This document shows positions 1-64,000 of a stretch of 64,000 nucleotides of DNA, piece after piece. The translations under genes and the position numbers were made by a program. The first letter of the stretch is position 1, and the number at the start of each line of letters is the position of its first letter. Origin of the DNA: Flagellimonas chongwuensis (lineage in GTDB: Bacteria; Bacteroidota; Bacteroidia; Flavobacteriales; Flavobacteriaceae); NCBI RefSeq assembly GCF_013376415.1, contig NZ_WYET01000003.1, positions 124,001 to 188,000 on the forward strand. The letters run 5' to 3'. Under the pieces are notes generated by a model that was given only the letters and a program-made list of their open reading frames with translations, had not been told where the DNA came from and did not search any database.

Positions 1-293
1 GCTTCAACACCACCAGAAGCCAAAGCGTCCTCAACTTGTTGCTTCAATTTGGTAGAGTTGGTAGTTGCCAAATTCAAATAAATAATTCTTTCGATGGCAA
101 CGGCCAATCCCAAGATCAAACAAAGCAATACAATTCCCATGAAGGCAGGACCTCCTTGGATAAATTGCTCTTTCAATACTTGGGTGAAGCTAGCGCTGGC
201 TTCAGCTTCTTCTTGTAACATTGCTGCAGATGCAGTTGTTGTTCCCATCACAAACATTCCAGCAGCAGCCAGAGTAAAGGATATTTTTTTCAT
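1..293 (-). CDS. exbB: MotA/TolQ/ExbB proton channel family protein, 3' part missing (runs off window)
   Basis: The frame opens with ATG at 293 and runs off the left edge, so only about 97 N-terminal residues are visible. It begins with a signal-peptide-like stretch (MKKISFTLAAAGMF, then an Ala-rich TTTASAAM), then a hydrophobic segment ending in LGLAVAIERIIYL and a soluble stretch (TNSTKLKQQVEDAL). An N-terminal leader before the first channel helix and the AIERI.YL motif are typical of Bacteroidota ExbB proteins, which pair with ExbD and TonB to use the proton gradient for outer-membrane transport. It lies downstream of tatD and ansA on the same strand, with a tRNA gene between. The call rests on the first third of the protein only. 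Confidence 0.85.
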   Translation of the reverse strand, partial: MKKISFTLAAAGMFVMGTTTASAAMLQEEAEASASFTQVLKEQFIQGGPAFMGIVLLCLILGLAVAIERIIYLNLATTNSTKLKQQVEDALASGGVE

Positions 294-370
294 TTTACTT
301 AAACTTAAATTTAGTTAGTTAATAATATAAAGATATAAAAATTTTACAATTGAAAAATTAAAATACCTAG

Positions 371-458
371 CAGAGAGGAAGGGATTCGAACCCTCGATAC
401 ACTTTTGGTGTATACACACTTTCCAGGCGTGCGCCTTCGACCACTCGGCCACCTCTCT
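371..458 (-). tRNA. tRNA-Ser(GGA)
   Basis: Read on the minus strand, an 88-nt cloverleaf has acceptor stem AGAGAGG (458-452) pairing with CCTCTCT (378-372) and discriminator G at 371. The anticodon stem/loop is CACGC-CTGGAAA-GTGTG, giving anticodon GGA. A long variable arm (class II tRNA) and T-loop GGTTCGAATCC follow. The CCA end is not encoded. Confidence 0.95.
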
Positions 459-524
459 ATTGTTCCATTTAGGCCGACCAATAAACGAAAAATTTATTAG
501 TTATAGAAATTTGATGCGTTAATT

Positions 525-1556
525 TTACACCATCTCACCACGAAGGGGCGTCTCAAAAATTGTCTTGAACAATTTGTCGGGAACCCCCGTCCCCAATAGG
601 TACATCGCTTTTGTTATGGCGGCCTCGGTTGTAATATCCTTTCCGTTAACCAGTTGCATCTCCCTGAGTTTTTCACTCGTTTCATAATGCCCCATAAAAA
701 CACTTCCTCCCGAGCATTGGGTAACGTTAATTATGTGCAATCCATTTTCTACGGCTTTTTTTATCGCATTTAAAAACCATTCGTCCATTGGAGCGTTTCC
801 AGCCCCATAGGTTTCCAAGATAAGCGCCTTTAAATCGGGAATATTCAGCACCGATCGCAGCACATTTTGATTGATTCCCGGGAAAAGTTTCAAAATCGCG
901 ACCCCATCATCCATCTTTTTATGGACTTGAAGCGACTTGTGCTTGGTCACTTTTTTAATCAAAAAGTTATCGTGGACCTTTAAATGGACACCAGATTCCA
1001 CCAAAGGCGGGTAGTTTAACGAATTGAAAGCCTCAAAGTGTTCCGCATTTATCTTAGTGGTCCTATTACCACGATAGAGTTTATATTCAAAATACAGCCC
1101 TACTTCCTGTAATACAGGCTTTCCTTTTTTACGAAGGGCTGCAATCTCTATAGAGGTAATCAAGTTCTCTTTGGCGTCGGTTCGCAAATCTCCAATGGGC
1201 AACTGCGATCCTGTAAAAATCACGGGCTTCGTCAAATTTTCCAGCATAAAGCTCAATGCGGATGCGGAATAACTCATAGTATCACTACCGTGCAGTACCA
1301 CAAAACCATCATTTTCCTCATAATGCTCTTCAATTATCGAAGCAATTTGCTCCCAATACTCAGGATTCATATTGGAGGAATCGATGGGATCTTCGAAGGA
1401 CACACCACTGAGATTACAATCCAATTGCTTCAGCTCCGGTATATTTTTTACCAGTTCATCAAAATTGAAGGCTTTGAGCGCTCCGGTTTTATAATCCTTT
1501 ACCATACCTATGGTACCCCCGGTATAAATCAGTAATATGTTGCTTTTCTTTTTCAT
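525..1556 (-). CDS. ansA: type I (cytoplasmic) L-asparaginase
   Basis: 343 residues. It hydrolyses L-asparagine to aspartate and ammonia. The first catalytic motif is YTGGTIGM at residues 11-18 with the nucleophile Thr, and the second is HGSDTM at 89-94, followed by SYSASALSFML. There is no signal peptide, which fits the cytoplasmic type I enzyme, and the length is usual for the family. It starts 3 bp after the tatD stop codon, so the two are probably co-transcribed with the lipoprotein gene upstream. I recall the tatD-ansA-exbB order as common in flavobacteria. Confidence 0.93.
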   Translation of the reverse strand: MKKKSNILLIYTGGTIGMVKDYKTGALKAFNFDELVKNIPELKQLDCNLSGVSFEDPIDSSNMNPEYWEQIASIIEEHYEENDGFVVLHGSDTMSYSASALSFMLENLTKPVIFTGSQLPIGDLRTDAKENLITSIEIAALRKKGKPVLQEVGLYFEYKLYRGNRTTKINAEHFEAFNSLNYPPLVESGVHLKVHDNFLIKKVTKHKSLQVHKKMDDGVAILKLFPGINQNVLRSVLNIPDLKALILETYGAGNAPMDEWFLNAIKKAVENGLHIINVTQCSGGSVFMGHYETSEKLREMQLVNGKDITTEAAITKAMYLLGTGVPDKLFKTIFETPLRGEMV

Positions 1557-1559
1557 AAA

Positions 1560-2327
1560 TCAAACTCCAAAGATGTTTTTTGAGTTTTCCGTGGTAATCT
1601 TGGCAATTTCCTCCTCGGGCATACTATATATGGAAGACAGTTTTTCCAACACTTTTATTATATAGGAGCTCTCGTTCCGTTTTCCACGATATGGTGTCGG
1701 CGCCAAATACGGAGCATCGGTTTCCAACACAATATGTTTGAGGTCGATTTCATTCAAGAATTGGTCTATTTTACCGTTTTTGAAGGTAGCTACCCCACCA
1801 ATACCTAACTTCATGTTGTAGGATATGGCTTGATGCGCCTGTTCCAGAGTTCCAGTAAAACAGTGAAAAATCCCAAAAAGGTCATCCCCTTTCTCCTGTT
1901 CCAAAACCTCAAACACCTCATCAAAGGCATCTCGACAATGAATCACTATGGGCAACTGATGTTTTTTTGCCAATTGAATCTGATAGGCAAAAGCTTCCTG
2001 CTGCTCCTTTAAAAAGGTTTTGTCCCAATACAGGTCCACCCCTATTTCCCCGACAGCGTAGAATTTCTTCTTGGCCAACCACTCTTCCAAGTGAGCCAAT
2101 TCGTCCTTATAGTTTTCCTTGACGTGTGTGGGATGTAAACCCATCATCAAAAACACATTATCCGGATAATCGGATTCCAAATCCAACATGGATTGGGTAT
2201 AAGTTGAATCAATGGCAGGGATAAAAAAGCGCTCCACCCCAGCATCTAGGGCACGCTGCATCATTTCATTCCTATCCTCATCAAAGGCCTCACTATATAA
2301 ATGCGTATGCGTATCGGTTATAATCAT
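1560..2327 (-). CDS. tatD: TatD family metal-dependent DNase
   Basis: 255 residues, full length. TatD hydrolases are TIM-barrel metallo-nucleases. The expected metal ligands are visible: TDTHTH near the N-terminus, AVGEIGVDLYWD near residue 95, VIHCRDAFDE, FHCFTGT and ETDAPYLAP near the C-terminus. The start codon overlaps the stop of the upstream lipoprotein gene by 4 bp (ATGA arrangement), implying translational coupling, and ansA follows after 3 bp. The family assignment is firm; the exact physiological substrate is not determined by sequence. Confidence 0.93.
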   Translation of the reverse strand: MIITDTHTHLYSEAFDEDRNEMMQRALDAGVERFFIPAIDSTYTQSMLDLESDYPDNVFLMMGLHPTHVKENYKDELAHLEEWLAKKKFYAVGEIGVDLYWDKTFLKEQQEAFAYQIQLAKKHQLPIVIHCRDAFDEVFEVLEQEKGDDLFGIFHCFTGTLEQAHQAISYNMKLGIGGVATFKNGKIDQFLNEIDLKHIVLETDAPYLAPTPYRGKRNESSYIIKVLEKLSSIYSMPEEEIAKITTENSKNIFGV

Positions 2328-2938
2328 TGATTTGAATTGTTTTCTTTAACGGAAACCGAATCCTTTCTGTTCTTAAAAAGATCTATGGCTTTTTTGTATT
2401 TCATAGCCCCCTCTTTGGTTTGATCATAAATAAATCCATCCAATTCAGGATGATGTTCTGCAATCCAAGACACCAAATTTTCCCGTTTGGCAGTCCACAA
2501 AGAATCCTTGAAATCGACATATTCCACAACATCGATTTGGTGGATGGCATCTTCCTCTATTTTAAAAACTTCGTTCGTAAAAAACGGCCCTTCATGCAGA
2601 AAGTTGATTCGCTCACATTCCTTAGAAACCAACAAATGTAACTCGTCTCCTTTTTCTTCTAGCTCCAAAATCTCATATTTGGGATGAAACACAGAATCCC
2701 ATGCAAACAACTGATGATATTCCGACTTGGAAAAAGTTCGTTTATAACTCATTTCATTAAATCGGATGCTATCCTGAAAAAAACCAATCACCTTGGCGTA
2801 ATCGGAATCGTTCATCGCTTGATAATATTCGTGGACCAGAGCCTTTTTATCAACTCTTTTTGAAGTAGGGCCGCAACCCCATAGGATGCCAAAAAAAAGG
2901 AGAGTGATAATTATATTCGTTAATCGGGAAGTTATCAT
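2324..2938 (-). CDS. putative lipoprotein of unknown function
   Basis: 204 residues. An N-terminal hydrophobic segment ends in a lipobox-like FGILWGC with Cys at residue 22, so export and lipidation are expected. The rest is soluble and charged, with a region near residues 38-130 (HEYYQAMNDSDYAKVIGFF...) whose pattern recalls an NTF2-like or DUF4878-type fold; that is only an impression. It is the first gene of the lipoprotein-tatD-ansA run and overlaps tatD by 4 bp. No function can be assigned. Confidence 0.75.
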   Translation of the reverse strand: MITSRLTNIIITLLFFGILWGCGPTSKRVDKKALVHEYYQAMNDSDYAKVIGFFQDSIRFNEMSYKRTFSKSEYHQLFAWDSVFHPKYEILELEEKGDELHLLVSKECERINFLHEGPFFTNEVFKIEEDAIHQIDVVEYVDFKDSLWTAKRENLVSWIAEHHPELDGFIYDQTKEGAMKYKKAIDLFKNRKDSVSVKENNSNQ

Positions 2939-3027
2939 ACCACAAAAATAGGCTTATCTTAGATGCCCCAAAAACTTTGTTTCTGATATTACATTCCTAA
3001 AGTCCTCTCCAGAGGACATTCCATATT

Positions 3028-3468
3028 ATGGCATCACTTAAAAGATTTCTTAAATCCAAAGACTACATCAAAATACCTTTGGTACTTACTGAAACCAATC
3101 ATTTTGAACTTGCAGCCTCCATCAATGGAATAACGGGCAAGTTTATTCTGGATACGGGAGCCTCCAACACCTGCGTAGGAATGGATAAAATCAAATTTTT
3201 CGAAATGGCTTCGGAAGCTACGGACATTAAAGCCGCTGGGGCAGGTGCCACGGAAATGGAAACTTTGATCTCCATCAAAAACAAAATCCAAATCGGTGAT
3301 TGGAAAAAGAAAAAGCAGAAAGTCGTACTCTTTGACCTTACCCATGTGAACCAAGCGTTAACCTCGCACAATGCATTGCCCGTTGATGGCATTATTGGTG
3401 CCGATGTACTTAAAAAGGGAAAGGCCGTAATCGACTACAATAAAAAATGCCTCTACTTAAAAAAGTAA
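3028..3468 (+). CDS. retropepsin-like aspartic protease family protein (clan AA)
   Basis: 146 residues with no signal peptide or membrane segment. The aspartic-protease motif FILDTGAS places the catalytic Asp at about residue 42, and the second half carries VDGIIGADVLKKGKAVIDY, matching the I-I-G-x-D-x-L element of single-domain retropepsin-like proteins. These act as dimers. The substrate is unknown; the family is widespread in Bacteroidota. The gene stands alone on the plus strand between two minus-strand blocks, and a hairpin overlapping its stop codon probably terminates it. Confidence 0.85.
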   Translation: MASLKRFLKSKDYIKIPLVLTETNHFELAASINGITGKFILDTGASNTCVGMDKIKFFEMASEATDIKAAGAGATEMETLISIKNKIQIGDWKKKKQKVVLFDLTHVNQALTSHNALPVDGIIGADVLKKGKAVIDYNKKCLYLKK

Positions 3469-3476
3469 AGGCATTT
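3445..3476 (+). terminator. hairpin overlapping the protease stop codon
   Basis: AAATGCCT (3445-3452) pairs with AGGCATTT (3469-3476), and inside it TACTT (3454-3458) pairs with AAGTA (3463-3467), separated by one mismatch. The stop codon lies inside the right arm. The following T-run is short (TTTGTTTATAG), so this is a probable rather than classical terminator. Confidence 0.6.
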
Positions 3477-3485
3477 GTTTATAGA

Positions 3486-3520
3486 TTTCGCGATATCGCT
3501 TCGACTTCGCTCAGCGACCA
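3486..3520. repeat. possible dispersed intergenic repeat
   Basis: The gap between two convergent genes holds a 10-bp perfect palindrome GCGATATCGC (3490-3499) running into GCTTCGACTTCGCTCAGCG (3499-3517). I associate this last motif with short dispersed intergenic repeats in many bacterial genomes. I see only this one copy in the window, so its repetitive nature is inference. Confidence 0.35.
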
Positions 3521-3538
3521 TTCTAATTAATATTCAGA

Positions 3539-4759
3539 TTATAATTCCAACGCTTTTTTCACGTTGCCGTCCATCAACAATTCTTCTGGACTTTCCAATG
3601 CTTCTTTTACAGCGACCAAGAAACCAACGGATTCTTTACCATCAATAATACGGTGGTCGTAAGAAAGTGCTACGTACATTACAGGCGCAATGGCAATGGC
3701 ACCATCTCTAACAATGGCACGCTCTACAATGTTGTGCATCCCCAAAATACCACTTTGCGGTGGGTTGATAATTGGAGTGGACAGCATGGAACCAAATACA
3801 CCTCCGTTGGTAATGGTGAAGGTACCTCCCGTCATTTCATCCACAGTGATCTCACCTTCCCTAGCACGGATAGCCAAACGTTTTACCTCGGATTCGATTC
3901 CTCTGAACGTCAAGTTTTCTGCATTTCTGATTACAGGAACCATCAAACCTTTAGGTCCTGAAACTGCAATACTGATATCGCAAAATTCGTAGGTGATCAT
4001 TTCCTTGCCATCGATCATGGAATTGACCGCCGGATACATTTCCAACGCCCGGATTACTGCTTTGGTAAAGAAGGACATAAATCCTAGACTTACGCCATGC
4101 TTATTTTTGAACTCTTCCTTGTATTGATTTCTCAACTCGAAAATAGCGGACATATCCACTTCGTTGAAGGTGGTCAACATCGCGGTCTCGTTCTTGGCAG
4201 AGACCAGTCTTTCGGCCACTTTTCTTCTTAACATGGACAATTTAGAACGGCTTTCACCTCGGTTACCTCCTGTTGGGGTCCCCATGGATGGAACAGCTTT
4301 TACAGCATCGTCCTTGGTGATACGTCCATCTTTGCCACTACCGGATACGGAAGAAGAATCGATTCCTTTTTCGTCCAATATCTTCTTGGCTGCCGGAGAT
4401 GGTGTACCCGAAGCATAGGTTTCCTTTTTAGGCTCCTCTTTCTTTGGCGCTTCTTTTTTAGGCTCTTCCTTTTTGGGCTCCTCTTTATTATCGGATGCAC
4501 CGGATGAACCTTCAGGTTTTTCCGCACTGGTATCGATGAGGCAAACTACCTCGCCAACGGCTACGGCATCTCCCACTTCGGCCTTAAGAGTAATAATTCC
4601 GCTCTCCTCTGCAGGAAGCTCCAATGTTGCCTTGTCCGAATCTACTTCGGCTATGGCCTGGTCCTTCTCCACATAGTCTCCATCTTCTACCAACCACTCG
4701 GCGATTTCTACCTCTGTAATGGATTCCCCTGGTGAGGGAACTTTCATTTCTAAAACCAT
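3539..4759 (-). CDS. sucB: 2-oxoglutarate dehydrogenase E2, dihydrolipoyllysine succinyltransferase
   Basis: 406 residues. E2 core of the 2-oxoglutarate dehydrogenase complex, moving the succinyl group to CoA in the TCA cycle. A lipoyl domain occupies residues 1-75, with the lipoylated Lys43 in EVDSDKATLE. A Lys/Glu/Pro-rich linker built on repeated KKEEP units follows (about 90-113), then the E3-binding domain (about 116-155, TPSPAAKKIL...GKDGRITKDD). The catalytic domain ends with YDHRIIDGKE, giving His369 and Asp373 as catalytic residues. It lies 22 bp downstream of sucA on the same strand. No E3 (lpd) gene is adjacent, so E3 must be encoded elsewhere. Confidence 0.96.
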   Translation of the reverse strand: MVLEMKVPSPGESITEVEIAEWLVEDGDYVEKDQAIAEVDSDKATLELPAEESGIITLKAEVGDAVAVGEVVCLIDTSAEKPEGSSGASDNKEEPKKEEPKKEAPKKEEPKKETYASGTPSPAAKKILDEKGIDSSSVSGSGKDGRITKDDAVKAVPSMGTPTGGNRGESRSKLSMLRRKVAERLVSAKNETAMLTTFNEVDMSAIFELRNQYKEEFKNKHGVSLGFMSFFTKAVIRALEMYPAVNSMIDGKEMITYEFCDISIAVSGPKGLMVPVIRNAENLTFRGIESEVKRLAIRAREGEITVDEMTGGTFTITNGGVFGSMLSTPIINPPQSGILGMHNIVERAIVRDGAIAIAPVMYVALSYDHRIIDGKESVGFLVAVKEALESPEELLMDGNVKKALEL

Positions 4760-4781
4760 TCTATTATAGTTTATACTTGAA

Positions 4782-7586
4782 TTATCTTATTTGCATGTTA
4801 TCCTTACTCTTGTCAAAAACGTAGTCCAATACTTGGGCATGACGTCTTTTTGAGCGCACCGCACTACCCGCAGCAGGGGCTCCGTAGAACCTACGGGAAG
4901 CCACCCTGAACTGCTTGGCCTCGTCCAAATGCATCAACATGTGGCTCCATGCCCCCATGTTGCGCGGTTCTTCTTGGGCCCAAACAATATCGTCGGCGTT
5001 TTTGTATTTTTTGATAATGCTTCGCATTTCTTCTGCAGGCAAAGGGAACAATTGTTCCACACGTACCAATGCTACATCATCTCTTTCCAACTCTTCACGC
5101 TTGTCCAAAAGATCGTAATAGAATTTACCGGTACAGAAAACCAATGTTTTTACCTTGGATGCTTTTGCATCGGCATCATCTATAACCATTTGGAAACTAC
5201 CGTTGGCCATTTCCTCTTTAGTGGACACCACTTTAGGGTGTCTCAACAAACTTTTTGGGGTAAATACCACCAAAGGCTTACGGAATTTGGCCTTAGTCTG
5301 TCTACGGAAGAGATGAAACAGGTTTGCCGGCGTAGTCACATCCGCAACGAACATATTGTCCTTGGCACACAATTGTAGGTATCTTTCCATACGCGCTGAT
5401 GAGTGCTCCGCCCCCTGACCTTCATAACCGTGCGGCAACAACAGCACCAATCCGTTCTGAAGCTTCCATTTGTCCTCTGCCGATGACAAATATTGATCTA
5501 TAATGATCTGGGCACCGTTACTGAAATCACCGAACTGGGCTTCCCATATGGTCAATGTTTTCGGACTTGCCATGGCATAACCATAATCAAATCCCATAAC
5601 GGCATATTCCGAAAGTAATGAGTTATAGATATGGAATTTCCCGTTTTGGTTATCTCCCATATCGTTCAACAGCACCACTTCTTCTTCATGCATCTCTGTT
5701 TTGATGACCGCGTGCCTGTGCGAGAAAGTTCCTCGCTCCACATCTTGACCAGTCATCCTAACATCGTAGCCTTCCTCTATCAACGAACCATAGGCCAACA
5801 ATTCGCCCATCGCCCAATCGAGTTTGTTATCCTCAAAATACATGGAATGGCGACCATCCACCAACTTGACCAATTTTCTCAAGAACTTTTTGTCCTCTGG
5901 CAATTTAGTAATGCTCTTGGCAATCTCATCCAATTTCTTGAGGTCGTAAGTGGTATCCATAGGTTTTAACATCACCTCTTCGGTAACTTGCTCAAAACCT
6001 TCCCATTCATCTTGCATGAAAGGGGTTATTCTGGTCTTCTCGATTTTTCTGGAATCCAACAGATTCTCTTCGAGATCGTTCTTGTATTTTTCTTCCAGCT
6101 CTTTTACGTAGTTCTCATCGATTATCCCTTCGGCTATCAATTTGGCTGCATAAATATCCCTTGGGTTATCATGCTTGGAAATTGATTTGTACAAAAGTGG
6201 CTGGGTAAACTTGGGCTCATCGCCCTCGTTATGCCCATACTTTCTGTACCCCAATAAATCCAAGAAAATATCACGCTTGTAACGCATTCTATATTCCAAG
6301 GCAAAGGTAGTGGCATGCACCACGGCCTCAGCATCATCCGCATTTACGTGAAGTACCGGTGAAAGGGTCACTTTCCCAACATCTGTACAATAGGTCGATG
6401 ACCTTGCATCCAAATAGTTGGTAGTAAACCCGATTTGGTTATTTATAACAATATGAATGGTTCCTCCTGTGGAATATCCATCCAAACGTGCCATCTGGAT
6501 TGTTTCATAAACAATTCCCTGAGCTGCAAAGGCAGCATCACCATGAATCAAAATTGGTAATACTTCCGAGACATTATCGCTATGGTCGCGATCTTGTTTG
6601 GCTCTTGAAATCCCCTCCACAATAGAATTTACGGTTTCCAAGTGCGATGGGTTCGGGGCAATGTTCATATTGACCATTTTCCCTGAATCGGTTTCACGCT
6701 TTGAGGTCCATCCCAAGTGATATTTTACGTCACCATCAAAAATGGTCTCTTCGTAATCCTTGCCGTCAAACTCACTGAAGATATCCTTTGGCGACTTCCC
6801 AAATATATTGGTAAGCACGTTCAATCGTCCACGGTGGGCCATACCCACTACAAATTGCTTAACCCCTTTGTCTGCAGCTTTTTCTATAATCACATCCAAA
6901 GCGGGAATCAAAGATTCTCCTCCTTCGAGCGAGAAACGCTTTTGACCTACGTACTTGGTATGTAGAAAGCTTTCAAAAGAAACGGCCTCGTTCAACTTCC
7001 TGAGGATGTTCTTCTTCTCTTCTGCAGTGTAATTCGGATGATTATCGTTTTTATTCAGCCAATCCTGTATCCATTGGATACGTTCCGGGGTACGGATATA
7101 CATGTATTCCACGCCAATCGCATCGCAATAAATACTTTCAAGGTGGCGAACAATCTCCTTTAATGATGCCGGGCCAATACCCAGTATTTTTCCTGCATCA
7201 AAAGTGGCATCCAGATCTTCTTGGCTCAGACCAAAGTTCTCTATGTCCAAGGTAGGGACATACTTTCTTCTTTCCCTTACCGGATTGGTTTTGGTAAACA
7301 GGTGTCCACGGGAACGGTAACCATCAATCAAGCGGATTACCTGAAACTCTTTCTGCAAGGCTTCGGGCATCTCTACTTTCCTACCATTGGAAAGCACGAC
7401 CATGCCGCCATCACCCTTATCAGATTCGATTCCCAAATCTTCGAGGGAACCTTCCAAACCAAAATCAAATCCTTGAAAAAAAGCCCTCCAACTGGGCTCA
7501 ATAGTATCGGGATTCGTTAGATATTTTTCGTATTGCTCCGCAAAAAATGAAGTGTGCGCAGCATTTAAAAATGAATATTTGTCCAT
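4782..7586 (-). CDS. sucA: 2-oxoglutarate dehydrogenase E1 component
   Basis: 934 residues, the family's usual size. Thiamin-diphosphate enzyme that decarboxylates 2-oxoglutarate. The N-terminus has the E2-binding-type opening (FLNAAHTSFFAEQYEKYL, SWRAFFQGF). The core carries VVGMAHRGRLNVL, HGDAAFAAQGIVYET and VINNQIGFTT, which hold ThDP-binding and active-site residues. The C-terminal half has the transketolase-like pyrimidine domain (GQDVERGTFSHRHAV). It is the promoter-proximal gene of a sucA-sucB operon. The 209 bp upstream (7587-7795) hold a TATTTTTG that could be a -7 element, but I find no convincing -33 partner. Confidence 0.97.
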   Translation of the reverse strand: MDKYSFLNAAHTSFFAEQYEKYLTNPDTIEPSWRAFFQGFDFGLEGSLEDLGIESDKGDGGMVVLSNGRKVEMPEALQKEFQVIRLIDGYRSRGHLFTKTNPVRERRKYVPTLDIENFGLSQEDLDATFDAGKILGIGPASLKEIVRHLESIYCDAIGVEYMYIRTPERIQWIQDWLNKNDNHPNYTAEEKKNILRKLNEAVSFESFLHTKYVGQKRFSLEGGESLIPALDVIIEKAADKGVKQFVVGMAHRGRLNVLTNIFGKSPKDIFSEFDGKDYEETIFDGDVKYHLGWTSKRETDSGKMVNMNIAPNPSHLETVNSIVEGISRAKQDRDHSDNVSEVLPILIHGDAAFAAQGIVYETIQMARLDGYSTGGTIHIVINNQIGFTTNYLDARSSTYCTDVGKVTLSPVLHVNADDAEAVVHATTFALEYRMRYKRDIFLDLLGYRKYGHNEGDEPKFTQPLLYKSISKHDNPRDIYAAKLIAEGIIDENYVKELEEKYKNDLEENLLDSRKIEKTRITPFMQDEWEGFEQVTEEVMLKPMDTTYDLKKLDEIAKSITKLPEDKKFLRKLVKLVDGRHSMYFEDNKLDWAMGELLAYGSLIEEGYDVRMTGQDVERGTFSHRHAVIKTEMHEEEVVLLNDMGDNQNGKFHIYNSLLSEYAVMGFDYGYAMASPKTLTIWEAQFGDFSNGAQIIIDQYLSSAEDKWKLQNGLVLLLPHGYEGQGAEHSSARMERYLQLCAKDNMFVADVTTPANLFHLFRRQTKAKFRKPLVVFTPKSLLRHPKVVSTKEEMANGSFQMVIDDADAKASKVKTLVFCTGKFYYDLLDKREELERDDVALVRVEQLFPLPAEEMRSIIKKYKNADDIVWAQEEPRNMGAWSHMLMHLDEAKQFRVASRRFYGAPAAGSAVRSKRRHAQVLDYVFDKSKDNMQIR

Positions 7587-7795
7587 TCTTTCTGTTTCTC
7601 CAAAACTTTATGGAAAATTTTGTCAAAAATACGGGTTTTAGCATTTATATACTTGTATTCCCGTGAATTTCTTACTCAAATTTACAACTATATCACAGAA
7701 TAAACAGTAAAGCAATAAAAATGAAATTTTTAACTGAAATTAACAGTGGAAACTAAAAATAATTTAACTTGACCGACCAGCTAAACCAACCTAAT

Positions 7796-8896
7796 ATGTC
7801 CAAACTTAAAAACAGATACCTTTCCCTCGATGTTTTCAGAGGACTGGACGTTGCCTTAATGATCATAGTCAACTCCCCAGGGAATGGTTCTACCACCTTT
7901 TCTCCTTTATTACATGCCGAATGGAACGGTTTTACATTGACCGACCTTGTTTTTCCAACTTTTTTGTTCGTGGTGGGAAATGCTATGAGCTTTAGCATGA
8001 AAAAGTATGAAAATATGGGTACACCTGCGTTTTTCAAAAAAGTTTTGAAACGGACGGCGATTATTTTTCTACTGGGCTTTTTAATGTATTGGTATCCCTT
8101 TTTTGATGATGGACAATTAAAACCATTTTCGGAGACGCGTATCTTTGGGGTTTTGCAACGTATTGCGCTATGTTATATGTTCGCCTCCATCATCCTTTAT
8201 TTTGTAAAGACAAAAACGGCCATTTGGCTGAGCTTGGCATTTTTGCTTGGCTACCATCTCATCCTAATCGGTTTTGGAGACCTTACATTGACAGGAAATG
8301 CCGTACTTAAATTGGACAAATGGCTTATTGGACCAAACCACATGTACCACGGGGAAGGCATCGCTTTTGACCCGGAAGGATTGCTGAGCACACTCCCAGC
8401 TATTGTAAATGTGATCATTGGTTATTTGGCGGGTAGATTTATCCAGAACAACGGACAGAATTATGAAACAGTAGCCAAATTGATGATGTTTGGGTTTGCA
8501 CTGATCTTTGCTGGTTTGGCGTGGGACCTAGTTTTACCCATCAACAAAAAACTCTGGACAAGCTCTTTTGTATTGCTTACCTGTGGAATCGATTTGATGG
8601 CTATTGCTATTCTTATCTACGTTTTGGACATGAAAAAAGCCAAAAGTTGGAGCTACTTTTTTGAAGTTTTCGGCAAAAACACCTTATTTATTTATTTACT
8701 ATCGGAAATATTTATCATCACACTTTTTGCCATAGACATGAATGGGGAATCTCTCTACAGATGGATTGCCGACAACATATTTATCTCTTGGTCCGGTGGC
8801 TATATGGGTTCGCTCTTATTTGCCCTTTGGGTAATGCTCACTTGCTGGGCAGTTGGCTATTTTATGGACAAGAGGGGAATTTATGTGAAGGTGTGA
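7796..8896 (+). CDS. heparan-alpha-glucosaminide N-acetyltransferase-like membrane protein (DUF5009/NagX type)
   Basis: About 366 residues from the ATG at 7796, where the sequence MSKLKNRYLSLDVFRGLDVALM matches the family's beginning (the frame could also open at a TTG at 7769). R-x-x-SLDVFRG at the N-terminus and the NSPGNGS and HAEWNGFTLTDLVFPTFLF motifs are hallmarks of the DUF1624/DUF5009 acyltransferase group. About ten hydrophobic helices follow. Members are proposed to transfer acetyl groups to amino sugars across the inner membrane, for example in peptidoglycan or glycan recycling; here that role is family inference. The gene is monocistronic, and its 3' end faces a minus-strand gene 8 bp away. 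Confidence 0.85.
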   Translation: MSKLKNRYLSLDVFRGLDVALMIIVNSPGNGSTTFSPLLHAEWNGFTLTDLVFPTFLFVVGNAMSFSMKKYENMGTPAFFKKVLKRTAIIFLLGFLMYWYPFFDDGQLKPFSETRIFGVLQRIALCYMFASIILYFVKTKTAIWLSLAFLLGYHLILIGFGDLTLTGNAVLKLDKWLIGPNHMYHGEGIAFDPEGLLSTLPAIVNVIIGYLAGRFIQNNGQNYETVAKLMMFGFALIFAGLAWDLVLPINKKLWTSSFVLLTCGIDLMAIAILIYVLDMKKAKSWSYFFEVFGKNTLFIYLLSEIFIITLFAIDMNGESLYRWIADNIFISWSGGYMGSLLFALWVMLTCWAVGYFMDKRGIYVKV

Positions 8897-8904
8897 CCAA
8901 AAGT

Positions 8905-9261
8905 TCAGTGGCTATATTTGGCCTTGTACCACACTTTTTGCCATTCCCTTTTTAATAATAAAAAGGATACCTCCGCCGAAATGTCAACAACATCGGATGG
9001 AGCTATCTTTTTAATTTCTTTTTCCGAGATATCCACTACATATAATAGGTTGAGATATTCCGGGAACTTTTCCACTATTAAAAAGTAGATTTTTTCGTGA
9101 ATGATACTTTTCAGTTCCTCGGGAGCTATATCCAAAGGAAGGTTAATAGGCACATTGGCCAATTCAAAATCCTTTTTGAGCTGCAGCAAAAGTTTTTGGT
9201 AGAGCTGCTCTTGCTGGACACTTTCCAGCAACTCCAAACTGTTATTGTAGTTGGGAAGCAT
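8905..9261 (-). CDS. small conserved protein of unknown function
   Basis: 118 residues, no signal peptide or membrane segment, mostly helical in appearance with many Leu and Lys/Glu. I do not recognise a domain. It starts 41 bp after galE on the same strand, so it is probably the last gene of the DegT aminotransferase-galE transcript. Its stop lies 8 bp from the end of the convergent NagX-like gene. Codon use resembles that of its neighbours, and the uninterrupted frame supports it as a real gene. Confidence 0.7.
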   Translation of the reverse strand: MLPNYNNSLELLESVQQEQLYQKLLLQLKKDFELANVPINLPLDIAPEELKSIIHEKIYFLIVEKFPEYLNLLYVVDISEKEIKKIAPSDVVDISAEVSFLLLKREWQKVWYKAKYSH

Positions 9262-9302
9262 ACTCTATGTACGTACAAATCAAGATTTGGGATTACAACA
9301 AC

Positions 9303-10319
9303 CTAACTTCTTACTATTTTTTCCCACTCCCAAGCGGACTTCATGGCATCATCCAGACTGGATTTTGCTTTCCACCCAAGTACTTCATTGGCTCTTTTGG
9401 TATCGGCATAAGCTTGGATTATATCTCCTGACCTTCTATCCACAATTTTGTAATTGAGTTTTTCCCCAGAAACACGTTCAAAGCTTTGTATCACCTCCAA
9501 TACAGAACTTCCTGTTCCTGTGCCCAAATTGAAGACCTCGTAATTAGTTTCATTTTTATCCTTCAAAAGACGTTGCAATGCCGCTACGTGGGCTTTGGCC
9601 AAATCAACCACATGGATGTAATCCCTGATACAGGTGCCATCTTCAGTTGGGTAATCATCGCCAAAAACAGAAAGCTGCTCGCGAAGTCCAATACCTGTTT
9701 GGGTAATAAAAGGGACCAAGTTTTGAGGAACACCAATTGGCAATTCTCCAATTTTTCCTGATGGGTGCGCTCCGATCGGATTGAAATATCGCAATGCAAT
9801 GGCTTTAAGGTCTGGATTCACCTTGCAGGTATCCCTAATAATTTCCTCTCCCACTTGCTTGGTATTACCGTATGGGGATTCAGCAGGTTTAACCGGGGCC
9901 GACTCAGTTATCGGCATTTCGTCAGCTTGACCATAAACTGTACAGGAACTACTAAAGATGAAACTCGCACCGCCCTTTTTCTTCAACTCCTGAAGAATAT
10001 AGACTAGTACACCAAGGTTGTTCTCGTAGTACAGAAGTGGTTCTTCCACGCTTTCTCCCACAGCCTTTGATGCCGCAAAGTGAATTACTCCGGCAACATC
10101 ACTGTGTTTTTGGAAGAAATCTTGGACCTTGGGTTTATCACGAAGATCAAATTCTTCGAACAGGGGTTTCTTCCCTGTAATGGCCTCAATACCATCCAAA
10201 ACATTAATGGATGAGTTGGAAAGGTTATCCACGATGACCACTTCAAAACCTTCATTCTGTAGTTCAACAACGGTATGGGAGCCTATAAACCCCAAACCAC
10301 CTGTTACGAGTATCTTCAT
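9303..10319 (-). CDS. galE: UDP-glucose 4-epimerase
   Basis: 338 residues, standard length. Short-chain dehydrogenase fold that interconverts UDP-glucose and UDP-galactose. The NAD-binding GGLGFIGSH is at the N-terminus, then the substrate-side FSSSCTVYG and the catalytic Tyr/Lys pair in SPYGNTKQ, then ALRYFNPIGAHPSG and GDDYPTEDGTCIRDYIHVVDLA, which are typical of true GalE. The gene starts 2 bp after the DegT-type aminotransferase, so the pair likely supplies nucleotide sugars for surface polysaccharide or lipopolysaccharide. No UDP-glucose pyrophosphorylase is in the window. Confidence 0.95.
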   Translation of the reverse strand: MKILVTGGLGFIGSHTVVELQNEGFEVVIVDNLSNSSINVLDGIEAITGKKPLFEEFDLRDKPKVQDFFQKHSDVAGVIHFAASKAVGESVEEPLLYYENNLGVLVYILQELKKKGGASFIFSSSCTVYGQADEMPITESAPVKPAESPYGNTKQVGEEIIRDTCKVNPDLKAIALRYFNPIGAHPSGKIGELPIGVPQNLVPFITQTGIGLREQLSVFGDDYPTEDGTCIRDYIHVVDLAKAHVAALQRLLKDKNETNYEVFNLGTGTGSSVLEVIQSFERVSGEKLNYKIVDRRSGDIIQAYADTKRANEVLGWKAKSSLDDAMKSAWEWEKIVRS

Positions 10320-10321
10320 TT

Positions 10322-11476
10322 TTATTTGTTTACGTAGTCGATTACCAGACCGGTTATATATTCAATCTGTTCATCATCCAGTTCGGTATGCATTGGAAGG
10401 GAAATCACTTCGTTCACCAATTGATTGGTCACCGGAAAATCATCTTCATTATATCGGTCATCAGCATAAGCCTTCTGTTTGTGCAACGGAACTGGATAAT
10501 ACACACCACAAGGAACGTCTTTATCATTTAAATGTTGCACAAGTTCATCCCTTTTACCATTTGTAATCCTAAGGGTGTATTGATGGAACACATGGCAATC
10601 ACAAACACTTTTTTCCGTATCGCAGCCACAAGATATTTTTGGAACCACAATATGTTCCTGTCCTTTAAAGGCCTGAGAATATTTCGATGCAGCTTCCCAA
10701 CGCTTTTGGTTATAATAGTCCAGTTTAGGCAACTTCGCCCTTAAAACTGCCGCCTGAATGGAATCTAAACGCGAGTTGACGCCCACAACATCGTGATAAT
10801 ACCTTTTGTACATTCCATGGTTTACGATACCACGGATTATATGTGCCAAATCATCATCGTTGGTAAAAATAGCGCCGCCATCACCATAACAACCCAAATT
10901 CTTGGATGGGAAAAACGATGTGGCCCCAACATGACCAATGGTTCCAGCCTTTTGTTTGGAACCATCTTTTGAATAATAGGCCCCACCAATGGCTTGGGCA
11001 TTATCCTCTACAACATACAAATCGTGTTTTTTGGCCAACTCCATGATCTCGTCCATATTGGAACATTGACCAAATAGATGAACGGGGACTATTGCCTTTG
11101 TTTTGGGTGTAATCGCCTTTTCGATGGCTTTCACATCTATATTAAAGGTATCGGGCTCTACATCTACCAAAACAGGCGTTAACTGCAAAAGACCGATTAC
11201 TTCCACGGTTGCCGCAAAGGTAAAGTCAGCCGTAATTACCTCATCACCTGGTTTCAACCCAAGGCCCATCATACATATTTGGAGCGCATCCGTCCCATTG
11301 GCACATGGAATCACATGTTTAACGCCCAAATACTCCTGTAGCTCATTTTGAAAAGCTTGTACATGGGGACCGTTTATAAATGCAGAAGAATCCAAGATTT
11401 CCGCAATAGCTTCGTTGACCTCGGTCTTTATACCTTCATATTGACCTTTTAGGTCAACCATTTGAATTTTTTTCAT
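10322..11476 (-). CDS. DegT/DnrJ/EryC1/StrS family PLP-dependent sugar aminotransferase
   Basis: 384 residues. Members aminate keto-sugar nucleotides for surface glycans. GTDAL at 61-65 binds the cofactor phosphate, VEDNAQAIGG lies in the centre, and the PLP Lys is Lys192 in FFPSKNLGCYGDGG. The C-terminal half has the substrate motif HVFHQYTLRI. An unusual feature is a cysteine cluster just before it, with Cys283, Cys285, Cys292 and Cys294 (C-G-C, six residues, C-D-C), which looks like a small metal-binding or disulfide insert. Together with galE 2 bp downstream it forms an envelope-sugar operon. The specific sugar cannot be named. Confidence 0.9.
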   Translation of the reverse strand: MKKIQMVDLKGQYEGIKTEVNEAIAEILDSSAFINGPHVQAFQNELQEYLGVKHVIPCANGTDALQICMMGLGLKPGDEVITADFTFAATVEVIGLLQLTPVLVDVEPDTFNIDVKAIEKAITPKTKAIVPVHLFGQCSNMDEIMELAKKHDLYVVEDNAQAIGGAYYSKDGSKQKAGTIGHVGATSFFPSKNLGCYGDGGAIFTNDDDLAHIIRGIVNHGMYKRYYHDVVGVNSRLDSIQAAVLRAKLPKLDYYNQKRWEAASKYSQAFKGQEHIVVPKISCGCDTEKSVCDCHVFHQYTLRITNGKRDELVQHLNDKDVPCGVYYPVPLHKQKAYADDRYNEDDFPVTNQLVNEVISLPMHTELDDEQIEYITGLVIDYVNK

Positions 11477-11564
11477 CCGAATAAATTAATACGTCAAAAT
11501 TAAGAAATTAAGATGCCATAATAGTCTCTGACCGAAAGAATGTATTTTAGCGAAAAAGATATTC

Positions 11565-12800
11565 TTGCGTTTTCTGTACAACATACTTATCAATATTGCT
11601 TGGCTAGTTCTTAAGGTGATTGCTCTTTTCAATGCCAAGATCAAATTATTCGTTCAAGGAAGGAAGAGAACTTTTCCATTATTGGAAGAAAAACTGAACC
11701 CAGGGGACAAAACCATTTGGATGCACGTGGCCTCTTTGGGCGAGTTTGAACAAGGACTTCCTATTCTGGAACGGTTACGCTCCAAGTATCCCGAACATAA
11801 GTTGGTTCTCAGCTTTTTTTCGCCCTCGGGCTACGAGGTCAAAAAGAATACCTCCGTTGCCGACGTGGTGGTCTACCTGCCCATGGACAGCCATCATAAA
11901 GTGAAGCGATTTTTAAATATAGTAAATCCCCAATTGGCCATTTTTGTCAAGTACGAGGTCTGGCCCAATTATCTATATCAACTCAAAAAAAGAAATATTC
12001 CTACCATTTTGGTATCGGCCATTTTCACAGAAAGACAGATATATTTTAAATCCTATGGTGGTTTTATGCGACAGAGCCTAGGAAAGTTTGACCATTATTT
12101 TGTGCAGAATGAGAAATCGAAAAATCTGTTGGAATCCATCAGGATAAAGAATTCCAGTATTGGCGGCGATACTCGGTTGGACCGAGTTTCGGAAATCCTG
12201 AAACGGAACAACCAATTGGACTTTATGGACCGTTTTAAGAACAATCAGCTGTGTTTGGTGGCAGGCAGCACATGGCCCGAAGATGAAAAAATATTGGTCA
12301 ATTACATCAACAAAACCACCGAAAAAGTAAAGTTTGTCATCGCGCCTCATGAAATCAAGCCTTCACATATTGACAAAATAACTTCTTCACTTGAAAAAAC
12401 CGTATTCCGTTACTCGGAATTGGGCAGCCAAAACCTCAAAGAGGTCGATGTCCTCATTATTGACACCATCGGTTTGCTGACCAAAATTTATAGTTACGCC
12501 AATATGGCCTATGTTGGCGGTGGCTTTGCCACGGGGCTCCACAATACTATGGAGCCCGCTGTTTTCGGCATCCCAATTATCATCGGACCACAATTTGGAG
12601 GTTTCAAAGAAGCTGAAGACTTAGTCAACGAAGGAGGAATCATTCCCATTTCCAGCCAGAATAGCTTTGATAATTTAATGGGAGACCTGTTGAACAATCC
12701 TATTTCCATCAAAAATATTGGAGATATCAATGCCAATTATATCAACACCAATAAAGGTGCTTCGGAATTGATAATGAAATACATTTCCAAGATTTTATAA
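11565..12800 (+). CDS. waaA: 3-deoxy-D-manno-octulosonic acid (KDO) transferase
   Basis: 411 residues. Inner-membrane-associated GT-B glycosyltransferase that adds KDO to lipid IVA in lipopolysaccharide core synthesis. The frame opens at a TTG, which I accept because MRFLYNILINIAWLVLKVI gives the normal membrane-anchor N-terminus of the family and no upstream ATG fits. Further signatures are WMHVASLGEFEQGLPI, the central domain VAGSTWPEDE and VIAPHE, and AYVGGGFATGLHNTMEPAVFGIPII near the C-terminus (donor-site region). It faces away from the DegT/galE operon across an 88-bp gap. Confidence 0.92.
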   Translation: MRFLYNILINIAWLVLKVIALFNAKIKLFVQGRKRTFPLLEEKLNPGDKTIWMHVASLGEFEQGLPILERLRSKYPEHKLVLSFFSPSGYEVKKNTSVADVVVYLPMDSHHKVKRFLNIVNPQLAIFVKYEVWPNYLYQLKKRNIPTILVSAIFTERQIYFKSYGGFMRQSLGKFDHYFVQNEKSKNLLESIRIKNSSIGGDTRLDRVSEILKRNNQLDFMDRFKNNQLCLVAGSTWPEDEKILVNYINKTTEKVKFVIAPHEIKPSHIDKITSSLEKTVFRYSELGSQNLKEVDVLIIDTIGLLTKIYSYANMAYVGGGFATGLHNTMEPAVFGIPIIIGPQFGGFKEAEDLVNEGGIIPISSQNSFDNLMGDLLNNPISIKNIGDINANYINTNKGASELIMKYISKIL

Positions 12801-12832
12801 ATTTTGGTTAGCTTTAGCAAAATTCATCCTCC

Positions 12833-14224
12833 ATGGACAAACGTATTTTTAGAATTTCCTTGACGGCGGCCCTAGCGGGCTTTTTGTTTGGGTTCGACAC
12901 TGTAGTAATCTCCGGGGCCAACCAACCCATAAAAGAGATTTGGGACACCAACTGGTTTTTGGGCGATTCCATTTTTACGTTCCACGGTATCTTTATCATG
13001 TCCATAGCGCTTTGGGGAACGGTTTTAGGCTCACTTTTCGGAGGCATTCCCACGGACCGTTTGGGAAGAAAGAAAACCTTGTTCTGGATAGGCATTCTGT
13101 ATTTCGCATCGGCACTTGGCTCGGCCTTTGCCCCGGAAGCTTACAGTTTTTCGTTTTTTAGGTTTATAGGCGGTGTTGGGGTAGGAGCATCATCGGTAGC
13201 CGCTCCTGTTTACATTTCAGAGATATCTACTGCACAGACCCGAGGAAGGCTCACGGCCATGTACCAGTTCAATATCGTTTTTGGGATTCTATTGGCTTTT
13301 ATCTCCAACTATCTCATCGGAATACTATTTGAAGAAAGCATAGCTTGGCGCTGGATGTTGGGCATTGAGGGCCTCCCCGCTCTGATCTATACCCTTATGG
13401 TGTTCAAAATTCCAAACAGCCCCAGATGGCTTTTAATGAAGGATAAGGCCGATGCCGTGGTCATCGAGTCCATTACGCTCTTGGGAATTGCAAAGGACAA
13501 GGCCTCACTTCATCTGGAACAAATCAAAATTGCCATAGTGGAGACCAAGGAAAAAACCAGTGAAGGTTTGTTTTCCGGGAAGTACAATAAACCTTTGGTG
13601 TTAGCTTTTTTAATTGCCTTTTTCAATCAACTATCTGGGATAAATTTTGTGCTGTACTACGCACCGGAAATTTTGGAGCGGGCAGGTCTTGCTTCAGGTG
13701 AATCGCTCTTTAGCTCCATATCCATTGGGGTAATTAATTTGATTTTCACCTTTGTGGGCATATCCCTTATCGATAAACTGGGTAGAAAACAGCTCATGTA
13801 CATGGGGTCCATCGGATACATTGTGAGTTTGGCCATGGTGGGATGGTGTTTCTATTCAGGGGCCAGCTCGATATTATTGCTGACTTTCATCTTGATTTTT
13901 ATTGCTTCACATGCAGTAGGGCAGGGCGCGGTTATTTGGGTGTTTATTTCTGAAATATTTCCTAACAAGGTTCGCTCCTACGGGCAATCATGGGGTACTG
14001 GGACACATTGGGTCTTTGCTGCATTGATTACCTTGCTCACCCCTACCTTTTTGGATGCGGAGATAGGCATCTTCAAGGAGAATCCATGGCCTATTTTTAT
14101 CTTTTTTGCAGTTATGATGGTGCTTCAATTACTTTGGGTGATTTTTATGATGCCGGAAACCAAAGGAATTACCTTGGAGGAACTTGGAAAACTGCTCAGT
14201 AAAAAAAGAGGTGATACCGAATAA
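12833..14224 (+). CDS. MFS sugar porter (sugar/H+ symporter family)
   Basis: 463 residues with about twelve membrane helices. Sugar porter signatures are present: GFLFGFDTVVISGA in helix 1, DRLGRKKT after helix 2, the PNSPRWLLMK motif after helix 6, FFNQLSGIN in helix 7 and PETKGITLEELGKL at the end. This fits proton-linked or facilitated hexose or pentose uptake across the inner membrane. It starts 32 bp after waaA, which may only be proximity. Close company with a hexokinase-like ROK protein and phosphofructokinase within 6 kb is consistent with sugar catabolism, but the specific sugar is not readable. Confidence 0.92.
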   Translation: MDKRIFRISLTAALAGFLFGFDTVVISGANQPIKEIWDTNWFLGDSIFTFHGIFIMSIALWGTVLGSLFGGIPTDRLGRKKTLFWIGILYFASALGSAFAPEAYSFSFFRFIGGVGVGASSVAAPVYISEISTAQTRGRLTAMYQFNIVFGILLAFISNYLIGILFEESIAWRWMLGIEGLPALIYTLMVFKIPNSPRWLLMKDKADAVVIESITLLGIAKDKASLHLEQIKIAIVETKEKTSEGLFSGKYNKPLVLAFLIAFFNQLSGINFVLYYAPEILERAGLASGESLFSSISIGVINLIFTFVGISLIDKLGRKQLMYMGSIGYIVSLAMVGWCFYSGASSILLLTFILIFIASHAVGQGAVIWVFISEIFPNKVRSYGQSWGTGTHWVFAALITLLTPTFLDAEIGIFKENPWPIFIFFAVMMVLQLLWVIFMMPETKGITLEELGKLLSKKRGDTE

Positions 14225-14330
14225 CGTTTCCAACAACACATACCTATAAATTATCCGTTAATCGAATAGTGGAAACAACACTTAAGGAAATGTGCAAATA
14301 TTTTCTTAAATTGTTATAAATTACACTATT

Positions 14331-14480
14331 ATGGCAGATGAAATTAGCATAGGAAACAAACTCATGGTCGGATTTTTACGGATCATGGTTTTTATATTGA
14401 TTGTTATCCTAGTAGCAATCCCAGTGTTGATTGCATTGGATTTTCTAGGTGTTTTGGAGGCTATCGGCCTTTCTAATTAA
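14331..14480 (+). CDS. 49-residue single-pass membrane protein, unknown function
   Basis: A short frame opens with ATG at 14331 and ends TAA at 14480. It begins MADEISIGNKLMVGFLRI, has one long hydrophobic helix of about 22 residues (residues 17-38), then a short tail (LGVLEAIGLSN). Length, a charged N-terminus and a clean helix argue for a real small membrane protein rather than chance. Its last 8 bp overlap the 3' end of the convergent lipoprotein gene. No function is recognised. Confidence 0.5.
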   Translation: MADEISIGNKLMVGFLRIMVFILIVILVAIPVLIALDFLGVLEAIGLSN

Positions 14481-15111
14481 AGATTACATCTTGCTCACCC
14501 ATTGATCTTGTAATCAATTTAATATAAGAATCAATAGTCTTGTTAACATTTTCGGGCTCGGTAACATCCACATCACCCCTCCAGATAAGCTCTATTTCCT
14601 TACCTACACATATACAGTAGAGAGATGTTTCTGCATGGTACACATTAAAGCTGTCATAATATTCGGAATTGTAGTAGATATCCTGATGCTCTAAATAATC
14701 GTTACTGAACCTGAGCATCATTTTATCAATATTATTGATGCGTTCCCGAAAAGTCCTTCTATTTTCTGCACCCACCACCTTGGTAAACAGAATGGCATCA
14801 AAGCCCTTGTCCAGTAGTTGTTCTTCTACCTCTTTCAATTCTTGCTCAGACCTTTCAGCTAAAGTAAATTCCACATCGAACAGGTCAATGCTGCGCATGG
14901 CCTCTACCCCTTGCTCTTTCAAGGCATGGACAAATCTATCCTCAAATTCCATTCTGGCCGCATCATCTTTTACCATACCCACGACCAGGACTTGATAGGC
15001 ATCAAAAACCACATTGTCAGGGTTCTTCCAAGTACTCACCAACTTGGTTGAAGAACAGCTTGCAAGTAGAAGTAGTAGTAGACCTATGCCTATTAATTTG
15101 AGTTTCATCAC
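14473..15111 (-). CDS. putative lipoprotein (DUF4136-like appearance)
   Basis: 212 residues. The N-terminus has a Leu-rich signal and lipobox LLLASC with Cys at residue 19, so it should be lipidated. The following KLVSTWKNPD and YQVLVVGMVKDDAARMEFEDRF resemble Bacteroidota lipoproteins of the DUF4136 type, though I cannot confirm the family. It lies 40 bp downstream of the hibernation-factor gene on the same strand and could share its FNR-type promoter. The 3' end overlaps the small membrane gene by 8 bp. Confidence 0.7.
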   Translation of the reverse strand: MMKLKLIGIGLLLLLLASCSSTKLVSTWKNPDNVVFDAYQVLVVGMVKDDAARMEFEDRFVHALKEQGVEAMRSIDLFDVEFTLAERSEQELKEVEEQLLDKGFDAILFTKVVGAENRRTFRERINNIDKMMLRFSNDYLEHQDIYYNSEYYDSFNVYHAETSLYCICVGKEIELIWRGDVDVTEPENVNKTIDSYIKLITRSMGEQDVIFN

Positions 15112-15151
15112 TATTGTTTTAAAGAGTCATGCGCAGCAAATGCCTAATTTA

Positions 15152-15451
15152 TTAATGCGAGGCAAAAGTTGCCTGCCGCTTTTCAAGTTGTCTTCTTAAA
15201 TCCTCAACAGTTTTGGACATGGATTTCTCAAAATCGTCGGTATTGGACTTTGCAAAAATTCTTGGTCCGGGAGCGCTCAATTCAATTTCACAGATCTTGC
15301 CTTCTCCCGTTTTATCGTTCTCTGTTTTGAATAACACATTGGCCTTGATCAACCAGTTATATTTTGTTTCCAAACCTTCCAGTTTTTTCATTAATAATTG
15401 GGTCAATGATTCACTGGTCATCATCTTTTGATATTGAACATGTACTTCCAT
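15152..15451 (-). CDS. HPF/RaiA-type ribosome-associated (hibernation) protein
   Basis: 99 residues from the start at 15451 (MEVHVQYQKM). An in-frame ATG at 15475 is rejected because the predicted transcription start (about 15467) lies downstream of it. The sequence shows the short S30AE/sigma-54-modulation pattern: EVHVQYQKM, then a helix (LTQLLMKKLEGLE), ANVLFKTEN, KICEIELSAPGPRIFAKS and a second helix with DFEKSMSKTVEDLRRQLEKR. Short members bind the 30S subunit and favour 100S dimers or silenced ribosomes in stress. An FNR-type dyad sits upstream, implying induction under low oxygen. Confidence 0.8.
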   Translation of the reverse strand: MEVHVQYQKMMTSESLTQLLMKKLEGLETKYNWLIKANVLFKTENDKTGEGKICEIELSAPGPRIFAKSNTDDFEKSMSKTVEDLRRQLEKRQATFASH

Positions 15452-15471
15452 GATTATTGTTTTGATTATAT

Positions 15472-15515
15472 TCAAATCTAAGCCTAGTAAAGATACTATT
15501 TAATGACAATTGTCA
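15472..15515 (-). promoter_or_regulatory. FNR-type site and -7 element upstream of hpf
   Basis: The perfect dyad TGACAATTGTCA occupies 15504-15515. On the minus strand a TAGATTTG -7 element follows at 15479-15472, separated by 24 bp, and the hpf ATG lies 53 bp from the dyad. This puts the dyad near -41.5 of the predicted start, the usual place for class II activation by Crp/Fnr proteins. Confidence 0.7.
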
Positions 15516-15530
15516 GCTTAAATCCTAATT

Positions 15531-16850
15531 TTAACCCAAGAAAAAAGGCTGCCCTGTACTCTGTAATACGGAGAACCAAAATTCGCCCTCCAAATCAATT
15601 TTCTTGCGCTTTTTGGTTACTTCACTAATGGGAATATACACATACCTGTTGTTCACACGACTGGCCACAAATTTGGTTTTTCCAGCCATGGCCCCGTGCA
15701 CCGCATGATAGGCCAATCCACTACAGTATACGCTATCGCTGGAGTTGGCAGGTGCACAACGTACTATGTAACTGGGGTCGATATATTTGATGGTCACAGG
15801 GCTCTTTCCTTTGAAGTATTCCGATATTTTTTCCTTTAGGAAAACCCCGATATCTTCATGCTGAACATTTCCTGATGCATCGGTCACAATTTGTCTATCC
15901 TTGAAAAGTTGCTGCCCTGCTCCCTCGGCCACTACAATTACCGCATGCTTTTTCTGAAGCAGCCTTTGTTCCAGAGCGGCAAAAAATCCATTTTCCCCCT
16001 CCAATGAAAAATCCATTTCCGGAACCAACACAAAGTTGACCACAGGCATGGCCAAAGCGGCCGATGCTGCTATAAAACCGCTATCCCTCCCCATTAATTT
16101 AATGATAGAAATACCATTGTAGGCTCCAGTAGCTTCGTTATGGGCATCCCTAAGAATGGGACTGGCCACATCAAAAGCAGTTTGGAAACCGAAGGATTCA
16201 TCGATTAGGTCAATATCATTGTCAATGGTCTTTGGAATCCCTACAACGCTGATTTTTGCATCTCTTTTGGTGATTTCGTTCCCTATGGCATTCACACCTT
16301 TCAAAGTTCCATCCCCTCCGATGGCAAAGAGCATGTCTATTTTGTTATTTTCAAGGGTATCTACCATTACCGATACATCTTGACCGCCACGGGACGAACC
16401 TAAAAATGTACCTCCAAATTGATGAATATCCTTGACCTTATCGGGCGTCAACTCTATCAACTCATGTCCTTTTTCAGGGTTGAGCCCTTCATAGCCGTAA
16501 GGAATACCAACAATTTTTTTTACTCCGTAGAAGTAATGCAAGGCCATCACTAAACCCCGGATTACATTGTTGATGCCGGGACAGAGCCCTCCGCATGTTA
16601 CGATTGCTGCGGTAGTGTTTTTTGCATCAAAAAATATGTTCTGCCTTGGCCCTGCTTTTTCCATGCAAATGGGTGACTCTCCATCATTCAAGCATTGATT
16701 ATAGTAGTCCATGGAAATGTCGAAGACCAGTCTATCGGACTCGCTTACAAAATTGAAAATACGGTCTCCCTTTACGGTACTAAGCTGAAGGGGCGACCTA
16801 TATTTAGGTGGCCCTAAGTTTTCTATATTAAAGATGCTCTTATCACTCAC
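15531..16850 (-). CDS. pfkA: 6-phosphofructokinase family protein (probably ATP-dependent, long form)
   Basis: 439 residues, longer than the classic 320-residue bacterial enzyme and like the long PfkA clades. It should phosphorylate fructose 6-phosphate. GGLCPGINNVIRG near residue 87 and GGDGTLKG at 178-185 form the nucleotide site, PKTIDNDID at 206-214 holds the catalytic Asp, and KLMGRDSGFIA binds substrate. The Gly in GGDG favours ATP over PPi, while Lys in PKTIDND is shared with PPi-type and trypanosomatid enzymes, so donor choice is not fully settled. A possible small gene lies 11 bp upstream. The gene precedes hpf on the same strand, but the hpf site in the gap suggests separate transcription. 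Confidence 0.9.
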   Translation of the reverse strand: MSDKSIFNIENLGPPKYRSPLQLSTVKGDRIFNFVSESDRLVFDISMDYYNQCLNDGESPICMEKAGPRQNIFFDAKNTTAAIVTCGGLCPGINNVIRGLVMALHYFYGVKKIVGIPYGYEGLNPEKGHELIELTPDKVKDIHQFGGTFLGSSRGGQDVSVMVDTLENNKIDMLFAIGGDGTLKGVNAIGNEITKRDAKISVVGIPKTIDNDIDLIDESFGFQTAFDVASPILRDAHNEATGAYNGISIIKLMGRDSGFIAASAALAMPVVNFVLVPEMDFSLEGENGFFAALEQRLLQKKHAVIVVAEGAGQQLFKDRQIVTDASGNVQHEDIGVFLKEKISEYFKGKSPVTIKYIDPSYIVRCAPANSSDSVYCSGLAYHAVHGAMAGKTKFVASRVNNRYVYIPISEVTKKRKKIDLEGEFWFSVLQSTGQPFFLG

Positions 16851-16861
16851 TGTATTGCTTC

Positions 16862-17023
16862 TTAAAAATGTTCTGTCAAGCTGTGGTGCGAATCGATGAG
16901 CGGTCCACCATTCATGGTCCCACCTGAGGCTTGAATGGCAAATTTATCAAAATTGATATGGAAAGAGTGTGCCAATTGAATGGCTTTACTCACATACGCT
17001 CCTTTTTGTAACCACGTTTTCAT
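16862..17023 (-). CDS. possible small protein upstream of the phosphofructokinase gene
   Basis: A frame of 53 residues from an ATG at 17023 (or 62 residues from 17050) ends 11 bp before the phosphofructokinase start on the same strand. The product begins MKTWLQKGAYVSKAIQLAHS and contains ASGGTMNGGPLIDSHHS. It shows no known motif, signal or membrane helix. Position in an apparent operon is the main support. It may instead be a remnant of a larger gene. From 17051 to 17287 I find no gene. Confidence 0.35.
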   Translation of the reverse strand: MKTWLQKGAYVSKAIQLAHSFHINFDKFAIQASGGTMNGGPLIDSHHSLTEHF

Positions 17024-17287
17024 TATGTCCAGATATTTTCCAATCCACACTTACTTTGGTTTTTTGGCTGTACTCATGCCTATGTTTAAATAAATCGAAG
17101 CTCCACATCTACTGAACCGATAACAATGGTGCCATAAGGATTATGAATCGCCTCTCTTTTACTTAATCGCTGAATTCATAAACCTCGCTCATATTACCAT
17201 GAAGAAGGTTATCACAGCATTGATTGTGGTATGACCTAAAAACAAGAAAATTTGTGAAAAAATGGGCGCATGCTATCAATATATGAT

Positions 17288-18079
17288 TTAGTCCAAAGCC
17301 AAAACCGGTATCTCGGAGTGCAAGGTCAACAGTTTAGTTAGCCTGCCCTCCGATGGAGTACTTTTTTCGGTATGGTTTCTTGGCAATATAGTTAACAGGT
17401 CAATGCTTTTCTCTACGATATAATCCAAAATGCCTTGCTCTATGTCTTCATTTTTAGTGAATGTATGATCCGCATAAAAATGCTCCAAGTAGTATTCCAA
17501 TAAATTCTCGTTGGATTCCTTTACAGCCTCTTCATCGTATATCGAATCTTTATAAATGGTAAGCACGTGGATCCTGGCGTCAAAAATTCTAGCTACATCC
17601 AAGAGGGTGCTCAAAACTTCTTTATCATCAATGCGTTCCCCGCCCATTACCAAAGCAATGTTCTTAGGGTCCTTGATTTCGGTTCCATAGGGGATGGAAA
17701 TCACAGGACAGTTGGCTTCCAACACTAATTTTGAGGTATTGGTTATGGCTTCATCAGTGATTTTATCGCCCATGGTACCCATCATAATCAAATCGGCGTT
17801 ATTCTCTTCTTGTGCCAACAGGATAGTTCCAATCACTTCTCCTGTATCTGTAATGAACTCAGGGGCAACTTTTAATCGTACCCCGAAAGAGTCCAACACT
17901 TTGAAAAAATCCTTTCCCAGTTTTTCATTGTCAGATGCACTTATGGGCATCGCACCCACATACAGACCAAGGATACCAATGGGTTTTTCGGTGCCTACAA
18001 AATTGACCACATATTCCAAAGCGTTGACTGATGCTTCGGAAAAATCAAAAGGAATTAATATTTTATTCAAACTGCTCAT
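17288..18079 (-). CDS. universal stress protein (UspA family)
   Basis: 263 residues from the start at 18079 (MSSLNKILIPFDFSEASVNA); an ATG at 18103 in the same frame would leave only about 5 nt of leader from the predicted promoter. The first Usp domain (residues 1-145) has KILIPFDFS, ADLIMMGTMGDK and CPVISIPYG, approximating the ATP-binding Usp pattern. The second half is a more divergent Usp-like domain (IALVMGG...ILDYIVEKSIDLLTILPRNH). It is the first of three Usp proteins in the window, all near low-oxygen genes. An FNR-type dyad lies 65 bp upstream. Confidence 0.88.
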   Translation of the reverse strand: MSSLNKILIPFDFSEASVNALEYVVNFVGTEKPIGILGLYVGAMPISASDNEKLGKDFFKVLDSFGVRLKVAPEFITDTGEVIGTILLAQEENNADLIMMGTMGDKITDEAITNTSKLVLEANCPVISIPYGTEIKDPKNIALVMGGERIDDKEVLSTLLDVARIFDARIHVLTIYKDSIYDEEAVKESNENLLEYYLEHFYADHTFTKNEDIEQGILDYIVEKSIDLLTILPRNHTEKSTPSEGRLTKLLTLHSEIPVLALD

Positions 18080-18112
18080 ACCTATTATATTTATTGATTT
18101 CAATTCTCATTT

Positions 18113-18155
18113 CAAAAGTAGAATCGACCTGTGACCTAAAACATGACAGATATCA
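18113..18155 (-). promoter_or_regulatory. FNR-type site and -7 element upstream of usp (18079)
   Basis: The dyad TGACAGATATCA occupies 18144-18155. On the minus strand TACTTTTG follows at 18120-18113 with a 23-bp gap, matching TAnnTTTG. Predicted transcription starts near 18108 and supports the ATG at 18079. Confidence 0.7.
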
Positions 18156-18276
18156 GTAACTTCTATTTTTATCCCTGATTTTCCCAAAAAAAAGAGTCAC
18201 TATAAAATTCTAACGAGCTATTTTATTGCTACCATATTGGTTATATTTAGGGACCAAACCACAACGTAATATTAAA

Positions 18277-19245
18277 ATGGATTTAGTAATAGGAATTGAT
18301 ATAGGGGGAACCAAAACCAAGATAGGTTTGGTAAATGAACATGGCGAGTGCTACGAAAAAACATTTTTTAGGACCAAAGAATATCCCAACTTGGATAATT
18401 ACTTGGATAAGATAAAATCTACCGTTGATGAGCTTTTAGATAATTTCGGAAAAGATGCCAACATAATCGGCTGCGGTATTGGGGCACCAAATGCATCAAG
18501 CAAAAATGGCACCATTGAAAGTGCCAGTAATCTGGCATGGAAAGGAAGCGTTCCCTTGGTAAAACTACTCAAACAGCGATTGGATATGCCCATCCGTATA
18601 ATGAACGATGCCAGTGCGGCCGCTTTGGGGGAAATGCTGTTTGGAGGTGCCAAGAATATGACAGATTTTATAGTAATTACTCTGGGCACCGGTTTTGGAG
18701 CAGGAATTGTTGCCAACGGTCAACTTATTGACGGTTTTGATGGTTTCGCTGGAGAATTGGGTCATGTAGACATGACCATAGGCGATGGTAGACTTACCGG
18801 ACTCGGTGTAAAAGGCGGACTGGAAGCCTATGTTTCAGCCACTGGGTTAAAACGCACTGTAATGTATATGCAGAGCAAATATCTAGTGGATAGCAGGTTC
18901 AGGGATATTGCCTATAACGACCTTCACGGCGAGGACATTACCCAAGCCGCCGAAGAAGGCGACGAAATTGCCCTCAAGGCATTCGACTACACTGCCCGAA
19001 TTATGGCACAGGCCTTGGCCAACTTTACGGCCTTCACCCAACCCGAAGCATTCATTTTAATGGGTGGCCTTACCAATAGTGGCAAATGGATCATGACACC
19101 TTTGGAAAAATACTTTAACGGTTTCTTGTTGGACGTTTATAAAGGGAAGGTAAAACTCCTCCATTCTGCCATGGAAGGAAAAACCGCCGCCATTTGTGGA
19201 GCTGCCGCCCTAATTTGGGAAAACGAAAAGAAAAAACAGGTTTAA
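18277..19245 (+). CDS. ROK family sugar kinase (glucokinase-like)
   Basis: 322 residues from ATG 18277 (MDLVIGIDIGGTKTKIGL), chosen over an upstream in-frame ATG because the ROK phosphate motif DIGGTKT then sits at its normal distance. ITLGTGFGAGIVANG and AGELGHVDM are present. The zinc-binding segment of most ROK proteins (C-x-C-G-x-x-G-C-x-E) is replaced by GLGVKGGLEAY, so the cysteines are missing. Likely phosphorylates glucose or a related sugar with ATP or polyphosphate; the substrate is inference. It is separated by a 197-bp gap from the divergent usp gene, which carries the FNR-type site. Confidence 0.85.
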   Translation: MDLVIGIDIGGTKTKIGLVNEHGECYEKTFFRTKEYPNLDNYLDKIKSTVDELLDNFGKDANIIGCGIGAPNASSKNGTIESASNLAWKGSVPLVKLLKQRLDMPIRIMNDASAAALGEMLFGGAKNMTDFIVITLGTGFGAGIVANGQLIDGFDGFAGELGHVDMTIGDGRLTGLGVKGGLEAYVSATGLKRTVMYMQSKYLVDSRFRDIAYNDLHGEDITQAAEEGDEIALKAFDYTARIMAQALANFTAFTQPEAFILMGGLTNSGKWIMTPLEKYFNGFLLDVYKGKVKLLHSAMEGKTAAICGAAALIWENEKKKQV

Positions 19246-19366
19246 ATATTATTTATATAAGAGATACATTTGGGACTGCTGCCATATTTTAGTGGAAGCC
19301 ATTGTATTCCAATAATCAAGAACCGCGGAATATAGAGTTTACAGAGTATTGTTCAGTACCGAAGCA

Positions 19367-19409
19367 TGACGTTTATCATATTTTCTGATTTGGAAGAAAA
19401 CTACCTTTA
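19367..19409 (+). promoter_or_regulatory. FNR-type site and -7 element upstream of tonB-like gene
   Basis: The dyad TGACGTTTATCA occupies 19367-19378 and TACCTTTA follows at 19402-19409 with a 23-bp gap. The ATG at 19432 is 54 bp from the dyad. One arm departs from the most common pattern (G after TGAC), but spacing and promoter match the other sites. Confidence 0.6.
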
Positions 19410-19431
19410 ACTTAGTTAAATAGTAGAAGTC

Positions 19432-20160
19432 ATGAAACCAAAAAAGAACCCAAACGTAGAAATCGGACGCAACAGCAGTCTATATTTTATGATAGGACTT
19501 ACTTCGGTATTGTTCATGACATGGCAATCTTTTGAAGTAAAGTTCTATGAAGAGGAATCCAAAGTTTCTGAAGTTGTACAACTAACCGACGAGCTTAAGG
19601 AAGATGTACCTATTACCGAAATGATACGTACCGCTCCGCCGCCACCGCCACCTTCTGCTCCAGCTGTTATTGAGATAGTGGATGATGTGGAAGATGTAAA
19701 AGAGACCATAATAGAAAGTACCGAGAGTAGCCAAGAAACTTATATTGAGGATGCTGTAGTCCGAATTGAGGATGTTGATGTGGAAGAAGTTGAGGAGGAA
19801 GTCATAGTGCCTTTCGCCGTTATTGAACACGTACCTGTTTTTCCAGGATGTGAGGACTTACAGACCCAAGCGGAACGCAAAGCCTGTTTTAACGAAAAGG
19901 TTCAGGAACACATTAAGGCAAATTTCAGCTACCCTTCATCCGCTTTAGAGATGGGAATTACAGGTAGAGTTTACGTACAGTTCGTGATTGATACCAACGG
20001 AAGGGTCGTAGGTATAGAAAAAAGAGGGCCGGACAAATTATTGGAACAAGAGGCCGGACGAATTATCGCTGCATTGCCCAAAGTGAAACCAGGTGAGCAA
20101 AGAGGTAAGCCCGTAAGTGTTAAATACAGCATACCCATTAACTTTATAATGCAAAATTAA
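19432..20160 (+). CDS. TonB family energy transducer protein
   Basis: 242 residues. A short cytoplasmic start (MKPKKNPNVEIGRNSS) leads into one membrane helix (residues 16-32, LYFMIGLTSVLFMTW). A periplasmic region begins with a proline stretch (APPPPPPSAP), then an acidic Glu/Val-rich spacer. The TonB C-terminal domain follows after FPGCEDLQTQAERKACF, with YPSSALEMGITGRVYVQF and KVKPGEQRGKPVSVKY, ending near the C-terminus. It should transfer ExbB/ExbD energy to outer-membrane receptors. It stands alone, with an FNR-type promoter in front and a hairpin terminator behind, unlike the exbB fragment at the left edge of the window. Confidence 0.9.
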   Translation: MKPKKNPNVEIGRNSSLYFMIGLTSVLFMTWQSFEVKFYEEESKVSEVVQLTDELKEDVPITEMIRTAPPPPPPSAPAVIEIVDDVEDVKETIIESTESSQETYIEDAVVRIEDVDVEEVEEEVIVPFAVIEHVPVFPGCEDLQTQAERKACFNEKVQEHIKANFSYPSSALEMGITGRVYVQFVIDTNGRVVGIEKRGPDKLLEQEAGRIIAALPKVKPGEQRGKPVSVKYSIPINFIMQN

Positions 20161-20179
20161 ATCACCAAACATAACCCAG

Positions 20180-20215
20180 AAAAGGGTCCAGATTAACTTG
20201 TCTGGGCCTTTTTTA
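20180..20215 (+). terminator. hairpin terminator after tonB-like gene
   Basis: AAAAGGGTCCAGA and TCTGGGCCTTTT form a stem with one bulge around a short loop, followed by TTTTTAT. It lies 20 bp after the stop codon. Confidence 0.7.
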
Positions 20216-20268
20216 TGACGGATGTTCTACAATCATTTATGCAGTAGTGATACCTGGGATGGCAATAC

Positions 20269-20311
20269 TGACAATTATCATGTTTTTTGCAAACCATCAA
20301 AAGTACTTTTG
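20269..20311 (+). promoter_or_regulatory. FNR-type site and -7 element upstream of hemN
   Basis: The dyad TGACAATTATCA occupies 20269-20280 and TACTTTTG follows at 20304-20311 with a 23-bp gap. The hemN ATG is 49 bp from the dyad. Confidence 0.7.
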
Positions 20312-20328
20312 ACCTATAATGTAAAGGT

Positions 20329-21696
20329 ATGCAGATTATGTGCGAATTAGTTCAAAAATATAATGTTCCCGGCCCTCGATATACGAGTTATCCTACTGTT
20401 CCCTATTGGGACATGGAGAGTTTTTCAGGAAAAAAATGGAGATCAAGCGTGATACAAGCTTTCGAGGAAAATCCCGATGAGGGAATCAGCATTTATATAC
20501 ACCTACCCTTTTGCGAAAGCATGTGCACCTTTTGTGGTTGCCACAAGCGCATCACTAAAAGGCACGACGTGGAAAGTCCATATATATCAGCAGTTTTAAA
20601 GGAATGGGAATTGTACGTGGAACTGATGGGGTTTAGGCCTGTAATCAAAGAGCTTCACCTTGGCGGAGGAACACCCACCTTCTTTTCACCTGAAAATTTA
20701 AGGATGCTAATCAATGGAATTGTTCGTCTGGGCAAAAAGGCAGACGACATGGAGTTCAGTTTTGAAGGTCACCCCAACAATACCACCAAAGAGCATTTAC
20801 AAGCACTTTACGATGTCGGTTTTAGAAGGGTATGTTTTGGCGTACAGGATTACAACCTCACCGTACAACGTGCCATAAACAGGATCCAACCGTTTGAAAA
20901 CGTAAAAAATGTTACTGAATGGGCCCGTGAGATAGGGTACACTTCTGTAGGTCACGATATAATATATGGACTTCCTTTTCAAAATTGTTCCGATGTGGAA
21001 CAAACGATAATGAAGACCAATGCCATAAAACCGGATCGCATAGCCTTCTACAGCTATGCCCATGTGCCATGGCTCAAGGGCAATGGTCAGCGCGGGTACA
21101 AAGAAGAGGACCTCCCATCTTCCATAGAAAAAAAGGCTCAGTACGAGATGGGCAAGAGAATGCTTTCGGGCTTCGGTTATAAGGATGTTGGCATGGACCA
21201 TTTCGCCCTTCCCACAGACAGCCTCAAACAAGCCATGGAAAATGGAACCTTGCACCGAAATTTTATGGGCTACACCGCTTCTAAAACTAATCTAATGATA
21301 GGTCTGGGTGCCTCCAGCATCAGTGATAGTTGGTACGGATTTGCCCAAAATGTGAAAAATGTGGAAGAATATCAGAATTTGGTTTCACATGGAGTTATCC
21401 CTATTTTTAGAGGACACATATTAAATGAGGAAGACCAGATACTAAGAAAACACATCCTCAATATTATGTGTCGATTTGAGACAAATTGGAAACCTGAAGA
21501 AAGAGAAGTCGTTGATTTTGAAAACATACTGGCCAACCTATCCGAACTGGAGGCAGATGGCCTTGTTGAAATAGAAGACAAAACCATAAAGGTGACAGCC
21601 AAAGGCAGGCCTTTTGTCAGAAACGTCAGTATGGCCTTTGACCTAAAGATGCATCGAGAAAAACCAAATACCCGAATATTTTCCATGACCGTTTAA
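20329..21696 (+). CDS. hemN: oxygen-independent coproporphyrinogen III oxidase
   Basis: 455 residues. Radical SAM enzyme that decarboxylates coproporphyrinogen III without O2 to make haem under low oxygen. The N-terminal YNVPGPRYTSYPTVPYW and the iron-sulphur motif FCESMCTFCGCHK (Cys62, Cys66, Cys69) are diagnostic, as are LHLGGGTPTFF and the C-terminal domain with LEADGLVEI. The start could also be at 20338 (MCELVQKYN); both fit the promoter. An FNR-type dyad upstream and a usp gene 17 bp downstream place it in a low-oxygen operon, and the haem it makes is needed by the cbb3 oxidase encoded nearby. Confidence 0.96.
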   Translation: MQIMCELVQKYNVPGPRYTSYPTVPYWDMESFSGKKWRSSVIQAFEENPDEGISIYIHLPFCESMCTFCGCHKRITKRHDVESPYISAVLKEWELYVELMGFRPVIKELHLGGGTPTFFSPENLRMLINGIVRLGKKADDMEFSFEGHPNNTTKEHLQALYDVGFRRVCFGVQDYNLTVQRAINRIQPFENVKNVTEWAREIGYTSVGHDIIYGLPFQNCSDVEQTIMKTNAIKPDRIAFYSYAHVPWLKGNGQRGYKEEDLPSSIEKKAQYEMGKRMLSGFGYKDVGMDHFALPTDSLKQAMENGTLHRNFMGYTASKTNLMIGLGASSISDSWYGFAQNVKNVEEYQNLVSHGVIPIFRGHILNEEDQILRKHILNIMCRFETNWKPEEREVVDFENILANLSELEADGLVEIEDKTIKVTAKGRPFVRNVSMAFDLKMHREKPNTRIFSMTV

Positions 21697-21713
21697 CCTA
21701 AAAAAGCAATAAA

Positions 21714-22538
21714 ATGAAAAGTATAATCGTACCCGTTGATTTTTCAAATCAATCAGAAAAGGCACTGAAAGTGGCTGCCTCGTTGGCCAAGGAACAAAAT
21801 GCCGAACTATTTGTTCTCCATATGTTGGAGCTTTCTCCAGCCATTATGGGAGAATCTGGATATATTTCCCAAGAACAGGTGGTACACCTTATTAAACTTG
21901 GCGAGAAACGTTTTTCCGATTTTTTGGACAAGCCTTATCTAAAGGATATCACGGTTACCCCTGTGATCAAACACTACAAAGTATTCAGCGAAGTAGCAGA
22001 GGTAGCCGAAAAGCATAAGGCAGACCTGATTGTTATGGGCTCCAACGGAGCAGATGGCTTGCAAGAAATCTTTATTGGCTCCAACACCGAAAGGGTGGTG
22101 AGAACCTCTGATGTTCCCGTATTGGTCATCAAAGGGAACGAAGCGGACAATTTTAATCCAAAAAACTTTGTCTTCGCGAGCGATTTCGAACATGAAAGTG
22201 TACCCGCTCTGAAAAAAGCAATAGAAATGGCCAAGCTTTTGGAATCTAAATTACATTTGGTATACATCAACACACCGGGAGACGAATTTATGAGTACCAA
22301 CGACGCCTATTCTAAAATCTCCAAGTTTTTGAACGAGGCCAATGTAGGCATGGAAGTTGAAATCTTTAACGACTACACCGTTGAAAAAGGTGTGATAAAC
22401 TACAGCAAAAAAATCGGCGCCGACCTTATTGGCATCCCAACCCATGGAAGAAGAGGATTATCCCATTTCTTTATGGGAAGTATCGGGGAGGATATCGCCA
22501 ACCATTCTGAGGCACCGGTAATCACCTTTAAAATTTGA
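21714..22538 (+). CDS. universal stress protein with two Usp domains
   Basis: 274 residues with two Usp domains in tandem. Domain one (1-140) begins SIIVPVDFSNQSEKAL and has LIVMGSNGADGLQEIFIGSN, and domain two ends GIPTHGRRGLSHFFMGSIG. Both carry the G-x2-G-x9-G(S/T)-type ATP-binding pattern, so it is likely a nucleotide-binding Usp. It starts 17 bp after hemN and should be co-transcribed from the FNR-type promoter upstream of hemN. Its direct function is unknown, as for most Usp proteins. Confidence 0.9.
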   Translation: MKSIIVPVDFSNQSEKALKVAASLAKEQNAELFVLHMLELSPAIMGESGYISQEQVVHLIKLGEKRFSDFLDKPYLKDITVTPVIKHYKVFSEVAEVAEKHKADLIVMGSNGADGLQEIFIGSNTERVVRTSDVPVLVIKGNEADNFNPKNFVFASDFEHESVPALKKAIEMAKLLESKLHLVYINTPGDEFMSTNDAYSKISKFLNEANVGMEVEIFNDYTVEKGVINYSKKIGADLIGIPTHGRRGLSHFFMGSIGEDIANHSEAPVITFKI

Positions 22539-22573
22539 TGGATTACATTTTAATTGGTTTCATGTAATTCAAT

Positions 22574-22609
22574 AAAAGAGGGGGCAATCCTAGGATTGCC
22601 CCCTCTTTT
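22574..22609. terminator. bidirectional hairpin terminator between convergent genes
   Basis: AAAAGAGGGGGCAATCC (22574-22590) and GGATTGCCCCCTCTTTT (22593-22609) form a perfect 17-bp inverted repeat with a TA loop, flanked by A-run and T-run. It serves both the usp gene (plus) and the CoA-transferase gene (minus). Confidence 0.9.
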
Positions 22610-22628
22610 GGTTAGGTTTAATTGCTTA

Positions 22629-23897
22629 TTAACCATGAAATCTTTCATAGGCTGCCTTTTCCAATGCCTCTCTATGGTCTGGGTGTGCAATGGAAATCAA
22701 TGCTTCGGCACGTTGGTGCAGATTCTTTCCGAATAAATTTACCACTCCATACTCGGTGGCCACATAATGCATGTGCGCACGTGTGGTGGTCACCCCTGCA
22801 CCTTGTTTTAAAAACGGAGTTATTTTGGAAACCCCTTTTTTGGTGGTGGAGGACATGGCTATAATGGGCTTACCCCCTTTTGACAGGGATGCACCTCTCA
22901 TAAAATCCATCTGGCCACCTACACCGGAAAACTGATAACCTCCAATGGTATCTGCACAGACCTGCCCTGTAAGATCAATCTCAATGGCACTATTGATCGC
23001 TGTCGCTTTTGGGTTTCTTCGGATTCTCGCCGTATCGTTGGTATAACCGGAATCCCTAAAGTCGCATATCGGGTTATCGTCTATAAAGTCGTACAGTTTT
23101 TGGGAGCCTACGGCAAAGCAGCTCACTATTTTACCTCTTTTCACCGCCTTTTCTTTACCGTTGATGACACCACTTTGCAATAATGGAAGAACTCCATCCG
23201 AGAACATCTCTGTATGGATTCCAAGGTTTTTGTGGTTGCCCAAGTTGGAAAGCACGGCATTTGGTATGTTTCCTATTCCCATTTGCAAGGTAGCCCCGTC
23301 ATCAATCAAAGATGCTACATGCCTGCCAATCTCCTGTTCCACTTCCGATGGCTGTGTCGGGTCATGCTGATGGATGGGACGGTCAACCTCTATCGCGAAC
23401 TCTATTTCGTCAATATGGACAATCCCTGTACCATGGGTACGTGGCACCTTAGGATTTATCTGGGCCACTATCTTTTTTGCGGTCCTTACTGCTGGCAAAG
23501 CAACATCTACTGAGACTCCCAACGAGCAATACCCATGCTTGTCTGGCGGTGACACCTGCACGAAGGCCACATCCAAAGGCAAATATTCGTCGGCAAACAA
23601 CCAAGGAATCTCACTTAAAAAAACAGGGATATAGTCTCCCATATAAGTGTTTACAAATGGCCTTACATTGCCGCCTACAAAACAGGCATTTAGGGTAAAC
23701 GCTTCGCAATAAGGTGCCCTGGTATATTTTGCATCGCCTTCAGTGTGGATGGAAATTATCTCAACTTCCTTTAACTCCTTGTGACGTTCGCACAGTGCAT
23801 CTATCAATTCATTTGGGGTCATTGCCGCGCCCTGGAAAAAGACCCGGTCACCTGATTTTACAATTCCTACCGCTTCTTCCGCTGATGTTATTTTCAT
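22629..23897 (-). CDS. acetyl-CoA hydrolase/CoA-transferase family protein
   Basis: About 422 residues from the ATG at 23897 (MKITSAEEAVGIVKSGDRVFF). An upstream in-frame ATG at 23927 would overlap the preceding gene by 16 bp and is less likely. The pattern VQVSPPDKHGYCSLGVSVD, GATLQMGIGNIPNAVL and the Glu-containing GIHTEMFSDGVLPL match the CoA-transferase/hydrolase fold, where Glu (here in THTEM-like GIHTEMF) forms the CoA thioester. Likely moves CoA between acetate and another acyl-CoA. It is the last gene of the long cco transcript, 14 bp after the SafE-like gene, and the link with the oxidase is unexplained. Confidence 0.88.
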   Translation of the reverse strand: MKITSAEEAVGIVKSGDRVFFQGAAMTPNELIDALCERHKELKEVEIISIHTEGDAKYTRAPYCEAFTLNACFVGGNVRPFVNTYMGDYIPVFLSEIPWLFADEYLPLDVAFVQVSPPDKHGYCSLGVSVDVALPAVRTAKKIVAQINPKVPRTHGTGIVHIDEIEFAIEVDRPIHQHDPTQPSEVEQEIGRHVASLIDDGATLQMGIGNIPNAVLSNLGNHKNLGIHTEMFSDGVLPLLQSGVINGKEKAVKRGKIVSCFAVGSQKLYDFIDDNPICDFRDSGYTNDTARIRRNPKATAINSAIEIDLTGQVCADTIGGYQFSGVGGQMDFMRGASLSKGGKPIIAMSSTTKKGVSKITPFLKQGAGVTTTRAHMHYVATEYGVVNLFGKNLHQRAEALISIAHPDHREALEKAAYERFHG

Positions 23898-23911
23898 TCT
23901 GGATTCGATTT

Positions 23912-24622
23912 TTAGGGTTGATGGCATTCTATGGTCGCCGAAACGGTGTCGGCCGGAGCTGCTTTTGGGGAAACATAGGGTATTCCCAATCCAAGCCCAC
24001 GCACAATAAACAAAACACCAATGATGACCACAAATACCGGTATCAATTTCTGTATTCTAGACTTTATGGCTGTACTGAACATTCCTTTGGAATAGACCAC
24101 CAGGGACATTAAAGGTACGGTGCCCAAACCAAAAACCATCATGTAGAGCCCACCTTCCAAAGGGTTTCCCATGGCCATGGCTCCCAAAAGCGCCATATAC
24201 ACCAATCCGCAGGGAAGGAAGCCATTCAAAAACCCTATGGTCAAAAAAGTATCCGGTGTTCTTTTTTTGAGCTCTGTCCCAAGTTTGTATTTCACCTTGG
24301 CGATTATGGAGTAAATGGGCGATAATAATTTATGTCCGTTCAGATGTTTTGCTGGAATAAGTACAAGGACGATCATGAGTACTCCAATGCCAATGGAAAG
24401 CTTCTGTTGTATTCCGAACAGGGACAATCCCTTGCCCAAAAGTCCGAAAAGCACTCCGATGATTCCGTATGCCAACAGTCTTCCAAAATGATAAATGGAC
24501 AACTGAGCTGTCTTTTTAACCTGATTGGCATGGTCCAAAGGTAGCATAAAGGCTATCGGCCCACACATGCCCAAGCAGTGCAAGCTTCCCAAAAGTCCCA
24601 GAACCAAAGCAGAGGTCAACAT
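23912..24622 (-). CDS. sulfite exporter TauE/SafE-like (UreH domain) membrane protein, cco-associated
   Basis: 236 residues, about six to seven membrane helices. It opens with LTSALVLGLLGSLHCLGMCGPIAFMLPL; the HCxGMCG motif is typical of the small membrane proteins often encoded with cbb3 oxidase maturation genes. A second Gly/Pro-rich patch FLNGFLPCGLVYMALLGA follows. Proteins of this group are suggested to help copper or haem assembly of the oxidase (CcoI/DsbD-related region). It follows ccoH with a 2-bp gap and ends with a Cys/His-containing tail (ECHQP). Confidence 0.8.
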   Translation of the reverse strand: MLTSALVLGLLGSLHCLGMCGPIAFMLPLDHANQVKKTAQLSIYHFGRLLAYGIIGVLFGLLGKGLSLFGIQQKLSIGIGVLMIVLVLIPAKHLNGHKLLSPIYSIIAKVKYKLGTELKKRTPDTFLTIGFLNGFLPCGLVYMALLGAMAMGNPLEGGLYMMVFGLGTVPLMSLVVYSKGMFSTAIKSRIQKLIPVFVVIIGVLFIVRGLGLGIPYVSPKAAPADTVSATIECHQP

Positions 24623-24624
24623 GA

Positions 24625-25071
24625 TCAGTACACTAATTTTTCTTTATGCAAAAAGGAATTACTTTCGTATTCCCAGCTTATGGAAATGTCCCAGCGACCG
24701 TCCACCAAGCGATTGTCAGGTATGAGCAAATGTGTATTGGACAAACTTATAGGAAAGTCTGTGTCCAAGTGCTTGTTAGACGGTCTGTATAGGGACACTG
24801 TTCCACTTATTTTTTTGGGGTCGAAACGTTCCGGAAACGCAATCACCAGCCCCTCTGCCGTTTTTTCAACCTTGAGGTTGGCATTCATTTCCTTCGCGGT
24901 TTTTGAGGCATCAATATCCTGTTGATAGGACAATTCCTTTTTATAATATTCCTCTGTCACCAAATCGTGGTTGGCGCTATCATCGGTACTCATCCGTATC
25001 ACAAAGTATAGGATAAACCCAATGAAGCCGATAAAAGCCAATACGATTCCTGTTCCCCAATTAATTTTCAT
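24625..25071 (-). CDS. ccoH: cbb3 oxidase assembly protein FixH/CcoH
   Basis: 148 residues. One N-terminal membrane helix (WGTGIVLAFIGFIGFILYFVIR) precedes a periplasmic Ig-like domain. The early NHDLVTEEYYKKELSYQQDIDASK is characteristic of FixH/CcoH, which assists maturation of the cbb3 oxidase. It follows ccoG by 11 bp and precedes the SafE-like gene by 2 bp, the expected order in a Bacteroidota cco operon. Confidence 0.9.
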   Translation of the reverse strand: MKINWGTGIVLAFIGFIGFILYFVIRMSTDDSANHDLVTEEYYKKELSYQQDIDASKTAKEMNANLKVEKTAEGLVIAFPERFDPKKISGTVSLYRPSNKHLDTDFPISLSNTHLLIPDNRLVDGRWDISISWEYESNSFLHKEKLVY

Positions 25072-25082
25072 CTCTATATTTT

Positions 25083-26492
25083 TTAATTATAACTCCTTGG
25101 TGCCAAAAACTGTGTCACCGTGGTTTCTATGAGTTTATCCCCACTATAAACCCCAATCTTCAGTTTATCCTTGTCACCGTTCAATGCTGAGGCATTTATT
25201 TCGATGAACAAAGTTCCTTCCGAAAGTTGCTCCGCAGGAATGGTAAACTTATCCTGTGATACCATTTTGATTTCTCCGTTATGTGACATCAATTCAAACG
25301 ATACATTTTCGATATCCTTTGCAGTCTTGTTCACCAATTTATAGGTGTACACGTTACTGATGATATTGTTCTCCTTGCGCTCGTACAATTGTCCCGGCAA
25401 TCTCAAAACATTGGCTTCCACTTCGTTCCGCATAAATAACATTCCGACCAACACACCTATCAAAACGAAAAGTACTGCGGTATACCCCTTCATACGAGGG
25501 GTTAACTTGAACTTGTTCTTATTGGTTATCTCGTCTTCGCTAGCATACCTGATTAACCCTTTAGGTTTATTGATGCTGTCCATAATGTGGTCACACTCGT
25601 CAATACAAGCCGTACAGTTTACGCACTCCAACTGCGTTCCATTCCGAATATCTATTCCGGTAGGACAGACATTTACGCATTGAAGACAGTCAATACAATC
25701 ACCATGTCCCAGTGCCTCCCTATCCTCATTTTTCCTGAACTTTTTGCGGCCGTTTTCACCTTCGCCACGTTTATGGTCGTAAGCCACCACAATGGATTTA
25801 TCATCCAAAAGCACCCCTTGCAATCTACCATATGGACAGGCAATAATGCATACTTGCTCCCTGAACCACGCGAAGATGAAATAGAACACCCCGGTGAAAA
25901 TCAATAACGGAACCATAGTATCCAAATGAGCCATAGGTCCATCGGTGATGTAGGCCAAAAGTTGGTCGCTACCGATTAAATAAGCCAAAAAAACATTGGC
26001 GATAAAAAAGGAGATAATGAAGAAAACGGTCCACTTCAATACTCTTTTTCGAATCTTTTTTCCTGTCCATGGTGCCTTGGCCAAACGCATTTGCGCACCT
26101 CTGTCTCCATCTATCCAATATTCGATACGACGGAACACCATTTCCAAAAAAATGGTTTGGGGACACATCCATCCGCAAAAAATACGACCATAAGCGACCG
26201 TAAACAGTGCGATGAAAATTACTCCAATAATCATGGATATCACCACAAGATGAAAATCCTGGGGCCAAAATGGAACTCCAAATATGTTGAAGCGCCTATC
26301 CAGCACATTGAACATTAAGAACTGGTGCCCTCCTATTTTAATGAAGGGAGCTGCTATCAAAAAAATCAGCAGAAAATAACTTACATACTTTCGGTAATCG
26401 TAATACCTTCCGCTAGGTTTCTTTGGAAAAATCCAGTTCCTTTTACCTTCTTGTGTGATTGTGCCTATGGAATCCCTAAAATTTTCTTCCAT
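25083..26492 (-). CDS. ccoG: cytochrome c oxidase accessory protein CcoG
   Basis: 469 residues. Polyferredoxin-like membrane protein that reduces or delivers copper during cbb3 oxidase assembly. The N-terminal half has about five helices. The first motif is CGWMCPQTIFLE, then CIIACPYGRLQG, then two 4Fe-4S clusters in CIDCLQCVNVCPTGIDIR and CVNCTACIDECDHIM (CxxCxxCxxxCP type). A C-terminal Ig-like domain (after helix near residue 340) follows. It sits between ccoP and ccoH in the transcript, and its length matches the family. Confidence 0.93.
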   Translation of the reverse strand: MEENFRDSIGTITQEGKRNWIFPKKPSGRYYDYRKYVSYFLLIFLIAAPFIKIGGHQFLMFNVLDRRFNIFGVPFWPQDFHLVVISMIIGVIFIALFTVAYGRIFCGWMCPQTIFLEMVFRRIEYWIDGDRGAQMRLAKAPWTGKKIRKRVLKWTVFFIISFFIANVFLAYLIGSDQLLAYITDGPMAHLDTMVPLLIFTGVFYFIFAWFREQVCIIACPYGRLQGVLLDDKSIVVAYDHKRGEGENGRKKFRKNEDREALGHGDCIDCLQCVNVCPTGIDIRNGTQLECVNCTACIDECDHIMDSINKPKGLIRYASEDEITNKNKFKLTPRMKGYTAVLFVLIGVLVGMLFMRNEVEANVLRLPGQLYERKENNIISNVYTYKLVNKTAKDIENVSFELMSHNGEIKMVSQDKFTIPAEQLSEGTLFIEINASALNGDKDKLKIGVYSGDKLIETTVTQFLAPRSYN

Positions 26493-26542
26493 CGCATTTG
26501 TGGTTTATGGCTAAAATATTACTGCCAGATGGTCCAAATGGA

Positions 26543-27517
26543 CTAATTCATGGCAACTTCTGTTGAATCGGTGGCCTGCTCCATTTCTTCCGGTGCGATT
26601 TCCTCCGTTTCAGATTCTGTTCCGTTGGCTTCTTCAGGAGCATTGGGATCTATCCAGATTTCTCCTTCAGGTTCCTTTGGATTGGCAGGAGTGGTTCCCC
26701 CCAATGAAATGACATAACTGGCCACCTGAGCTATTTCCGCAGGTTTTAAGCTTTGCTTCCACGCAATCATCCCTTTACCGTCACGACCTCCTTCTGAAAT
26801 TGTGGTGAACACATTTTTGATACCTCCGCCCAAAATCCAATATTTATCGGTTAGGTTAGGTCCAATGGACCCGCCTCCATCTTGTGTATGACATGCAACA
26901 CAGTTGGTCTGGAAAATTTTCTCACCAGCGGCCAAATCGGATTCATCCGAAAGGAACTCCACGGTACTGGCGTCCACCAAATCCTTTGCGGTTCTTTTAT
27001 ATTCTTCTATGGCCTGCTGTGCAGCAGCAACCTCTTGTTCGTATTCCTGCGCTTGGTCATATTCTCCAATAACATGGAATCGCACCAAATACACCACTGC
27101 GAATACAATGGTGGCATAGAACATATATACCCACCAAGGCGGCAAAACATTGTCCAACTCACGTATACCATCGTAATTGTGGTCCAGCACAATTTCACCT
27201 TCACGCTCAATGGAGCGGCTCTTGGTCAACTTTTTCATTAAGTTCTTGGCCCATGACCAGTCGTACTTTTTGCTTTTGGCCGCCAAGTAACGCTCCTTAC
27301 CTTCTTCGGAAAGGGTTTGGAACATTATGTTCTCAATAGAACCTAAAATCAATTCTATGGCAATAAGAATCATCAATACCAACAGCATAAAAAACTGCGT
27401 GATGGGATATTCAATTATTGCAGGTTTATCACCGGAGTCTATAAAGAATTCCATCAATCCGAAGATCAAAAAGAATAAAACCGGGACTCGTATCCACCAA
27501 GGTGTTTTTGTGCTCAT
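26543..27517 (-). CDS. ccoP: cbb3-type cytochrome c oxidase subunit III (CcoP), mono-haem form
   Basis: About 324 residues from the ATG at 27517 (MSTKTPWWIRVPVLFF), chosen over 27544 because the latter overlaps ccoQ. Two N-terminal helices and another near residue 135 anchor it. A cytochrome c domain carries one CVACH haem motif (about residues 206-210) with later Met ligands possible in GKGMIAWKQ. Textbook proteobacterial CcoP has two CxxCH motifs; only one is seen here. An acidic Glu-rich tail ends the protein. It should pass electrons to CcoO and CcoN. The gene is the fourth in the ccoS-NO-Q-P transcript. Confidence 0.92.
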   Translation of the reverse strand: MSTKTPWWIRVPVLFFLIFGLMEFFIDSGDKPAIIEYPITQFFMLLVLMILIAIELILGSIENIMFQTLSEEGKERYLAAKSKKYDWSWAKNLMKKLTKSRSIEREGEIVLDHNYDGIRELDNVLPPWWVYMFYATIVFAVVYLVRFHVIGEYDQAQEYEQEVAAAQQAIEEYKRTAKDLVDASTVEFLSDESDLAAGEKIFQTNCVACHTQDGGGSIGPNLTDKYWILGGGIKNVFTTISEGGRDGKGMIAWKQSLKPAEIAQVASYVISLGGTTPANPKEPEGEIWIDPNAPEEANGTESETEEIAPEEMEQATDSTEVAMN

Positions 27518-27521
27518 AATG

Positions 27522-27710
27522 TTATAGTTTGTTTTGTTGATCATCGTTATCCAAAGGCAGTTCGGACATCTCCCTTATGTGTTCCTTGGTGGCGGTGAAA
27601 ACCCACCAAAACAATAACACAAAAAACACAAAGAAGATAAGCAAGGAAACCATGGGATAGTTTGCTATCCCGTCGATGGTTTCCATATGTTCTTTTACAA
27701 ATTTCAACAT
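27522..27710 (-). CDS. ccoQ: cbb3 oxidase subunit IV (CcoQ)
   Basis: 62 residues with a single membrane helix (LLIFFVFFVLLFWWVF) flanked by MLKFVKEHMETIDGIANYPM and a charged tail (EHIREMSELPLDNDDQ). It sits between ccoNO and ccoP with gaps of 2 and 4 bp. Small size, one helix and position define it as CcoQ, which stabilises the oxidase. Confidence 0.9.
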   Translation of the reverse strand: MLKFVKEHMETIDGIANYPMVSLLIFFVFFVLLFWWVFTATKEHIREMSELPLDNDDQQNKL

Positions 27711-27712
27711 GG

Positions 27713-29914
27713 TTATTTGTTTTGAAATATAGTTTCTTCTGTTCCTTCAATTTTGATATCGGTACCCAGTCGCTGTAAGTAAGCGATCAAGGCTACGATT
27801 TCACGATCTTGCATTTCCACAAAATCCAATCCATTTTCCTGTGCGTACTTTTTGTCCGCTTCGTAGGTTCTCTCAAATTCCGGGTCTGCGTAAAGACTCT
27901 TTTCAATTGCCGCAGCCTGCTCTGCCATGGACTGTGGAGCGTTTGCAATATCCTCCTCGGTATAGGGCACTCCCAATTTTACCATTGTCTCCATCTTGGC
28001 CTGAACATCGCTACGATCGTGCTCATCGGTCACCAACCATTCGTAAGATGGCATGATGGAACCTGCCGATGTACTTTGTGGATCGTACATGTGGTTCAAG
28101 TGCCAGCTATCGGAATATTTTCCACCAACTCGAAGCAAGTCTGGACCTGTACGTTTACTACCCCACAAGAACGGGTGGTCGTACACAAATTCCCCTGCTT
28201 TGGCATATTCGCCATAACGCTCGACCTCACTACGGAAGGGACGTATCATTTGGGAGTGACAGCTTACACATCCTTCTCTGATATAAAGGTCCCGGCCTTC
28301 CAATTCCAATGGTGTATAGGGTTTAACACTGGTAATGGTAGGTATGTTGGATTTCACCAAGATGGTCGGTACAATCTGGATGACACCACCAATCAATATG
28401 GCAATGGTGGCCAAAATGGTCAACTGAACAGGTTTTCTTTCCAACCAGTTGTGAAAGGTCTCCCCAGCCACTCTTCTTTTGGCTACGCGTTCCAATGCAG
28501 GAGCTTCTGCCGTCTCATCCTCTACCTTGCTACCGGAACGAACCGTCATCACAACATTATAGAGCAATACGAACATTCCCAAGATATAGAGTGACCCTCC
28601 GATGGCCCTCATCCAGTACATGGGAATAATCTGGGTAACTGTTTCCAAGAAGTTACCGTACACCAAAGTACCATCCGGGTTAAATTCCTTCCACATTAAA
28701 GCTTGGGTAAACCCGGCTACGTACATCGGCAGGGCATACAATACAATACCCAAAGTTCCTATCCAGAAGTGGAAATTGGCTAATCCTTTGGAGTGCAATT
28801 CCGTTTTGAACATTCGTGGCACCAACCAGTAGATCATACCAAAGGTCATAAATCCGTTCCAGGCCAAAGCTCCTACGTGCACGTGAGCAATGATCCAGTC
28901 GCTAAAGTGTGCAATCGCATTAACGTTTTTCAAGGAAAGCATTGGTCCTTCGAACGTAGCCATACCATAACCTGTGATGGCTACCACCATAAATTTCAAA
29001 GTAGCATCGGTACGAACCTTATCCCACACTCCACGAAGTGTCAACAGACCGTTGATCATACCACCCCACGATGGAGCAATCAGCATGATGGAAAATACAA
29101 CCCCAAGGTTCTGTGCCCAATCCGGCAACGCAGAATACAATAAGTGGTGGGGACCAGCCCAGATATAAATGAATATCAACGACCAAAAGTGGACAATGGA
29201 CAGCCTGTAGGAATAAATTGGACGGTTAGCCGCTTTTGGGACAAAGTAGTACATTAATCCTAAGAAAGGAGTGGTCAAAAAGAATGCCACCGCATTGTGA
29301 CCGTACCACCATTGCACCAAGGCATCTTGCACACCAGCGTAAACGGAGTAGCTCTTCAATGCCGTTACTGGCAACTCCAAGCTATTAAATATGTGCAGCA
29401 CAGCTACGGTTACAAATGTGGCCAGATAGAACCAAATCGCTACATATAGGTGTCTTTGTCTTCTTTTTAAAATGGTACCGATCATGTTCCAACCAAAAAT
29501 TACCCAAACCACCGCAATGGCCAAATCTATCGGCCACTCCAATTCGGCGTATTCCTTGGATGTGGTGTATCCCAAGGGCAAAGTCAAGGCTGCAGCAACA
29601 ATGATTAATTGCCAGCCCCAAAAGTTGATGTTGCTCAGGACATCACTGAACATCCTTGCCTTCAGCAAGCGTTGCAGCGAGTAATACACCCCTGCAAAAA
29701 TGGCGTTCCCCACAAATGCGAAGATCACGGCATTGGTGTGCAATGGACGCAAACGCCCAAAACTCAACCATGAGATTCCTTCGGTAACATTGGGGAACAA
29801 AAACATAAAGGCCAACAAAAGACCTACTGCCATACCCACCACGCCCCATAAAATGGTAGCGTATAAGAACTTTTGTACGATTTTGTTATCGTAACGGAAC
29901 TGTTGTATTTCCAT
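27713..29914 (-). CDS. ccoNO: fused cbb3 oxidase subunits I and II (CcoN-CcoO fusion)
   Basis: 733 residues. The N-terminal part (about 1-480) is CcoN, the haem-copper catalytic subunit with about twelve helices and the expected His ligands: RLRPLHTNAVI, WWYGHNAVAF, AGPHHLLYSALP and DWIIAHVHVGALAWN. A linker with the last helix leads to the CcoO part, a cytochrome c domain with CVSCHSQMIRPFRSE near residue 550 and a Met-containing AGSIMPSYEWL. In Proteobacteria N and O are separate genes; the fusion is typical of Bacteroidota. The complex reduces O2 with high affinity. The operon is headed by ccoS and an FNR-type site. Confidence 0.96.
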   Translation of the reverse strand: MEIQQFRYDNKIVQKFLYATILWGVVGMAVGLLLAFMFLFPNVTEGISWLSFGRLRPLHTNAVIFAFVGNAIFAGVYYSLQRLLKARMFSDVLSNINFWGWQLIIVAAALTLPLGYTTSKEYAELEWPIDLAIAVVWVIFGWNMIGTILKRRQRHLYVAIWFYLATFVTVAVLHIFNSLELPVTALKSYSVYAGVQDALVQWWYGHNAVAFFLTTPFLGLMYYFVPKAANRPIYSYRLSIVHFWSLIFIYIWAGPHHLLYSALPDWAQNLGVVFSIMLIAPSWGGMINGLLTLRGVWDKVRTDATLKFMVVAITGYGMATFEGPMLSLKNVNAIAHFSDWIIAHVHVGALAWNGFMTFGMIYWLVPRMFKTELHSKGLANFHFWIGTLGIVLYALPMYVAGFTQALMWKEFNPDGTLVYGNFLETVTQIIPMYWMRAIGGSLYILGMFVLLYNVVMTVRSGSKVEDETAEAPALERVAKRRVAGETFHNWLERKPVQLTILATIAILIGGVIQIVPTILVKSNIPTITSVKPYTPLELEGRDLYIREGCVSCHSQMIRPFRSEVERYGEYAKAGEFVYDHPFLWGSKRTGPDLLRVGGKYSDSWHLNHMYDPQSTSAGSIMPSYEWLVTDEHDRSDVQAKMETMVKLGVPYTEEDIANAPQSMAEQAAAIEKSLYADPEFERTYEADKKYAQENGLDFVEMQDREIVALIAYLQRLGTDIKIEGTEETIFQNK

Positions 29915-29916
29915 AT

Positions 29917-30126
29917 TTATTGGTTTGTACTTTTAGTTTGTTTGATTTCCTTTTTATTTGAGTTTGATTTATCCTTATCCTTGATCACCTCATCCTCGAA
30001 CAACATTCTTACCGATGGGGTATAGGTATCGTCGTATTGTCCGCTTTTTACCGAAAAAACAAATGCTATAAAAAAGACAACGGCCACCGTTATGCTTATG
30101 GCCAACAACACATAAATAACACTCAT
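29917..30126 (-). CDS. ccoS: cbb3 oxidase assembly protein CcoS
   Basis: 69 residues. One N-terminal helix (MSVIYVLLAISITVAVVFF) and the following AFVFSVKSGQYDDTYTPSVRML contain the GQYDD...P.xR(M/I)L pattern of CcoS, needed for cofactor insertion into the oxidase. A Lys/Asn/Ser-rich tail closes it. It is the first gene of the structural operon (2 bp before ccoNO), with an FNR-type site 51 bp upstream. Confidence 0.92.
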   Translation of the reverse strand: MSVIYVLLAISITVAVVFFIAFVFSVKSGQYDDTYTPSVRMLFEDEVIKDKDKSNSNKKEIKQTKSTNQ

Positions 30127-30145
30127 ACCTACCTGAATTTAGGTG

Positions 30146-30188
30146 TAAAACTACTTTGATGGTATTCCGTAAAAAATGACATATATCA
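30146..30188 (-). promoter_or_regulatory. FNR-type site and -7 element upstream of ccoS operon
   Basis: The dyad TGACATATATCA occupies 30177-30188 and includes the fixI stop codon (30186-30188). On the minus strand TAGTTTTA follows at 30153-30146 with a 23-bp gap, fitting TAnnTTTR. Predicted start is near 30141 and the ATG is 51 bp from the dyad. Confidence 0.7.
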
Positions 30189-32570
30189 GCTTTCTAAATT
30201 TTTTAATTCTTTACCCAAATAATTTGTTGCCAGGGTGGTGAACACCACTATACTAATGGAACTCAACGGCATCAAAATGGCCGCAATTACAGGCTGTAAC
30301 TGTCCGGTTACCGCAAAATATAGACCCACAACATTGTAGCAGAGCGATAACAAAAAGCTCATCTTTATAATGCGCATCGAACGTCTGGACAGTTTTATGA
30401 ATTTTGGCAGCATTTTTAACTTGGTTGCATCCAAGATTCCATCACAAGCAGGCGAAAACACATTAATGTTCTCCGAAACTGCCAATCCCACATCGCTTTG
30501 GGCCAAGGCTCCTGCATCGTTCAATCCATCGCCCACCATTAAAACCTTATGTTTGTCCTGTAGCTGTTTGATGTAGCCCAACTTATCCTCAGGCTTCTGG
30601 TCAAATAGCATCTTTGTCTTCTTTGGAAGTACTTTTTGCAATTGCTGCTTTTCCCCATCGTTATCGCCCGAAAGAATGCCGAGTTCCAAATCATTTGATA
30701 ATTCATTGAAAATTTGGCTCATTCCGTCCCGGTAGGTGTTCTTGAACACAAACCGTCCTTTTACATCTTCATCGGCACTTATATAGACCGCCGTATTGGT
30801 ACTTGTACCAGACTTGTTCTCGCCAACGTAGGAGGCCGAGCCTACTTTTATGGAATGTTGGTTATATTTTCCCTCGATGCCTTTTCCTGTATGCTCCTGG
30901 AATTCTTCTAGGGTCATTATGGAGTTGGATTTTAAAATATCGTAAAGCGACCGGCTCAAAGGGTGGTTGGAAGCCCGCAAAGTTGTTTTTAAAAGTGCGG
31001 TTTCCTCTGCTGTGAGCTCCATTCCTTCATAATGGATAGTGTCTTTTTGATTGGTGGTAAGCGTTCCGGTTTTATCAAATATCGCAGTGTCTATTTTTGA
31101 TAGACGTTCGATTACGCTGGTGTTTTTGAGATAAAATTTATACTTCCCGAAAATGCGGAGCATATTGCCCAATGTAAATGGGGCGGCCAATGCTATGGCG
31201 CATGGACAGGCAATGATCAATACCGAGGTGAACACATTCATTGCCAAGCTTGCATCAAAAACAAGCCAAAAAATTGTAGCTAGTGTAGCAATGCTCAAAA
31301 CAGCAATGGTAAATCGTTTGCCGATGCTATCGGTTATGGTCTGGAACTGGCTCGCCTTATCCTTTGAAAATACGGAGTTCCCCCAGAGTTGGGTCAGGTA
31401 ACTTTGGGATACGGACTTTAAGACCTCAACCTCCAACACCCCTGATAATTGTTTGCCGCCTGCGAACAATTTTTCTCCAGATTTCTTTACAACAGGGTCG
31501 GACTCACCGGTTACAAAACTATAATCGATTTCAGCGTTTCCTTTGATGAGGATACAATCCACAGGTATAATCTCGTGACTACGGATGAGCACCCTGTCCC
31601 CAACTTCAATATTGTAAATCTGGATGTTCTCCTCTTCCCCGGTTTTTTTCAAACGGGTAACGGCTATGGGAAAGTAGGATTTATAATCACGCTCAAACGA
31701 TAGGTAGGCGTAGGTTTTTTGCTGAAAGAATTTGCCCAGCAAAAGAAAGAAGACCAAGCCGGTAAGGCTATCAAAAAAGCCAGAGCCCAAATCAAATATG
31801 ATATCGACACTGCTTCTTAAAAATAGGACCAAAATCCCCAAAGCTATGGGCACATCAATATTCAACAGTTTAGAGCGGATGCCCTTATAGGCCGATATAA
31901 AATAATCTTGTGCCGCATAGCATACCACGGGTAGGGAAAAGGCGAACATCAACCACCGAAAAACGTGTTTGTATTGGTCTAACCAAAATTCCTCAACCTC
32001 AAAATATTCCGGAAATGAAAACAGCATCACATTGCCAAAGGCAAAACCTGCAACGCCCAATTTGTATATCAAGGAACGGTCTACCTTTTTCCCTTTTTTG
32101 TTGTATTCTTCCAAAGAGATATAGGGCTCGTAACCGATGCTTCCCAACAAAAGCACCAAGGCTTTAAGCGAGAAATCTTCGGTTTTGTAGGTGACCCGTA
32201 TGGTTTTTTTAGGAAAATCCACCTGTGAAACGCTAACGGCCGAATGCAACTTGTTCAGGTTTTCCAAGACCCAGATACAGGAACTGCAATGAATGGTAGG
32301 AATACTCAAACTGACCACTTGCACGCCATCTTCATTGAATTCCAAGAGTTGCTGTGCGATTTCTTGGTTGTCCAAAAAATCGTATTTCTGACGAATTTCG
32401 TTCGGCGTGGTCCCGGCCTTGCCCTCTATCTCATAATAAGTGGACAGGCCGTTCGATGTAAAAATCTCGTACACGGTCTTGCAACCATTGCAACAAAAAT
32501 CCTTATCATCAAATTGAATGCTGCGGTTACCACATTCGTCTCCACAATGATAACAGGTTGAATCTGCCAT
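30186..32570 (-). CDS. ccoI: copper-translocating P-type ATPase (FixI/CcoI)
   Basis: 794 residues. It pumps copper for assembly of the cbb3 oxidase. A Cys-rich N-terminal zinc-ribbon-like region (CYHCGDECG...DFCCNGCKTVYE) is followed by a heavy-metal domain with TIHCSSCIWVLENL (CxxC). The membrane core holds the metal motif IIACPCAIALAAPF, the phosphorylation motif IFDKTGTLT, and hinge motifs GDGLNDAGALAQSD. The Cys-rich leader before the metal domain is typical of CcoI rather than of general copper exporters. The gene lies just upstream of ccoS but with its own FNR-type promoter, shared divergently with fnr. Confidence 0.93.
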   Translation of the reverse strand: MADSTCYHCGDECGNRSIQFDDKDFCCNGCKTVYEIFTSNGLSTYYEIEGKAGTTPNEIRQKYDFLDNQEIAQQLLEFNEDGVQVVSLSIPTIHCSSCIWVLENLNKLHSAVSVSQVDFPKKTIRVTYKTEDFSLKALVLLLGSIGYEPYISLEEYNKKGKKVDRSLIYKLGVAGFAFGNVMLFSFPEYFEVEEFWLDQYKHVFRWLMFAFSLPVVCYAAQDYFISAYKGIRSKLLNIDVPIALGILVLFLRSSVDIIFDLGSGFFDSLTGLVFFLLLGKFFQQKTYAYLSFERDYKSYFPIAVTRLKKTGEEENIQIYNIEVGDRVLIRSHEIIPVDCILIKGNAEIDYSFVTGESDPVVKKSGEKLFAGGKQLSGVLEVEVLKSVSQSYLTQLWGNSVFSKDKASQFQTITDSIGKRFTIAVLSIATLATIFWLVFDASLAMNVFTSVLIIACPCAIALAAPFTLGNMLRIFGKYKFYLKNTSVIERLSKIDTAIFDKTGTLTTNQKDTIHYEGMELTAEETALLKTTLRASNHPLSRSLYDILKSNSIMTLEEFQEHTGKGIEGKYNQHSIKVGSASYVGENKSGTSTNTAVYISADEDVKGRFVFKNTYRDGMSQIFNELSNDLELGILSGDNDGEKQQLQKVLPKKTKMLFDQKPEDKLGYIKQLQDKHKVLMVGDGLNDAGALAQSDVGLAVSENINVFSPACDGILDATKLKMLPKFIKLSRRSMRIIKMSFLLSLCYNVVGLYFAVTGQLQPVIAAILMPLSSISIVVFTTLATNYLGKELKNLES

Positions 32571-32592
32571 TTCACATTTGCTTTACCTAGTG

Positions 32593-32666
32593 CAAATTTG
32601 TAATACTCTTCTTGCTAAAAACATGATATTTATCAGTTAACACTAATTCCTTGTATCTTAAATTTG
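32593..32666. promoter_or_regulatory. shared divergent FNR-type site between fixI/ccoI and fnr
   Basis: The dyad TGATATTTATCA occupies 32624-32635. Rightwards, TAAATTTG follows at 32659-32666 with a 23-bp gap (fnr). Leftwards on the minus strand, CAAATTTG follows at 32600-32593 with a 23-bp gap (ccoI), differing from TAnnTTTG at its first base. A single dyad therefore has class II geometry for both genes, suggesting fnr autoregulates. Confidence 0.7.
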
Positions 32667-32689
32667 TCATCTCAGGTAAACTAATCATT

Positions 32690-33379
32690 ATGGAAAGCAG
32701 GTGTGAAAATTGTATTATCAGGCAGTTTAACTCCCTTCGTGCAATGAGCAAGGAAGAATTAAAACAAGTCTCCGACTCCAAAACCACACGCACCGTTAAA
32801 AAAGGTGAGCCCATTTTTGAAGAAGGGGATAAACTCAACGGTGTCTACTGTGTACGAAACGGAGTATCCAAGCTTTCCAAGCTTAGTGCCAATGGCAAAG
32901 ACCAAATCGTGAAATTGGCAAGTAAGGGCGAAGTTTTAGGACAACGTTCTGTAATATCCCAAGAAAGCACTAACCTTTCCGCCATTGCGGTGAACGATAT
33001 GGAGGTGTGCTTTATTCCAAAGGAAAGCATCAACAATACACTTCAAAAAAATCCAAATTTTACTTTGGAGGTGTTGCGGCATATGGCCCATGATTTAAAG
33101 GAAGCCGATGATGTAATCGTCAATATTTCCCAAAAGACCGTAAAGCAAAGAATGGCAGAGGCCTTCTTGTACCTTCAAAACAATTTCGGAGAGGATGCCG
33201 AAGGCTACTTGGCTCTTACACTCTCCAGAGAAGATATTTCGAATGTGGTGGGAACTGCTACGGAATCCGCCATTCGAATTATTTCCGAATTTAAAAAGAA
33301 GGGATTGATCCGTACTTCGGGCAAGCGAATAGGCATAAAGGACGAGCGCAAACTCCTTGAAATGGTGGAAGGCTTTTAG
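32690..33379 (+). CDS. Crp/Fnr family transcriptional regulator, probable low-oxygen activator
   Basis: 229 residues from ATG 32690. A TTG at 32651 in the same frame is rejected because it lies within the promoter. A cyclic-nucleotide-binding-type beta-roll (about 25-115), a dimer helix (EVLRHMAHDLKEADDVI) and a winged helix domain with recognition helix near 185-203 (ISNVVGTATESAIRII). Cys5 and Cys8 at the N-terminus, Cys54 and Cys107 could serve a 4Fe-4S cluster as in FNR, but the spacing differs from E. coli (no third N-terminal Cys at the usual place). The recognition helix keeps E192 and R196 but has Ile where E. coli FNR has the Ser before Arg. Probable master of the eight dyads. Confidence 0.85.
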   Translation: MESRCENCIIRQFNSLRAMSKEELKQVSDSKTTRTVKKGEPIFEEGDKLNGVYCVRNGVSKLSKLSANGKDQIVKLASKGEVLGQRSVISQESTNLSAIAVNDMEVCFIPKESINNTLQKNPNFTLEVLRHMAHDLKEADDVIVNISQKTVKQRMAEAFLYLQNNFGEDAEGYLALTLSREDISNVVGTATESAIRIISEFKKKGLIRTSGKRIGIKDERKLLEMVEGF

Positions 33380-33395
33380 TCTATTTTCCAAAACC

Positions 33396-33438
33396 TGACA
33401 TTTGTCATAGTATCCCCTACCCCTTGGTTCTAATTTTA
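33396..33438 (+). promoter_or_regulatory. FNR-type site and -7 element upstream of usp (33461)
   Basis: The perfect-arm dyad TGACATTTGTCA occupies 33396-33407 and TAATTTTA follows at 33431-33438 with a 23-bp gap. The ATG at 33461 is 54 bp from the dyad. It lies in the 81-bp gap downstream of fnr. Confidence 0.7.
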
Positions 33439-33460
33439 TCGCATCGTAAATCTTAGTCCG

Positions 33461-34366
33461 ATGCAAAAGATATTAATACCTACGGATTTTTCGGAAAACG
33501 CATGGAATGCCATTGATTATGCCATGCAATTGTTCCGCAACAGGCGTTGCACATTTTACTTGCTCAACACCTATACCCCGGTTATCCCGAGCAGCCGATT
33601 TATGGCCAAAATGATTGATGGAGTCCGCATTGTGGATGCGGTAAGAGAGAATTCTGAACAGGGACTGAACAAGACCGTCAAGCGTATCCAGTCCAAATAC
33701 GGCAATCCCAATCACAGCTTTGAAACCATTTCTTCCTTTAATCTTTTGGTGGAGGAGGTCAAGGATATTGTTGAAACTTTCGGCATCAACCTTGTGGTAA
33801 CGGGCACTAAAGGGGCTTCTGGCGTGGATGAGGTATTTATGGGAAGTAATACCGTACGCATTATCAAAAGTGTGAGAAAATGTCCTGTTTTGGCCATTCC
33901 TTATCATTTTGAATATATTACACCCACTGAAATTGCCTTTGCCACCGATTTCAACCGCTTTTATACCACTTCAGAATTGGAACCTCTCTTGGATATGGCC
34001 AAAATGTTCAAGGCAACCATTCGGATTGTCCATGTGCAATATGGCATCAAAGCATTGACCGAGCTTCAGCAATTCAATTTGAACATGTTGCGCCGTTACT
34101 TGAACGATGTAGAGCATTATGTCCATACCGTTTCCGAGCTCAATTCAGTTTCCCATACTTTGGAAACTTTCTCCAAAGAACTAGGCATCCACTTATTGGC
34201 CATGCTGAACTATCAGCACAGCTACATGGAAAAAATGACCCGCGAACCGATAATAAAGCGAACCGCTTTCCACACCCAAATACCTTTATTGGTGATTCCA
34301 GAATTGGGGATGGAGGGAGTTTCCATAAAATCCAAAGAAGAACAAAAGGTAGAGGCTGAAGGTTGA
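33461..34366 (+). CDS. universal stress protein (UspA family), third in the window
   Basis: 301 residues. The first Usp domain opens KILIPTDFSENAWNAIDYAM and has LVVTGTKGASGVDEVFMGSNTVRII, the family's ATP-binding pattern. The second half is more divergent (EIAFATDFNRF, MLNYQHSYMEKMTREPIIKRTAF, IPLLVIPE). It lies just downstream of fnr but has its own FNR-type promoter, and ends 48 bp before the dehydratase start. Its charged tail (KSKEEQKVEAEG) is unusual but unremarkable. Confidence 0.88.
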   Translation: MQKILIPTDFSENAWNAIDYAMQLFRNRRCTFYLLNTYTPVIPSSRFMAKMIDGVRIVDAVRENSEQGLNKTVKRIQSKYGNPNHSFETISSFNLLVEEVKDIVETFGINLVVTGTKGASGVDEVFMGSNTVRIIKSVRKCPVLAIPYHFEYITPTEIAFATDFNRFYTTSELEPLLDMAKMFKATIRIVHVQYGIKALTELQQFNLNMLRRYLNDVEHYVHTVSELNSVSHTLETFSKELGIHLLAMLNYQHSYMEKMTREPIIKRTAFHTQIPLLVIPELGMEGVSIKSKEEQKVEAEG

Positions 34367-34414
34367 TAATCCCGTATTATCTTTATACCATATATAAAAT
34401 TGGTACAAAGATTC

Positions 34415-35353
34415 ATGGACAAGCAAAGCCTTATCGATTGCCACAATCGGATAAAACCCTTTATCCACAACACCCCTGTTCTTACTTCCCGCCTTATAGA
34501 CGAGGTGGTGGGTGCTCAGTTATATTTTAAATGTGAAAACTTTCAGCGAATGGGCGCCTTTAAAATGCGTGGAGCTGCCAATGCCATTATGCAACTTACT
34601 GATGAGCAAAAACAGAATGGTGTGGTTACGCATTCATCCGGAAACTTTGCTCAAGCGCTGTCTCTTTCTGCCAAAAGTTTGAGTGTCAAAGCCTATATTG
34701 TAATGCCCAGCACGGCTCCTGAGGTCAAAAAAGATGCCGTTAAGGGATATGGAGGAATTTTGGTTGAATGTGAACCCAATCTAGCCGCCAGGGAATCTGC
34801 ATCGCAAGAAATTGTTGAAAAGTACAGCGCTACTTTTATACATCCATCAAATGATGACCACGTGATTTTAGGACAGGGCACAGCTTGCAAGGAACTGTTG
34901 GAGGAACAACCAAACCTTGAATACGTCTTTACTCCTGTTGGCGGCGGTGGTTTAATTGCCGGCACGGCTCTCTCTACCCATTATTTTGGATCTAATTGTA
35001 GGACCATCGGAGGCGAACCTTTTGAAGTCGATGATGCTTATAGGTCTCTGAAAAGTGGAAAATTAGAGACCAATACTACTACAAACACCATTGCCGATGG
35101 ATTAAAAACCCAATTAGGTGACAGGAACTTTCCCATCATTCAAAAACATGTGGAAGAAATTGTAAGGGTGACCGAAGCGGATATCGTTGCGGCCATGCGC
35201 CTTATTTGGGAGCGTCTTAAAATTGTTTGCGAACCATCCAGTGCTGTGGCTTTGGCAGCCGTATTTAAGAAAAAGAACGATTTGAACGAAAAAAAAATAG
35301 GGGTCATAGTTTCTGGAGGAAACGTTGATTTTGGTAACCTACCCTTTAAGTGA
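34415..35353 (+). CDS. PLP-dependent threonine/serine dehydratase family protein
   Basis: 312 residues from ATG 34415 (MDKQSLIDCHNRIKPFIHNTPV). The PLP Lys lies in NFQRMGAFKMRGAANAI, with THSSGNFAQALSLSAK, VFTPVGGGGLIAGTAL and VIVSGGNVDF forming the rest of the cofactor site. It lacks the C-terminal regulatory ACT domain of biosynthetic IlvA, so it resembles catabolic threonine dehydratases, serine racemases and 3-hydroxyaspartate ammonia-lyases; the substrate cannot be told apart here. It may be read through from usp. Its end overlaps the histidine kinase gene by 8 bp tail to tail. Confidence 0.9.
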   Translation: MDKQSLIDCHNRIKPFIHNTPVLTSRLIDEVVGAQLYFKCENFQRMGAFKMRGAANAIMQLTDEQKQNGVVTHSSGNFAQALSLSAKSLSVKAYIVMPSTAPEVKKDAVKGYGGILVECEPNLAARESASQEIVEKYSATFIHPSNDDHVILGQGTACKELLEEQPNLEYVFTPVGGGGLIAGTALSTHYFGSNCRTIGGEPFEVDDAYRSLKSGKLETNTTTNTIADGLKTQLGDRNFPIIQKHVEEIVRVTEADIVAAMRLIWERLKIVCEPSSAVALAAVFKKKNDLNEKKIGVIVSGGNVDFGNLPFK

Positions 35354-36809
35354 TATGGTTTTTGGGAAAAATCAGAGTAAAGGTGGTTCCTACATCCTTT
35401 TCACTTTGTACTTCTATTTTTCCATCCATGGCCTCCACTTGGGTTTTCACCAAATAAAGCCCAAATCCCTTGCCCTCCGTGGCACCACTCAATCTACCGT
35501 ACATATCAAAGATCTTACGTTCTTTTTCGGGTGTCAGCTCCATACCTATTCCATTATCTGTGAACCTTATTAGAATTGAATCGACCAGTTCCTCTGTGTT
35601 TATGGAAATGATAGCAGGTATACCTTCTTTGGCATAATTGATTGCATTTAAAATAAGGTTGTAAAAGATGTTGACCACATAGCTCTTGGCACCAAAAACC
35701 AAATCCATCTTGGTGAAATCTGTACGAATCGTAGCCTTATATTTTGTGATTTCTTCGGATAAAAGTCCATCAACATCCTTCATGACATCCTTTAGGTGAA
35801 CTTCTCTGAATTTCTCCCTGTCCGCGGATTTTAACGATAAGGAAAGGTGTAAATCCTTTATTGTTTGATCTAAGGCCTCGGTTGTGTGCTCTATTTTCTT
35901 TACAATATCGTCGTTCATGGGGTCCTTCCCCCATTCATATATTTTGGACAACATTAAAACATTGGAAATAGGTCCGCGTAGATTATGCGATATGATCCGA
36001 ACAAAGTTCTGGAGCTCATGGTTCTGTTCTACGATTTGTTGATTGGCCAGTACATCTTTGGTAACATCTTGGGTGGTACCTGCCATCCGGTACGGTTTTC
36101 CGTTCTCGTCATAAAACGGCCTCCCTTTTTGATGAACATACCGTATGTTTCCGTTGTCCAGAACAATCCTATGAATCACATCGTGCATCCTGTTTTTCTT
36201 GATGCTATCCTGAACGTCCTCAACGAATCCATCCCTATCTTCAGGGTGAATAATCTTCATCAAGGCATCAAAGGTTGCGTCAAATTTTCCGGGCTCTTGC
36301 TCAAAAATTCTGAACAATTGGTTGCTCCAACTAATTTTATCCTCTCGGATGTCCCAGTTCCAATGCCCAAAGACGGTTATTTCCTGAGCTTCTCTATACC
36401 TTCGTTCGCTTTCTTGCAGCCTATGTGTATTTTTTACAACTTGGGAAATATCTTTTTGCCAAATACAGCACCCTATAACTTCACCGAAGTTGTTCATAAA
36501 AGGTTGAAAAGAGAACTCGTGCACCGTCAATTCCCCATTTTCCTCAAAGGTATGTTTGGATGTTGTTGGATAACGATCAAGTGCCTGCGCACAACCCTTA
36601 CTACAGGGATTAAAGAAGTACGCGGACTGATAAACGGGATGTAAATCCATACCTCGTTCAGGCTTTCCCCAACCGGCTTTGCTTAGACGGTCCCCAAAAG
36701 ATGTATTAAAAGCAGTCAACTTATAATCTACATCCATGGCCCATACCGCATCATACCTATCCTCAACGATTTCAACCTTGTTATCAATTAAGATATGTTT
36801 ATGCTTCAC
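35346..36809 (-). CDS. PAS-domain sensor histidine kinase
   Basis: 487 residues with no membrane helices, so likely a soluble sensor. An N-terminal PAS-like region (about 20-130, with the cluster NPCSKGCAQALD) and a second PAS_3-type domain (about 131-260, GHWNWDIREDKISWSNQLF, IHPEDRDGFVEDVQ) precede the kinase core. The dimerisation box holds His in FVRIISHNLRGPISNVL, and the ATP domain shows YNLILNAINYA (N box), FTDNGIGMEL and GKGFGLYLVKTQV. A soluble double-PAS sensor fits sensing of internal redox or oxygen state, which is inference. It lies 81 bp downstream of a response regulator gene and is likely its partner. Confidence 0.9.
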   Translation of the reverse strand: MKHKHILIDNKVEIVEDRYDAVWAMDVDYKLTAFNTSFGDRLSKAGWGKPERGMDLHPVYQSAYFFNPCSKGCAQALDRYPTTSKHTFEENGELTVHEFSFQPFMNNFGEVIGCCIWQKDISQVVKNTHRLQESERRYREAQEITVFGHWNWDIREDKISWSNQLFRIFEQEPGKFDATFDALMKIIHPEDRDGFVEDVQDSIKKNRMHDVIHRIVLDNGNIRYVHQKGRPFYDENGKPYRMAGTTQDVTKDVLANQQIVEQNHELQNFVRIISHNLRGPISNVLMLSKIYEWGKDPMNDDIVKKIEHTTEALDQTIKDLHLSLSLKSADREKFREVHLKDVMKDVDGLLSEEITKYKATIRTDFTKMDLVFGAKSYVVNIFYNLILNAINYAKEGIPAIISINTEELVDSILIRFTDNGIGMELTPEKERKIFDMYGRLSGATEGKGFGLYLVKTQVEAMDGKIEVQSEKDVGTTFTLIFPKNHIT

Positions 36810-36890
36810 GGTTAAAATTTAATTTAAGAATAAAACAATGTCACCTATAGGGGGAACAATCAAAGGTTTTACTACTAAATATACGAACTA

Positions 36891-37280
36891 TTATTTATTA
36901 GCTCCTTGCAAATAATCCTCCAAGTGCTCGATACGCAATGGTTTAGTGATAAACTTCTTTACAAATTTACCGTACTTCTCAGCCTCGGCTTTATCCGCCT
37001 CTGCCTCAGAAGAGGTTACCAAGAGGACTTCATTGGTTTCTGGAAAGTCTTCAAGCATCATGAATTCCAAAAATTCAAATCCGCTCATTTCCGGCATATT
37101 TATATCCAATAAAATAAGTGTTTTTATCCCGGGGTTATCTCTATACCTCAAATCGTCTAGGGCCAATTCGGGATTAGTAAAACTCTTCACCCTATCTTCC
37201 ATTCCCATTCTTCTAAAGTGAATAGCATTTACAGTATTCACCAGGTCTTCGTCATCGACCAAGTATATTTCCTTGTACAT
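36891..37280 (-). CDS. single-domain response regulator
   Basis: 129 residues made only of a receiver domain. YLVDDEDLVN gives the acidic pair, LLDINMPEMSG the phospho-acceptor Asp (about residue 60), VTSSEAEADK the conserved Ser/Thr and FITKPL the conserved Lys. There is no DNA-binding or enzymatic output domain, so it probably acts through protein contact or a phosphorelay with the kinase encoded immediately downstream. An FNR-type dyad lies 52 bp upstream of its ATG. Confidence 0.92.
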   Translation of the reverse strand: MYKEIYLVDDEDLVNTVNAIHFRRMGMEDRVKSFTNPELALDDLRYRDNPGIKTLILLDINMPEMSGFEFLEFMMLEDFPETNEVLLVTSSEAEADKAEAEKYGKFVKKFITKPLRIEHLEDYLQGANK

Positions 37281-37872
37281 AGCTTCTGGCCTATTTAGTT
37301 GGTTTCAGTTTGGTTTTATTGTGAAAAAAATTGACAAATATCAATAATTTCCATCTAATAAAACTCCAATAATAATGTTTTATTACAAATAAAAGTAACC
37401 CTTTGTGTATTGAATCAAGAAATTAAAAGATTCTTATAAATCCCATTAGACCCAATACCTTTCCAAACACCTGATTGTCTTAAATTTACAATTATTCTTG
37501 TATTTTAACAAAAACTCACCTAGAATTTTAAGTCCCTTTATTTATTCAAACCTTTATATTCTTATCTCCTATATTGTTTAGAAGATATCAACCAATGTTT
37601 AAGTCCGGTATGGCTCACTTAATAGATGAATTACAAAGTAGTTTTATGTAATTTCAAAATAGCAGTGAATAGAATACGTGCCCTTAATGTCCATACATTT
37701 TTATTTGCAAGCACCTATCCTATTTATAAAATGCCAACATTAGAGTTGAGAATTAACTTGATGCATAATTCTACACATAGAATTCTATTCAATCCACAAA
37801 TTTTTCCTTCTTATGGTATAAATAATTTCATTTTCAACTCTTTTTTCTATTTTTAGTGGGAATACCAACCTC
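37281..37872. other. 592-bp AT-rich intergenic region
   Basis: The gap between the divergent response regulator and the TonB-receptor operon contains the FNR-type dyad at 37332-37343. Beyond it I see no tRNA, terminator-like hairpin or convincing short gene; a 76-residue frame on the plus strand looks like chance. Confidence 0.7.
37332..37343 (-). promoter_or_regulatory. FNR-type site upstream of the response regulator/kinase pair
   Basis: The dyad TGACAAATATCA lies 52 bp from the response-regulator ATG, like the other seven sites, but the expected -7 position (37301-37308) reads CTGAAACC on the minus strand, which does not match TAnnTTTG. The operator is probable; the promoter is not resolved. 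Confidence 0.55.
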
Positions 37873-38610
37873 ATGAAAACCAAAACAATAGTTCTTTCCT
37901 TATGGGCAACTATTATTTGTTCTGGCTCTTTAATTAGTCAAAACATGCCCAGCGAACCCGCCTATTATAATTGGTTCGACAGTAAAGTCCAGCGCTACAA
38001 CACAGGACTTTTCAATGGCATCCGATATACAGAACAGTATAGGACCATTAACGAAAAGCATAAGTTTTTTGAGAAAAGTGAATTTCAGTTGGGATCAGTC
38101 GTATACAATGGCCAATTTTACGACCAAACTCCCCTAAAATATGATCTGGACACCGACCAATTACTTCTAAACATTGGATACAATTATAAATTCCCAACAT
38201 TGATTCTTCTTAAATCCAAGGTAGAAGGTTTTAGAATTGGAGATAGCCATTTTGTTCATATTGAAAATAAATCAGATGAAACCGATATGGAAGGTTTTTA
38301 TCAAGTGTTGGTAGCCAATGATTCTATAAGACTTCTTAAGAAGAATAGTAAAAAGAGGTTCAAGAGGATTAAGGGAAGTACCATTTACTACGAATTTTTA
38401 CCGGAAAACAATTATGTAATCGACTATGGTGATTCCTATTATAACATCGCCAAAAAAAAGGATGTCATTAGAATATGGCCCAACAAAAGGGATTTCATTA
38501 ATGAGAATTATAACCCGGCGTTAAGGAAAATCAATGAGGATGATTTTTGGACAAGCTTCTTTTCTAAGTTATCCGATTCTTTTAATACACAAAACATCGG
38601 GAAAGAATGA
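37873..38610 (+). CDS. exported protein of unknown function, first gene of TonB-receptor operon
   Basis: 245 residues. An N-terminal signal peptide (MKTKTIVLSLWATIICSGSLISQ) is followed by a basic/aromatic mature protein (YYNWFDSKVQRYNTGLFNGIRY, KKNSKKRFKRIKG). I recognise no domain. The stop overlaps the start of the TonB-dependent receptor gene by 4 bp (ATGA), so they are translationally coupled and it may be a partner of the receptor, as in other Bacteroidota uptake loci. Confidence 0.75.
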   Translation: MKTKTIVLSLWATIICSGSLISQNMPSEPAYYNWFDSKVQRYNTGLFNGIRYTEQYRTINEKHKFFEKSEFQLGSVVYNGQFYDQTPLKYDLDTDQLLLNIGYNYKFPTLILLKSKVEGFRIGDSHFVHIENKSDETDMEGFYQVLVANDSIRLLKKNSKKRFKRIKGSTIYYEFLPENNYVIDYGDSYYNIAKKKDVIRIWPNKRDFINENYNPALRKINEDDFWTSFFSKLSDSFNTQNIGKE

Positions 38611-41378
38611 TCAAAAAACCTCTAATCTTATTGGTTCTGCTCTTCGGAACCATGCTAATCGCCCAAGAAAAAAATCCAAAATTTAGTTTTGATTTTGATA
38701 ATGTAAGTTTGACCGAAGCTCTGAACACCATTGAATCCGATGCCAATGTTCTTTTCTATTATGATGAGAATTGGCTTTTAGGAGCAACCATTTCGGTCTC
38801 GTTCGTCAACAAACCTTTGTCGGAGATCCTCACCTCTATTTTGGAAGAAACCAACATCAACTTTTTTAGGTTAAGCGATGATAAAATCATTTTGACCCAA
38901 AACAGTATTGTATATGATAGTTTGCCCGAAGGTTTTTTCGGAAAAGAACAAACGGATTCGATAGAAGAAAGAACCGATATTAAAGTGTACAGCAATCCTG
39001 TTTTTTCAAATATCGAGGCAACAAAGGCAAATACAGTAACACGAACTGTAAGAATAGGCAAGGAAAACGTATCGGACAATAGAACCACTTTCAAAATAAG
39101 TGGTTATGCGACCACGGTAGAGCAAAACCAGCCCATTCCCGACCTTTCCATTGTGCTCAATGGCAAGAGTACAGGTACCGCAACAAATACTGAAGGATAC
39201 TATGAACTGGAAGTGCCGGCAGGCACCAGCATTATCAAAACCAGTTCTTTGGGCATAGAGCCCAGCACCACTAGAGTAATCGTATTCAATGATGGCGAAC
39301 TCAACTTTCAACTTAATGAAAGTGTAGAATTTCTGGATGAAGTCATTGTAGAGGCAGATGCATCCAAAAATGTCGAGGAAGCTATATCTGGAAGTACAGA
39401 GCTTGTAGTGGAAGAGACCAAAAACATTCCTCTGGTACTCGGTGAAAGAGATGTCCTGAAAGTTGCCGCTACGCTACCCGGAATATCCACCGCTGGTGAA
39501 GGAGCCGCAGGTTTTAACGTAAGGGGAGGTAGTACCGACCAAAACCTGATGTTGTTGGACAATGCGGTAATCTATAATCCCTCCCACTTTTTTGGAATTT
39601 TTCAGGCACTGAACCCTTTTACCACGAAAGATGTAAAGATTCTTAAAGGGGGGATTCCTGCAGAATATGGAGGACGTCTATCTTCCGTATTCGATATAAC
39701 CTCAAAAGATGCCAATACCGAAAAAATAGCAGGTGAGGCTGCCATTGGCCCAGTTACCAGTAATGTTGCCTTAGAAATTCCTGTAATAAAAGGAAAATCC
39801 GGACTACTTGTTGGTGGCAGGGGTACGTATTCCGGTTGGATTCTTCGGTCGTTGGAGGAAGAATCATTGCAAAACAGTGAAGCTTCTTTTTATGATGCCA
39901 TAGCCAAATACACCCATAAGTTCAACGAAAAAAATACCGTAAAGGTTATGGGCTATTACAGCAACGACGCCTTTAGTATTACCTCAGATTCTATTTATGG
40001 ATACAACAACAGGCTGTTTTCGTTGCAATGGGACCATCAATTCAATGAAAAAAATACCGGTAGCCTTGTACTTGCGAACAGCAATTACAAATTCAACATC
40101 GCATATGAAGGCAACTCGGACAACAATTTTGACCTTGGCTTTGTGGTGGATGAAACTGAAGCCAAATTCAAGTTCACCTACCTTTATAGCAAAGCACACA
40201 AATTTGATTATGGGCTATCCGCAAAATTGTACAACGTTCAACCCGGAAATTTTGAGCCCAAAGGGAGCAACTCTATAGTTACCCCCATAAATATACCAAA
40301 GGAAAAGGCACTCGAGGGTGCGGTTTATCTATCCGATAATTTTACGGTAAACGACAAACTTTTAATCGATGCCGGTATTAGATACTCTGTATTTGCCGCC
40401 TTGGGCAGTACCGAAGCCAGAATTTACGAGGAAAATATGCCAAAGAACGAGGAAACCTTGGTAGAGACCGTTTCCTATGATAACAACGAAATTGTGGAAA
40501 CCTATGGCGGGCCCGAAATTCGCTTGTCAGCAAGGTACTTTCTTGGGCCTGACTTTTCGGTAAAAGCGAGTTTTAACACCACCTATCAATACATTCATAG
40601 ATTGTCCAACACCACCACAATTAGTCCTATTGATACTTGGAAACTTTCGGATAATAACATAAAACCTCAAATGGGAAGACAGGTAGGATTGGGCTTCTAC
40701 AAAAATTTAGAGGGCAACCTTTACGAGCTTAGCTTGGAAGGATATTACAAGGAATCCGATAATCTATTGGATTTTAAAGTGGGGTCCGACCTTTTGCTCA
40801 ACGAGACCATTGAAACCGAAACCTTACAAGGTGATGGCCAAGCCTATGGTCTCGAGTTTTTGATACGCAAAAACTATGGAAAACTCAATGGATGGCTAGG
40901 TTACACCTATTCAAGGTCCTTTTTAAAACTGGATAGCGAATTTGCCGAGGAACGCGTGAACAATGGCGATTTTTTTCCCACCAATTACGACAAACCGCAC
41001 GATTTCAGCGCCGTTTTAAACTACAAATTGACCAAAAGATTCAGTTTATCGGCAAACTTGGTCTATCAAACAGGAAGGCCCGTGACCTATCCGGTGGCCC
41101 GTTACAATTTTAACAACTCAGAATATGTAGTCTACAGTAACCGAAATGAGTTCAGGATTCCGGATTATTATCGATTGGACTTGGGCTTTAATATAGAAGG
41201 TAATCACAAACTGAAAAAATTCGCCCATAGCTTTTGGAACATTTCCATCTATAATGTTTTAGGAAGAAACAACCCTTACTCTGTATTCTTTGCGACCGAA
41301 AATGGAGAGCTGAAAGCTTATCAAAGTTCAATTTTTTCGATACCCGTGCCTACCATAACGTATAATTTTAAATTCTAA
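38607..41378 (+). CDS. TonB-dependent outer-membrane receptor with N-terminal STN domain
   Basis: 923 residues. After a signal peptide (ILLVLLFGTMLIAQE) there is a secretin/TonB N-terminal short domain (about 25-100, FDNVSLTEALNTIESDANVLFYYDE). A carboxypeptidase regulatory-like domain (about 160-250, ISGYATTVEQNQPIPD) comes next. The plug follows with GFNVRGGSTDQNLMLLDNAV and ILKGGIPAEYGGRLSSVFDI, and a beta-barrel ends in the aromatic ITYNFKF. It imports a large or chelated substrate using ExbBD/TonB energy. An STN domain often signals to anti-sigma factors, yet no FecI/FecR-type gene lies next to it. The substrate is unknown. Confidence 0.93.
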   Translation: MIKKPLILLVLLFGTMLIAQEKNPKFSFDFDNVSLTEALNTIESDANVLFYYDENWLLGATISVSFVNKPLSEILTSILEETNINFFRLSDDKIILTQNSIVYDSLPEGFFGKEQTDSIEERTDIKVYSNPVFSNIEATKANTVTRTVRIGKENVSDNRTTFKISGYATTVEQNQPIPDLSIVLNGKSTGTATNTEGYYELEVPAGTSIIKTSSLGIEPSTTRVIVFNDGELNFQLNESVEFLDEVIVEADASKNVEEAISGSTELVVEETKNIPLVLGERDVLKVAATLPGISTAGEGAAGFNVRGGSTDQNLMLLDNAVIYNPSHFFGIFQALNPFTTKDVKILKGGIPAEYGGRLSSVFDITSKDANTEKIAGEAAIGPVTSNVALEIPVIKGKSGLLVGGRGTYSGWILRSLEEESLQNSEASFYDAIAKYTHKFNEKNTVKVMGYYSNDAFSITSDSIYGYNNRLFSLQWDHQFNEKNTGSLVLANSNYKFNIAYEGNSDNNFDLGFVVDETEAKFKFTYLYSKAHKFDYGLSAKLYNVQPGNFEPKGSNSIVTPINIPKEKALEGAVYLSDNFTVNDKLLIDAGIRYSVFAALGSTEARIYEENMPKNEETLVETVSYDNNEIVETYGGPEIRLSARYFLGPDFSVKASFNTTYQYIHRLSNTTTISPIDTWKLSDNNIKPQMGRQVGLGFYKNLEGNLYELSLEGYYKESDNLLDFKVGSDLLLNETIETETLQGDGQAYGLEFLIRKNYGKLNGWLGYTYSRSFLKLDSEFAEERVNNGDFFPTNYDKPHDFSAVLNYKLTKRFSLSANLVYQTGRPVTYPVARYNFNNSEYVVYSNRNEFRIPDYYRLDLGFNIEGNHKLKKFAHSFWNISIYNVLGRNNPYSVFFATENGELKAYQSSIFSIPVPTITYNFKF

Positions 41379-41384
41379 CCCAAG

Positions 41385-42608
41385 ATGCAGATTAAAACCA
41401 TAGCTAGATACTTTTTCTATTGCAGTTGTTTGCTATTGGCCATTAACTGCGTGGACCCATTCGAAATACAAACGGATGAATTCGAGAGGTCCGTAGTAAT
41501 CGAAGGCACCATTACCAATCAAAATAAAACCCAGAAAATATTGATTTCGCAAACCTTTCCATTAGATACGGTCTTGATGTCGGGTCTGAGCAACGCTCAA
41601 GTATCTGTATCCGACAGTAACGGTTCCGTATACTCCTTTACAGAAGCAAATGTGGGCGAATACACTTCAACTTCACCGTTTGCAGCAGAAGCCGGATTGA
41701 CATACACCCTACGTGTCGAAACCTCGGATGGAAGGACCTATATTTCGGAGGACACTCCTGTTCCCTCAACATCCTCGATAGAAAATATCTATGCCGAAAG
41801 GGATTTTAAGGACGATGCAGAGGAAGGCATGTTCATCTACGTGGATAGTTACGACCCCTCCGGGGAATCCAAGTACTATCGTTTTGAATATGAAGAAACC
41901 TATAAGATCATAGCTCCATTTTGGAATGCCGGTGATGTAAATGTAATTGCTGGATATCCCAATCCTCAATTTTCCATTGTACCGCGTTCCCAGGAAGAGC
42001 AGATTTGTTACAATACCATAAAATCCAACACTATTATTCAGGAAAACACTACCAACTTTAACGAAGACCGTATCAGTAAGTTTCCGGTTAGGTTTATAAA
42101 CAGGGACAATTATATTCTAACTCACCGGTACAGTATTTTGATCAAACAGTACGTGCAGAGTCGGGCAGCGTTTGCCTATTACGAAACGTTGGGAAAATTA
42201 TCAGGCTCGGAAAGTCTGTTTTCACAATTGCAGACCGGATTCGTGGAAGGGAATATCTATTCCGAAGCAAACAGCGATGAAAAGGTCATCGGTTTTTTTC
42301 AAGTAAGTACGGTATCAGAAGAAAGGATTTTCTTTAATTATGACGATTTTTTCCCAGGGGAAAGATTGCCGGATTTTGTAAGTGACTGTCCCCTACTTTC
42401 GCCTCCGGTTATGACAGAAGGCGGGATTTCACCTTTGTTGGATGCAGTGGAACAAGACCTTATAACCTATTACGAAGATTATTCCCCACCCGATAATGGA
42501 CTTATTCAAACAGAACCACACGGTCCATACTATATGGTATACAGGGTATGTGGCGACTGTACAGCACTGGGAGATAACACAGTACCAGATTTTTGGGTAG
42601 AAGACTAA
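41385..42608 (+). CDS. DUF4249 domain-containing lipoprotein
   Basis: 407 residues. A lipobox-like LLAINC (Cys near residue 22) precedes DPFEIQTDEFERSVVIEGTITNQNKTQKILISQ and SNAQVSVSDSNGSVYSFTEANVGEYTS, both characteristic of DUF4249. These lipoproteins are regularly encoded next to TonB-dependent receptors in Bacteroidota and probably form part of the surface binding complex, in the manner of SusD-like partners. It starts 6 bp after the receptor stop codon. Confidence 0.88.
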   Translation: MQIKTIARYFFYCSCLLLAINCVDPFEIQTDEFERSVVIEGTITNQNKTQKILISQTFPLDTVLMSGLSNAQVSVSDSNGSVYSFTEANVGEYTSTSPFAAEAGLTYTLRVETSDGRTYISEDTPVPSTSSIENIYAERDFKDDAEEGMFIYVDSYDPSGESKYYRFEYEETYKIIAPFWNAGDVNVIAGYPNPQFSIVPRSQEEQICYNTIKSNTIIQENTTNFNEDRISKFPVRFINRDNYILTHRYSILIKQYVQSRAAFAYYETLGKLSGSESLFSQLQTGFVEGNIYSEANSDEKVIGFFQVSTVSEERIFFNYDDFFPGERLPDFVSDCPLLSPPVMTEGGISPLLDAVEQDLITYYEDYSPPDNGLIQTEPHGPYYMVYRVCGDCTALGDNTVPDFWVED

Positions 42609-42618
42609 AAAATATGGC

Positions 42619-44367
42619 ATGAAAACTATAGCACTATACCTCTTCCTCTTCATTCATGTAGGGATTTTTACAATGAACGCACAGAACAGCGCTGAAGACT
42701 TAACAATGAACAATATACGCGTTCCGCATCAGGAACAAGTATATCTGCATACAAATGCGACCATGATGTTTGTGGGAGAATATATGTACTACACGCTGTA
42801 TTGTTTAAAAGAAAACACGGGGCAATTGAGCAATGTAAGCAAAATAGCCTATGTAAAATTGGTCAACCAGGATAAAGAAGTGGTCCTCAACTTTAAAATC
42901 AAACTCGAAAACGGCATAGGCGACAGTAATTTTTTTATTCCTTCAAGCATACCTTCGGGGAACTATAAATTGTTGGCATACACGCAATGGATGTTGAACA
43001 ACGGAAGAAACTACTTTTACTCCAAAGATATAACCATACTTAATCCTTATACCAGTAATCAAGCTGTTTTTCGCTCACAGACAACAGACACGGCCCCCGA
43101 AATAGTACGGCAAGATCTCAATGAACCCACCGTCCGACCATCTTTGTCCATATCCTTAAACCGTCGCCAATTTGGAACTCGCGAGCAGGTTTCTTTGAAC
43201 ATTACGCCTTATCCTGGACAAGAAAGTTCAGGAAACTATTCCATCTCCATTAATAAAGTAGATGAGTTGGAAGTAAAGGTGAATAAAACTGCTTTGGATT
43301 TTCGTAAATCCTATCCAAAAAAGCAATCCCTTAAACAGCAGATATTGCCAGAACTTAGGGGTGAATTGTTAAAAGGAAAACTCTCGGTACCCGATAGCGT
43401 TGAATTGGGCAACGGTCCAACGATTATAGGAGCTTCTTTTCCGGGAGAAAACTACCTTTTTAAAACTGCAACTCCAGATAACAATGGTGTTTTCTACATC
43501 AATGTGGATGAAGATTATAGTTCGGATGATTTATTTCTTCAGGTCATTTCGAAAAATAATGCAGATTATGACATTGTCATAGAGAGCGAGGAAGATATTG
43601 ATTTGAACCCATTACAATTCAAAAGTTTTGAACTCGACAAGGAGATGGAAGCCATCATAAAAGAACGAAGTATCTACAATCAAATCGAAAACGCTTATTA
43701 CAGCAGTAAACCGGACACCATCCTCATTGAAAATAGAAATGCCCGCTTTTATGGTCCGGCCACGATGACTTATCCTTTGGATGACTATACTAGGTTTTCC
43801 ACCATTAAAGAAACTTTCGTGGAAGTAGTGGAACATGTCTGGATACAAAAAAACTCGAATGATGAGCAAGAGTTCCATGTGAGACCTTTACCTCCAAACT
43901 TGGATTCCGGAGAACTGCCATTGATTTTTATTGATGGAATATTGGTGCAGGATGCTCAAAGACTGTTGGACCTACCAGCAGCAAGGGTGGAATCCATCTC
44001 CATTTCCCGGAACCAACATTTTTATGGCAACAAAACCTTCCAAGGTGTGGTGGATGTGTCCACCTTTAAATCAGACTATTACACTTACTATTATTCGCCA
44101 TACATAAAAACACATAAGCTTTTTAAACCCAACGGAGGTAAACAATATTACCAACAATCATACGAAGGCGATTTAAAAGAAAAATATCAGCGACTCCCTG
44201 ATTTTAGATATCAACTACTTTGGTTGCCAAAATTTGAATTCAAGGGTATAGAGGAAAACGTATCCTTTTACAGCTCCGACATTAGTGGAACTTTCGAGAT
44301 ATCCCTGGAAGGATTTACAAAAAATGGTGTTCCAGTATCGCTAAAGAAACAATTTACGGTAGAATAA
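42619..44367 (+). CDS. exported protein with MG2-like and plug-like regions
   Basis: 582 residues. A signal peptide ends near NAQ (MKTIALYLFLFIHVGIF...). Residues about 30-140 (VPHQEQVYLHTNATMMFVGEYMYY, IPSGNYKLLAYTQWML) look like the MG2 domain of alpha-2-macroglobulin-type proteins. Residues about 427-480 (LPLIFIDGILVQDAQRLL, ISISRNQHFYGNKTF, QGVVDVST) resemble a TonB-receptor plug without any barrel after it. The protein ends in soluble beta-rich sequence. It follows the DUF4249 gene by 10 bp, closing the operon. The role is unknown; substrate capture or delivery to the receptor is inference. Confidence 0.75.
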   Translation: MKTIALYLFLFIHVGIFTMNAQNSAEDLTMNNIRVPHQEQVYLHTNATMMFVGEYMYYTLYCLKENTGQLSNVSKIAYVKLVNQDKEVVLNFKIKLENGIGDSNFFIPSSIPSGNYKLLAYTQWMLNNGRNYFYSKDITILNPYTSNQAVFRSQTTDTAPEIVRQDLNEPTVRPSLSISLNRRQFGTREQVSLNITPYPGQESSGNYSISINKVDELEVKVNKTALDFRKSYPKKQSLKQQILPELRGELLKGKLSVPDSVELGNGPTIIGASFPGENYLFKTATPDNNGVFYINVDEDYSSDDLFLQVISKNNADYDIVIESEEDIDLNPLQFKSFELDKEMEAIIKERSIYNQIENAYYSSKPDTILIENRNARFYGPATMTYPLDDYTRFSTIKETFVEVVEHVWIQKNSNDEQEFHVRPLPPNLDSGELPLIFIDGILVQDAQRLLDLPAARVESISISRNQHFYGNKTFQGVVDVSTFKSDYYTYYYSPYIKTHKLFKPNGGKQYYQQSYEGDLKEKYQRLPDFRYQLLWLPKFEFKGIEENVSFYSSDISGTFEISLEGFTKNGVPVSLKKQFTVE

Positions 44368-44564
44368 TACTTTTTTTGCCAAAACAGCTGGAAGTACATC
44401 CATCTCCCAAACTTGTTAAAAAAAAGCCTTACCGAAACAGGTAAATGCTTATTATTTAGGTGTTTACCAACTGTTTTAACTCAATACACAACAAAAAAAA
44501 CCTTTGTGCCTAAACTTTTTTTATTTTCATACATGTAATATTTTACTTACATATTTTGTAGATA

Positions 44565-45260
44565 ATGAAGTTCATTTATACCATTACATTGACTGCTTTT
44601 CTTTTGATAGCCCTAAAGGGCAATGCCCAGGTCAAGATTGGGGATAACCTACAATTGATCGACGCATCATCCCTTTTAGAACTGGAAAGCAGCTCTCGTG
44701 TATTTGTACTCACAAGAGTCACGGAAAGTCAAATGAACGCCATAACCCCATTAAATGGCGCATTGGTCTATAATACGGATGCACAATGCATATTTATGTA
44801 TTCAGGTGACTCATGGAGAAATCTATGTACTAACAATAGCGACATAAACGCACTGGGAAATAATGGGCTTTCGGTAGTCAATGGAAATACCGTACAATTG
44901 GGCGGGTCCCTCATACGGCCTACCACTGTACAGACCGATGCCATCAACACCTTGACCATTACCGGTCTTGAAGAAAACAATGATCTTTCAAACGCAACAA
45001 TGGTCCTCTTGGACGACACAGGAGCGCTTACCAAAACTTCTTTGGATGCTTTGGTCCAAAAGCAAGAGAGTGTAATAGCTGCATCGGAAGGGCAAAACCA
45101 GTTCACTACCCCACAAACCATTACGGACACCGACAAGATAGATGTTTACAGGAACGGTATAAAAATCAGTTTTTCTGCTGTCGGACCTAACTTGATAGAG
45201 CTTCAATCGGATATTATCTGCTTTGACAACGATGAAATCCGAATCGTACAAATTCAATGA
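44565..45260 (+). CDS. exported fibre-like surface protein
   Basis: 231 residues. A signal peptide (FIYTITLTAFLLIALKGNAQ) is followed by LIDASSLLELESSSRVFVLTRV and NGALVYNTDAQCIFMYSGDSW, the Bacteroidota pattern of surface proteins that carry phage-tail-fibre-like text (ASAILDLES...P..G.LVYNTD...Y..G.W). The last third (about 165-231) begins QESVIAASEGQNQF and ends with KIDVYRNGIKISF...DEIRIVQIQ; a similar region closes the next gene. It has no T9SS signal that I can see. It opens a four-gene run after a 197-bp gap, so it may have its own promoter. Confidence 0.75.
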   Translation: MKFIYTITLTAFLLIALKGNAQVKIGDNLQLIDASSLLELESSSRVFVLTRVTESQMNAITPLNGALVYNTDAQCIFMYSGDSWRNLCTNNSDINALGNNGLSVVNGNTVQLGGSLIRPTTVQTDAINTLTITGLEENNDLSNATMVLLDDTGALTKTSLDALVQKQESVIAASEGQNQFTTPQTITDTDKIDVYRNGIKISFSAVGPNLIELQSDIICFDNDEIRIVQIQ

Positions 45261-45294
45261 TCAACATAAATCGCATTAACTAAACACTTTTTAC

Positions 45295-45996
45295 ATGAAA
45301 ACTTCAATCCTTTTTAAAACTATGAACTTTGCTTTCCTTGTAATAGGAATGCTGTCCTTTGGGACAATGAATGCCCAACAAACTACTGGCGATATCACCA
45401 AAGCATCTGATATTGTTCCTGGAACTACAACTACGGGCGGGGCCATCCGGGTAATCGACAACAGAGGTACCATTAAGTATATCCAAACACAGAATGGTAT
45501 TACCATGCTATCCAATACTACAGACGATGTGACAACCACAACCCTTCAACTAGGAGGAACCTTGACCAACGATACTTTTATTGATGTAGACGGAAACGTG
45601 TTCGGCTTGGATGGAATTGAATTGATCTCAACCGAAACAGCCTCCACCGATGCCACCACAGCGTCCGATCATGGAACTGGTACCGGATACACCATTCTTG
45701 TACGGGATGAAGCAACAGGTGCCGTAAAAAAACTCTTGACATCCGACCTTAGCTTAATTCAAAGTGGACAGGAAAGTTTTACAGCTTCAGCGGGACAAAC
45801 AGCCTATCCTCTGACTGGAAGCCCAGAGTTACCCGCCTATAGCCAAGTTTGGGTTTATAGAAATGGAGTCAAGCTAATTGCCAATGTGGATTATACCATT
45901 GCATCATCAACAGTAACCTTGGTGCCGAGTGCCGTAGCTCCAAATGATTGGGCCGTATATGCCGGTGATGTAATCGAAGTACAGTATGTGAGGTAG
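45295..45996 (+). CDS. exported fibre-like surface protein, related to its neighbour
   Basis: 233 residues. A signal peptide (MNFAFLVIGMLSFGTMNAQ) leads to low-complexity Thr/Ala/Gly-rich sequence containing IRVIDNRGTIKYIQTQNG and a Thr-rich middle (TTDDVTTTTLQLGGT). The C-terminal domain (about 156-233) QESFTASAGQTAYPLTG...VWVYRNGVKLIANVDYTI...GDVIEVQYVR parallels the end of the preceding protein. Such a domain occurs in phage and bacterial fibre proteins. It is spaced 34 bp from gene 44565 and 21 bp from gene 46018, suggesting one transcript. Confidence 0.75.
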   Translation: MKTSILFKTMNFAFLVIGMLSFGTMNAQQTTGDITKASDIVPGTTTTGGAIRVIDNRGTIKYIQTQNGITMLSNTTDDVTTTTLQLGGTLTNDTFIDVDGNVFGLDGIELISTETASTDATTASDHGTGTGYTILVRDEATGAVKKLLTSDLSLIQSGQESFTASAGQTAYPLTGSPELPAYSQVWVYRNGVKLIANVDYTIASSTVTLVPSAVAPNDWAVYAGDVIEVQYVR

Positions 45997-46017
45997 ATTA
46001 ACTTCTAAACACCGTAA

Positions 46018-46959
46018 ATGCTTCCGTACCGCTTAAAATCCATTATTTTATCGATACTCCTCATGGGGTTGGGGCAATTTATCTCATCACAGGAAGTAAG
46101 AGTAGTGGATAACAAGGGTACCACTACGATTGTACGGAATACGTCGGTTACTGCGGGAACCGTGGCGCCTTCCTCACCCATATTGAACGATATTTGGTTC
46201 GACACCTCAAATAGCGAGCAACAAATCGTTAACATTTGGAACGGTTCCACTTGGCAGGAGATTACATTTACCGGTGCTCCAGGCTCTATCTTTTTTGCTG
46301 GTTCCGATGGCACTCCAGAACAAGAAAACGACCGATTGTTCTGGGATGAGGTCAACAATAGGCTCGGAATCGGGACTGCATTGCCCACACAATCCATTGA
46401 TGTAAATGGGAGCGTTAGAGTGCGGACCATGACCCAAGCAGCCAACTCCGATGCTATTCTAAAAGCCGACACAGGTGGAGTTTTACACCTTTCCAAAGTG
46501 AATTATGGAGGACGGTGGACAAACACGGATACCTCAACCAACCTAAACGTCAACGATACACAAGTACCAATTTTTGGAACAGCCGATTATGTTGATGATG
46601 GCACCAGTTTATATGAAGTAAGTGGAAATACTTTAATCGTAAAAGAAGCCGGCCGATATGATATCAGGGCCAATATTGCCTTAGTTGGTTACGATGGTGG
46701 TGCATTGTACACCACAAAATTTGATACGAACGTCAATATTAGAATCGCAGTTAATGGCACCCCTGTTGGTGCCTATGGGGCCAGTGGATATATCAGCTTC
46801 GAATTAGGTCATAATCATTCCAGTGTACATACCAGCGAAATTTTAGAACTGGATACCAATGATGTGATTTCCATACTATCCTACAGAGATGCAAATTCAG
46901 GTTCTGTTCTGATGGATGGTAGTGGCAACTCCAGTTTTATCATCAATAAATTAAGATAG
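46018..46959 (+). CDS. exported protein with fibre-like and C1q/TNF-like regions
   Basis: 313 residues. The signal peptide (LKSIILSILLMGLGQFISSQ) is followed by VRVVDNKGTTTIVRNT (like the IRVIDNRGTIKY of its neighbour), ILNDIWFDTSNSEQQIVNIWNGSTW, and NRLGIGTALPTQSIDVNGSVRVR, a motif common in Bacteroidota surface proteins. The C-terminal part (about 195-313) has NTLIVKEAGRYDIRANIAL, NVNIRIAVNGTPV and LELDTNDVISILSYRD, a pattern that fits a C1q/TNF-like jelly roll (trimeric in known cases). It has no T9SS signal of its own. It sits 2 bp before the next gene. Confidence 0.75.
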   Translation: MLPYRLKSIILSILLMGLGQFISSQEVRVVDNKGTTTIVRNTSVTAGTVAPSSPILNDIWFDTSNSEQQIVNIWNGSTWQEITFTGAPGSIFFAGSDGTPEQENDRLFWDEVNNRLGIGTALPTQSIDVNGSVRVRTMTQAANSDAILKADTGGVLHLSKVNYGGRWTNTDTSTNLNVNDTQVPIFGTADYVDDGTSLYEVSGNTLIVKEAGRYDIRANIALVGYDGGALYTTKFDTNVNIRIAVNGTPVGAYGASGYISFELGHNHSSVHTSEILELDTNDVISILSYRDANSGSVLMDGSGNSSFIINKLR

Positions 46960-46961
46960 CC

Positions 46962-48092
46962 ATGAAAGCAATTTATGGTATTCTTCTTTTTGTATCACTA
47001 AACCTAACTGCCCAGGAAGGCACCCGGAATTTGGGAATGATCAAAGTTCATGACCAAGGAAATTTGGGCTTCCACGGAAATTTGGTGAACGATGGGATTT
47101 TTAACGATAACCAAGGGCTTGTGGGCTTTTATAGCGAACAGTCCATTATAGTTTCAGGTCTATTCCCGACCATATTCAATGATAGTGAATTCATTACCGA
47201 ACAAGGAATACAATTAGCGATTTCCATGGAAGTGCAAAACAATGCTAATTTTGTTCAAGGTGATATAAGAACCCCGAAAACCGATTCATTCACCTCACTT
47301 CAATTTTTATCTGAATCCTTTTACACCGGAACGACCGATATAGCGAAAGTGGATGGCTACGCGAGTATCCAAAACAAACAACAGTTCACATTTCCGGTAG
47401 GGGATATACAACAATTGCGACCGCTGGTCCTACTTTCGGAATCAGAGAACCCAGTAGCCCATTGCGCGTATTTTTTCTCAAATCCGGATGAGTTTCCATC
47501 ATTGAACAGCTTAAACAGAGAAAACACCCTCCAACAAATAAGTAGACACGAATTTTGGAGATTGGAAGGCAGCGTACCTTCTACGATTCAAATTTCGTGG
47601 AACCAACGTAGTCAAATGCCGAACATGGCCGACACGATTGATGAAATAACAGTGGTTGGATGGAACAAGATCAATCATCAATGGGAAAATTTGGGGGCTG
47701 GGGCTGTGGGAACTTTATCCGATGGAGTTGCTGTTTCGACTTTATTTGTTCCCGATGCTTATGAAGCAATTACTTTTGGCACGTTGGATATGCTCGAAAC
47801 TATACCGGATTTGGCTAATTATTTGCTCACCCCGAATGGCGATGGCATCAACGATTTTTTACATATTGATGAACTGGCACTTTCAAACGACAATTGGGTG
47901 AGAATTTTTGACCGAAACGGGATGCTGGTCTTTGAAAAATACAATTATACCAACCAGTTTAGAGGTTATGCCAACAAGGGAGATGTGGTACTTAACCGAA
48001 ACAACGGTCTGCCACAAGGGGTTTATTTTTACATGGTTGTTATGGAAGACCTTGGTTTGGAGTACCAAGGCTATTTGTACTTGGCCAGATAA
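46962..48092 (+). CDS. T9SS type B sorting-domain surface protein
   Basis: 376 residues. A signal peptide (MKAIYGILLFVSLNLTAQ) starts it. The mature part has beta-rich sequence with YASIQNKQQFTFPVGD and HEFWRLEG. The C-terminus is the gliding-motility/CHU_C-type (T9SS type B) domain: LLTPNGDGINDFLHID, NWVRIFDRNGMLVFE and LPQGVYFYMV. Such proteins are exported by the type IX secretion system and held at, or released from, the surface. It is the last of four exported proteins in this run. It may carry or anchor the fibre-like neighbours; that is inference. Confidence 0.85.
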   Translation: MKAIYGILLFVSLNLTAQEGTRNLGMIKVHDQGNLGFHGNLVNDGIFNDNQGLVGFYSEQSIIVSGLFPTIFNDSEFITEQGIQLAISMEVQNNANFVQGDIRTPKTDSFTSLQFLSESFYTGTTDIAKVDGYASIQNKQQFTFPVGDIQQLRPLVLLSESENPVAHCAYFFSNPDEFPSLNSLNRENTLQQISRHEFWRLEGSVPSTIQISWNQRSQMPNMADTIDEITVVGWNKINHQWENLGAGAVGTLSDGVAVSTLFVPDAYEAITFGTLDMLETIPDLANYLLTPNGDGINDFLHIDELALSNDNWVRIFDRNGMLVFEKYNYTNQFRGYANKGDVVLNRNNGLPQGVYFYMVVMEDLGLEYQGYLYLAR

Positions 48093-48095
48093 AAT

Positions 48096-48129
48096 AAAAA
48101 AAGCTCCTCAGTTTTTGAGAAGCTTTTTT
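48096..48129. terminator. hairpin terminator after the surface-protein run
   Basis: AAAAAAAGCT then CTCA pair with TGAG then AGCTTTTTT around a short loop, with one mismatch, followed by G. The A- and T-runs on both sides suggest that it also ends transcripts of the convergent tRNA-Leu gene. Confidence 0.75.
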
Positions 48130-48130
48130 G

Positions 48131-48212
48131 TGCGGGTGAAGGGAGTCGAACCCCCACGCCTTGCGGCACTAGATCCTAAGTCTAGCGTGTCTACCAATTC
48201 CACCACACCCGC
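48131..48212 (-). tRNA. tRNA-Leu(UAG)
   Basis: An 82-nt cloverleaf on the minus strand: acceptor GCGGGTG (48212-48206) pairs with CACCCGC (48138-48132), with discriminator A at 48131. The anticodon stem/loop CTAGA-CTTAGGA-TCTAG gives anticodon TAG (UAG, reading CUA). The variable arm is long, as in class II tRNAs. T-loop GGTTCGACTCC is present. The CCA end is not encoded. Confidence 0.95.
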
Positions 48213-48309
48213 GAATTGGAGTGCAAATATAAATCAATTTTCCGATTTGCAAATGCCCACCCTTTAAAAACTTGTTTTTTGTACTTTTAGGGTCCTTTTT
48301 AAATCATTT

Positions 48310-49698
48310 ATGAAAGACATCAATAATTACATTAATTCCAACAAAGACAGATTTATCAACGAGTTGATCGACCTCCTTAAAATCCCCTCCATTAGTGCGG
48401 ACAAAGCGTACGCCAAGGATGTACTTGAAGCGGCAAAAGCTGTAAAGAAATCTTTGGACGATGCTGGTTGCGATAACACAGAGATTTGTGAGACCAAAGG
48501 TTATCCGGTAGTGTACGGCGATAAGATCATCGACCCTAATTTACCAACGGTCTTGGTATACGGTCATTACGATGTGCAACCACCGGACCCGATGAACCTG
48601 TGGACCTCCCCTCCATTTGAGCCGGTCATCAAAAAAACGGAACTCCATCCCGATGGGGCCATTTTTGCCCGTGGTGCGTGTGATGACAAAGGCCAGTTCT
48701 TTATGCACGTAAAAGCTGTGGAATACATGATCCAGAACGATGAACTGCCCTGCAACGTCAAGTTTATGATCGAGGGCGAGGAAGAAGTGGGAAGCGATAG
48801 TTTGGAGGATTTTCTAAAGGAAAACAGCGAAAAACTCAAAAACGATATTATCCTCATTTCCGACACGGGAATGATTGCCAATGATACGCCATCCATTACC
48901 ACAGGATTGCGTGGATTGAGCTATGTGGAGGTGGAAGTAACTGGAGCAAACCGTGATCTTCACTCTGGGATATATGGTGGTGCTGCACCAAACCCAATCA
49001 ACGTGTTGGCAAAAATGATTGCACAACTGCATGATGAAGATAACCATATCACCATTCCAGGGTTTTACGATAAAGTCCAAGTTATCCCGGACGATGAGCG
49101 CGCTGAAATGGCCAAGGCCCCTTTTAATCTGGAAGCCTATAAAAAATCATTGGACATTGGCGACGTGCACGGAGAAAAAGGCTATTCTACTCCTGAACGA
49201 TTTGGTATCCGTCCGACCTTGGATGTGAACGGAATTTGGGGCGGCTATACCGGTGAAGGTGCAAAAACAGTAATTGCTAGCAAGGCATACGCCAAAATTT
49301 CAATGCGATTGGTGCCGAACCAAGATTGGCACGAGATTACAGACCTGTTCACCAAACATTTTGAATCGCTGGCACCAAAAAGCGTTAAGGTGAAGGTTTC
49401 TCCGCACCATGGCGGACAGGCTTACGTTACCCCCATTGATAGCGACGGGTACCAAGCCGCTTCAAAAGCCATGGAAACCACCTTTGGAAAAAACCCGGTT
49501 CCACAAAGGACTGGGGGCAGTATTCCCATCGTAGCACTTTTTGAAAATGTATTCGATAGCAAAACCATTCTGTTAGGTTTTGGATTGGATAGCGATGCCA
49601 TCCACTCCCCCAACGAACACTTTGGTGTTTGGAACTTTTTAAAGGGCATTGAAACGATACCCTATTTTTATAAATATTATACAGAGATGAAGGCCTAA
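48310..49698 (+). CDS. M20 family metallo-dipeptidase
   Basis: 462 residues, no signal peptide. Two-zinc peptidase that cuts dipeptides. Metal and catalytic residues are visible in VLVYGHYDVQPPDP, FARGACDDKGQFFM and MIEGEEEVGS, with further ligands in LISDTGM and DSDAIHSPNEHFGV near the end. Length and the internal dimerisation insert match cytosolic M20 dipeptidases. The 3' end overlaps the convergent PhnA-like gene by 4 bp. Confidence 0.92.
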   Translation: MKDINNYINSNKDRFINELIDLLKIPSISADKAYAKDVLEAAKAVKKSLDDAGCDNTEICETKGYPVVYGDKIIDPNLPTVLVYGHYDVQPPDPMNLWTSPPFEPVIKKTELHPDGAIFARGACDDKGQFFMHVKAVEYMIQNDELPCNVKFMIEGEEEVGSDSLEDFLKENSEKLKNDIILISDTGMIANDTPSITTGLRGLSYVEVEVTGANRDLHSGIYGGAAPNPINVLAKMIAQLHDEDNHITIPGFYDKVQVIPDDERAEMAKAPFNLEAYKKSLDIGDVHGEKGYSTPERFGIRPTLDVNGIWGGYTGEGAKTVIASKAYAKISMRLVPNQDWHEITDLFTKHFESLAPKSVKVKVSPHHGGQAYVTPIDSDGYQAASKAMETTFGKNPVPQRTGGSIPIVALFENVFDSKTILLGFGLDSDAIHSPNEHFGVWNFLKGIETIPYFYKYYTEMKA

Positions 49699-50273
49699 GT
49701 CTTTTTAACGTATTTGGTCACGATAACAATTTGTTGGCCATCTACCTTGCCTTCAATATACTCGGCATTTTCGTGATCCAGGGAAATCCGTCTAACGGCG
49801 GTTCCCTGTTTTGCGACCATGCTGGAACCTTTCACCTTCAAATCCTTTATCAAAACAACATTATCTCCATTTTCGAGGATGTTGCCATTTACATCCCGAT
49901 GGATAATTTTTTCGCTCTCATCCTTTCCTTCACCGGTAGCTTTGGCCCATTCCAAGGCTCCGTCTTCCAAGTACATCATACCGAGCAGGTCTTGTGGCCA
50001 CCCTTCAGACTTTAAACGATTGAGCATTCGCCATGCCACCACCTTTACCGCATCATACTCGCTCCACATACTATCGTTCAAGCATCTCCAATGGTTGCTG
50101 TCCATCTCTTCCTGTTTCTCAATTTGATCAATACAGGTTTTGCAGGCAAGAATGCTTCCATCCAGACCGCCAGTGGACACGGGAGGCACCTCATAAACCT
50201 GTAAATTTTCGGTTGACCCACAGAGTTCGCAGACACCTCCGCTCCTTTCCAGCAAATCTTCGAGTAATCCCAT
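49695..50273 (-). CDS. PhnA/YjdM-like zinc-ribbon protein
   Basis: 192 residues. The N-terminus has CELCGSTENL and ACKTCIDQI, two CxxC pairs of a zinc ribbon. The C-terminal third (IIHRDVNGNILENGDNVVLIKDLKVKGSSMVAKQGTAVR, quoted only in part: GDNVVLIKDLKVKGSS) is the PhnA domain. Despite its name, the family's role in alkylphosphonate use is doubtful. The protein is single and monocistronic, and tail-to-tail with the M20 gene. Confidence 0.88.
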   Translation of the reverse strand: MGLLEDLLERSGGVCELCGSTENLQVYEVPPVSTGGLDGSILACKTCIDQIEKQEEMDSNHWRCLNDSMWSEYDAVKVVAWRMLNRLKSEGWPQDLLGMMYLEDGALEWAKATGEGKDESEKIIHRDVNGNILENGDNVVLIKDLKVKGSSMVAKQGTAVRRISLDHENAEYIEGKVDGQQIVIVTKYVKKT

Positions 50274-50343
50274 TGGCTATCAATTGAACGGCAAACTTAA
50301 CATTTTACCGCATTAAACTGATAGCTTTCAAATTTATTATAAC

Positions 50344-50381
50344 TCTACAGTTGTAGAATTAAAATATTTATTCTATGTTTG
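50344..50381 (+). promoter_or_regulatory. BlaI/MecI-type operator overlapping promoter of blaI
   Basis: The palindrome TCTACAGTTGTAGA (50344-50357) contains TACA-GT-TGTA, the BlaI/MecI operator core. TTG at 50351-50353 and TATGTTTG at 50374-50381, with 20 bp between, form a -33/-7 promoter. The operator covers the -33 element, as expected for an autorepressor. Confidence 0.75.
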
Positions 50382-50408
50382 TATAGCAACAGTTAAAATC
50401 ATTAAAAG

Positions 50409-50774
50409 ATGCAATTGTCAAAATCCGAAGAAGAGCTAATGAACATTGTTTGGAAATTAAAGAAGGCCTTTATGAAAGACCTATTGGAAGCCTATCCCGA
50501 ACCCAAACCGGCCACCACCACCGTGGCCACGCTTTTAAAACGGATTGCAGATAAGGGCTTTATTGGATACAACAATATAGGAAGAAGTAGGGAATACTAT
50601 CCCTTGGTAATGAAGAAGGATTATTTTTCGAAGCAGGTGAACGGCCTTATCAAAAACTTTTTTAATGACAGCGCTACCCAATTCGCTTCGTTCTTTGCAC
50701 AAGAGACCAATTTGAGCAAGGAAGAATTGGAGGATTTGAAAAAATTGATTGACAACGAAATCAAAAAGAAGTAA
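50409..50774 (+). CDS. BlaI/MecI/CopY family repressor
   Basis: 121 residues. Winged-helix repressor of the BlaI type: KSEEELMNIVWKLKKAFMKDLLEAYPEPKPATTTVATLLKRI gives the DNA-binding helices (quoted here in segments: SEEELMNIVWKLKKAF and PATTTVATLLKRI), then a helical dimerisation part (ATQFASFFAQETNLSKEELEDL). A matching operator overlaps its promoter. The M56 peptidase gene follows after 2 bp. In Bla/Mec systems the paired peptidase cleaves or inactivates the repressor on a signal; by homology the same holds here. Confidence 0.92.
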   Translation: MQLSKSEEELMNIVWKLKKAFMKDLLEAYPEPKPATTTVATLLKRIADKGFIGYNNIGRSREYYPLVMKKDYFSKQVNGLIKNFFNDSATQFASFFAQETNLSKEELEDLKKLIDNEIKKK

Positions 50775-50776
50775 TT

Positions 50777-53128
50777 ATGCTGATCTATCTTTTAAAATCC
50801 ACGGCGTGCCTTGCCATTTTTTGGGCCTTCTACAAACTGATGCTGGAAAAGGAAAGCATACACCATTTTAAGCGCTACTTTCTTTTGGGGGCCCTTATCG
50901 CCTCCTTCATAATTCCCAACTTGGTGTTTATTGAATATATCGATGTGGTTGAGCCCACCACCACTTCAATTGCTCCGATAACAACACCTATTTCCAATAC
51001 CGTAATTGAACAACCTATTCCAGAAACTTCGGTTTTTGATTGGCAACTTTTGTTGTGGATGGTTTATGGATTGGGTGTTATTGGATTCGGACTGCGTTTT
51101 ATGGCAAATCTTTTACGAATATGTTTAAGAATTAAGAAGAATCCCAAGTTCAAGGAAAATTTTATGACCAAGGTGCTTTTACCACAGGCATTGCTCCCAC
51201 ACACCTTTTTGAACTACATCTTTCTAAATCAAAAACAGTACAGGGAAAATAGTATTCCCCAAGAAGTGCTCTTGCACGAAGAGACCCACGCAAAACAAAG
51301 ACACAGTCTGGATATTCTATTTATAGAACTTGCCCAAGTCGTTTTTTGGTTCAACCCTTTGATTTACCTTTTTAAATCGTCCATTAAACTGAACCATGAG
51401 TTTTTGGCGGACAAAGCGGTGATCAAAAAGAGCCATGATCATTCACAATATCAAAATACACTCTTGTCGTACTTATCAAACGGCATTGAAAATCATCAGT
51501 CGGTCGGCATCGCAAATGCCATTAATTATTCATCAATCAAAAAACGTTTTACAGTCATGAAAACAAACACATCAAAAAAATCATTTGTACTCAGGAGCTT
51601 TTTGCTTCTGCCCCTTACTGCCCTTCTATTATTTGGGTTTAGTGAGACGAAAACAATAACTCGTACCACACCTGTCGAGTTTACCGAAACATCGTTGTAT
51701 CCAGAAAGCAAAAGTTTTGAGACCACAGATGGGATTTCCTCAAGATCTATACAATTAGCAGGTCTTATATTAGATTCAGAAACCTTAATGCCTCTGGAAA
51801 AGGCTATTATTACGGATTCCGAAGGAAGTACGCTTGCCAAAACCGACGTCAACGGATATTACAATATTGAATTTCAAATTTCTAATTCCGGTGAAATATT
51901 TTTTGATTTCAATGTGGCAAAAGAGGGGTATGTTTCCACAACTCAAATACAGCATTGGGGAAATTTACAAGGTAAAATCAGCTCTGCTATTTACATTGGT
52001 TTACGACAAGACGAATCAGGTTCAAGGCAGCTATCGTCCCTAGTTCCAAATCTAAAAAATCTTGATTATGAAACTATACGAACCAATTATCCCGAGGTTA
52101 AAAAAGACTTTGTTTTGGCCAAAAAAATAGAAGCATCTAAAAAGGGCAATCAAAATGTTTTCATGCAAATAGATAAAGACTTCTACCTATTGAGCGACAG
52201 TTGGATAAAACTAAATTCCAAGAATGATTTGGTCCTCGTTGACGATGAAACCATTGTGCCTGCCAACACATTAAACAACCTTATCAAGAGAAACCAAATA
52301 ATTGGTATGACCCCGTTGGGTCCTGGGAATAAAGCCAATTATGCGGTTTATACTTCAAAACAGAATCAAAATAACACCAACAAAACCATTAACCCGGTTG
52401 AAATCCACATCAATAAAAATGGCAAGCTGTTGTTTCAAAATAAGTTGGTCCCGTTGGAGGACTTGAAGAATGAGCTTTCAAAAATCAATGACCATCTCTC
52501 TTTTGATGAACGAGAAAAAACTATTCGTTCAATCATTAATGTGGAAGCGACTACCCCAAAAGACATCATCCAAAAAGTGGATATGATCTTTGAAGAATAT
52601 GGTACCGCGACCATCAATATTGTGGGACCAAAAATGCAACAGCAAGGAAGCGCCACTCGCGCAGAAATGAAAGAGTACAACACCTTGGCCAAAAAGTACA
52701 ATGAAATGGACCGTAACCACATGATGATTAAAAAGAGTGAGGTGATACGCTTAAAAGAAATCTATGGTAAAATGTCCGAGAAACAACGTAAAGATGCCGA
52801 ACCGTTTCCGGATTTTCCACCAGCCCCACCTGTACCAAGCTCGCCGGAACCACCCATGTCTCCTATGAGCGAAGCGGGGGCGAAAGCCACTAAAGCCCAC
52901 AGTCCAGTTCAACCTCCGGCACCTCCTGCACCGCCAAAACCAATCGAGCACATTAAAAAAATGGTCGCTCAAGGAGCAACCTTTACCTTGAACGGCAAAG
53001 AAATTTCTGGGGAAAAAGCCATTGAGGTGGTCCAAAAGAACAAACGCATAAATATTGACTCGAGGGAATCCAATGGTGCCAACCCTGTCGTTAAACTATC
53101 AACCGACCCCATCGTCATAGAAAATTAA
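50777..53128 (+). CDS. BlaR1-like M56 membrane metallopeptidase with extra periplasmic domains
   Basis: 783 residues, about twice the size of simple BlaR1. Membrane helices near 1-20, 36-55, 91-113 and 270-288 bracket the zinc motif HEETH at 167-171, with LNHEFLADKAVI and FNPLIYLFKSS nearby. After the last helix, residues about 325-400 resemble a carboxypeptidase regulatory-like domain. Residues about 540-616 (VEIHINKNGKLLFQNKLVPL ... DMIFEEYGTATINIVG) resemble the ExbD/TolR periplasmic domain. A Pro-rich stretch follows. It pairs with BlaI 2 bp upstream. There is no penicillin-binding sensor domain, so the signal is unknown and not necessarily beta-lactam. Confidence 0.85.
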   Translation: MLIYLLKSTACLAIFWAFYKLMLEKESIHHFKRYFLLGALIASFIIPNLVFIEYIDVVEPTTTSIAPITTPISNTVIEQPIPETSVFDWQLLLWMVYGLGVIGFGLRFMANLLRICLRIKKNPKFKENFMTKVLLPQALLPHTFLNYIFLNQKQYRENSIPQEVLLHEETHAKQRHSLDILFIELAQVVFWFNPLIYLFKSSIKLNHEFLADKAVIKKSHDHSQYQNTLLSYLSNGIENHQSVGIANAINYSSIKKRFTVMKTNTSKKSFVLRSFLLLPLTALLLFGFSETKTITRTTPVEFTETSLYPESKSFETTDGISSRSIQLAGLILDSETLMPLEKAIITDSEGSTLAKTDVNGYYNIEFQISNSGEIFFDFNVAKEGYVSTTQIQHWGNLQGKISSAIYIGLRQDESGSRQLSSLVPNLKNLDYETIRTNYPEVKKDFVLAKKIEASKKGNQNVFMQIDKDFYLLSDSWIKLNSKNDLVLVDDETIVPANTLNNLIKRNQIIGMTPLGPGNKANYAVYTSKQNQNNTNKTINPVEIHINKNGKLLFQNKLVPLEDLKNELSKINDHLSFDEREKTIRSIINVEATTPKDIIQKVDMIFEEYGTATINIVGPKMQQQGSATRAEMKEYNTLAKKYNEMDRNHMMIKKSEVIRLKEIYGKMSEKQRKDAEPFPDFPPAPPVPSSPEPPMSPMSEAGAKATKAHSPVQPPAPPAPPKPIEHIKKMVAQGATFTLNGKEISGEKAIEVVQKNKRINIDSRESNGANPVVKLSTDPIVIEN

Positions 53129-53151
53129 GTTTTTGATACTTAAAAATTGTT

Positions 53152-53176
53152 AAAAGCCCCGATTATGGGGCTTTTT
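53152..53176 (+). terminator. hairpin terminator after the M56 gene
   Basis: AAAAGCCCC (53152-53160) pairs with GGGGCTTTT (53167-53175) around GATTAT, followed by T and AT-rich sequence. It separates the BlaI-M56 pair from the DUF4407 gene. Confidence 0.85.
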
Positions 53177-53234
53177 ATGTAACAAATCACCCAAAATCAC
53201 GTTCTAATATCCTATCAATCAAAGAGAACACACT

Positions 53235-54335
53235 ATGTTACAACGCTTTTTTATTTTCTGCTCGGGAGCGGACACCCAAATTTTAGAGACTTGTTCCAAC
53301 GGGGAACGCAACAAATACGCTGGTATCGGTGCCACGGTATTTTTTACGGCCGTTATGGCATTTATAGCTTCGGGCTATGCGCTTTACACTGTTTTTGACA
53401 ACGTTTATATAGCCACATTCTTTGGTTTGATATGGGGCCTTCTCATCTTCAATTTGGATAGATATATTGTTTCCACCATCAAAAAACGGGACAATTTCAA
53501 GGGCGAATTATTACAAGCGGCCCCTCGAATTGTTTTGGCGCTGATCATTGCCGTTGTGATTTCCAAACCGTTGGAGATGAAGATTTTTGAAAAAGAAATC
53601 AATCAAGTACTATTGGAAGAAAAAAATGCCATGACCTTGGACAACAAGGAACAATTGGCGCTCCAATACACCCCAAAAATTGAAAACCTCAACCAAGATA
53701 TTGCCAACCTGAAGAGTGAAGTTGCCACAAAAGAAGCAGAGACCAACGCGCTTTATGACACCTACATTTCCGAAGCCGAAGGCAGAGCGGGAACCGGTCT
53801 TTTGGGCAAAGGTCCTGTATACAAAGAAAAACGCGAAAAGCACGATGCGGCTCTGGCGGAACTGAATACCTTGAAAGAAACCAATACAGGAAAAATTGCT
53901 GCCATTGAAACAGAAATAGCAGCTCTACAAACCGACTATGATACGGCAGTGGCCAACTCCCAACCCATAATCGATGGTTTTGACGGGTTGATGGCTCGAA
54001 TCGACGCGTTGGGCAAATTGCCTTGGTTTCCTTCTTTCTTTATCTTTTTGCTGTTCTTGGCCATCGAAACCGCGCCCATCATCGCAAAATTAATGTCTCC
54101 GAAAGGAGAATACGACTTCAAATTCGAAGAGCAAGAAAGTGTAGTGGCTACTTGGATTACCCAAAAAGTGGAGCAACGCAAACTTTTGTTGGCCACCGAT
54201 GGGGAGCTCAACCAGCAAATCTACGCGGACATTAAAAACGAGGAGGAGCTCTATCGCTACAAAAAGGAAAAAGCAGAAGAATTGTTACGTTTGCAGGCGG
54301 ACAGCTTCCACAAGCTTCAGGTTAAAAATCTTTAA
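53235..54335 (+). CDS. DUF4407 domain-containing membrane protein
   Basis: 366 residues. Four hydrophobic segments (about 33-55, 61-76, 96-115, 256-276) surround a long Glu/Ala-rich coiled coil (about 140-240, NLNQDIANLKSEVATKEAET). The early GADTQILETC, GIGATVFFTAVMAFIASGYAL and LIFNLDRYIVSTIKK are typical of DUF4407. The C-terminal tail is again charged and coiled (YADIKNEEELYRYKKEKAEELLRLQ). The function is unknown; large coiled membrane proteins of this type are found in many Bacteroidota. It is separated from the M56 gene by a terminator. Confidence 0.88.
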   Translation: MLQRFFIFCSGADTQILETCSNGERNKYAGIGATVFFTAVMAFIASGYALYTVFDNVYIATFFGLIWGLLIFNLDRYIVSTIKKRDNFKGELLQAAPRIVLALIIAVVISKPLEMKIFEKEINQVLLEEKNAMTLDNKEQLALQYTPKIENLNQDIANLKSEVATKEAETNALYDTYISEAEGRAGTGLLGKGPVYKEKREKHDAALAELNTLKETNTGKIAAIETEIAALQTDYDTAVANSQPIIDGFDGLMARIDALGKLPWFPSFFIFLLFLAIETAPIIAKLMSPKGEYDFKFEEQESVVATWITQKVEQRKLLLATDGELNQQIYADIKNEEELYRYKKEKAEELLRLQADSFHKLQVKNL

Positions 54336-54477
54336 ATTTTTAAATACACCGTTGATTCAATCGAGATATTCTTTATCCCGTTTCAGCATCCTTCTTACAT
54401 AGCACTGCCCTATCTTTACACTGTGTTTTTAAGCGATTTGAAAATAATAGTGACTAAAGCGCTTCGATTTAACGTGT

Positions 54478-57400
54478 ATGAAGGATAATAAATGGAACCG
54501 GAAACGAATCCTGAGATTAATCGGGAAAAGCATTCTTGTTTTGTTGACATTGTTCATCATTTTGGTGGTGATCATCCGAACTCCTTGGGCACAAAATATT
54601 ATTGTTTCAAAACTTACGGATTATGTATCCGGTAAAACAAATACCAAGGTCGAGGTAGAAAGAGTCTTCATCACCTTTTCCGGGAACATCATGGCAGAGG
54701 GAATATACCTTGAAGATAAACAGGGGGATACCCTTCTCTACTCCCAAGAAATTCAAATGGACCTCCCCATTTATCCTTTGCTCGTTAAAAATGAACTTTC
54801 CATTGACGATGTAGACTCCAAAAACTTAGTGGCCAATATACGACGGGGCACGGACGCTGAAAGTTTCAATTTTGCCTTTTTGATAGATGCCTTTGCCACT
54901 TCGGATACCACTTCGGTTTCCGAGCCCATGTCCATTTCGCTGGGTGACTTTCAATTTACCGATTGGAAAGTGCGGTATGATGACACCTATCTGGGAACCA
55001 AAATCAATTTGAACCTCGGTGAAATGCAAATTGAGGTAACCGAATTCGACCTTGACGAAATGAATTTCGGAATAGATGATTTTGTTTTAAAGGACAGTCA
55101 ACTTTCCTATGAGCAAACCCGTACCCCTCCAACTTCTGATGATACTTCAACCTCGACCCCACCCAAAATCTCAATCGATGGCATTCAGTTGGAAAAGGTA
55201 GAGCTTGTATACAATTCAGACCCTGATGACATTCAGACCAGGTTGCAATTATCCGAATTTGATTTGACCGAGCTTGCCATTGATGTAGCCAACAACAGTT
55301 ACAAAACGGATGAAATAGCGCTAAAGAACTCCAATATTGTATTGAATCTAAATCAAGCCAAGGACACCATTAAAAGTCAACAGGAAAGCAGTCCTTTCCA
55401 GTGGCCGGAAATGGAATTACAGGCCAATCAACTGGATTTGGAATCAAACACCTTACGTTTTTCAAAAAATGGTGCAAAGCAAAACGATTCTATTTTTAAC
55501 CCTGATGCCTTTACCATCAATGAACTTACTTTCAAAGCGGATGATTTGAACTACGCTCCTTCGGACTTGGCTATTGAACTTGAAGCGTTCAGTTTTCGTG
55601 AAAGTTCTGGTATAGCCCTACAACAATTAGGCTTCGGAGCATCCATCACGGATACCAAAGCGGTTATTTCCAATTTGGCCTTACGGCTAAACGAGAGTTC
55701 TCTCAATGCCAATGCCGACATACGCTACGAATCCTTGGATTCGGCAATGAACAATCCGGAAAATAGCAGTCTTCAGTTGATATTGTCCCAATTGAGCCTG
55801 AATCCTTCGGATTTTCTGCGCTTTTCTCCCGAATTACAAAAAAACACCTACCTGAATACATTGTCCACTAATCCCATAACAGGATACGTTCGGGCTATCG
55901 GAAGTCTGCAAAAAGTAGATGATTTTGAGTCTGAGCTGCAATGGGGACCATCCACATCTTTGAAATTGGAAGGAAGCCTTTCCAACGTTACACAAATGGA
56001 AACCCTTTCCTACGATTTGGACAACTTGAACGTTTGGTCATCGAAAGAAAGCCTTCAACCATTTTTACCTTCGGATAGTTTGTCCATCAATATTCCTGAA
56101 ACCATTGCATTGACCGGTACGCTAAAAGGTGACCTTGAATCATTCCGAACCAATACCATTTTAAAAACTCCTGAGGGACAAATAGCATTGGATGCTTCTG
56201 CACAACTTGGAGAAACCAAAAAATTTAATGGAACCATTTCCACAGATAGTCTTCAATTGGGAGCAATACTTCAAAATAATCAACTTGGGACCATTTCCCT
56301 ACAACTCAAGGGTTCCGGTTCGGGAACGGAACTGTCCAATATGGATGCCCAATTGGAAGGAGTCATTGGTCAATTTAAATTCCAGGAATACAATTACAAG
56401 GATATAACCATTAGGGGGAAACTCTCCAACGGGAGTGGTGATATTTCACTTGCGTTAAAGGATGAAAACCTCAATTTGTCAGCCAACACCCTCATCGATT
56501 TCACCTCAGAAAGCAACAATATAACCTTTACGTCCAACATCATCGGTGCCTACCTCCAAAAATTGGGCTTCACAAGAGATAATATTAAGATAGCAGGGGA
56601 TATCGAAGGGTCATATAGAGGACTTTCCAGTAACTACGCCATTGAAGCTTCCATAAAAAATGGAATCGCAGTGACCGATGATAGGCAATATCAAATTGAG
56701 CCTATACTACTGAATGCACGCGTAGAAGATTCCATTACCGACGCCACCGTAAAGAGTGGTTTTCTAAATGGCGGTCTGTATTCGAATGCATCCTTGAACA
56801 GAATAAACACTGCTTTAAAACGGCAACTGGAAAATTATTTTTCCCCGGATAGCCTTTCACACAATCTGGATGATGTAGAGGCAAGATTGGATTTGGCCCT
56901 AAAACCAACGCCCATCATCTCCAAAGTATTCTTGGACGGTTTCGAAGACTTGGATTCACTGAACATTGATGTCAAGTTTAATGCATTGACCAAAAAACTG
57001 GACGGGAAAGTATCCGTTCCAAAGTTTTCGTACGCCGGAAGTATTGTAGATAGTCTTGAAGTGGATTTGCAAGGCGATTCGACCAATCTGAATTTCTATG
57101 CAGGTCTCAAAAATTTTGAATACGACCCCATCAACCTTAAAAGAACCTTCATCGAAGGGAATTTAAAGAACAAAGAACTGGAACTGGACTTTAATTCCAT
57201 TAGTGACACCACAGAGATTATGCATATTTCTTCAGAGTTGGTCTTTAAAAAGGATACCCTGAGCTTACATATTTCCCCCGAGAACCTATTGTTGAACAAA
57301 AAAGCGTGGGAAATTCCGGATGACAATAAAATCACGATGACCGAGGCTTACACCCAATTTCAAAACGTAGTGTTGTCAAGGAACAATCAAAAACTGGAAG

Positions 57401-59469
57401 TTTCCACCACAGTGCCCAAAATGGACAAAGAGCATATTGGCATCATTTTCGAAAACTTCCAAATACAGACCTTTTTAAGCCTTTTAAACCCTGATGAAGC
57501 ATTGGCAAAAGGAACAGTGCAGGGTAATTTTGTGGTGTTAAACCCATATGGTGCTTCAGGGCTGGTGTCCAAATTGGACATCAACGATTTCAGCGTGATG
57601 CAAAATCCGTTGGGCACCCTTAGTTTAAATGCCTCATCAAAATCGCTCTCCGATTATGATTTTGATTTGGCGTTGCAAAACGGAGGCGCGGATTTAAATC
57701 TGACAGGTGATTATGTGGCAAACGAAAACGGTGCACAATTAAATTTAGATCTGGATATTCAAAAATTTGAAACAAAGATTGTTCAAGCGTTTTTAAATGA
57801 AGAACTATCCAATCCGTCCGGGTACCTTTCTGGGAACATGGAAGTGAACGGAACACTAAGTGACCCAAATTATTCAGGAAGATTAAACTTTAACGATGTT
57901 GGCATTACCTTATCCGCCTTCAAAACCAACTTGGGCATAGATAATCAAACATTAAACCTGAATGAGGAAGAAATCACATTCGACAGTTTTAGCATTACCG
58001 ATGCCGATAAGGGCACATTGGTTTTGGATGGTTCTATAATAACCGGAGACCTTCTGAACCCAGATTTTGAATTATCGATTACTGCTGACAACTTTAAGGC
58101 GCTTGACTCCAAAAAGGGCGATAACGAACTGGTTTATGGTACAGCGGTAATTGATGCAGATGTAGAGGTGACCGGCAATTTAGAGATTCCTATAATCAAC
58201 GGAAGTTTCACGATTGGTGACGCCACCAACCTCACCTATGTGGTTCCACAAGCCCAGTATGAAATTCAAGGAAGGGAAGGCGTGGTGATATTTGTCAACA
58301 GAGAAAATCCTGATGCCATATTGACAAGGGATTCCAATGAAGCTCCCGATTCTGTTTTTGCCGGAATGGATATCAGTACAAATCTAGAAATTTCGGACGA
58401 AGCGGTCTTTAAGGTGATATTGGATGAAAAAACAGGGGATATGCTACAGGCTTCCGGTAATGCCAATTTAAAATTGGATATCAATCCAAATCAGGATATT
58501 GGACTGTCGGGCAGATTGGAGCTTAGTTCGGGATTTTATAAAACGAGTCTTTACAATTTGGTGAGCCGAGAGTTTACGATAAATAAAGGCAGCAGTGTTA
58601 CTTGGTCCGGAGACCCGTACAACGCGAAATTGGATGTAACCGCCACCTACGAAATCGAAACTTCTGCAGCTCCGCTGATGTCTTCCATTAGCTATGGTCA
58701 AGATAGCGGAGTTTCCAATCAGTACCAACGGTCTTCCACCTTTTTGGTGTATTTGAATATCGGGGGTGAAATTACAGGGCCGGAAATTTCATTTGCCCTT
58801 GATATGCCAGAAAATGCCCAAGGAAGTTATGGTGGCGGTGTGTATGGGCGCATCCAACAGTTGAACCAACAGGAATCCGAACTCAACAAACAAGTGTTTT
58901 CACTGTTGGCTTTGAACCGTTTTTATCCTACCTCAGGAAGTGATGGAAGTGCCGGAGGCGCCGTTGCCCTCGCACGTAATAACGTGAACAAAGTACTATC
59001 CGGCGAACTTAATACCATCTCCAACAGATTATTGGGCAATACTGGACTAGAACTGGATTTTGACTTGGACAGCTTCCAAGAAACGCAAGGAGATGGGCTA
59101 CAAAATAGAACACAGTTGAACATCAGCGCACAAAAGAAATTATTTAATGACCGTGTCATCGTTTCGGCCGGTAGCGCCGTTGATGTAGAAGGTACACCAT
59201 CCAGTTCCGAGACCGCCACACCCGTGATCGGTAATGTAACATTGGAGTATCTTTTGAACGAACAAGGCAATTATCGGTTGAAGGGCTTTAGGCGACAGGA
59301 ATACCAAAATATTATTGATGGCCAATTGATCGTAACCGGACTGGCCTTTATTTTTGACAGGGAATTCAACAAGTTCAGTCAATTGTTCAGTCCCATCAAA
59401 CCAAAGGCCAAAGAAGAAGAGGATGAGCAGGACGAAGAAACCAAGAACAAGCAAGAAAATAACCCATAA
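54478..59469 (+). CDS. tamB: TamB-like translocation/assembly protein
   Basis: 1663 residues. One N-terminal helix (about 17-35, ILVLLTLFIILVVIIRTPWA) is followed by a long, repetitive beta-rich periplasmic region typical of the AsmA/TamB superfamily, a bridge-like lipid-transfer fold. The C-terminal DUF490-type domain has YEIQGREGVVIFVNRENPDA and LNQQESELNKQVFSLLALNRF. The C-terminus ends in an acidic Lys/Glu-rich tail. TamB proteins act with TamA or other BamA-family proteins in outer-membrane biogenesis or lipid transfer. Its gene precedes the TamA-like gene by 15 bp. Confidence 0.9.
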   Translation: MKDNKWNRKRILRLIGKSILVLLTLFIILVVIIRTPWAQNIIVSKLTDYVSGKTNTKVEVERVFITFSGNIMAEGIYLEDKQGDTLLYSQEIQMDLPIYPLLVKNELSIDDVDSKNLVANIRRGTDAESFNFAFLIDAFATSDTTSVSEPMSISLGDFQFTDWKVRYDDTYLGTKINLNLGEMQIEVTEFDLDEMNFGIDDFVLKDSQLSYEQTRTPPTSDDTSTSTPPKISIDGIQLEKVELVYNSDPDDIQTRLQLSEFDLTELAIDVANNSYKTDEIALKNSNIVLNLNQAKDTIKSQQESSPFQWPEMELQANQLDLESNTLRFSKNGAKQNDSIFNPDAFTINELTFKADDLNYAPSDLAIELEAFSFRESSGIALQQLGFGASITDTKAVISNLALRLNESSLNANADIRYESLDSAMNNPENSSLQLILSQLSLNPSDFLRFSPELQKNTYLNTLSTNPITGYVRAIGSLQKVDDFESELQWGPSTSLKLEGSLSNVTQMETLSYDLDNLNVWSSKESLQPFLPSDSLSINIPETIALTGTLKGDLESFRTNTILKTPEGQIALDASAQLGETKKFNGTISTDSLQLGAILQNNQLGTISLQLKGSGSGTELSNMDAQLEGVIGQFKFQEYNYKDITIRGKLSNGSGDISLALKDENLNLSANTLIDFTSESNNITFTSNIIGAYLQKLGFTRDNIKIAGDIEGSYRGLSSNYAIEASIKNGIAVTDDRQYQIEPILLNARVEDSITDATVKSGFLNGGLYSNASLNRINTALKRQLENYFSPDSLSHNLDDVEARLDLALKPTPIISKVFLDGFEDLDSLNIDVKFNALTKKLDGKVSVPKFSYAGSIVDSLEVDLQGDSTNLNFYAGLKNFEYDPINLKRTFIEGNLKNKELELDFNSISDTTEIMHISSELVFKKDTLSLHISPENLLLNKKAWEIPDDNKITMTEAYTQFQNVVLSRNNQKLEVSTTVPKMDKEHIGIIFENFQIQTFLSLLNPDEALAKGTVQGNFVVLNPYGASGLVSKLDINDFSVMQNPLGTLSLNASSKSLSDYDFDLALQNGGADLNLTGDYVANENGAQLNLDLDIQKFETKIVQAFLNEELSNPSGYLSGNMEVNGTLSDPNYSGRLNFNDVGITLSAFKTNLGIDNQTLNLNEEEITFDSFSITDADKGTLVLDGSIITGDLLNPDFELSITADNFKALDSKKGDNELVYGTAVIDADVEVTGNLEIPIINGSFTIGDATNLTYVVPQAQYEIQGREGVVIFVNRENPDAILTRDSNEAPDSVFAGMDISTNLEISDEAVFKVILDEKTGDMLQASGNANLKLDINPNQDIGLSGRLELSSGFYKTSLYNLVSREFTINKGSSVTWSGDPYNAKLDVTATYEIETSAAPLMSSISYGQDSGVSNQYQRSSTFLVYLNIGGEITGPEISFALDMPENAQGSYGGGVYGRIQQLNQQESELNKQVFSLLALNRFYPTSGSDGSAGGAVALARNNVNKVLSGELNTISNRLLGNTGLELDFDLDSFQETQGDGLQNRTQLNISAQKKLFNDRVIVSAGSAVDVEGTPSSSETATPVIGNVTLEYLLNEQGNYRLKGFRRQEYQNIIDGQLIVTGLAFIFDREFNKFSQLFSPIKPKAKEEEDEQDEETKNKQENNP

Positions 59470-59484
59470 CCCAAACATTAGTTT

Positions 59485-61809
59485 TTGAAAAATCAACTTA
59501 TAAAATATCTGTTCTTTGGTTTGATGGCAATCACCTTGCTGCACTCCTGTAGTATCCAAAAATTTATTCCAGAGGGTGAGCGACTGTACACCGGTGCCGA
59601 GTTAAATTTGGAAAAAGAGGGGGATGTTGGTCAAGTAAAAGATGTAAAAGTCGAATTGACCAGTTTGATTGAACCCAATCCAAACACCACATTTCTTGGA
59701 ATGAAACCCGGTTTGTTCTTTCATTATAAAGCACAGCGAGAAAAGCCCGGTTTTATATATCGATTTCTGAACAAATCCTTTGGAGAGGAACCTGTGTATT
59801 TTTCCGAAGTAAATCCTGAGCGAGTAGAGGAACTTATTCTGAACCGTTTGGACAACAATGGATTTTTCTACAGCAAGGCCAGCTCGGAGACCATTCTTAA
59901 GAAAAAGCGTGCTTCCGTAAATTACACAGCAACAGTTGAAGTACCCTACACGCTGGAAAATTATCAAGTTGATAAAGATTCCCTCCCTATATACGAGGAG
60001 CTGACCGACATTGCCAAGGAGTCCCCATTATCCAAAGACGACCGATTTGACCTCGACCTGCTAAAAGCGGAACGAGAAAGACTTGATTTTAACCTGAAAC
60101 AACGAGGCTACTACAACAGTAATGCAAACCTTTTCATTTTTGAAGCGGACACCAATCAATATAAAAACCGAAAATTTGATCTATTCCTTCGATTAAAAAA
60201 GAAAGCACCCAAAAAAACAGCGATACCCTACACCATCGATTCCATAACGGTATATCCTAATTATTCCATCGAGGGGGACACCCTGCCACTTTCCAAACAG
60301 AATATAACTACCATAAATGGCACGGATTTTATTCAGAACGAATACTATTTTAAACCTGAGTTACTGGAGACCTATATGCTCTTTAAAGAAGGTGACCTTT
60401 ACAACGCCAACACCTCCAAAATCACAAGTAACCGGTTGTCCTCATTAGGCAGTTATAAGTATGTAAATATTCAATATCGGGAACTGGACACCACTATGGC
60501 CAATGGCAAGGGAGGCTCACTAGCAGCTGATATCTATCTGGCACCTTTAACGAAACGCTCTCTACGGGCAGAAATTCAGGCTGTGACCAAATCAAACGGG
60601 TTCACCGGGCCTGGTCTACTGTTGACTTACAGTAACAGAAACCTCTTTCACGGCGGAGAAACCTTAAGCCTGTCCACACATTTCTCCTATGAGTCACAAT
60701 TAAGTTCTGGCGATAATTCAAACTTGAGCAGCATTGCTTGGGGTGTAAAAGGTGATTTGATTTTTCCCAGATCCATTCCGTTTTCACCAAGAAATTTTAG
60801 ATATTCAGTACCTAAGACCAAGATTTCAGCAGGTGTCGATTATCTAAGACGAAGCCAATTGTTCACCTTAAGCTCCATAAACGGCTCTTTTGGATACACC
60901 TGGAAGGAAAATAGGTATGTCTATCACCAATTGGACCCGATAAGCTTAAATTACTCCAGACTGTCCAATGTAACGGATGAATTTCAACAAATATTGGACG
61001 ACAATCCTTTTCTACAAAGAAGTTTTGAGCAACGTTTTATTGCCGGACTTTTGTATGGATTCACTTATGATGAAGTCTCGGATATAGATAAGGAATATCC
61101 TATTTTCTTCTCCACCAACATTGATTTGGCAGGCAACCTTTTCAGTTTGATTGACGGCGGTTCTGGCACAATTCTAGGCTCCGAATATGCCCAATATGCA
61201 AAAATGGATGTTGATTTTCGTTTCTATTTAAGATGGGACAGAGAGCAAACATTGGTTTCAAGAGTCTACGCCGGGTGGGGTGTACCCTACGGAAACAGTG
61301 AAACCTTACCCTTTGTAAAGCAATTCTTCTCCGGGGGTCCCTACAGTGTTAGGGCATTTGATATCCGTTCTTTGGGACCGGGCAACTTCAATGCGGTTGC
61401 AGACGATTCCTCCACCGACTATTTTGATCGCTCTGGTAACCTAAAACTGGAAGCTAACCTTGAGTATCGCTTTCCCATATTTTCTTATTTAAAAGGTGCC
61501 TTTTTTGTGGATGCGGGGAACGTTTGGCTTACCGGAAACTATGACGAATTGGAAAATGACCAACAAAACAGTACCTCTTCCAACTCCCTTTTTACCGATG
61601 GTAAATTTGAATCGGATTGGTTAAACGAAGTTGCAGCGGGATTTGGTTTTGGTCTTCGAGTGGATATTCAAAATTTTGTGATTCGGTTTGACCTGGCCTC
61701 TCCGTTCAGGGTGCCGTCCCGACCTGAAAATGACCGATGGAATGTGCCCTTCTTTGGTAATAAGGGAAACAATGCCACTCTAAACTTTGCTATTGGTTAC
61801 CCTTTTTAA
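59485..61809 (+). CDS. tamA: TamA/BamA-family outer-membrane protein
   Basis: 774 residues with a TTG start: MKNQLIKYLFFGLMAITLLHSC gives a normal signal and lipobox (Cys near residue 22), while the next ATG (59524) would cut into the signal. POTRA-like regions fill about 30-330 (YTGAELNLEKEGDV, DLLKAERERLDFNLKQRGYYN), and a 16-strand Omp85 barrel follows with FFSGGPYSVRAFDIRSLGPG, the VRGF-like motif of the family, ending in AIGYPF. It should assemble outer-membrane proteins with TamB. The stop overlaps the convergent MutS-like gene by 4 bp. Confidence 0.9.
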   Translation: MKNQLIKYLFFGLMAITLLHSCSIQKFIPEGERLYTGAELNLEKEGDVGQVKDVKVELTSLIEPNPNTTFLGMKPGLFFHYKAQREKPGFIYRFLNKSFGEEPVYFSEVNPERVEELILNRLDNNGFFYSKASSETILKKKRASVNYTATVEVPYTLENYQVDKDSLPIYEELTDIAKESPLSKDDRFDLDLLKAERERLDFNLKQRGYYNSNANLFIFEADTNQYKNRKFDLFLRLKKKAPKKTAIPYTIDSITVYPNYSIEGDTLPLSKQNITTINGTDFIQNEYYFKPELLETYMLFKEGDLYNANTSKITSNRLSSLGSYKYVNIQYRELDTTMANGKGGSLAADIYLAPLTKRSLRAEIQAVTKSNGFTGPGLLLTYSNRNLFHGGETLSLSTHFSYESQLSSGDNSNLSSIAWGVKGDLIFPRSIPFSPRNFRYSVPKTKISAGVDYLRRSQLFTLSSINGSFGYTWKENRYVYHQLDPISLNYSRLSNVTDEFQQILDDNPFLQRSFEQRFIAGLLYGFTYDEVSDIDKEYPIFFSTNIDLAGNLFSLIDGGSGTILGSEYAQYAKMDVDFRFYLRWDREQTLVSRVYAGWGVPYGNSETLPFVKQFFSGGPYSVRAFDIRSLGPGNFNAVADDSSTDYFDRSGNLKLEANLEYRFPIFSYLKGAFFVDAGNVWLTGNYDELENDQQNSTSSNSLFTDGKFESDWLNEVAAGFGFGLRVDIQNFVIRFDLASPFRVPSRPENDRWNVPFFGNKGNNATLNFAIGYPF

Positions 61810-63578
61810 TCTTTAATGATATCCATCTTTCGCAACAGAAAGGAGGCATTCATATTTTGGCAGACACCCTCTTTAAACTTATAATCAAAAAAGAGCTCAC
61901 CATCCACAATTTGTGCATCAAAATAGCGGTTTTCCACTTCTGGAAGTTCATCGGCTAAGGTACACAGGCTCAAATCGTGCGTAGCGACCATCCCCGTGGA
62001 CCCGTTTTTTACCAATCGCTCTACAAACTTTTTGGAGCCTTCGGCCTTATCCACGCTGTTGGTGCCTTTTAATATTTCATCCAGGATTACAAAGCAGTCG
62101 TCCTTTTCCAACTCATCCACGATATATTTTAAGCGTTTGAGCTCGGCATAAAAATAAGAGGTTTCGTCCGTCAAGGAATCCGAAGAACGCATACTGGTCA
62201 ACAAACGTACAGGATTATAATGTACCTCTTTCCCCTTTACTGGCAGGCCCATGTTCGCCATAACTATCTGCAGGCCAATGGCACGTAAAAATGTACTTTT
62301 CCCGGCCATATTGGCCCCGGTAACAATACAGAAGCGGCCTTTTCCTATTTCAAAATCGTTCAGAATATTTTTTTGAGGATCCACAAGAGGATGCCCCACT
62401 TCCTTGCCACTTAGTACAGCATCATTCTGCACCAATGTTGGATAGGTATGATCGGGATGATTAAAGGCATATGTACCCAAGCTGATGTATGCATCAAACT
62501 GGGCAATGGCCGAAAACCAACCTTCCACCTCTTCTCCGTAGGTTGAAATCCACTTTTCAACACTAAAAGCATAATAGACACTATAGAGTCCCAGACCTTG
62601 GGCAAACATTGAAATCAAAAGGTTGTATTGCTGTTCCAGCATCGTGGTGCTTTGGGAAAACCGCTTCAATATTTTTGAGGTCTTCTCTCCTTTTACCTCT
62701 AATTTCTTCTGAAGTTCTTGTAATACTTCTGAAGAAAATGTCCGCTCTTCAAGTTCCGAGATCAGCCGTTGATGTTGTTGAATGGTTTCTTGTGCCTCGG
62801 AGACTTTTCCCGTAAATGAAAGAATTTTTTTAGCGAAACGGCCAACCATTCCAGCACCGAGTACATACCAGAACAAAATCAAACTCTCTGGAACATACCC
62901 TAAGAATGCCAATGCAATCAAGACCAAGGATAAAAATGTAAAAATGAGTGGTAGGGTTCCCGCCCACTTGGGCATAAACGGTTTGTGGTTTTTCATCCAA
63001 TCGGAAACCACATCAGGAGCGATTTTAGGTTTTGTCTCTCCAGCCAATGCTGAAAAATGTTGACGCCATTCGGGCAACTGGGCCAATTCTTGAATTGCAG
63101 CCTGCTTTAGGGCAATATCCTTTGGATATCCATCCAACAACAGGTTTGAAAATACTTCCCTGCCCTGCACCAAAGTGGTACGGTTCGCGTACTGATAAAA
63201 GGAGCCACGTCCAAAAATGTCCAAATCCTGTGCATAAGGATGGTCCGGTTCCAGAAACTCCTTGCCTTCCGGTAGATAGTGAAATCGGCGGGCCAAAATA
63301 TCCAGTTCAGTGTCATTGATCTCAATAAGCCTTTGCAGATATTCCTTATATCTTTTTACGTTGCTGAACCGAGTGACCAAATACAAAAACAGGATGAAGC
63401 CAACAGGCAACAACACAAATAACAACGAGTTGCCCCAAAGAAAATAGACACCTAATGCCATAGCCACAAAAACAGATAGTCGCAATGTAGCCAATAGGCC
63501 CAATCGTTTTTTGACTTGTTGAAGTTCTTGCTGATGTTTTTCTCGTTGGGAGGTATAAAAGCCCTTTAAATCTTCCAT
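61806..63578 (-). CDS. membrane-anchored MutS-family ATPase
   Basis: 590 residues. The C-terminal half is a MutS-type ABC ATPase with Walker A GANMAGKST (421-429), then TSMRSSDSLTDETSYFYAELKR, Walker B CFVILDEILKGTNS and ATHDLSLC. There is no mismatch-recognition domain (no F-x-E motif) and no Smr domain. Hydrophobic segments near 29-48, 51-69, 206-228 and 231-247 suggest up to four membrane helices, unusual for a mismatch-repair protein. The family occurs in Bacteroidota and is sometimes named MutS-like, but its role is unknown. It lies 6 bp downstream of the YjbR/MmcQ gene on the same strand. Confidence 0.85.
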   Translation of the reverse strand: MEDLKGFYTSQREKHQQELQQVKKRLGLLATLRLSVFVAMALGVYFLWGNSLLFVLLPVGFILFLYLVTRFSNVKRYKEYLQRLIEINDTELDILARRFHYLPEGKEFLEPDHPYAQDLDIFGRGSFYQYANRTTLVQGREVFSNLLLDGYPKDIALKQAAIQELAQLPEWRQHFSALAGETKPKIAPDVVSDWMKNHKPFMPKWAGTLPLIFTFLSLVLIALAFLGYVPESLILFWYVLGAGMVGRFAKKILSFTGKVSEAQETIQQHQRLISELEERTFSSEVLQELQKKLEVKGEKTSKILKRFSQSTTMLEQQYNLLISMFAQGLGLYSVYYAFSVEKWISTYGEEVEGWFSAIAQFDAYISLGTYAFNHPDHTYPTLVQNDAVLSGKEVGHPLVDPQKNILNDFEIGKGRFCIVTGANMAGKSTFLRAIGLQIVMANMGLPVKGKEVHYNPVRLLTSMRSSDSLTDETSYFYAELKRLKYIVDELEKDDCFVILDEILKGTNSVDKAEGSKKFVERLVKNGSTGMVATHDLSLCTLADELPEVENRYFDAQIVDGELFFDYKFKEGVCQNMNASFLLRKMDIIKD

Positions 63579-63584
63579 GTACTA

Positions 63585-63944
63585 TCAACCTAAATTGTTG
63601 AGCTCTTGTTGAAGCTTTTTGGTTAATCCGGATACGACCAAATCATAGGAATGGTCAACTAAATCATTAATCAATTCAGGTGGGAGTTGTTCCATAAACA
63701 ATGTGTTCCAATGCTTTTTACTCATGTGGTAACCCGGTATAATGGCACCATCGTGTTCCTCTCGGAGCTCCTCGCTTCTTTCGGGGTCGCACTTTAAATT
63801 ACATTGGGACGGGAGCCGTTCCAAAGGGACCAGGGCAAACATTTTCCCCATTACCTTAAATACCAAAGTATGGGCATCAAAAGGCAATTCCTCTGCCACT
63901 CCCTTTTTGCTCAGGCAAAGTTCCCTAAGCTCCTCTACATTCAT
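63585..63944 (-). CDS. YjbR/MmcQ-like small protein
   Basis: 119 residues from the ATG at 63944, which overlaps the TGA of an upstream gene (ATGA), fixing the start against an in-frame ATG further up (63986). The MmcQ/YjbR (CyaY-like fold) pattern is visible: LRELCLSKKGVAEELPFD, LVFKVMGKMFALVPLE, KCDPERSEELRE and MSKKHWNTLFME, ending with YDLVVSGLTKK. Such proteins are often annotated as DNA-binding, but the biological role is unclear. Followed by the MutS-like gene after 6 bp. Confidence 0.88.
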   Translation of the reverse strand: MNVEELRELCLSKKGVAEELPFDAHTLVFKVMGKMFALVPLERLPSQCNLKCDPERSEELREEHDGAIIPGYHMSKKHWNTLFMEQLPPELINDLVDHSYDLVVSGLTKKLQQELNNLG

Positions 63945-64000
63945 TGTTGTATTCCCTCGGAGTCGTAAACAATGACCTTTTCCCACAGGTCTTCACACTC
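63941..64000 (-). CDS. C-terminal end of an unidentified gene (runs off window)
   Basis: On the minus strand from the right edge, an open frame of 19 codons ends with TGA at 63943-63941, overlapping the start of the YjbR gene. The visible end reads ECEDLWEKVIVYDSEGIQQ. The coupled ATGA overlap shows that it is a real gene end. It is too short to identify. Confidence 0.5.
   Translation of the reverse strand, partial: ECEDLWEKVIVYDSEGIQQ

Follow-up and report, generated by a model that had tools for sequence, protein, structure and literature searches.

The closest described counterparts of the regulon reported here belong to the FNR proteins of E. coli and other Proteobacteria (FnrL, FnrP), which share with our locus the CRP fold, a CxxC motif near the N terminus, an equivalent of Cys122, TGA-N6-TCA dyads centred at -41.5 and the targets ccoN, hemN, uspA and fnr itself. 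The cluster ligands of E. coli FNR are Cys20, Cys23, Cys29 and Cys122. In Bacillus subtilis Fnr, likewise an FNR-like oxygen regulator, the cysteines are C-terminal, whereas two are N-terminal in the regulator described here. The rhizobial FixL-FixJ-FixK system, in which the output of FixJ is of LuxR type, resembles a second gene pair of our genome, where a PAS domain matches the haem-PAS chains of FixL and DosP and the output is CRP-type as in FixK, but the receiver and CRP domains are fused into one protein. According to passages of the respective papers, Sphingopyxis FNR boxes are centred at -41.5 for ccoN and uspA and at -42.5 for hemN2 (PMC7713065), FnrL targets include ccoN, uspA and fnrL in two Rhodobacter species and hemN in R. 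sphaeroides (PMC4634722). The B. subtilis cluster uses three cysteines, by the title of a study cited in PMC4771820. HcpR2 and BT4338 Crp of Bacteroides are also Bacteroidota regulators of the CRP/FNR family with predicted palindromes, but their motifs differ, being GTAACnnnnGTTAC (PMC1274295) and TATGTTnTAnAACATA (PMC3878776), and the targets named in portions of the same papers are hcp and sugar genes, not cbb3 or hemN. Among the open-access matches listed, no title or abstract opening describes an FNR regulon of Bacteroidota.

Our data come from the marine flavobacterium Flagellimonas chongwuensis, and the window, the whole 64,000-nt stretch that was analysed (GCF_013376415.1, NZ_WYET01000003.1, positions 124,001-188,000), provides the coordinates used below. 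The evidence supports low-oxygen genes forming an FNR-like regulon whose promoters share one fixed geometry, which greatly exceeds chance and is kept between species.

Results

Dyads and a fixed spacing in the window

Dyads were selected by their TGAY-N4-RTCA core, and the -7 elements match the Bacteroidota housekeeping consensus TAnnTTTG, searched as TAnnTTTR, that is, with A tolerated for the last G; a dyad with such an element at a gap of 23 bp is called a strict site. Matches to TGAYNNNNRTCA number 13 in the window against 4.58 expected, a count reached in 0 of 100 shuffles, and they include all eight dyads that the initial annotation had reported, at 15504, 18144, 19367, 20269, 30177, 32624, 33396 and 37332. 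The gap is exactly 23 bp leftwards from 15504, 18144 and 30177, as it is from 19367, 20269 and 33396 and rightwards from 32624; on recount, the annotated spacing was exact for all of these except 15504, which had been given 24 bp and measures 23 bp leftwards to TAGATTTG. The additional leftward gap of 23 bp proposed for 32624 is present as well, ending at CAAATTTG. Dyad ends lie 48-64 bp from start codons, within one base of the 49-65 bp claimed, the ATG of the hibernation factor gene at 15451 being 52 bp from the end of dyad 15504. Repeated exact spacing had been called hard to get by chance, and the pattern TGAC-N4-RTCA-N23-TAnnTTTR, with one mismatch allowed, indeed has 7 matches in the window against 0.13 expected, the largest count in 100 shuffles of the window being 2. 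The remaining five window dyads all lie inside ORFs, and none is paired with a -7 element at gap 23.

The cytochrome oxidase cluster contains two of the operators, one of them working in both directions; all -7 elements in this and the next list lie at gap 23, and operators have no strand.

32624..32635, operator TGATATTTATCA facing both ways, flanked by ccoI and the regulator gene; 23-bp spacing in both directions in relatives
32659..32666, + strand, -7 element TAAATTTG of the regulator gene
32690..33379, + strand, putative FNR-like CRP-family activator, 229 aa, with C5, C8, C54, C107 and recognition helix TATESAIR
32593..32600, - strand, -7 element CAAATTTG of ccoI
30186..32570, - strand, ccoI, heavy-metal P-type ATPase (TIGR01525 above cut-off, Pfam)
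30177..30188, operator of ccoS-ccoNO-ccoP-ccoG-ccoH, overlapping the ccoI stop codon; before ccoS in 72/80 related loci
30146..30153, - strand, its -7 element TAGTTTTA
29917..30126, - strand, ccoS (TIGR00847 above cut-off)
27713..29914, - strand, ccoN-ccoO fusion (COX1 and FixO)
26543..27544, - strand, ccoP (FixP_N, Cytochrome_CBB3)
25083..26492, - strand, ccoG (Fer4_18, FixG_C)
24625..25071, - strand, ccoH (FixH)

The name ccoI follows from the gene's place in the cluster. In its -7 element C replaces the first T, and among the 64 loci having an equivalent of dyad 32624, the ccoI side shows CAnnTTTG at gap 23 in 60 and TAnnTTTG in none, while the regulator side shows TAnnTTTR at gap 23 in 62.

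The remaining operators and target genes, together with dyad 37332, are:

33396..33407, operator of universal stress protein gene 33461; before the orthologue in 78/80 loci
33431..33438, + strand, its -7 element TAATTTTA
33461..34366, + strand, universal stress protein (Pfam Usp)
20269..20280, hemN operator, gap-23 dyad
20304..20311, + strand, hemN -7 element TACTTTTG
20329..21696, + strand, hemN, oxygen-independent coproporphyrinogen III oxidase (TIGR00538 above cut-off)
21714..22538, + strand, universal stress protein (Pfam Usp), 17 bp past hemN
19367..19378, operator of the TonB-like gene, gap-23 dyad
19402..19409, + strand, its -7 element TACCTTTA
19432..20160, + strand, TonB-like protein (Pfam TonB_C)
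18144..18155, operator of stress gene 17288-18079, leftwards
18113..18120, - strand, its -7 element TACTTTTG
17288..18079, - strand, universal stress protein (Pfam Usp)
15504..15515, hibernation factor operator, leftwards
15473..15480, - strand, its -7 element TAGATTTG
15152..15451, - strand, ribosome hibernation factor, S30AE family (Pfam Ribosomal_S30AE)
37332..37343, dyad ahead of a response regulator gene, flanked by T/A (TTGAC..ATCAA)

Given the 17-bp spacing, the stress gene at 21714..22538 is probably cotranscribed with hemN. Rightwards from dyad 18144, towards a ROK kinase gene, no element was found at gap 23. Dyad 37332 has the position assigned to it and, as the initial annotation had it, no matching -7 element at gap 23 on either side; it is probably not an activator site of the gap-23 class. 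The proposed set of eight promoters is thereby changed in composition: seven promoters stand, the operator that faces both ways adds one more, and 37332 belongs to a different type.

Genome-wide occurrence and promoter position

The regulon had been described as local, but it extends over the genome, with 17 strict sites, 7 of them in the window, and a second cluster elsewhere that includes the following gene.

C3:319702-320745 (own genome), receiver-CRP fusion protein gene, next to a PAS histidine kinase gene

Genome-wide we counted 270 dyads and 105 matches to the reversed pattern, an imperfect control. In the scan of dyad and -7 spacing suggested earlier, 17 of the 35 pairs with gaps of 8-38 bp fall at gap 23, and every other gap in that range has 0-2 pairs (mean 0.6). 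At all 17 strict sites an ORF starts 8-53 bp past the -7 element, whose last base is G in 10 and A in 7. Such an element distinguishes these promoters from those of E. coli or proteobacterial FNR; in F. johnsoniae it spans T-12 to G-5, as stated in part of PMC6847099, and with a gap of 23 bp these coordinates would place the dyad centre at -41.5, the position at class II FNR/CRP promoters. Judged from sequence, this is a genome-wide FNR-like class II regulon with a presumed response to oxygen. T-rich stretches occur downstream of several dyads (cf. the -33 element TTTG of Bacteroidota housekeeping promoters).

Conservation in relatives and across the class

The 80 related loci hold 234 dyad/-7 pairs at gap 23, and among the other gaps from 5 to 45 bp, gap 17 has 14 pairs and the rest at most 4 each. 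These sites stand before the universal stress protein gene in 78 loci, before CcoS in 72, before the regulator or an adjoining CRP paralogue in 76, and before other genes eight times, in 7 loci. In more distant relatives, whose regulator is 51-63% identical, there are 25 pairs at gap 23, 3 at gap 22, 1 at gap 24 and at most 3 at any gap elsewhere; the gap-23 sites lie ahead of CcoS, HemN (in L152, L156 and L158), TonB (56% identical, in L153), universal stress protein and other genes, in one genome including pyruvate formate-lyase.

All 30 genomes of the genus have sites, 9-40 each, compared with 0-2 for the reversed control. Across the class, at least one site occurs in 252 of 296 genomes and the reversed pattern in 72 of 296, with totals of 1447 and 97. 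Genomes with a relative of the regulator (235) average 5.86 sites and those without (61) average 1.15 (Mann-Whitney 4.6e-17), though the genomes are related and the regulator search may include receiver-CRP fusions, so that with site counts tracking phylogeny the points are neither independent nor clean. Among orthologous promoters, mean column identity is 0.56-0.72 in the 23-bp spacer, 0.61-0.77 in the upstream flank and 0.87-0.95 in the inner N4 of the dyad; the rows were picked by pattern, and the dyad arms and the -7 element therefore carry no evidence there.

The regulator protein

The regulator belongs to the CRP/FNR superfamily, with cNMP_binding and HTH_Crp_2 domains (Pfam PF00027, PF13545, PF00325). 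In phmmer the FNR chains of A. fischeri match it at E 2e-25, tied with 2gau from P. gingivalis, a Crp/Fnr protein that by sequence is as close as FNR. The structure model (pLDDT 82) reaches Z 26.1 to 2gau and 20.8 to holo-FNR 5e44, with CRP, GlxR, NtcA and FixK2 at Z similar to or above FNR, and the NCBIfam Fnr model PRK11161 is the best-scoring family, at 112.3 bits and below its cut-off of 228. Three regulator cysteines align with FNR Cys20, Cys23 and Cys122, and the Cys29 position is Asn14. Cys5, Cys8, Cys54 and Cys107 are jointly kept in 80/80 close and 32/40 distant relatives, Cys54 being conserved in 80/80 and 15/15; this co-conservation, with no Cys29 equivalent, suggests a different set of cluster ligands. 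A fifth cysteine, eight residues past the CxxC, occurs in 15/20 distant relatives and could be a third N-terminal ligand there, in which case Cys54 need not be one.

The annotation of the protein as Fnr holds as far as an FNR-like member of the CRP family, but not for the ligand cysteine and the recognition helix: a conserved cysteine in beta-roll strand 51-57 stands in place of Cys29, and the helix reads E-S-A-I-R against E-T-I-S-R in E. coli FNR. The 17 strict sites give 34 half-sites, and all of these lack the outer T/A of the FNR site TTGAT-N4-ATCAA. With that site missing, no Cys29 equivalent and the PRK11161 cut-off not reached, we rejected an E. coli-type FNR.

Discussion

We consider it very probable that the protein encoded at 32690-33379 is an FNR-like class II activator that becomes active when oxygen falls and drives the gap-23 promoters of low-oxygen genes. 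An oxygen-labile iron-sulfur cluster on Cys5, Cys8, Cys54 and Cys107 would be the most likely sensor. The dimer would then bind TGAY-N4-RTCA, mostly with A or C ahead of TGA, 23 bp upstream of a TAnnTTTG-type -7 element, where a centre at -41.5 would set it against the housekeeping RNA polymerase for class II activation. Switched on would be the cbb3 oxidase genes with the copper pump, HemN, the universal stress proteins, the hibernation factor, the TonB-like gene and the regulator itself, a single two-way dyad serving both the regulator gene and ccoI. The view that the targets fit oxygen limitation agrees with the match of cbb3 oxidase, HemN, stress proteins and the regulator to proteobacterial FNR regulons.

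The geometry could be a by-product of shared ancestry or of A+T-rich composition, without selection, as orthologous promoters within one genus are not independent and both motifs are A+T-rich. However, within a single genome gap 23 is common to 17 promoters of different genes while other gaps stay at 0-2, divergence in the spacer is close to that in the upstream flank with the inner N4 kept, and the class-wide excess over the reversed pattern is large; we find this explanation hardly credible. The cysteines might instead sense another signal, such as nitric oxide, redox state or a metal, given that Cys29 is absent and CRP/FNR proteins of similar fold respond to many signals. Against this, a high-affinity oxidase and oxygen-independent haem synthesis are among the targets, much like FNR sets elsewhere, a relative's target pyruvate formate-lyase is a glycyl-radical enzyme, and three cysteines fall on FNR ligands, making a different signal rather improbable.

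Somewhat less improbable, but still unlikely, is that the sites answer mainly to the receiver-CRP fusion and its neighbouring PAS histidine kinase, with a lesser part for the window regulator. Such fusions are present in 74 of 149 class genomes, the 6.5 kb surrounding the pair contain 4 of the 17 strict sites, and in 20 loci with such a fusion 10 gap-23 sites were counted, spread over 7 of the loci. The recognition helices are similar (ATESLIR in the fusion, ATESAIR in the window regulator), and some sites may therefore be the fusion's own. For the kinase PAS domain the E values are 3e-9 to FixL and 2e-9 to DosP, a putative haem ligand being judged by eye against the FixL sequence, and the output of the fusion is cNMP_binding plus HTH_Crp_2 rather than the LuxR type of FixLJ. 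Yet genome G125, which has an orthologue of the window regulator but gave no match to the fusion at E 1e-40, retains the ccoS site (L161), and in relatives, too, the window regulator has the window sites around it. A at position 5 with T at 8 occurs in 6/7 window and 0/4 fusion-cluster sites (Fisher 0.015), a contrast from our own genome only and for a feature picked after looking.

Beyond the FNR-like activator itself, we hold as a tentative reading, short of an even chance, that one FNR lineage is common to the Bacteroidia, with the cluster on Cys54, the CxxC and the Cys122 equivalent (here the four ligands) and a strict class II rule (centre -41.5 from TAnnTTTG, with distant families having tandem dyads at -63.5/-41.5). 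The same rule might be followed by another oxygen branch, made up of a PAS kinase and the receiver-CRP fusion, the latter uniting FixJ and FixK in a single protein.

With one dyad, one gap and one -7 element as a rule, low-oxygen regulons can be read from genomes of the Bacteroidota, whose promoters are unlike those of E. coli. The conserved C at -12 in the ccoI promoter offers a handle on how class II activation offsets a weak -7 element. If the set of four cysteines carries the cluster, the FNR oxygen sensor would be differently constructed here.

Results

Dyads and spacing in the window and the genome

Every one of the eight TGAY-N4-RTCA dyads listed in the initial annotation was found in the window, and for most of them the distance to a TAnnTTTR -7 element is as it had been described. 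The exception is 15504, to which 24 bp had been assigned and where the leftward gap measures 23 bp.

15504, leftwards: dyad, 23 bp to its -7 element
18144, leftwards: dyad, exactly 23 bp to TAnnTTTR
19367, rightwards: dyad, exactly 23 bp to TAnnTTTR
20269, rightwards: dyad, exactly 23 bp to TAnnTTTR
30177-30188, leftwards: operator of the cbb3 genes, exactly 23 bp to TAnnTTTR
32624, rightwards: dyad before the regulator gene, exactly 23 bp to TAnnTTTR
32624, leftwards: ccoI side of the same dyad, with CAAATTTG at 23 bp
33396, rightwards: dyad, exactly 23 bp to TAnnTTTR
37332-37343: TTGACAAATATCAA, a dyad upstream of a response regulator gene that neighbours a PAS kinase; no comparable -7 element, as the annotation had said

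With one mismatch allowed, the TGAC-form dyad joined at a gap of 23 bp to the -7 pattern gives 7 matches in the window against 0.13 expected. The dyads at 3266, 7860, 14993, 58286 and 59522 have no element at this gap and all lie within ORFs. The cbb3-gene operator overlaps the ccoI stop codon.

The window is one part of a genome of 3.77 Mb in 13 contigs. We dropped the dyad by itself as evidence, as it occurs 270 times genome-wide against 105 for the reversed pattern and only 17 copies have a -7 element at gap 23. The genome-wide scan for spaced pairs that the annotation had proposed upheld the spacing: over gaps of 8-38 bp there are 35 pairs, 17 of them at gap 23 and 18 over the other 30 gaps together. 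An ORF starts 8-53 bp past the -7 element at each of these 17 strict sites, which leave out the gap-22 pairs C1:333190 and C4:26729 and the gap-24 pair C8:53524, which lies 5 bases ahead of where a cytidylate kinase-like gene (named by eye) starts. The proposed local regulon holds in that 7 of the 17 strict sites fall inside one 22-kb part of the window (binomial 4e-12, for a stretch that was picked by the annotation's reader), but the other 10 lie elsewhere and the regulon is larger than had been thought; four of the 17 form a second cluster of ~6.5 kb on contig C3.

Genes behind strict sites outside the window, by retrieved locus
L031: universal stress protein (by eye)
L032: 156-aa protein
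L034: OmpW
L035: biotin-carrier protein (by eye)
L036: ferritin-like, Dps-like protein
L037: thioredoxin-like protein
Second cluster, C3: two universal stress proteins, so named by eye; two small proteins, neither matching Pfam

Conservation among close relatives

According to PMC6847099, the -7 element of F. johnsoniae spans T-12 to G-5, many start sites lying 4 or 5 nt downstream; on that numbering, a dyad separated from it by 23 bp would end at -36 and be centred at -41.5. The best matches of the regulator among named genomes are from Flagellimonas/Allomuricauda, and in 80 close loci (regulator 82-99% identical; loci L120-L149, 30 in number, and L163-L168 stand outside the conservation counts) we found 234 dyad/-7 pairs at gap 23, and 14 at gap 17, no other gap between 5 and 45 exceeding 4. 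By eye, the gap-17 minority arises in many loci where TAnnTTT is matched a second time, six bases ahead of the gap-23 copy. The genes behind the gap-23 sites are USP (78 loci), a regulator-like gene (76) and CcoS (72), with 8 others in 7 loci. Across the genus, all 30 of 30 genomes hold 9-40 sites, against 0-2 for the reversed control.

A dyad lies directly upstream of the regulator in 64 of the 80 loci. At gap 23 in these, the regulator side has TAnnTTTR in 62, and the ccoI side has CAnnTTTG in 60 and TAnnTTTG in none; the C for the first T in the ccoI-side element (32593-32600) may make that promoter strictly activator-dependent. In 14 of the remaining 16 loci, dyad and regulator are separated by a second CRP-type gene (29-37% identical); L110, a cut stretch, also holds one, and L101 has none, its dyad lying farther upstream. 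In 13 of the 16 (L074, L078, L087, L094, L097, L098, L099, L104, L106, L108, L109, L110 and L117), the regulator is preceded by a different dyad, CT-N10-AG, at 22 bp from its TAnnTTTR and likewise centred at -41.5. The second gene and this dyad together look like a cascade.

We rejected 37332 as an eighth promoter of the class. The 80 loci yielded 38 orthologous upstream stretches. Read by eye, 18 of these carry TGATATTTRTCA at the corresponding position, each with a T before and an A after it and no -7 element named at 23 bp; of the other 20, two contain a TGAC dyad at a greater distance, one is cut short and 17 have no dyad. The 37332 dyad, flanked by the outer T on either side, is of another kind; it might bind a repressor that covers a promoter, or belong to another regulator.

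Distant relatives and the class

The spacing extends well beyond the genus. Seven family-level genomes, in which the regulator is 51-63% identical, supplied thirteen stretches with 25 pairs at gap 23, 3 at gap 22, 1 at gap 24 and at most 3 at other gaps; the genes behind the sites include CcoS, HemN, TonB, USP, Hsp20-like (by eye) and others. In genome G271, they also include a pyruvate formate-lyase, complete with the glycyl-radical domain, and a pyruvate phosphate dikinase. Across the class, a gap-23 site occurs at least once in 252 of 296 Bacteroidia genomes and a reversed match in 72, with totals of 1447 against 97. The mean is 5.86 sites in the 235 genomes with a relative of the regulator (E <= 1e-20) and 1.15 in the 61 without (Mann-Whitney 4.6e-17, a value that is too small because the genomes are kin and the relatives may include receiver-CRP fusions, although its direction is clear).

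Forty further stretches, 20 around such fusions and 20 around distant regulators, show peaks at gap 23 (13 pairs) and gap 45 (16 pairs) over a background of 0.43 per gap. The distant relatives were drawn from the best-scoring among the matches listed, one set partly for its late-beginning match, and some pairs fall within one genus. In the gap-45 pairs, an inner TGA-N6-TCA stands at gap 23 in 10, one arm of it in 4 and neither in 2, giving tandem dyads 22 bp apart and centred at -63.5 and -41.5; examples from L169-L206 are L180 (11018), L187 (9032) and L206, three gap-45 pairs counted at gap 23 too. The genes that follow are CcoS-like, DoxX-like, 2-hydroxyacid dehydrogenase, USP, Hsp20-like and others (names by eye). 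Around the distant regulators, gap 23 alone gives a weak signal, 3 pairs in 20 stretches. No 45-bp pair occurs in the window or in the seven stretches of its own genome that hold strict sites.

Discussion

The regulator has the CRP fold by Pfam, by its model and by fold comparison. Its best-scoring NCBIfam family is Fnr, with a score below the cut-off; in the PDB comparison, FNR and a P. gingivalis Crp/Fnr protein are equally close to it, and comparison of the model did not separate FNR from other CRP proteins. Taking the FNR ligands to be Cys20, Cys23, Cys29 and Cys122, we find that Cys5, Cys8 and Cys107 align with the first, second and last and that Asn14 occupies the position of Cys29. The recognition helix has Ile at what we take to be Ser212 of E. 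coli FNR, a serine with a role in recognising the outer T of TTGAT. This agrees with the operators, in which the outer base of the 34 half-sites of the 17 strict sites is A in 20, C in 9, G in 5 and T in none. Because the protein departs from the E. coli type in a ligand cysteine, in the curated score and in the outer base of the operators, all three of them tested, we do not file it there; it is an FNR-like regulator of the CRP/FNR superfamily from a Bacteroidota lineage.

Cys54, in strand 51-57, is kept in 80/80 close relatives and in 15/15 proteins of the wider alignment; this co-conservation, with the strands of Cys54 and Cys107 presumably neighbours in the jelly roll, suggests Cys54 as a candidate cluster ligand. 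All four cysteines occur together in 19/20 and 13/20 proteins of two class-level sets (32/40, the second tally made without the window protein); among the remaining 8, none of the four is present in 3 (L208, L209, L216), and 5 retain part of the set. In 15/20 proteins of the first set (distant FNR-like proteins, L189-L207), a fifth cysteine lies eight residues past the CxxC; it could be a third N-terminal ligand and counts against a simple four-cysteine cluster. Given the 32/40 and this fifth cysteine, the joint reading of a Bacteroidia FNR lineage with Cys5, Cys8, Cys54 and Cys107 as ligands, the strict class II rule and a second branch strikes us as close to evenly balanced, tilted slightly towards doubt.

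The strict sites may be assigned, as putative binding sites, either to the window regulator or to the receiver-CRP fusion of the second cluster, whose recognition helix is close to the regulator's. That cluster, on C3 (L038, 9203-11720), contains universal stress protein genes and, among them, a PAS histidine kinase that matches the haem-PAS chains of FixL and DosP over residues 8-111. The kinase adjoins the fusion, in which a CRP-type output follows on a receiver domain; in terms of the Fix system, it would unite a FixJ with a FixK. The fusion occurs in 74/149 genomes of the class, near full length in all but two of those. We read the second cluster as a putative two-component oxygen branch with overlapping operators.

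The dyad/-7 finding is real. Among the matches listed in the open-access literature, to which the search was confined, we found no account of such a regulon. Sphingopyxis FNR boxes termed class II lie at -41.5 for ccoN and uspA and at -42.5 for hemN2 (PMC7713065); FnrL controls ccoN, uspA and fnrL in two Rhodobacter species, and its targets in R. sphaeroides include hemN (PMC4634722). In its genes and its geometry, the predicted regulon therefore matches the FNR regulons of proteobacteria, set on a Bacteroidota promoter, and it would operate as a class II FNR regulon does.
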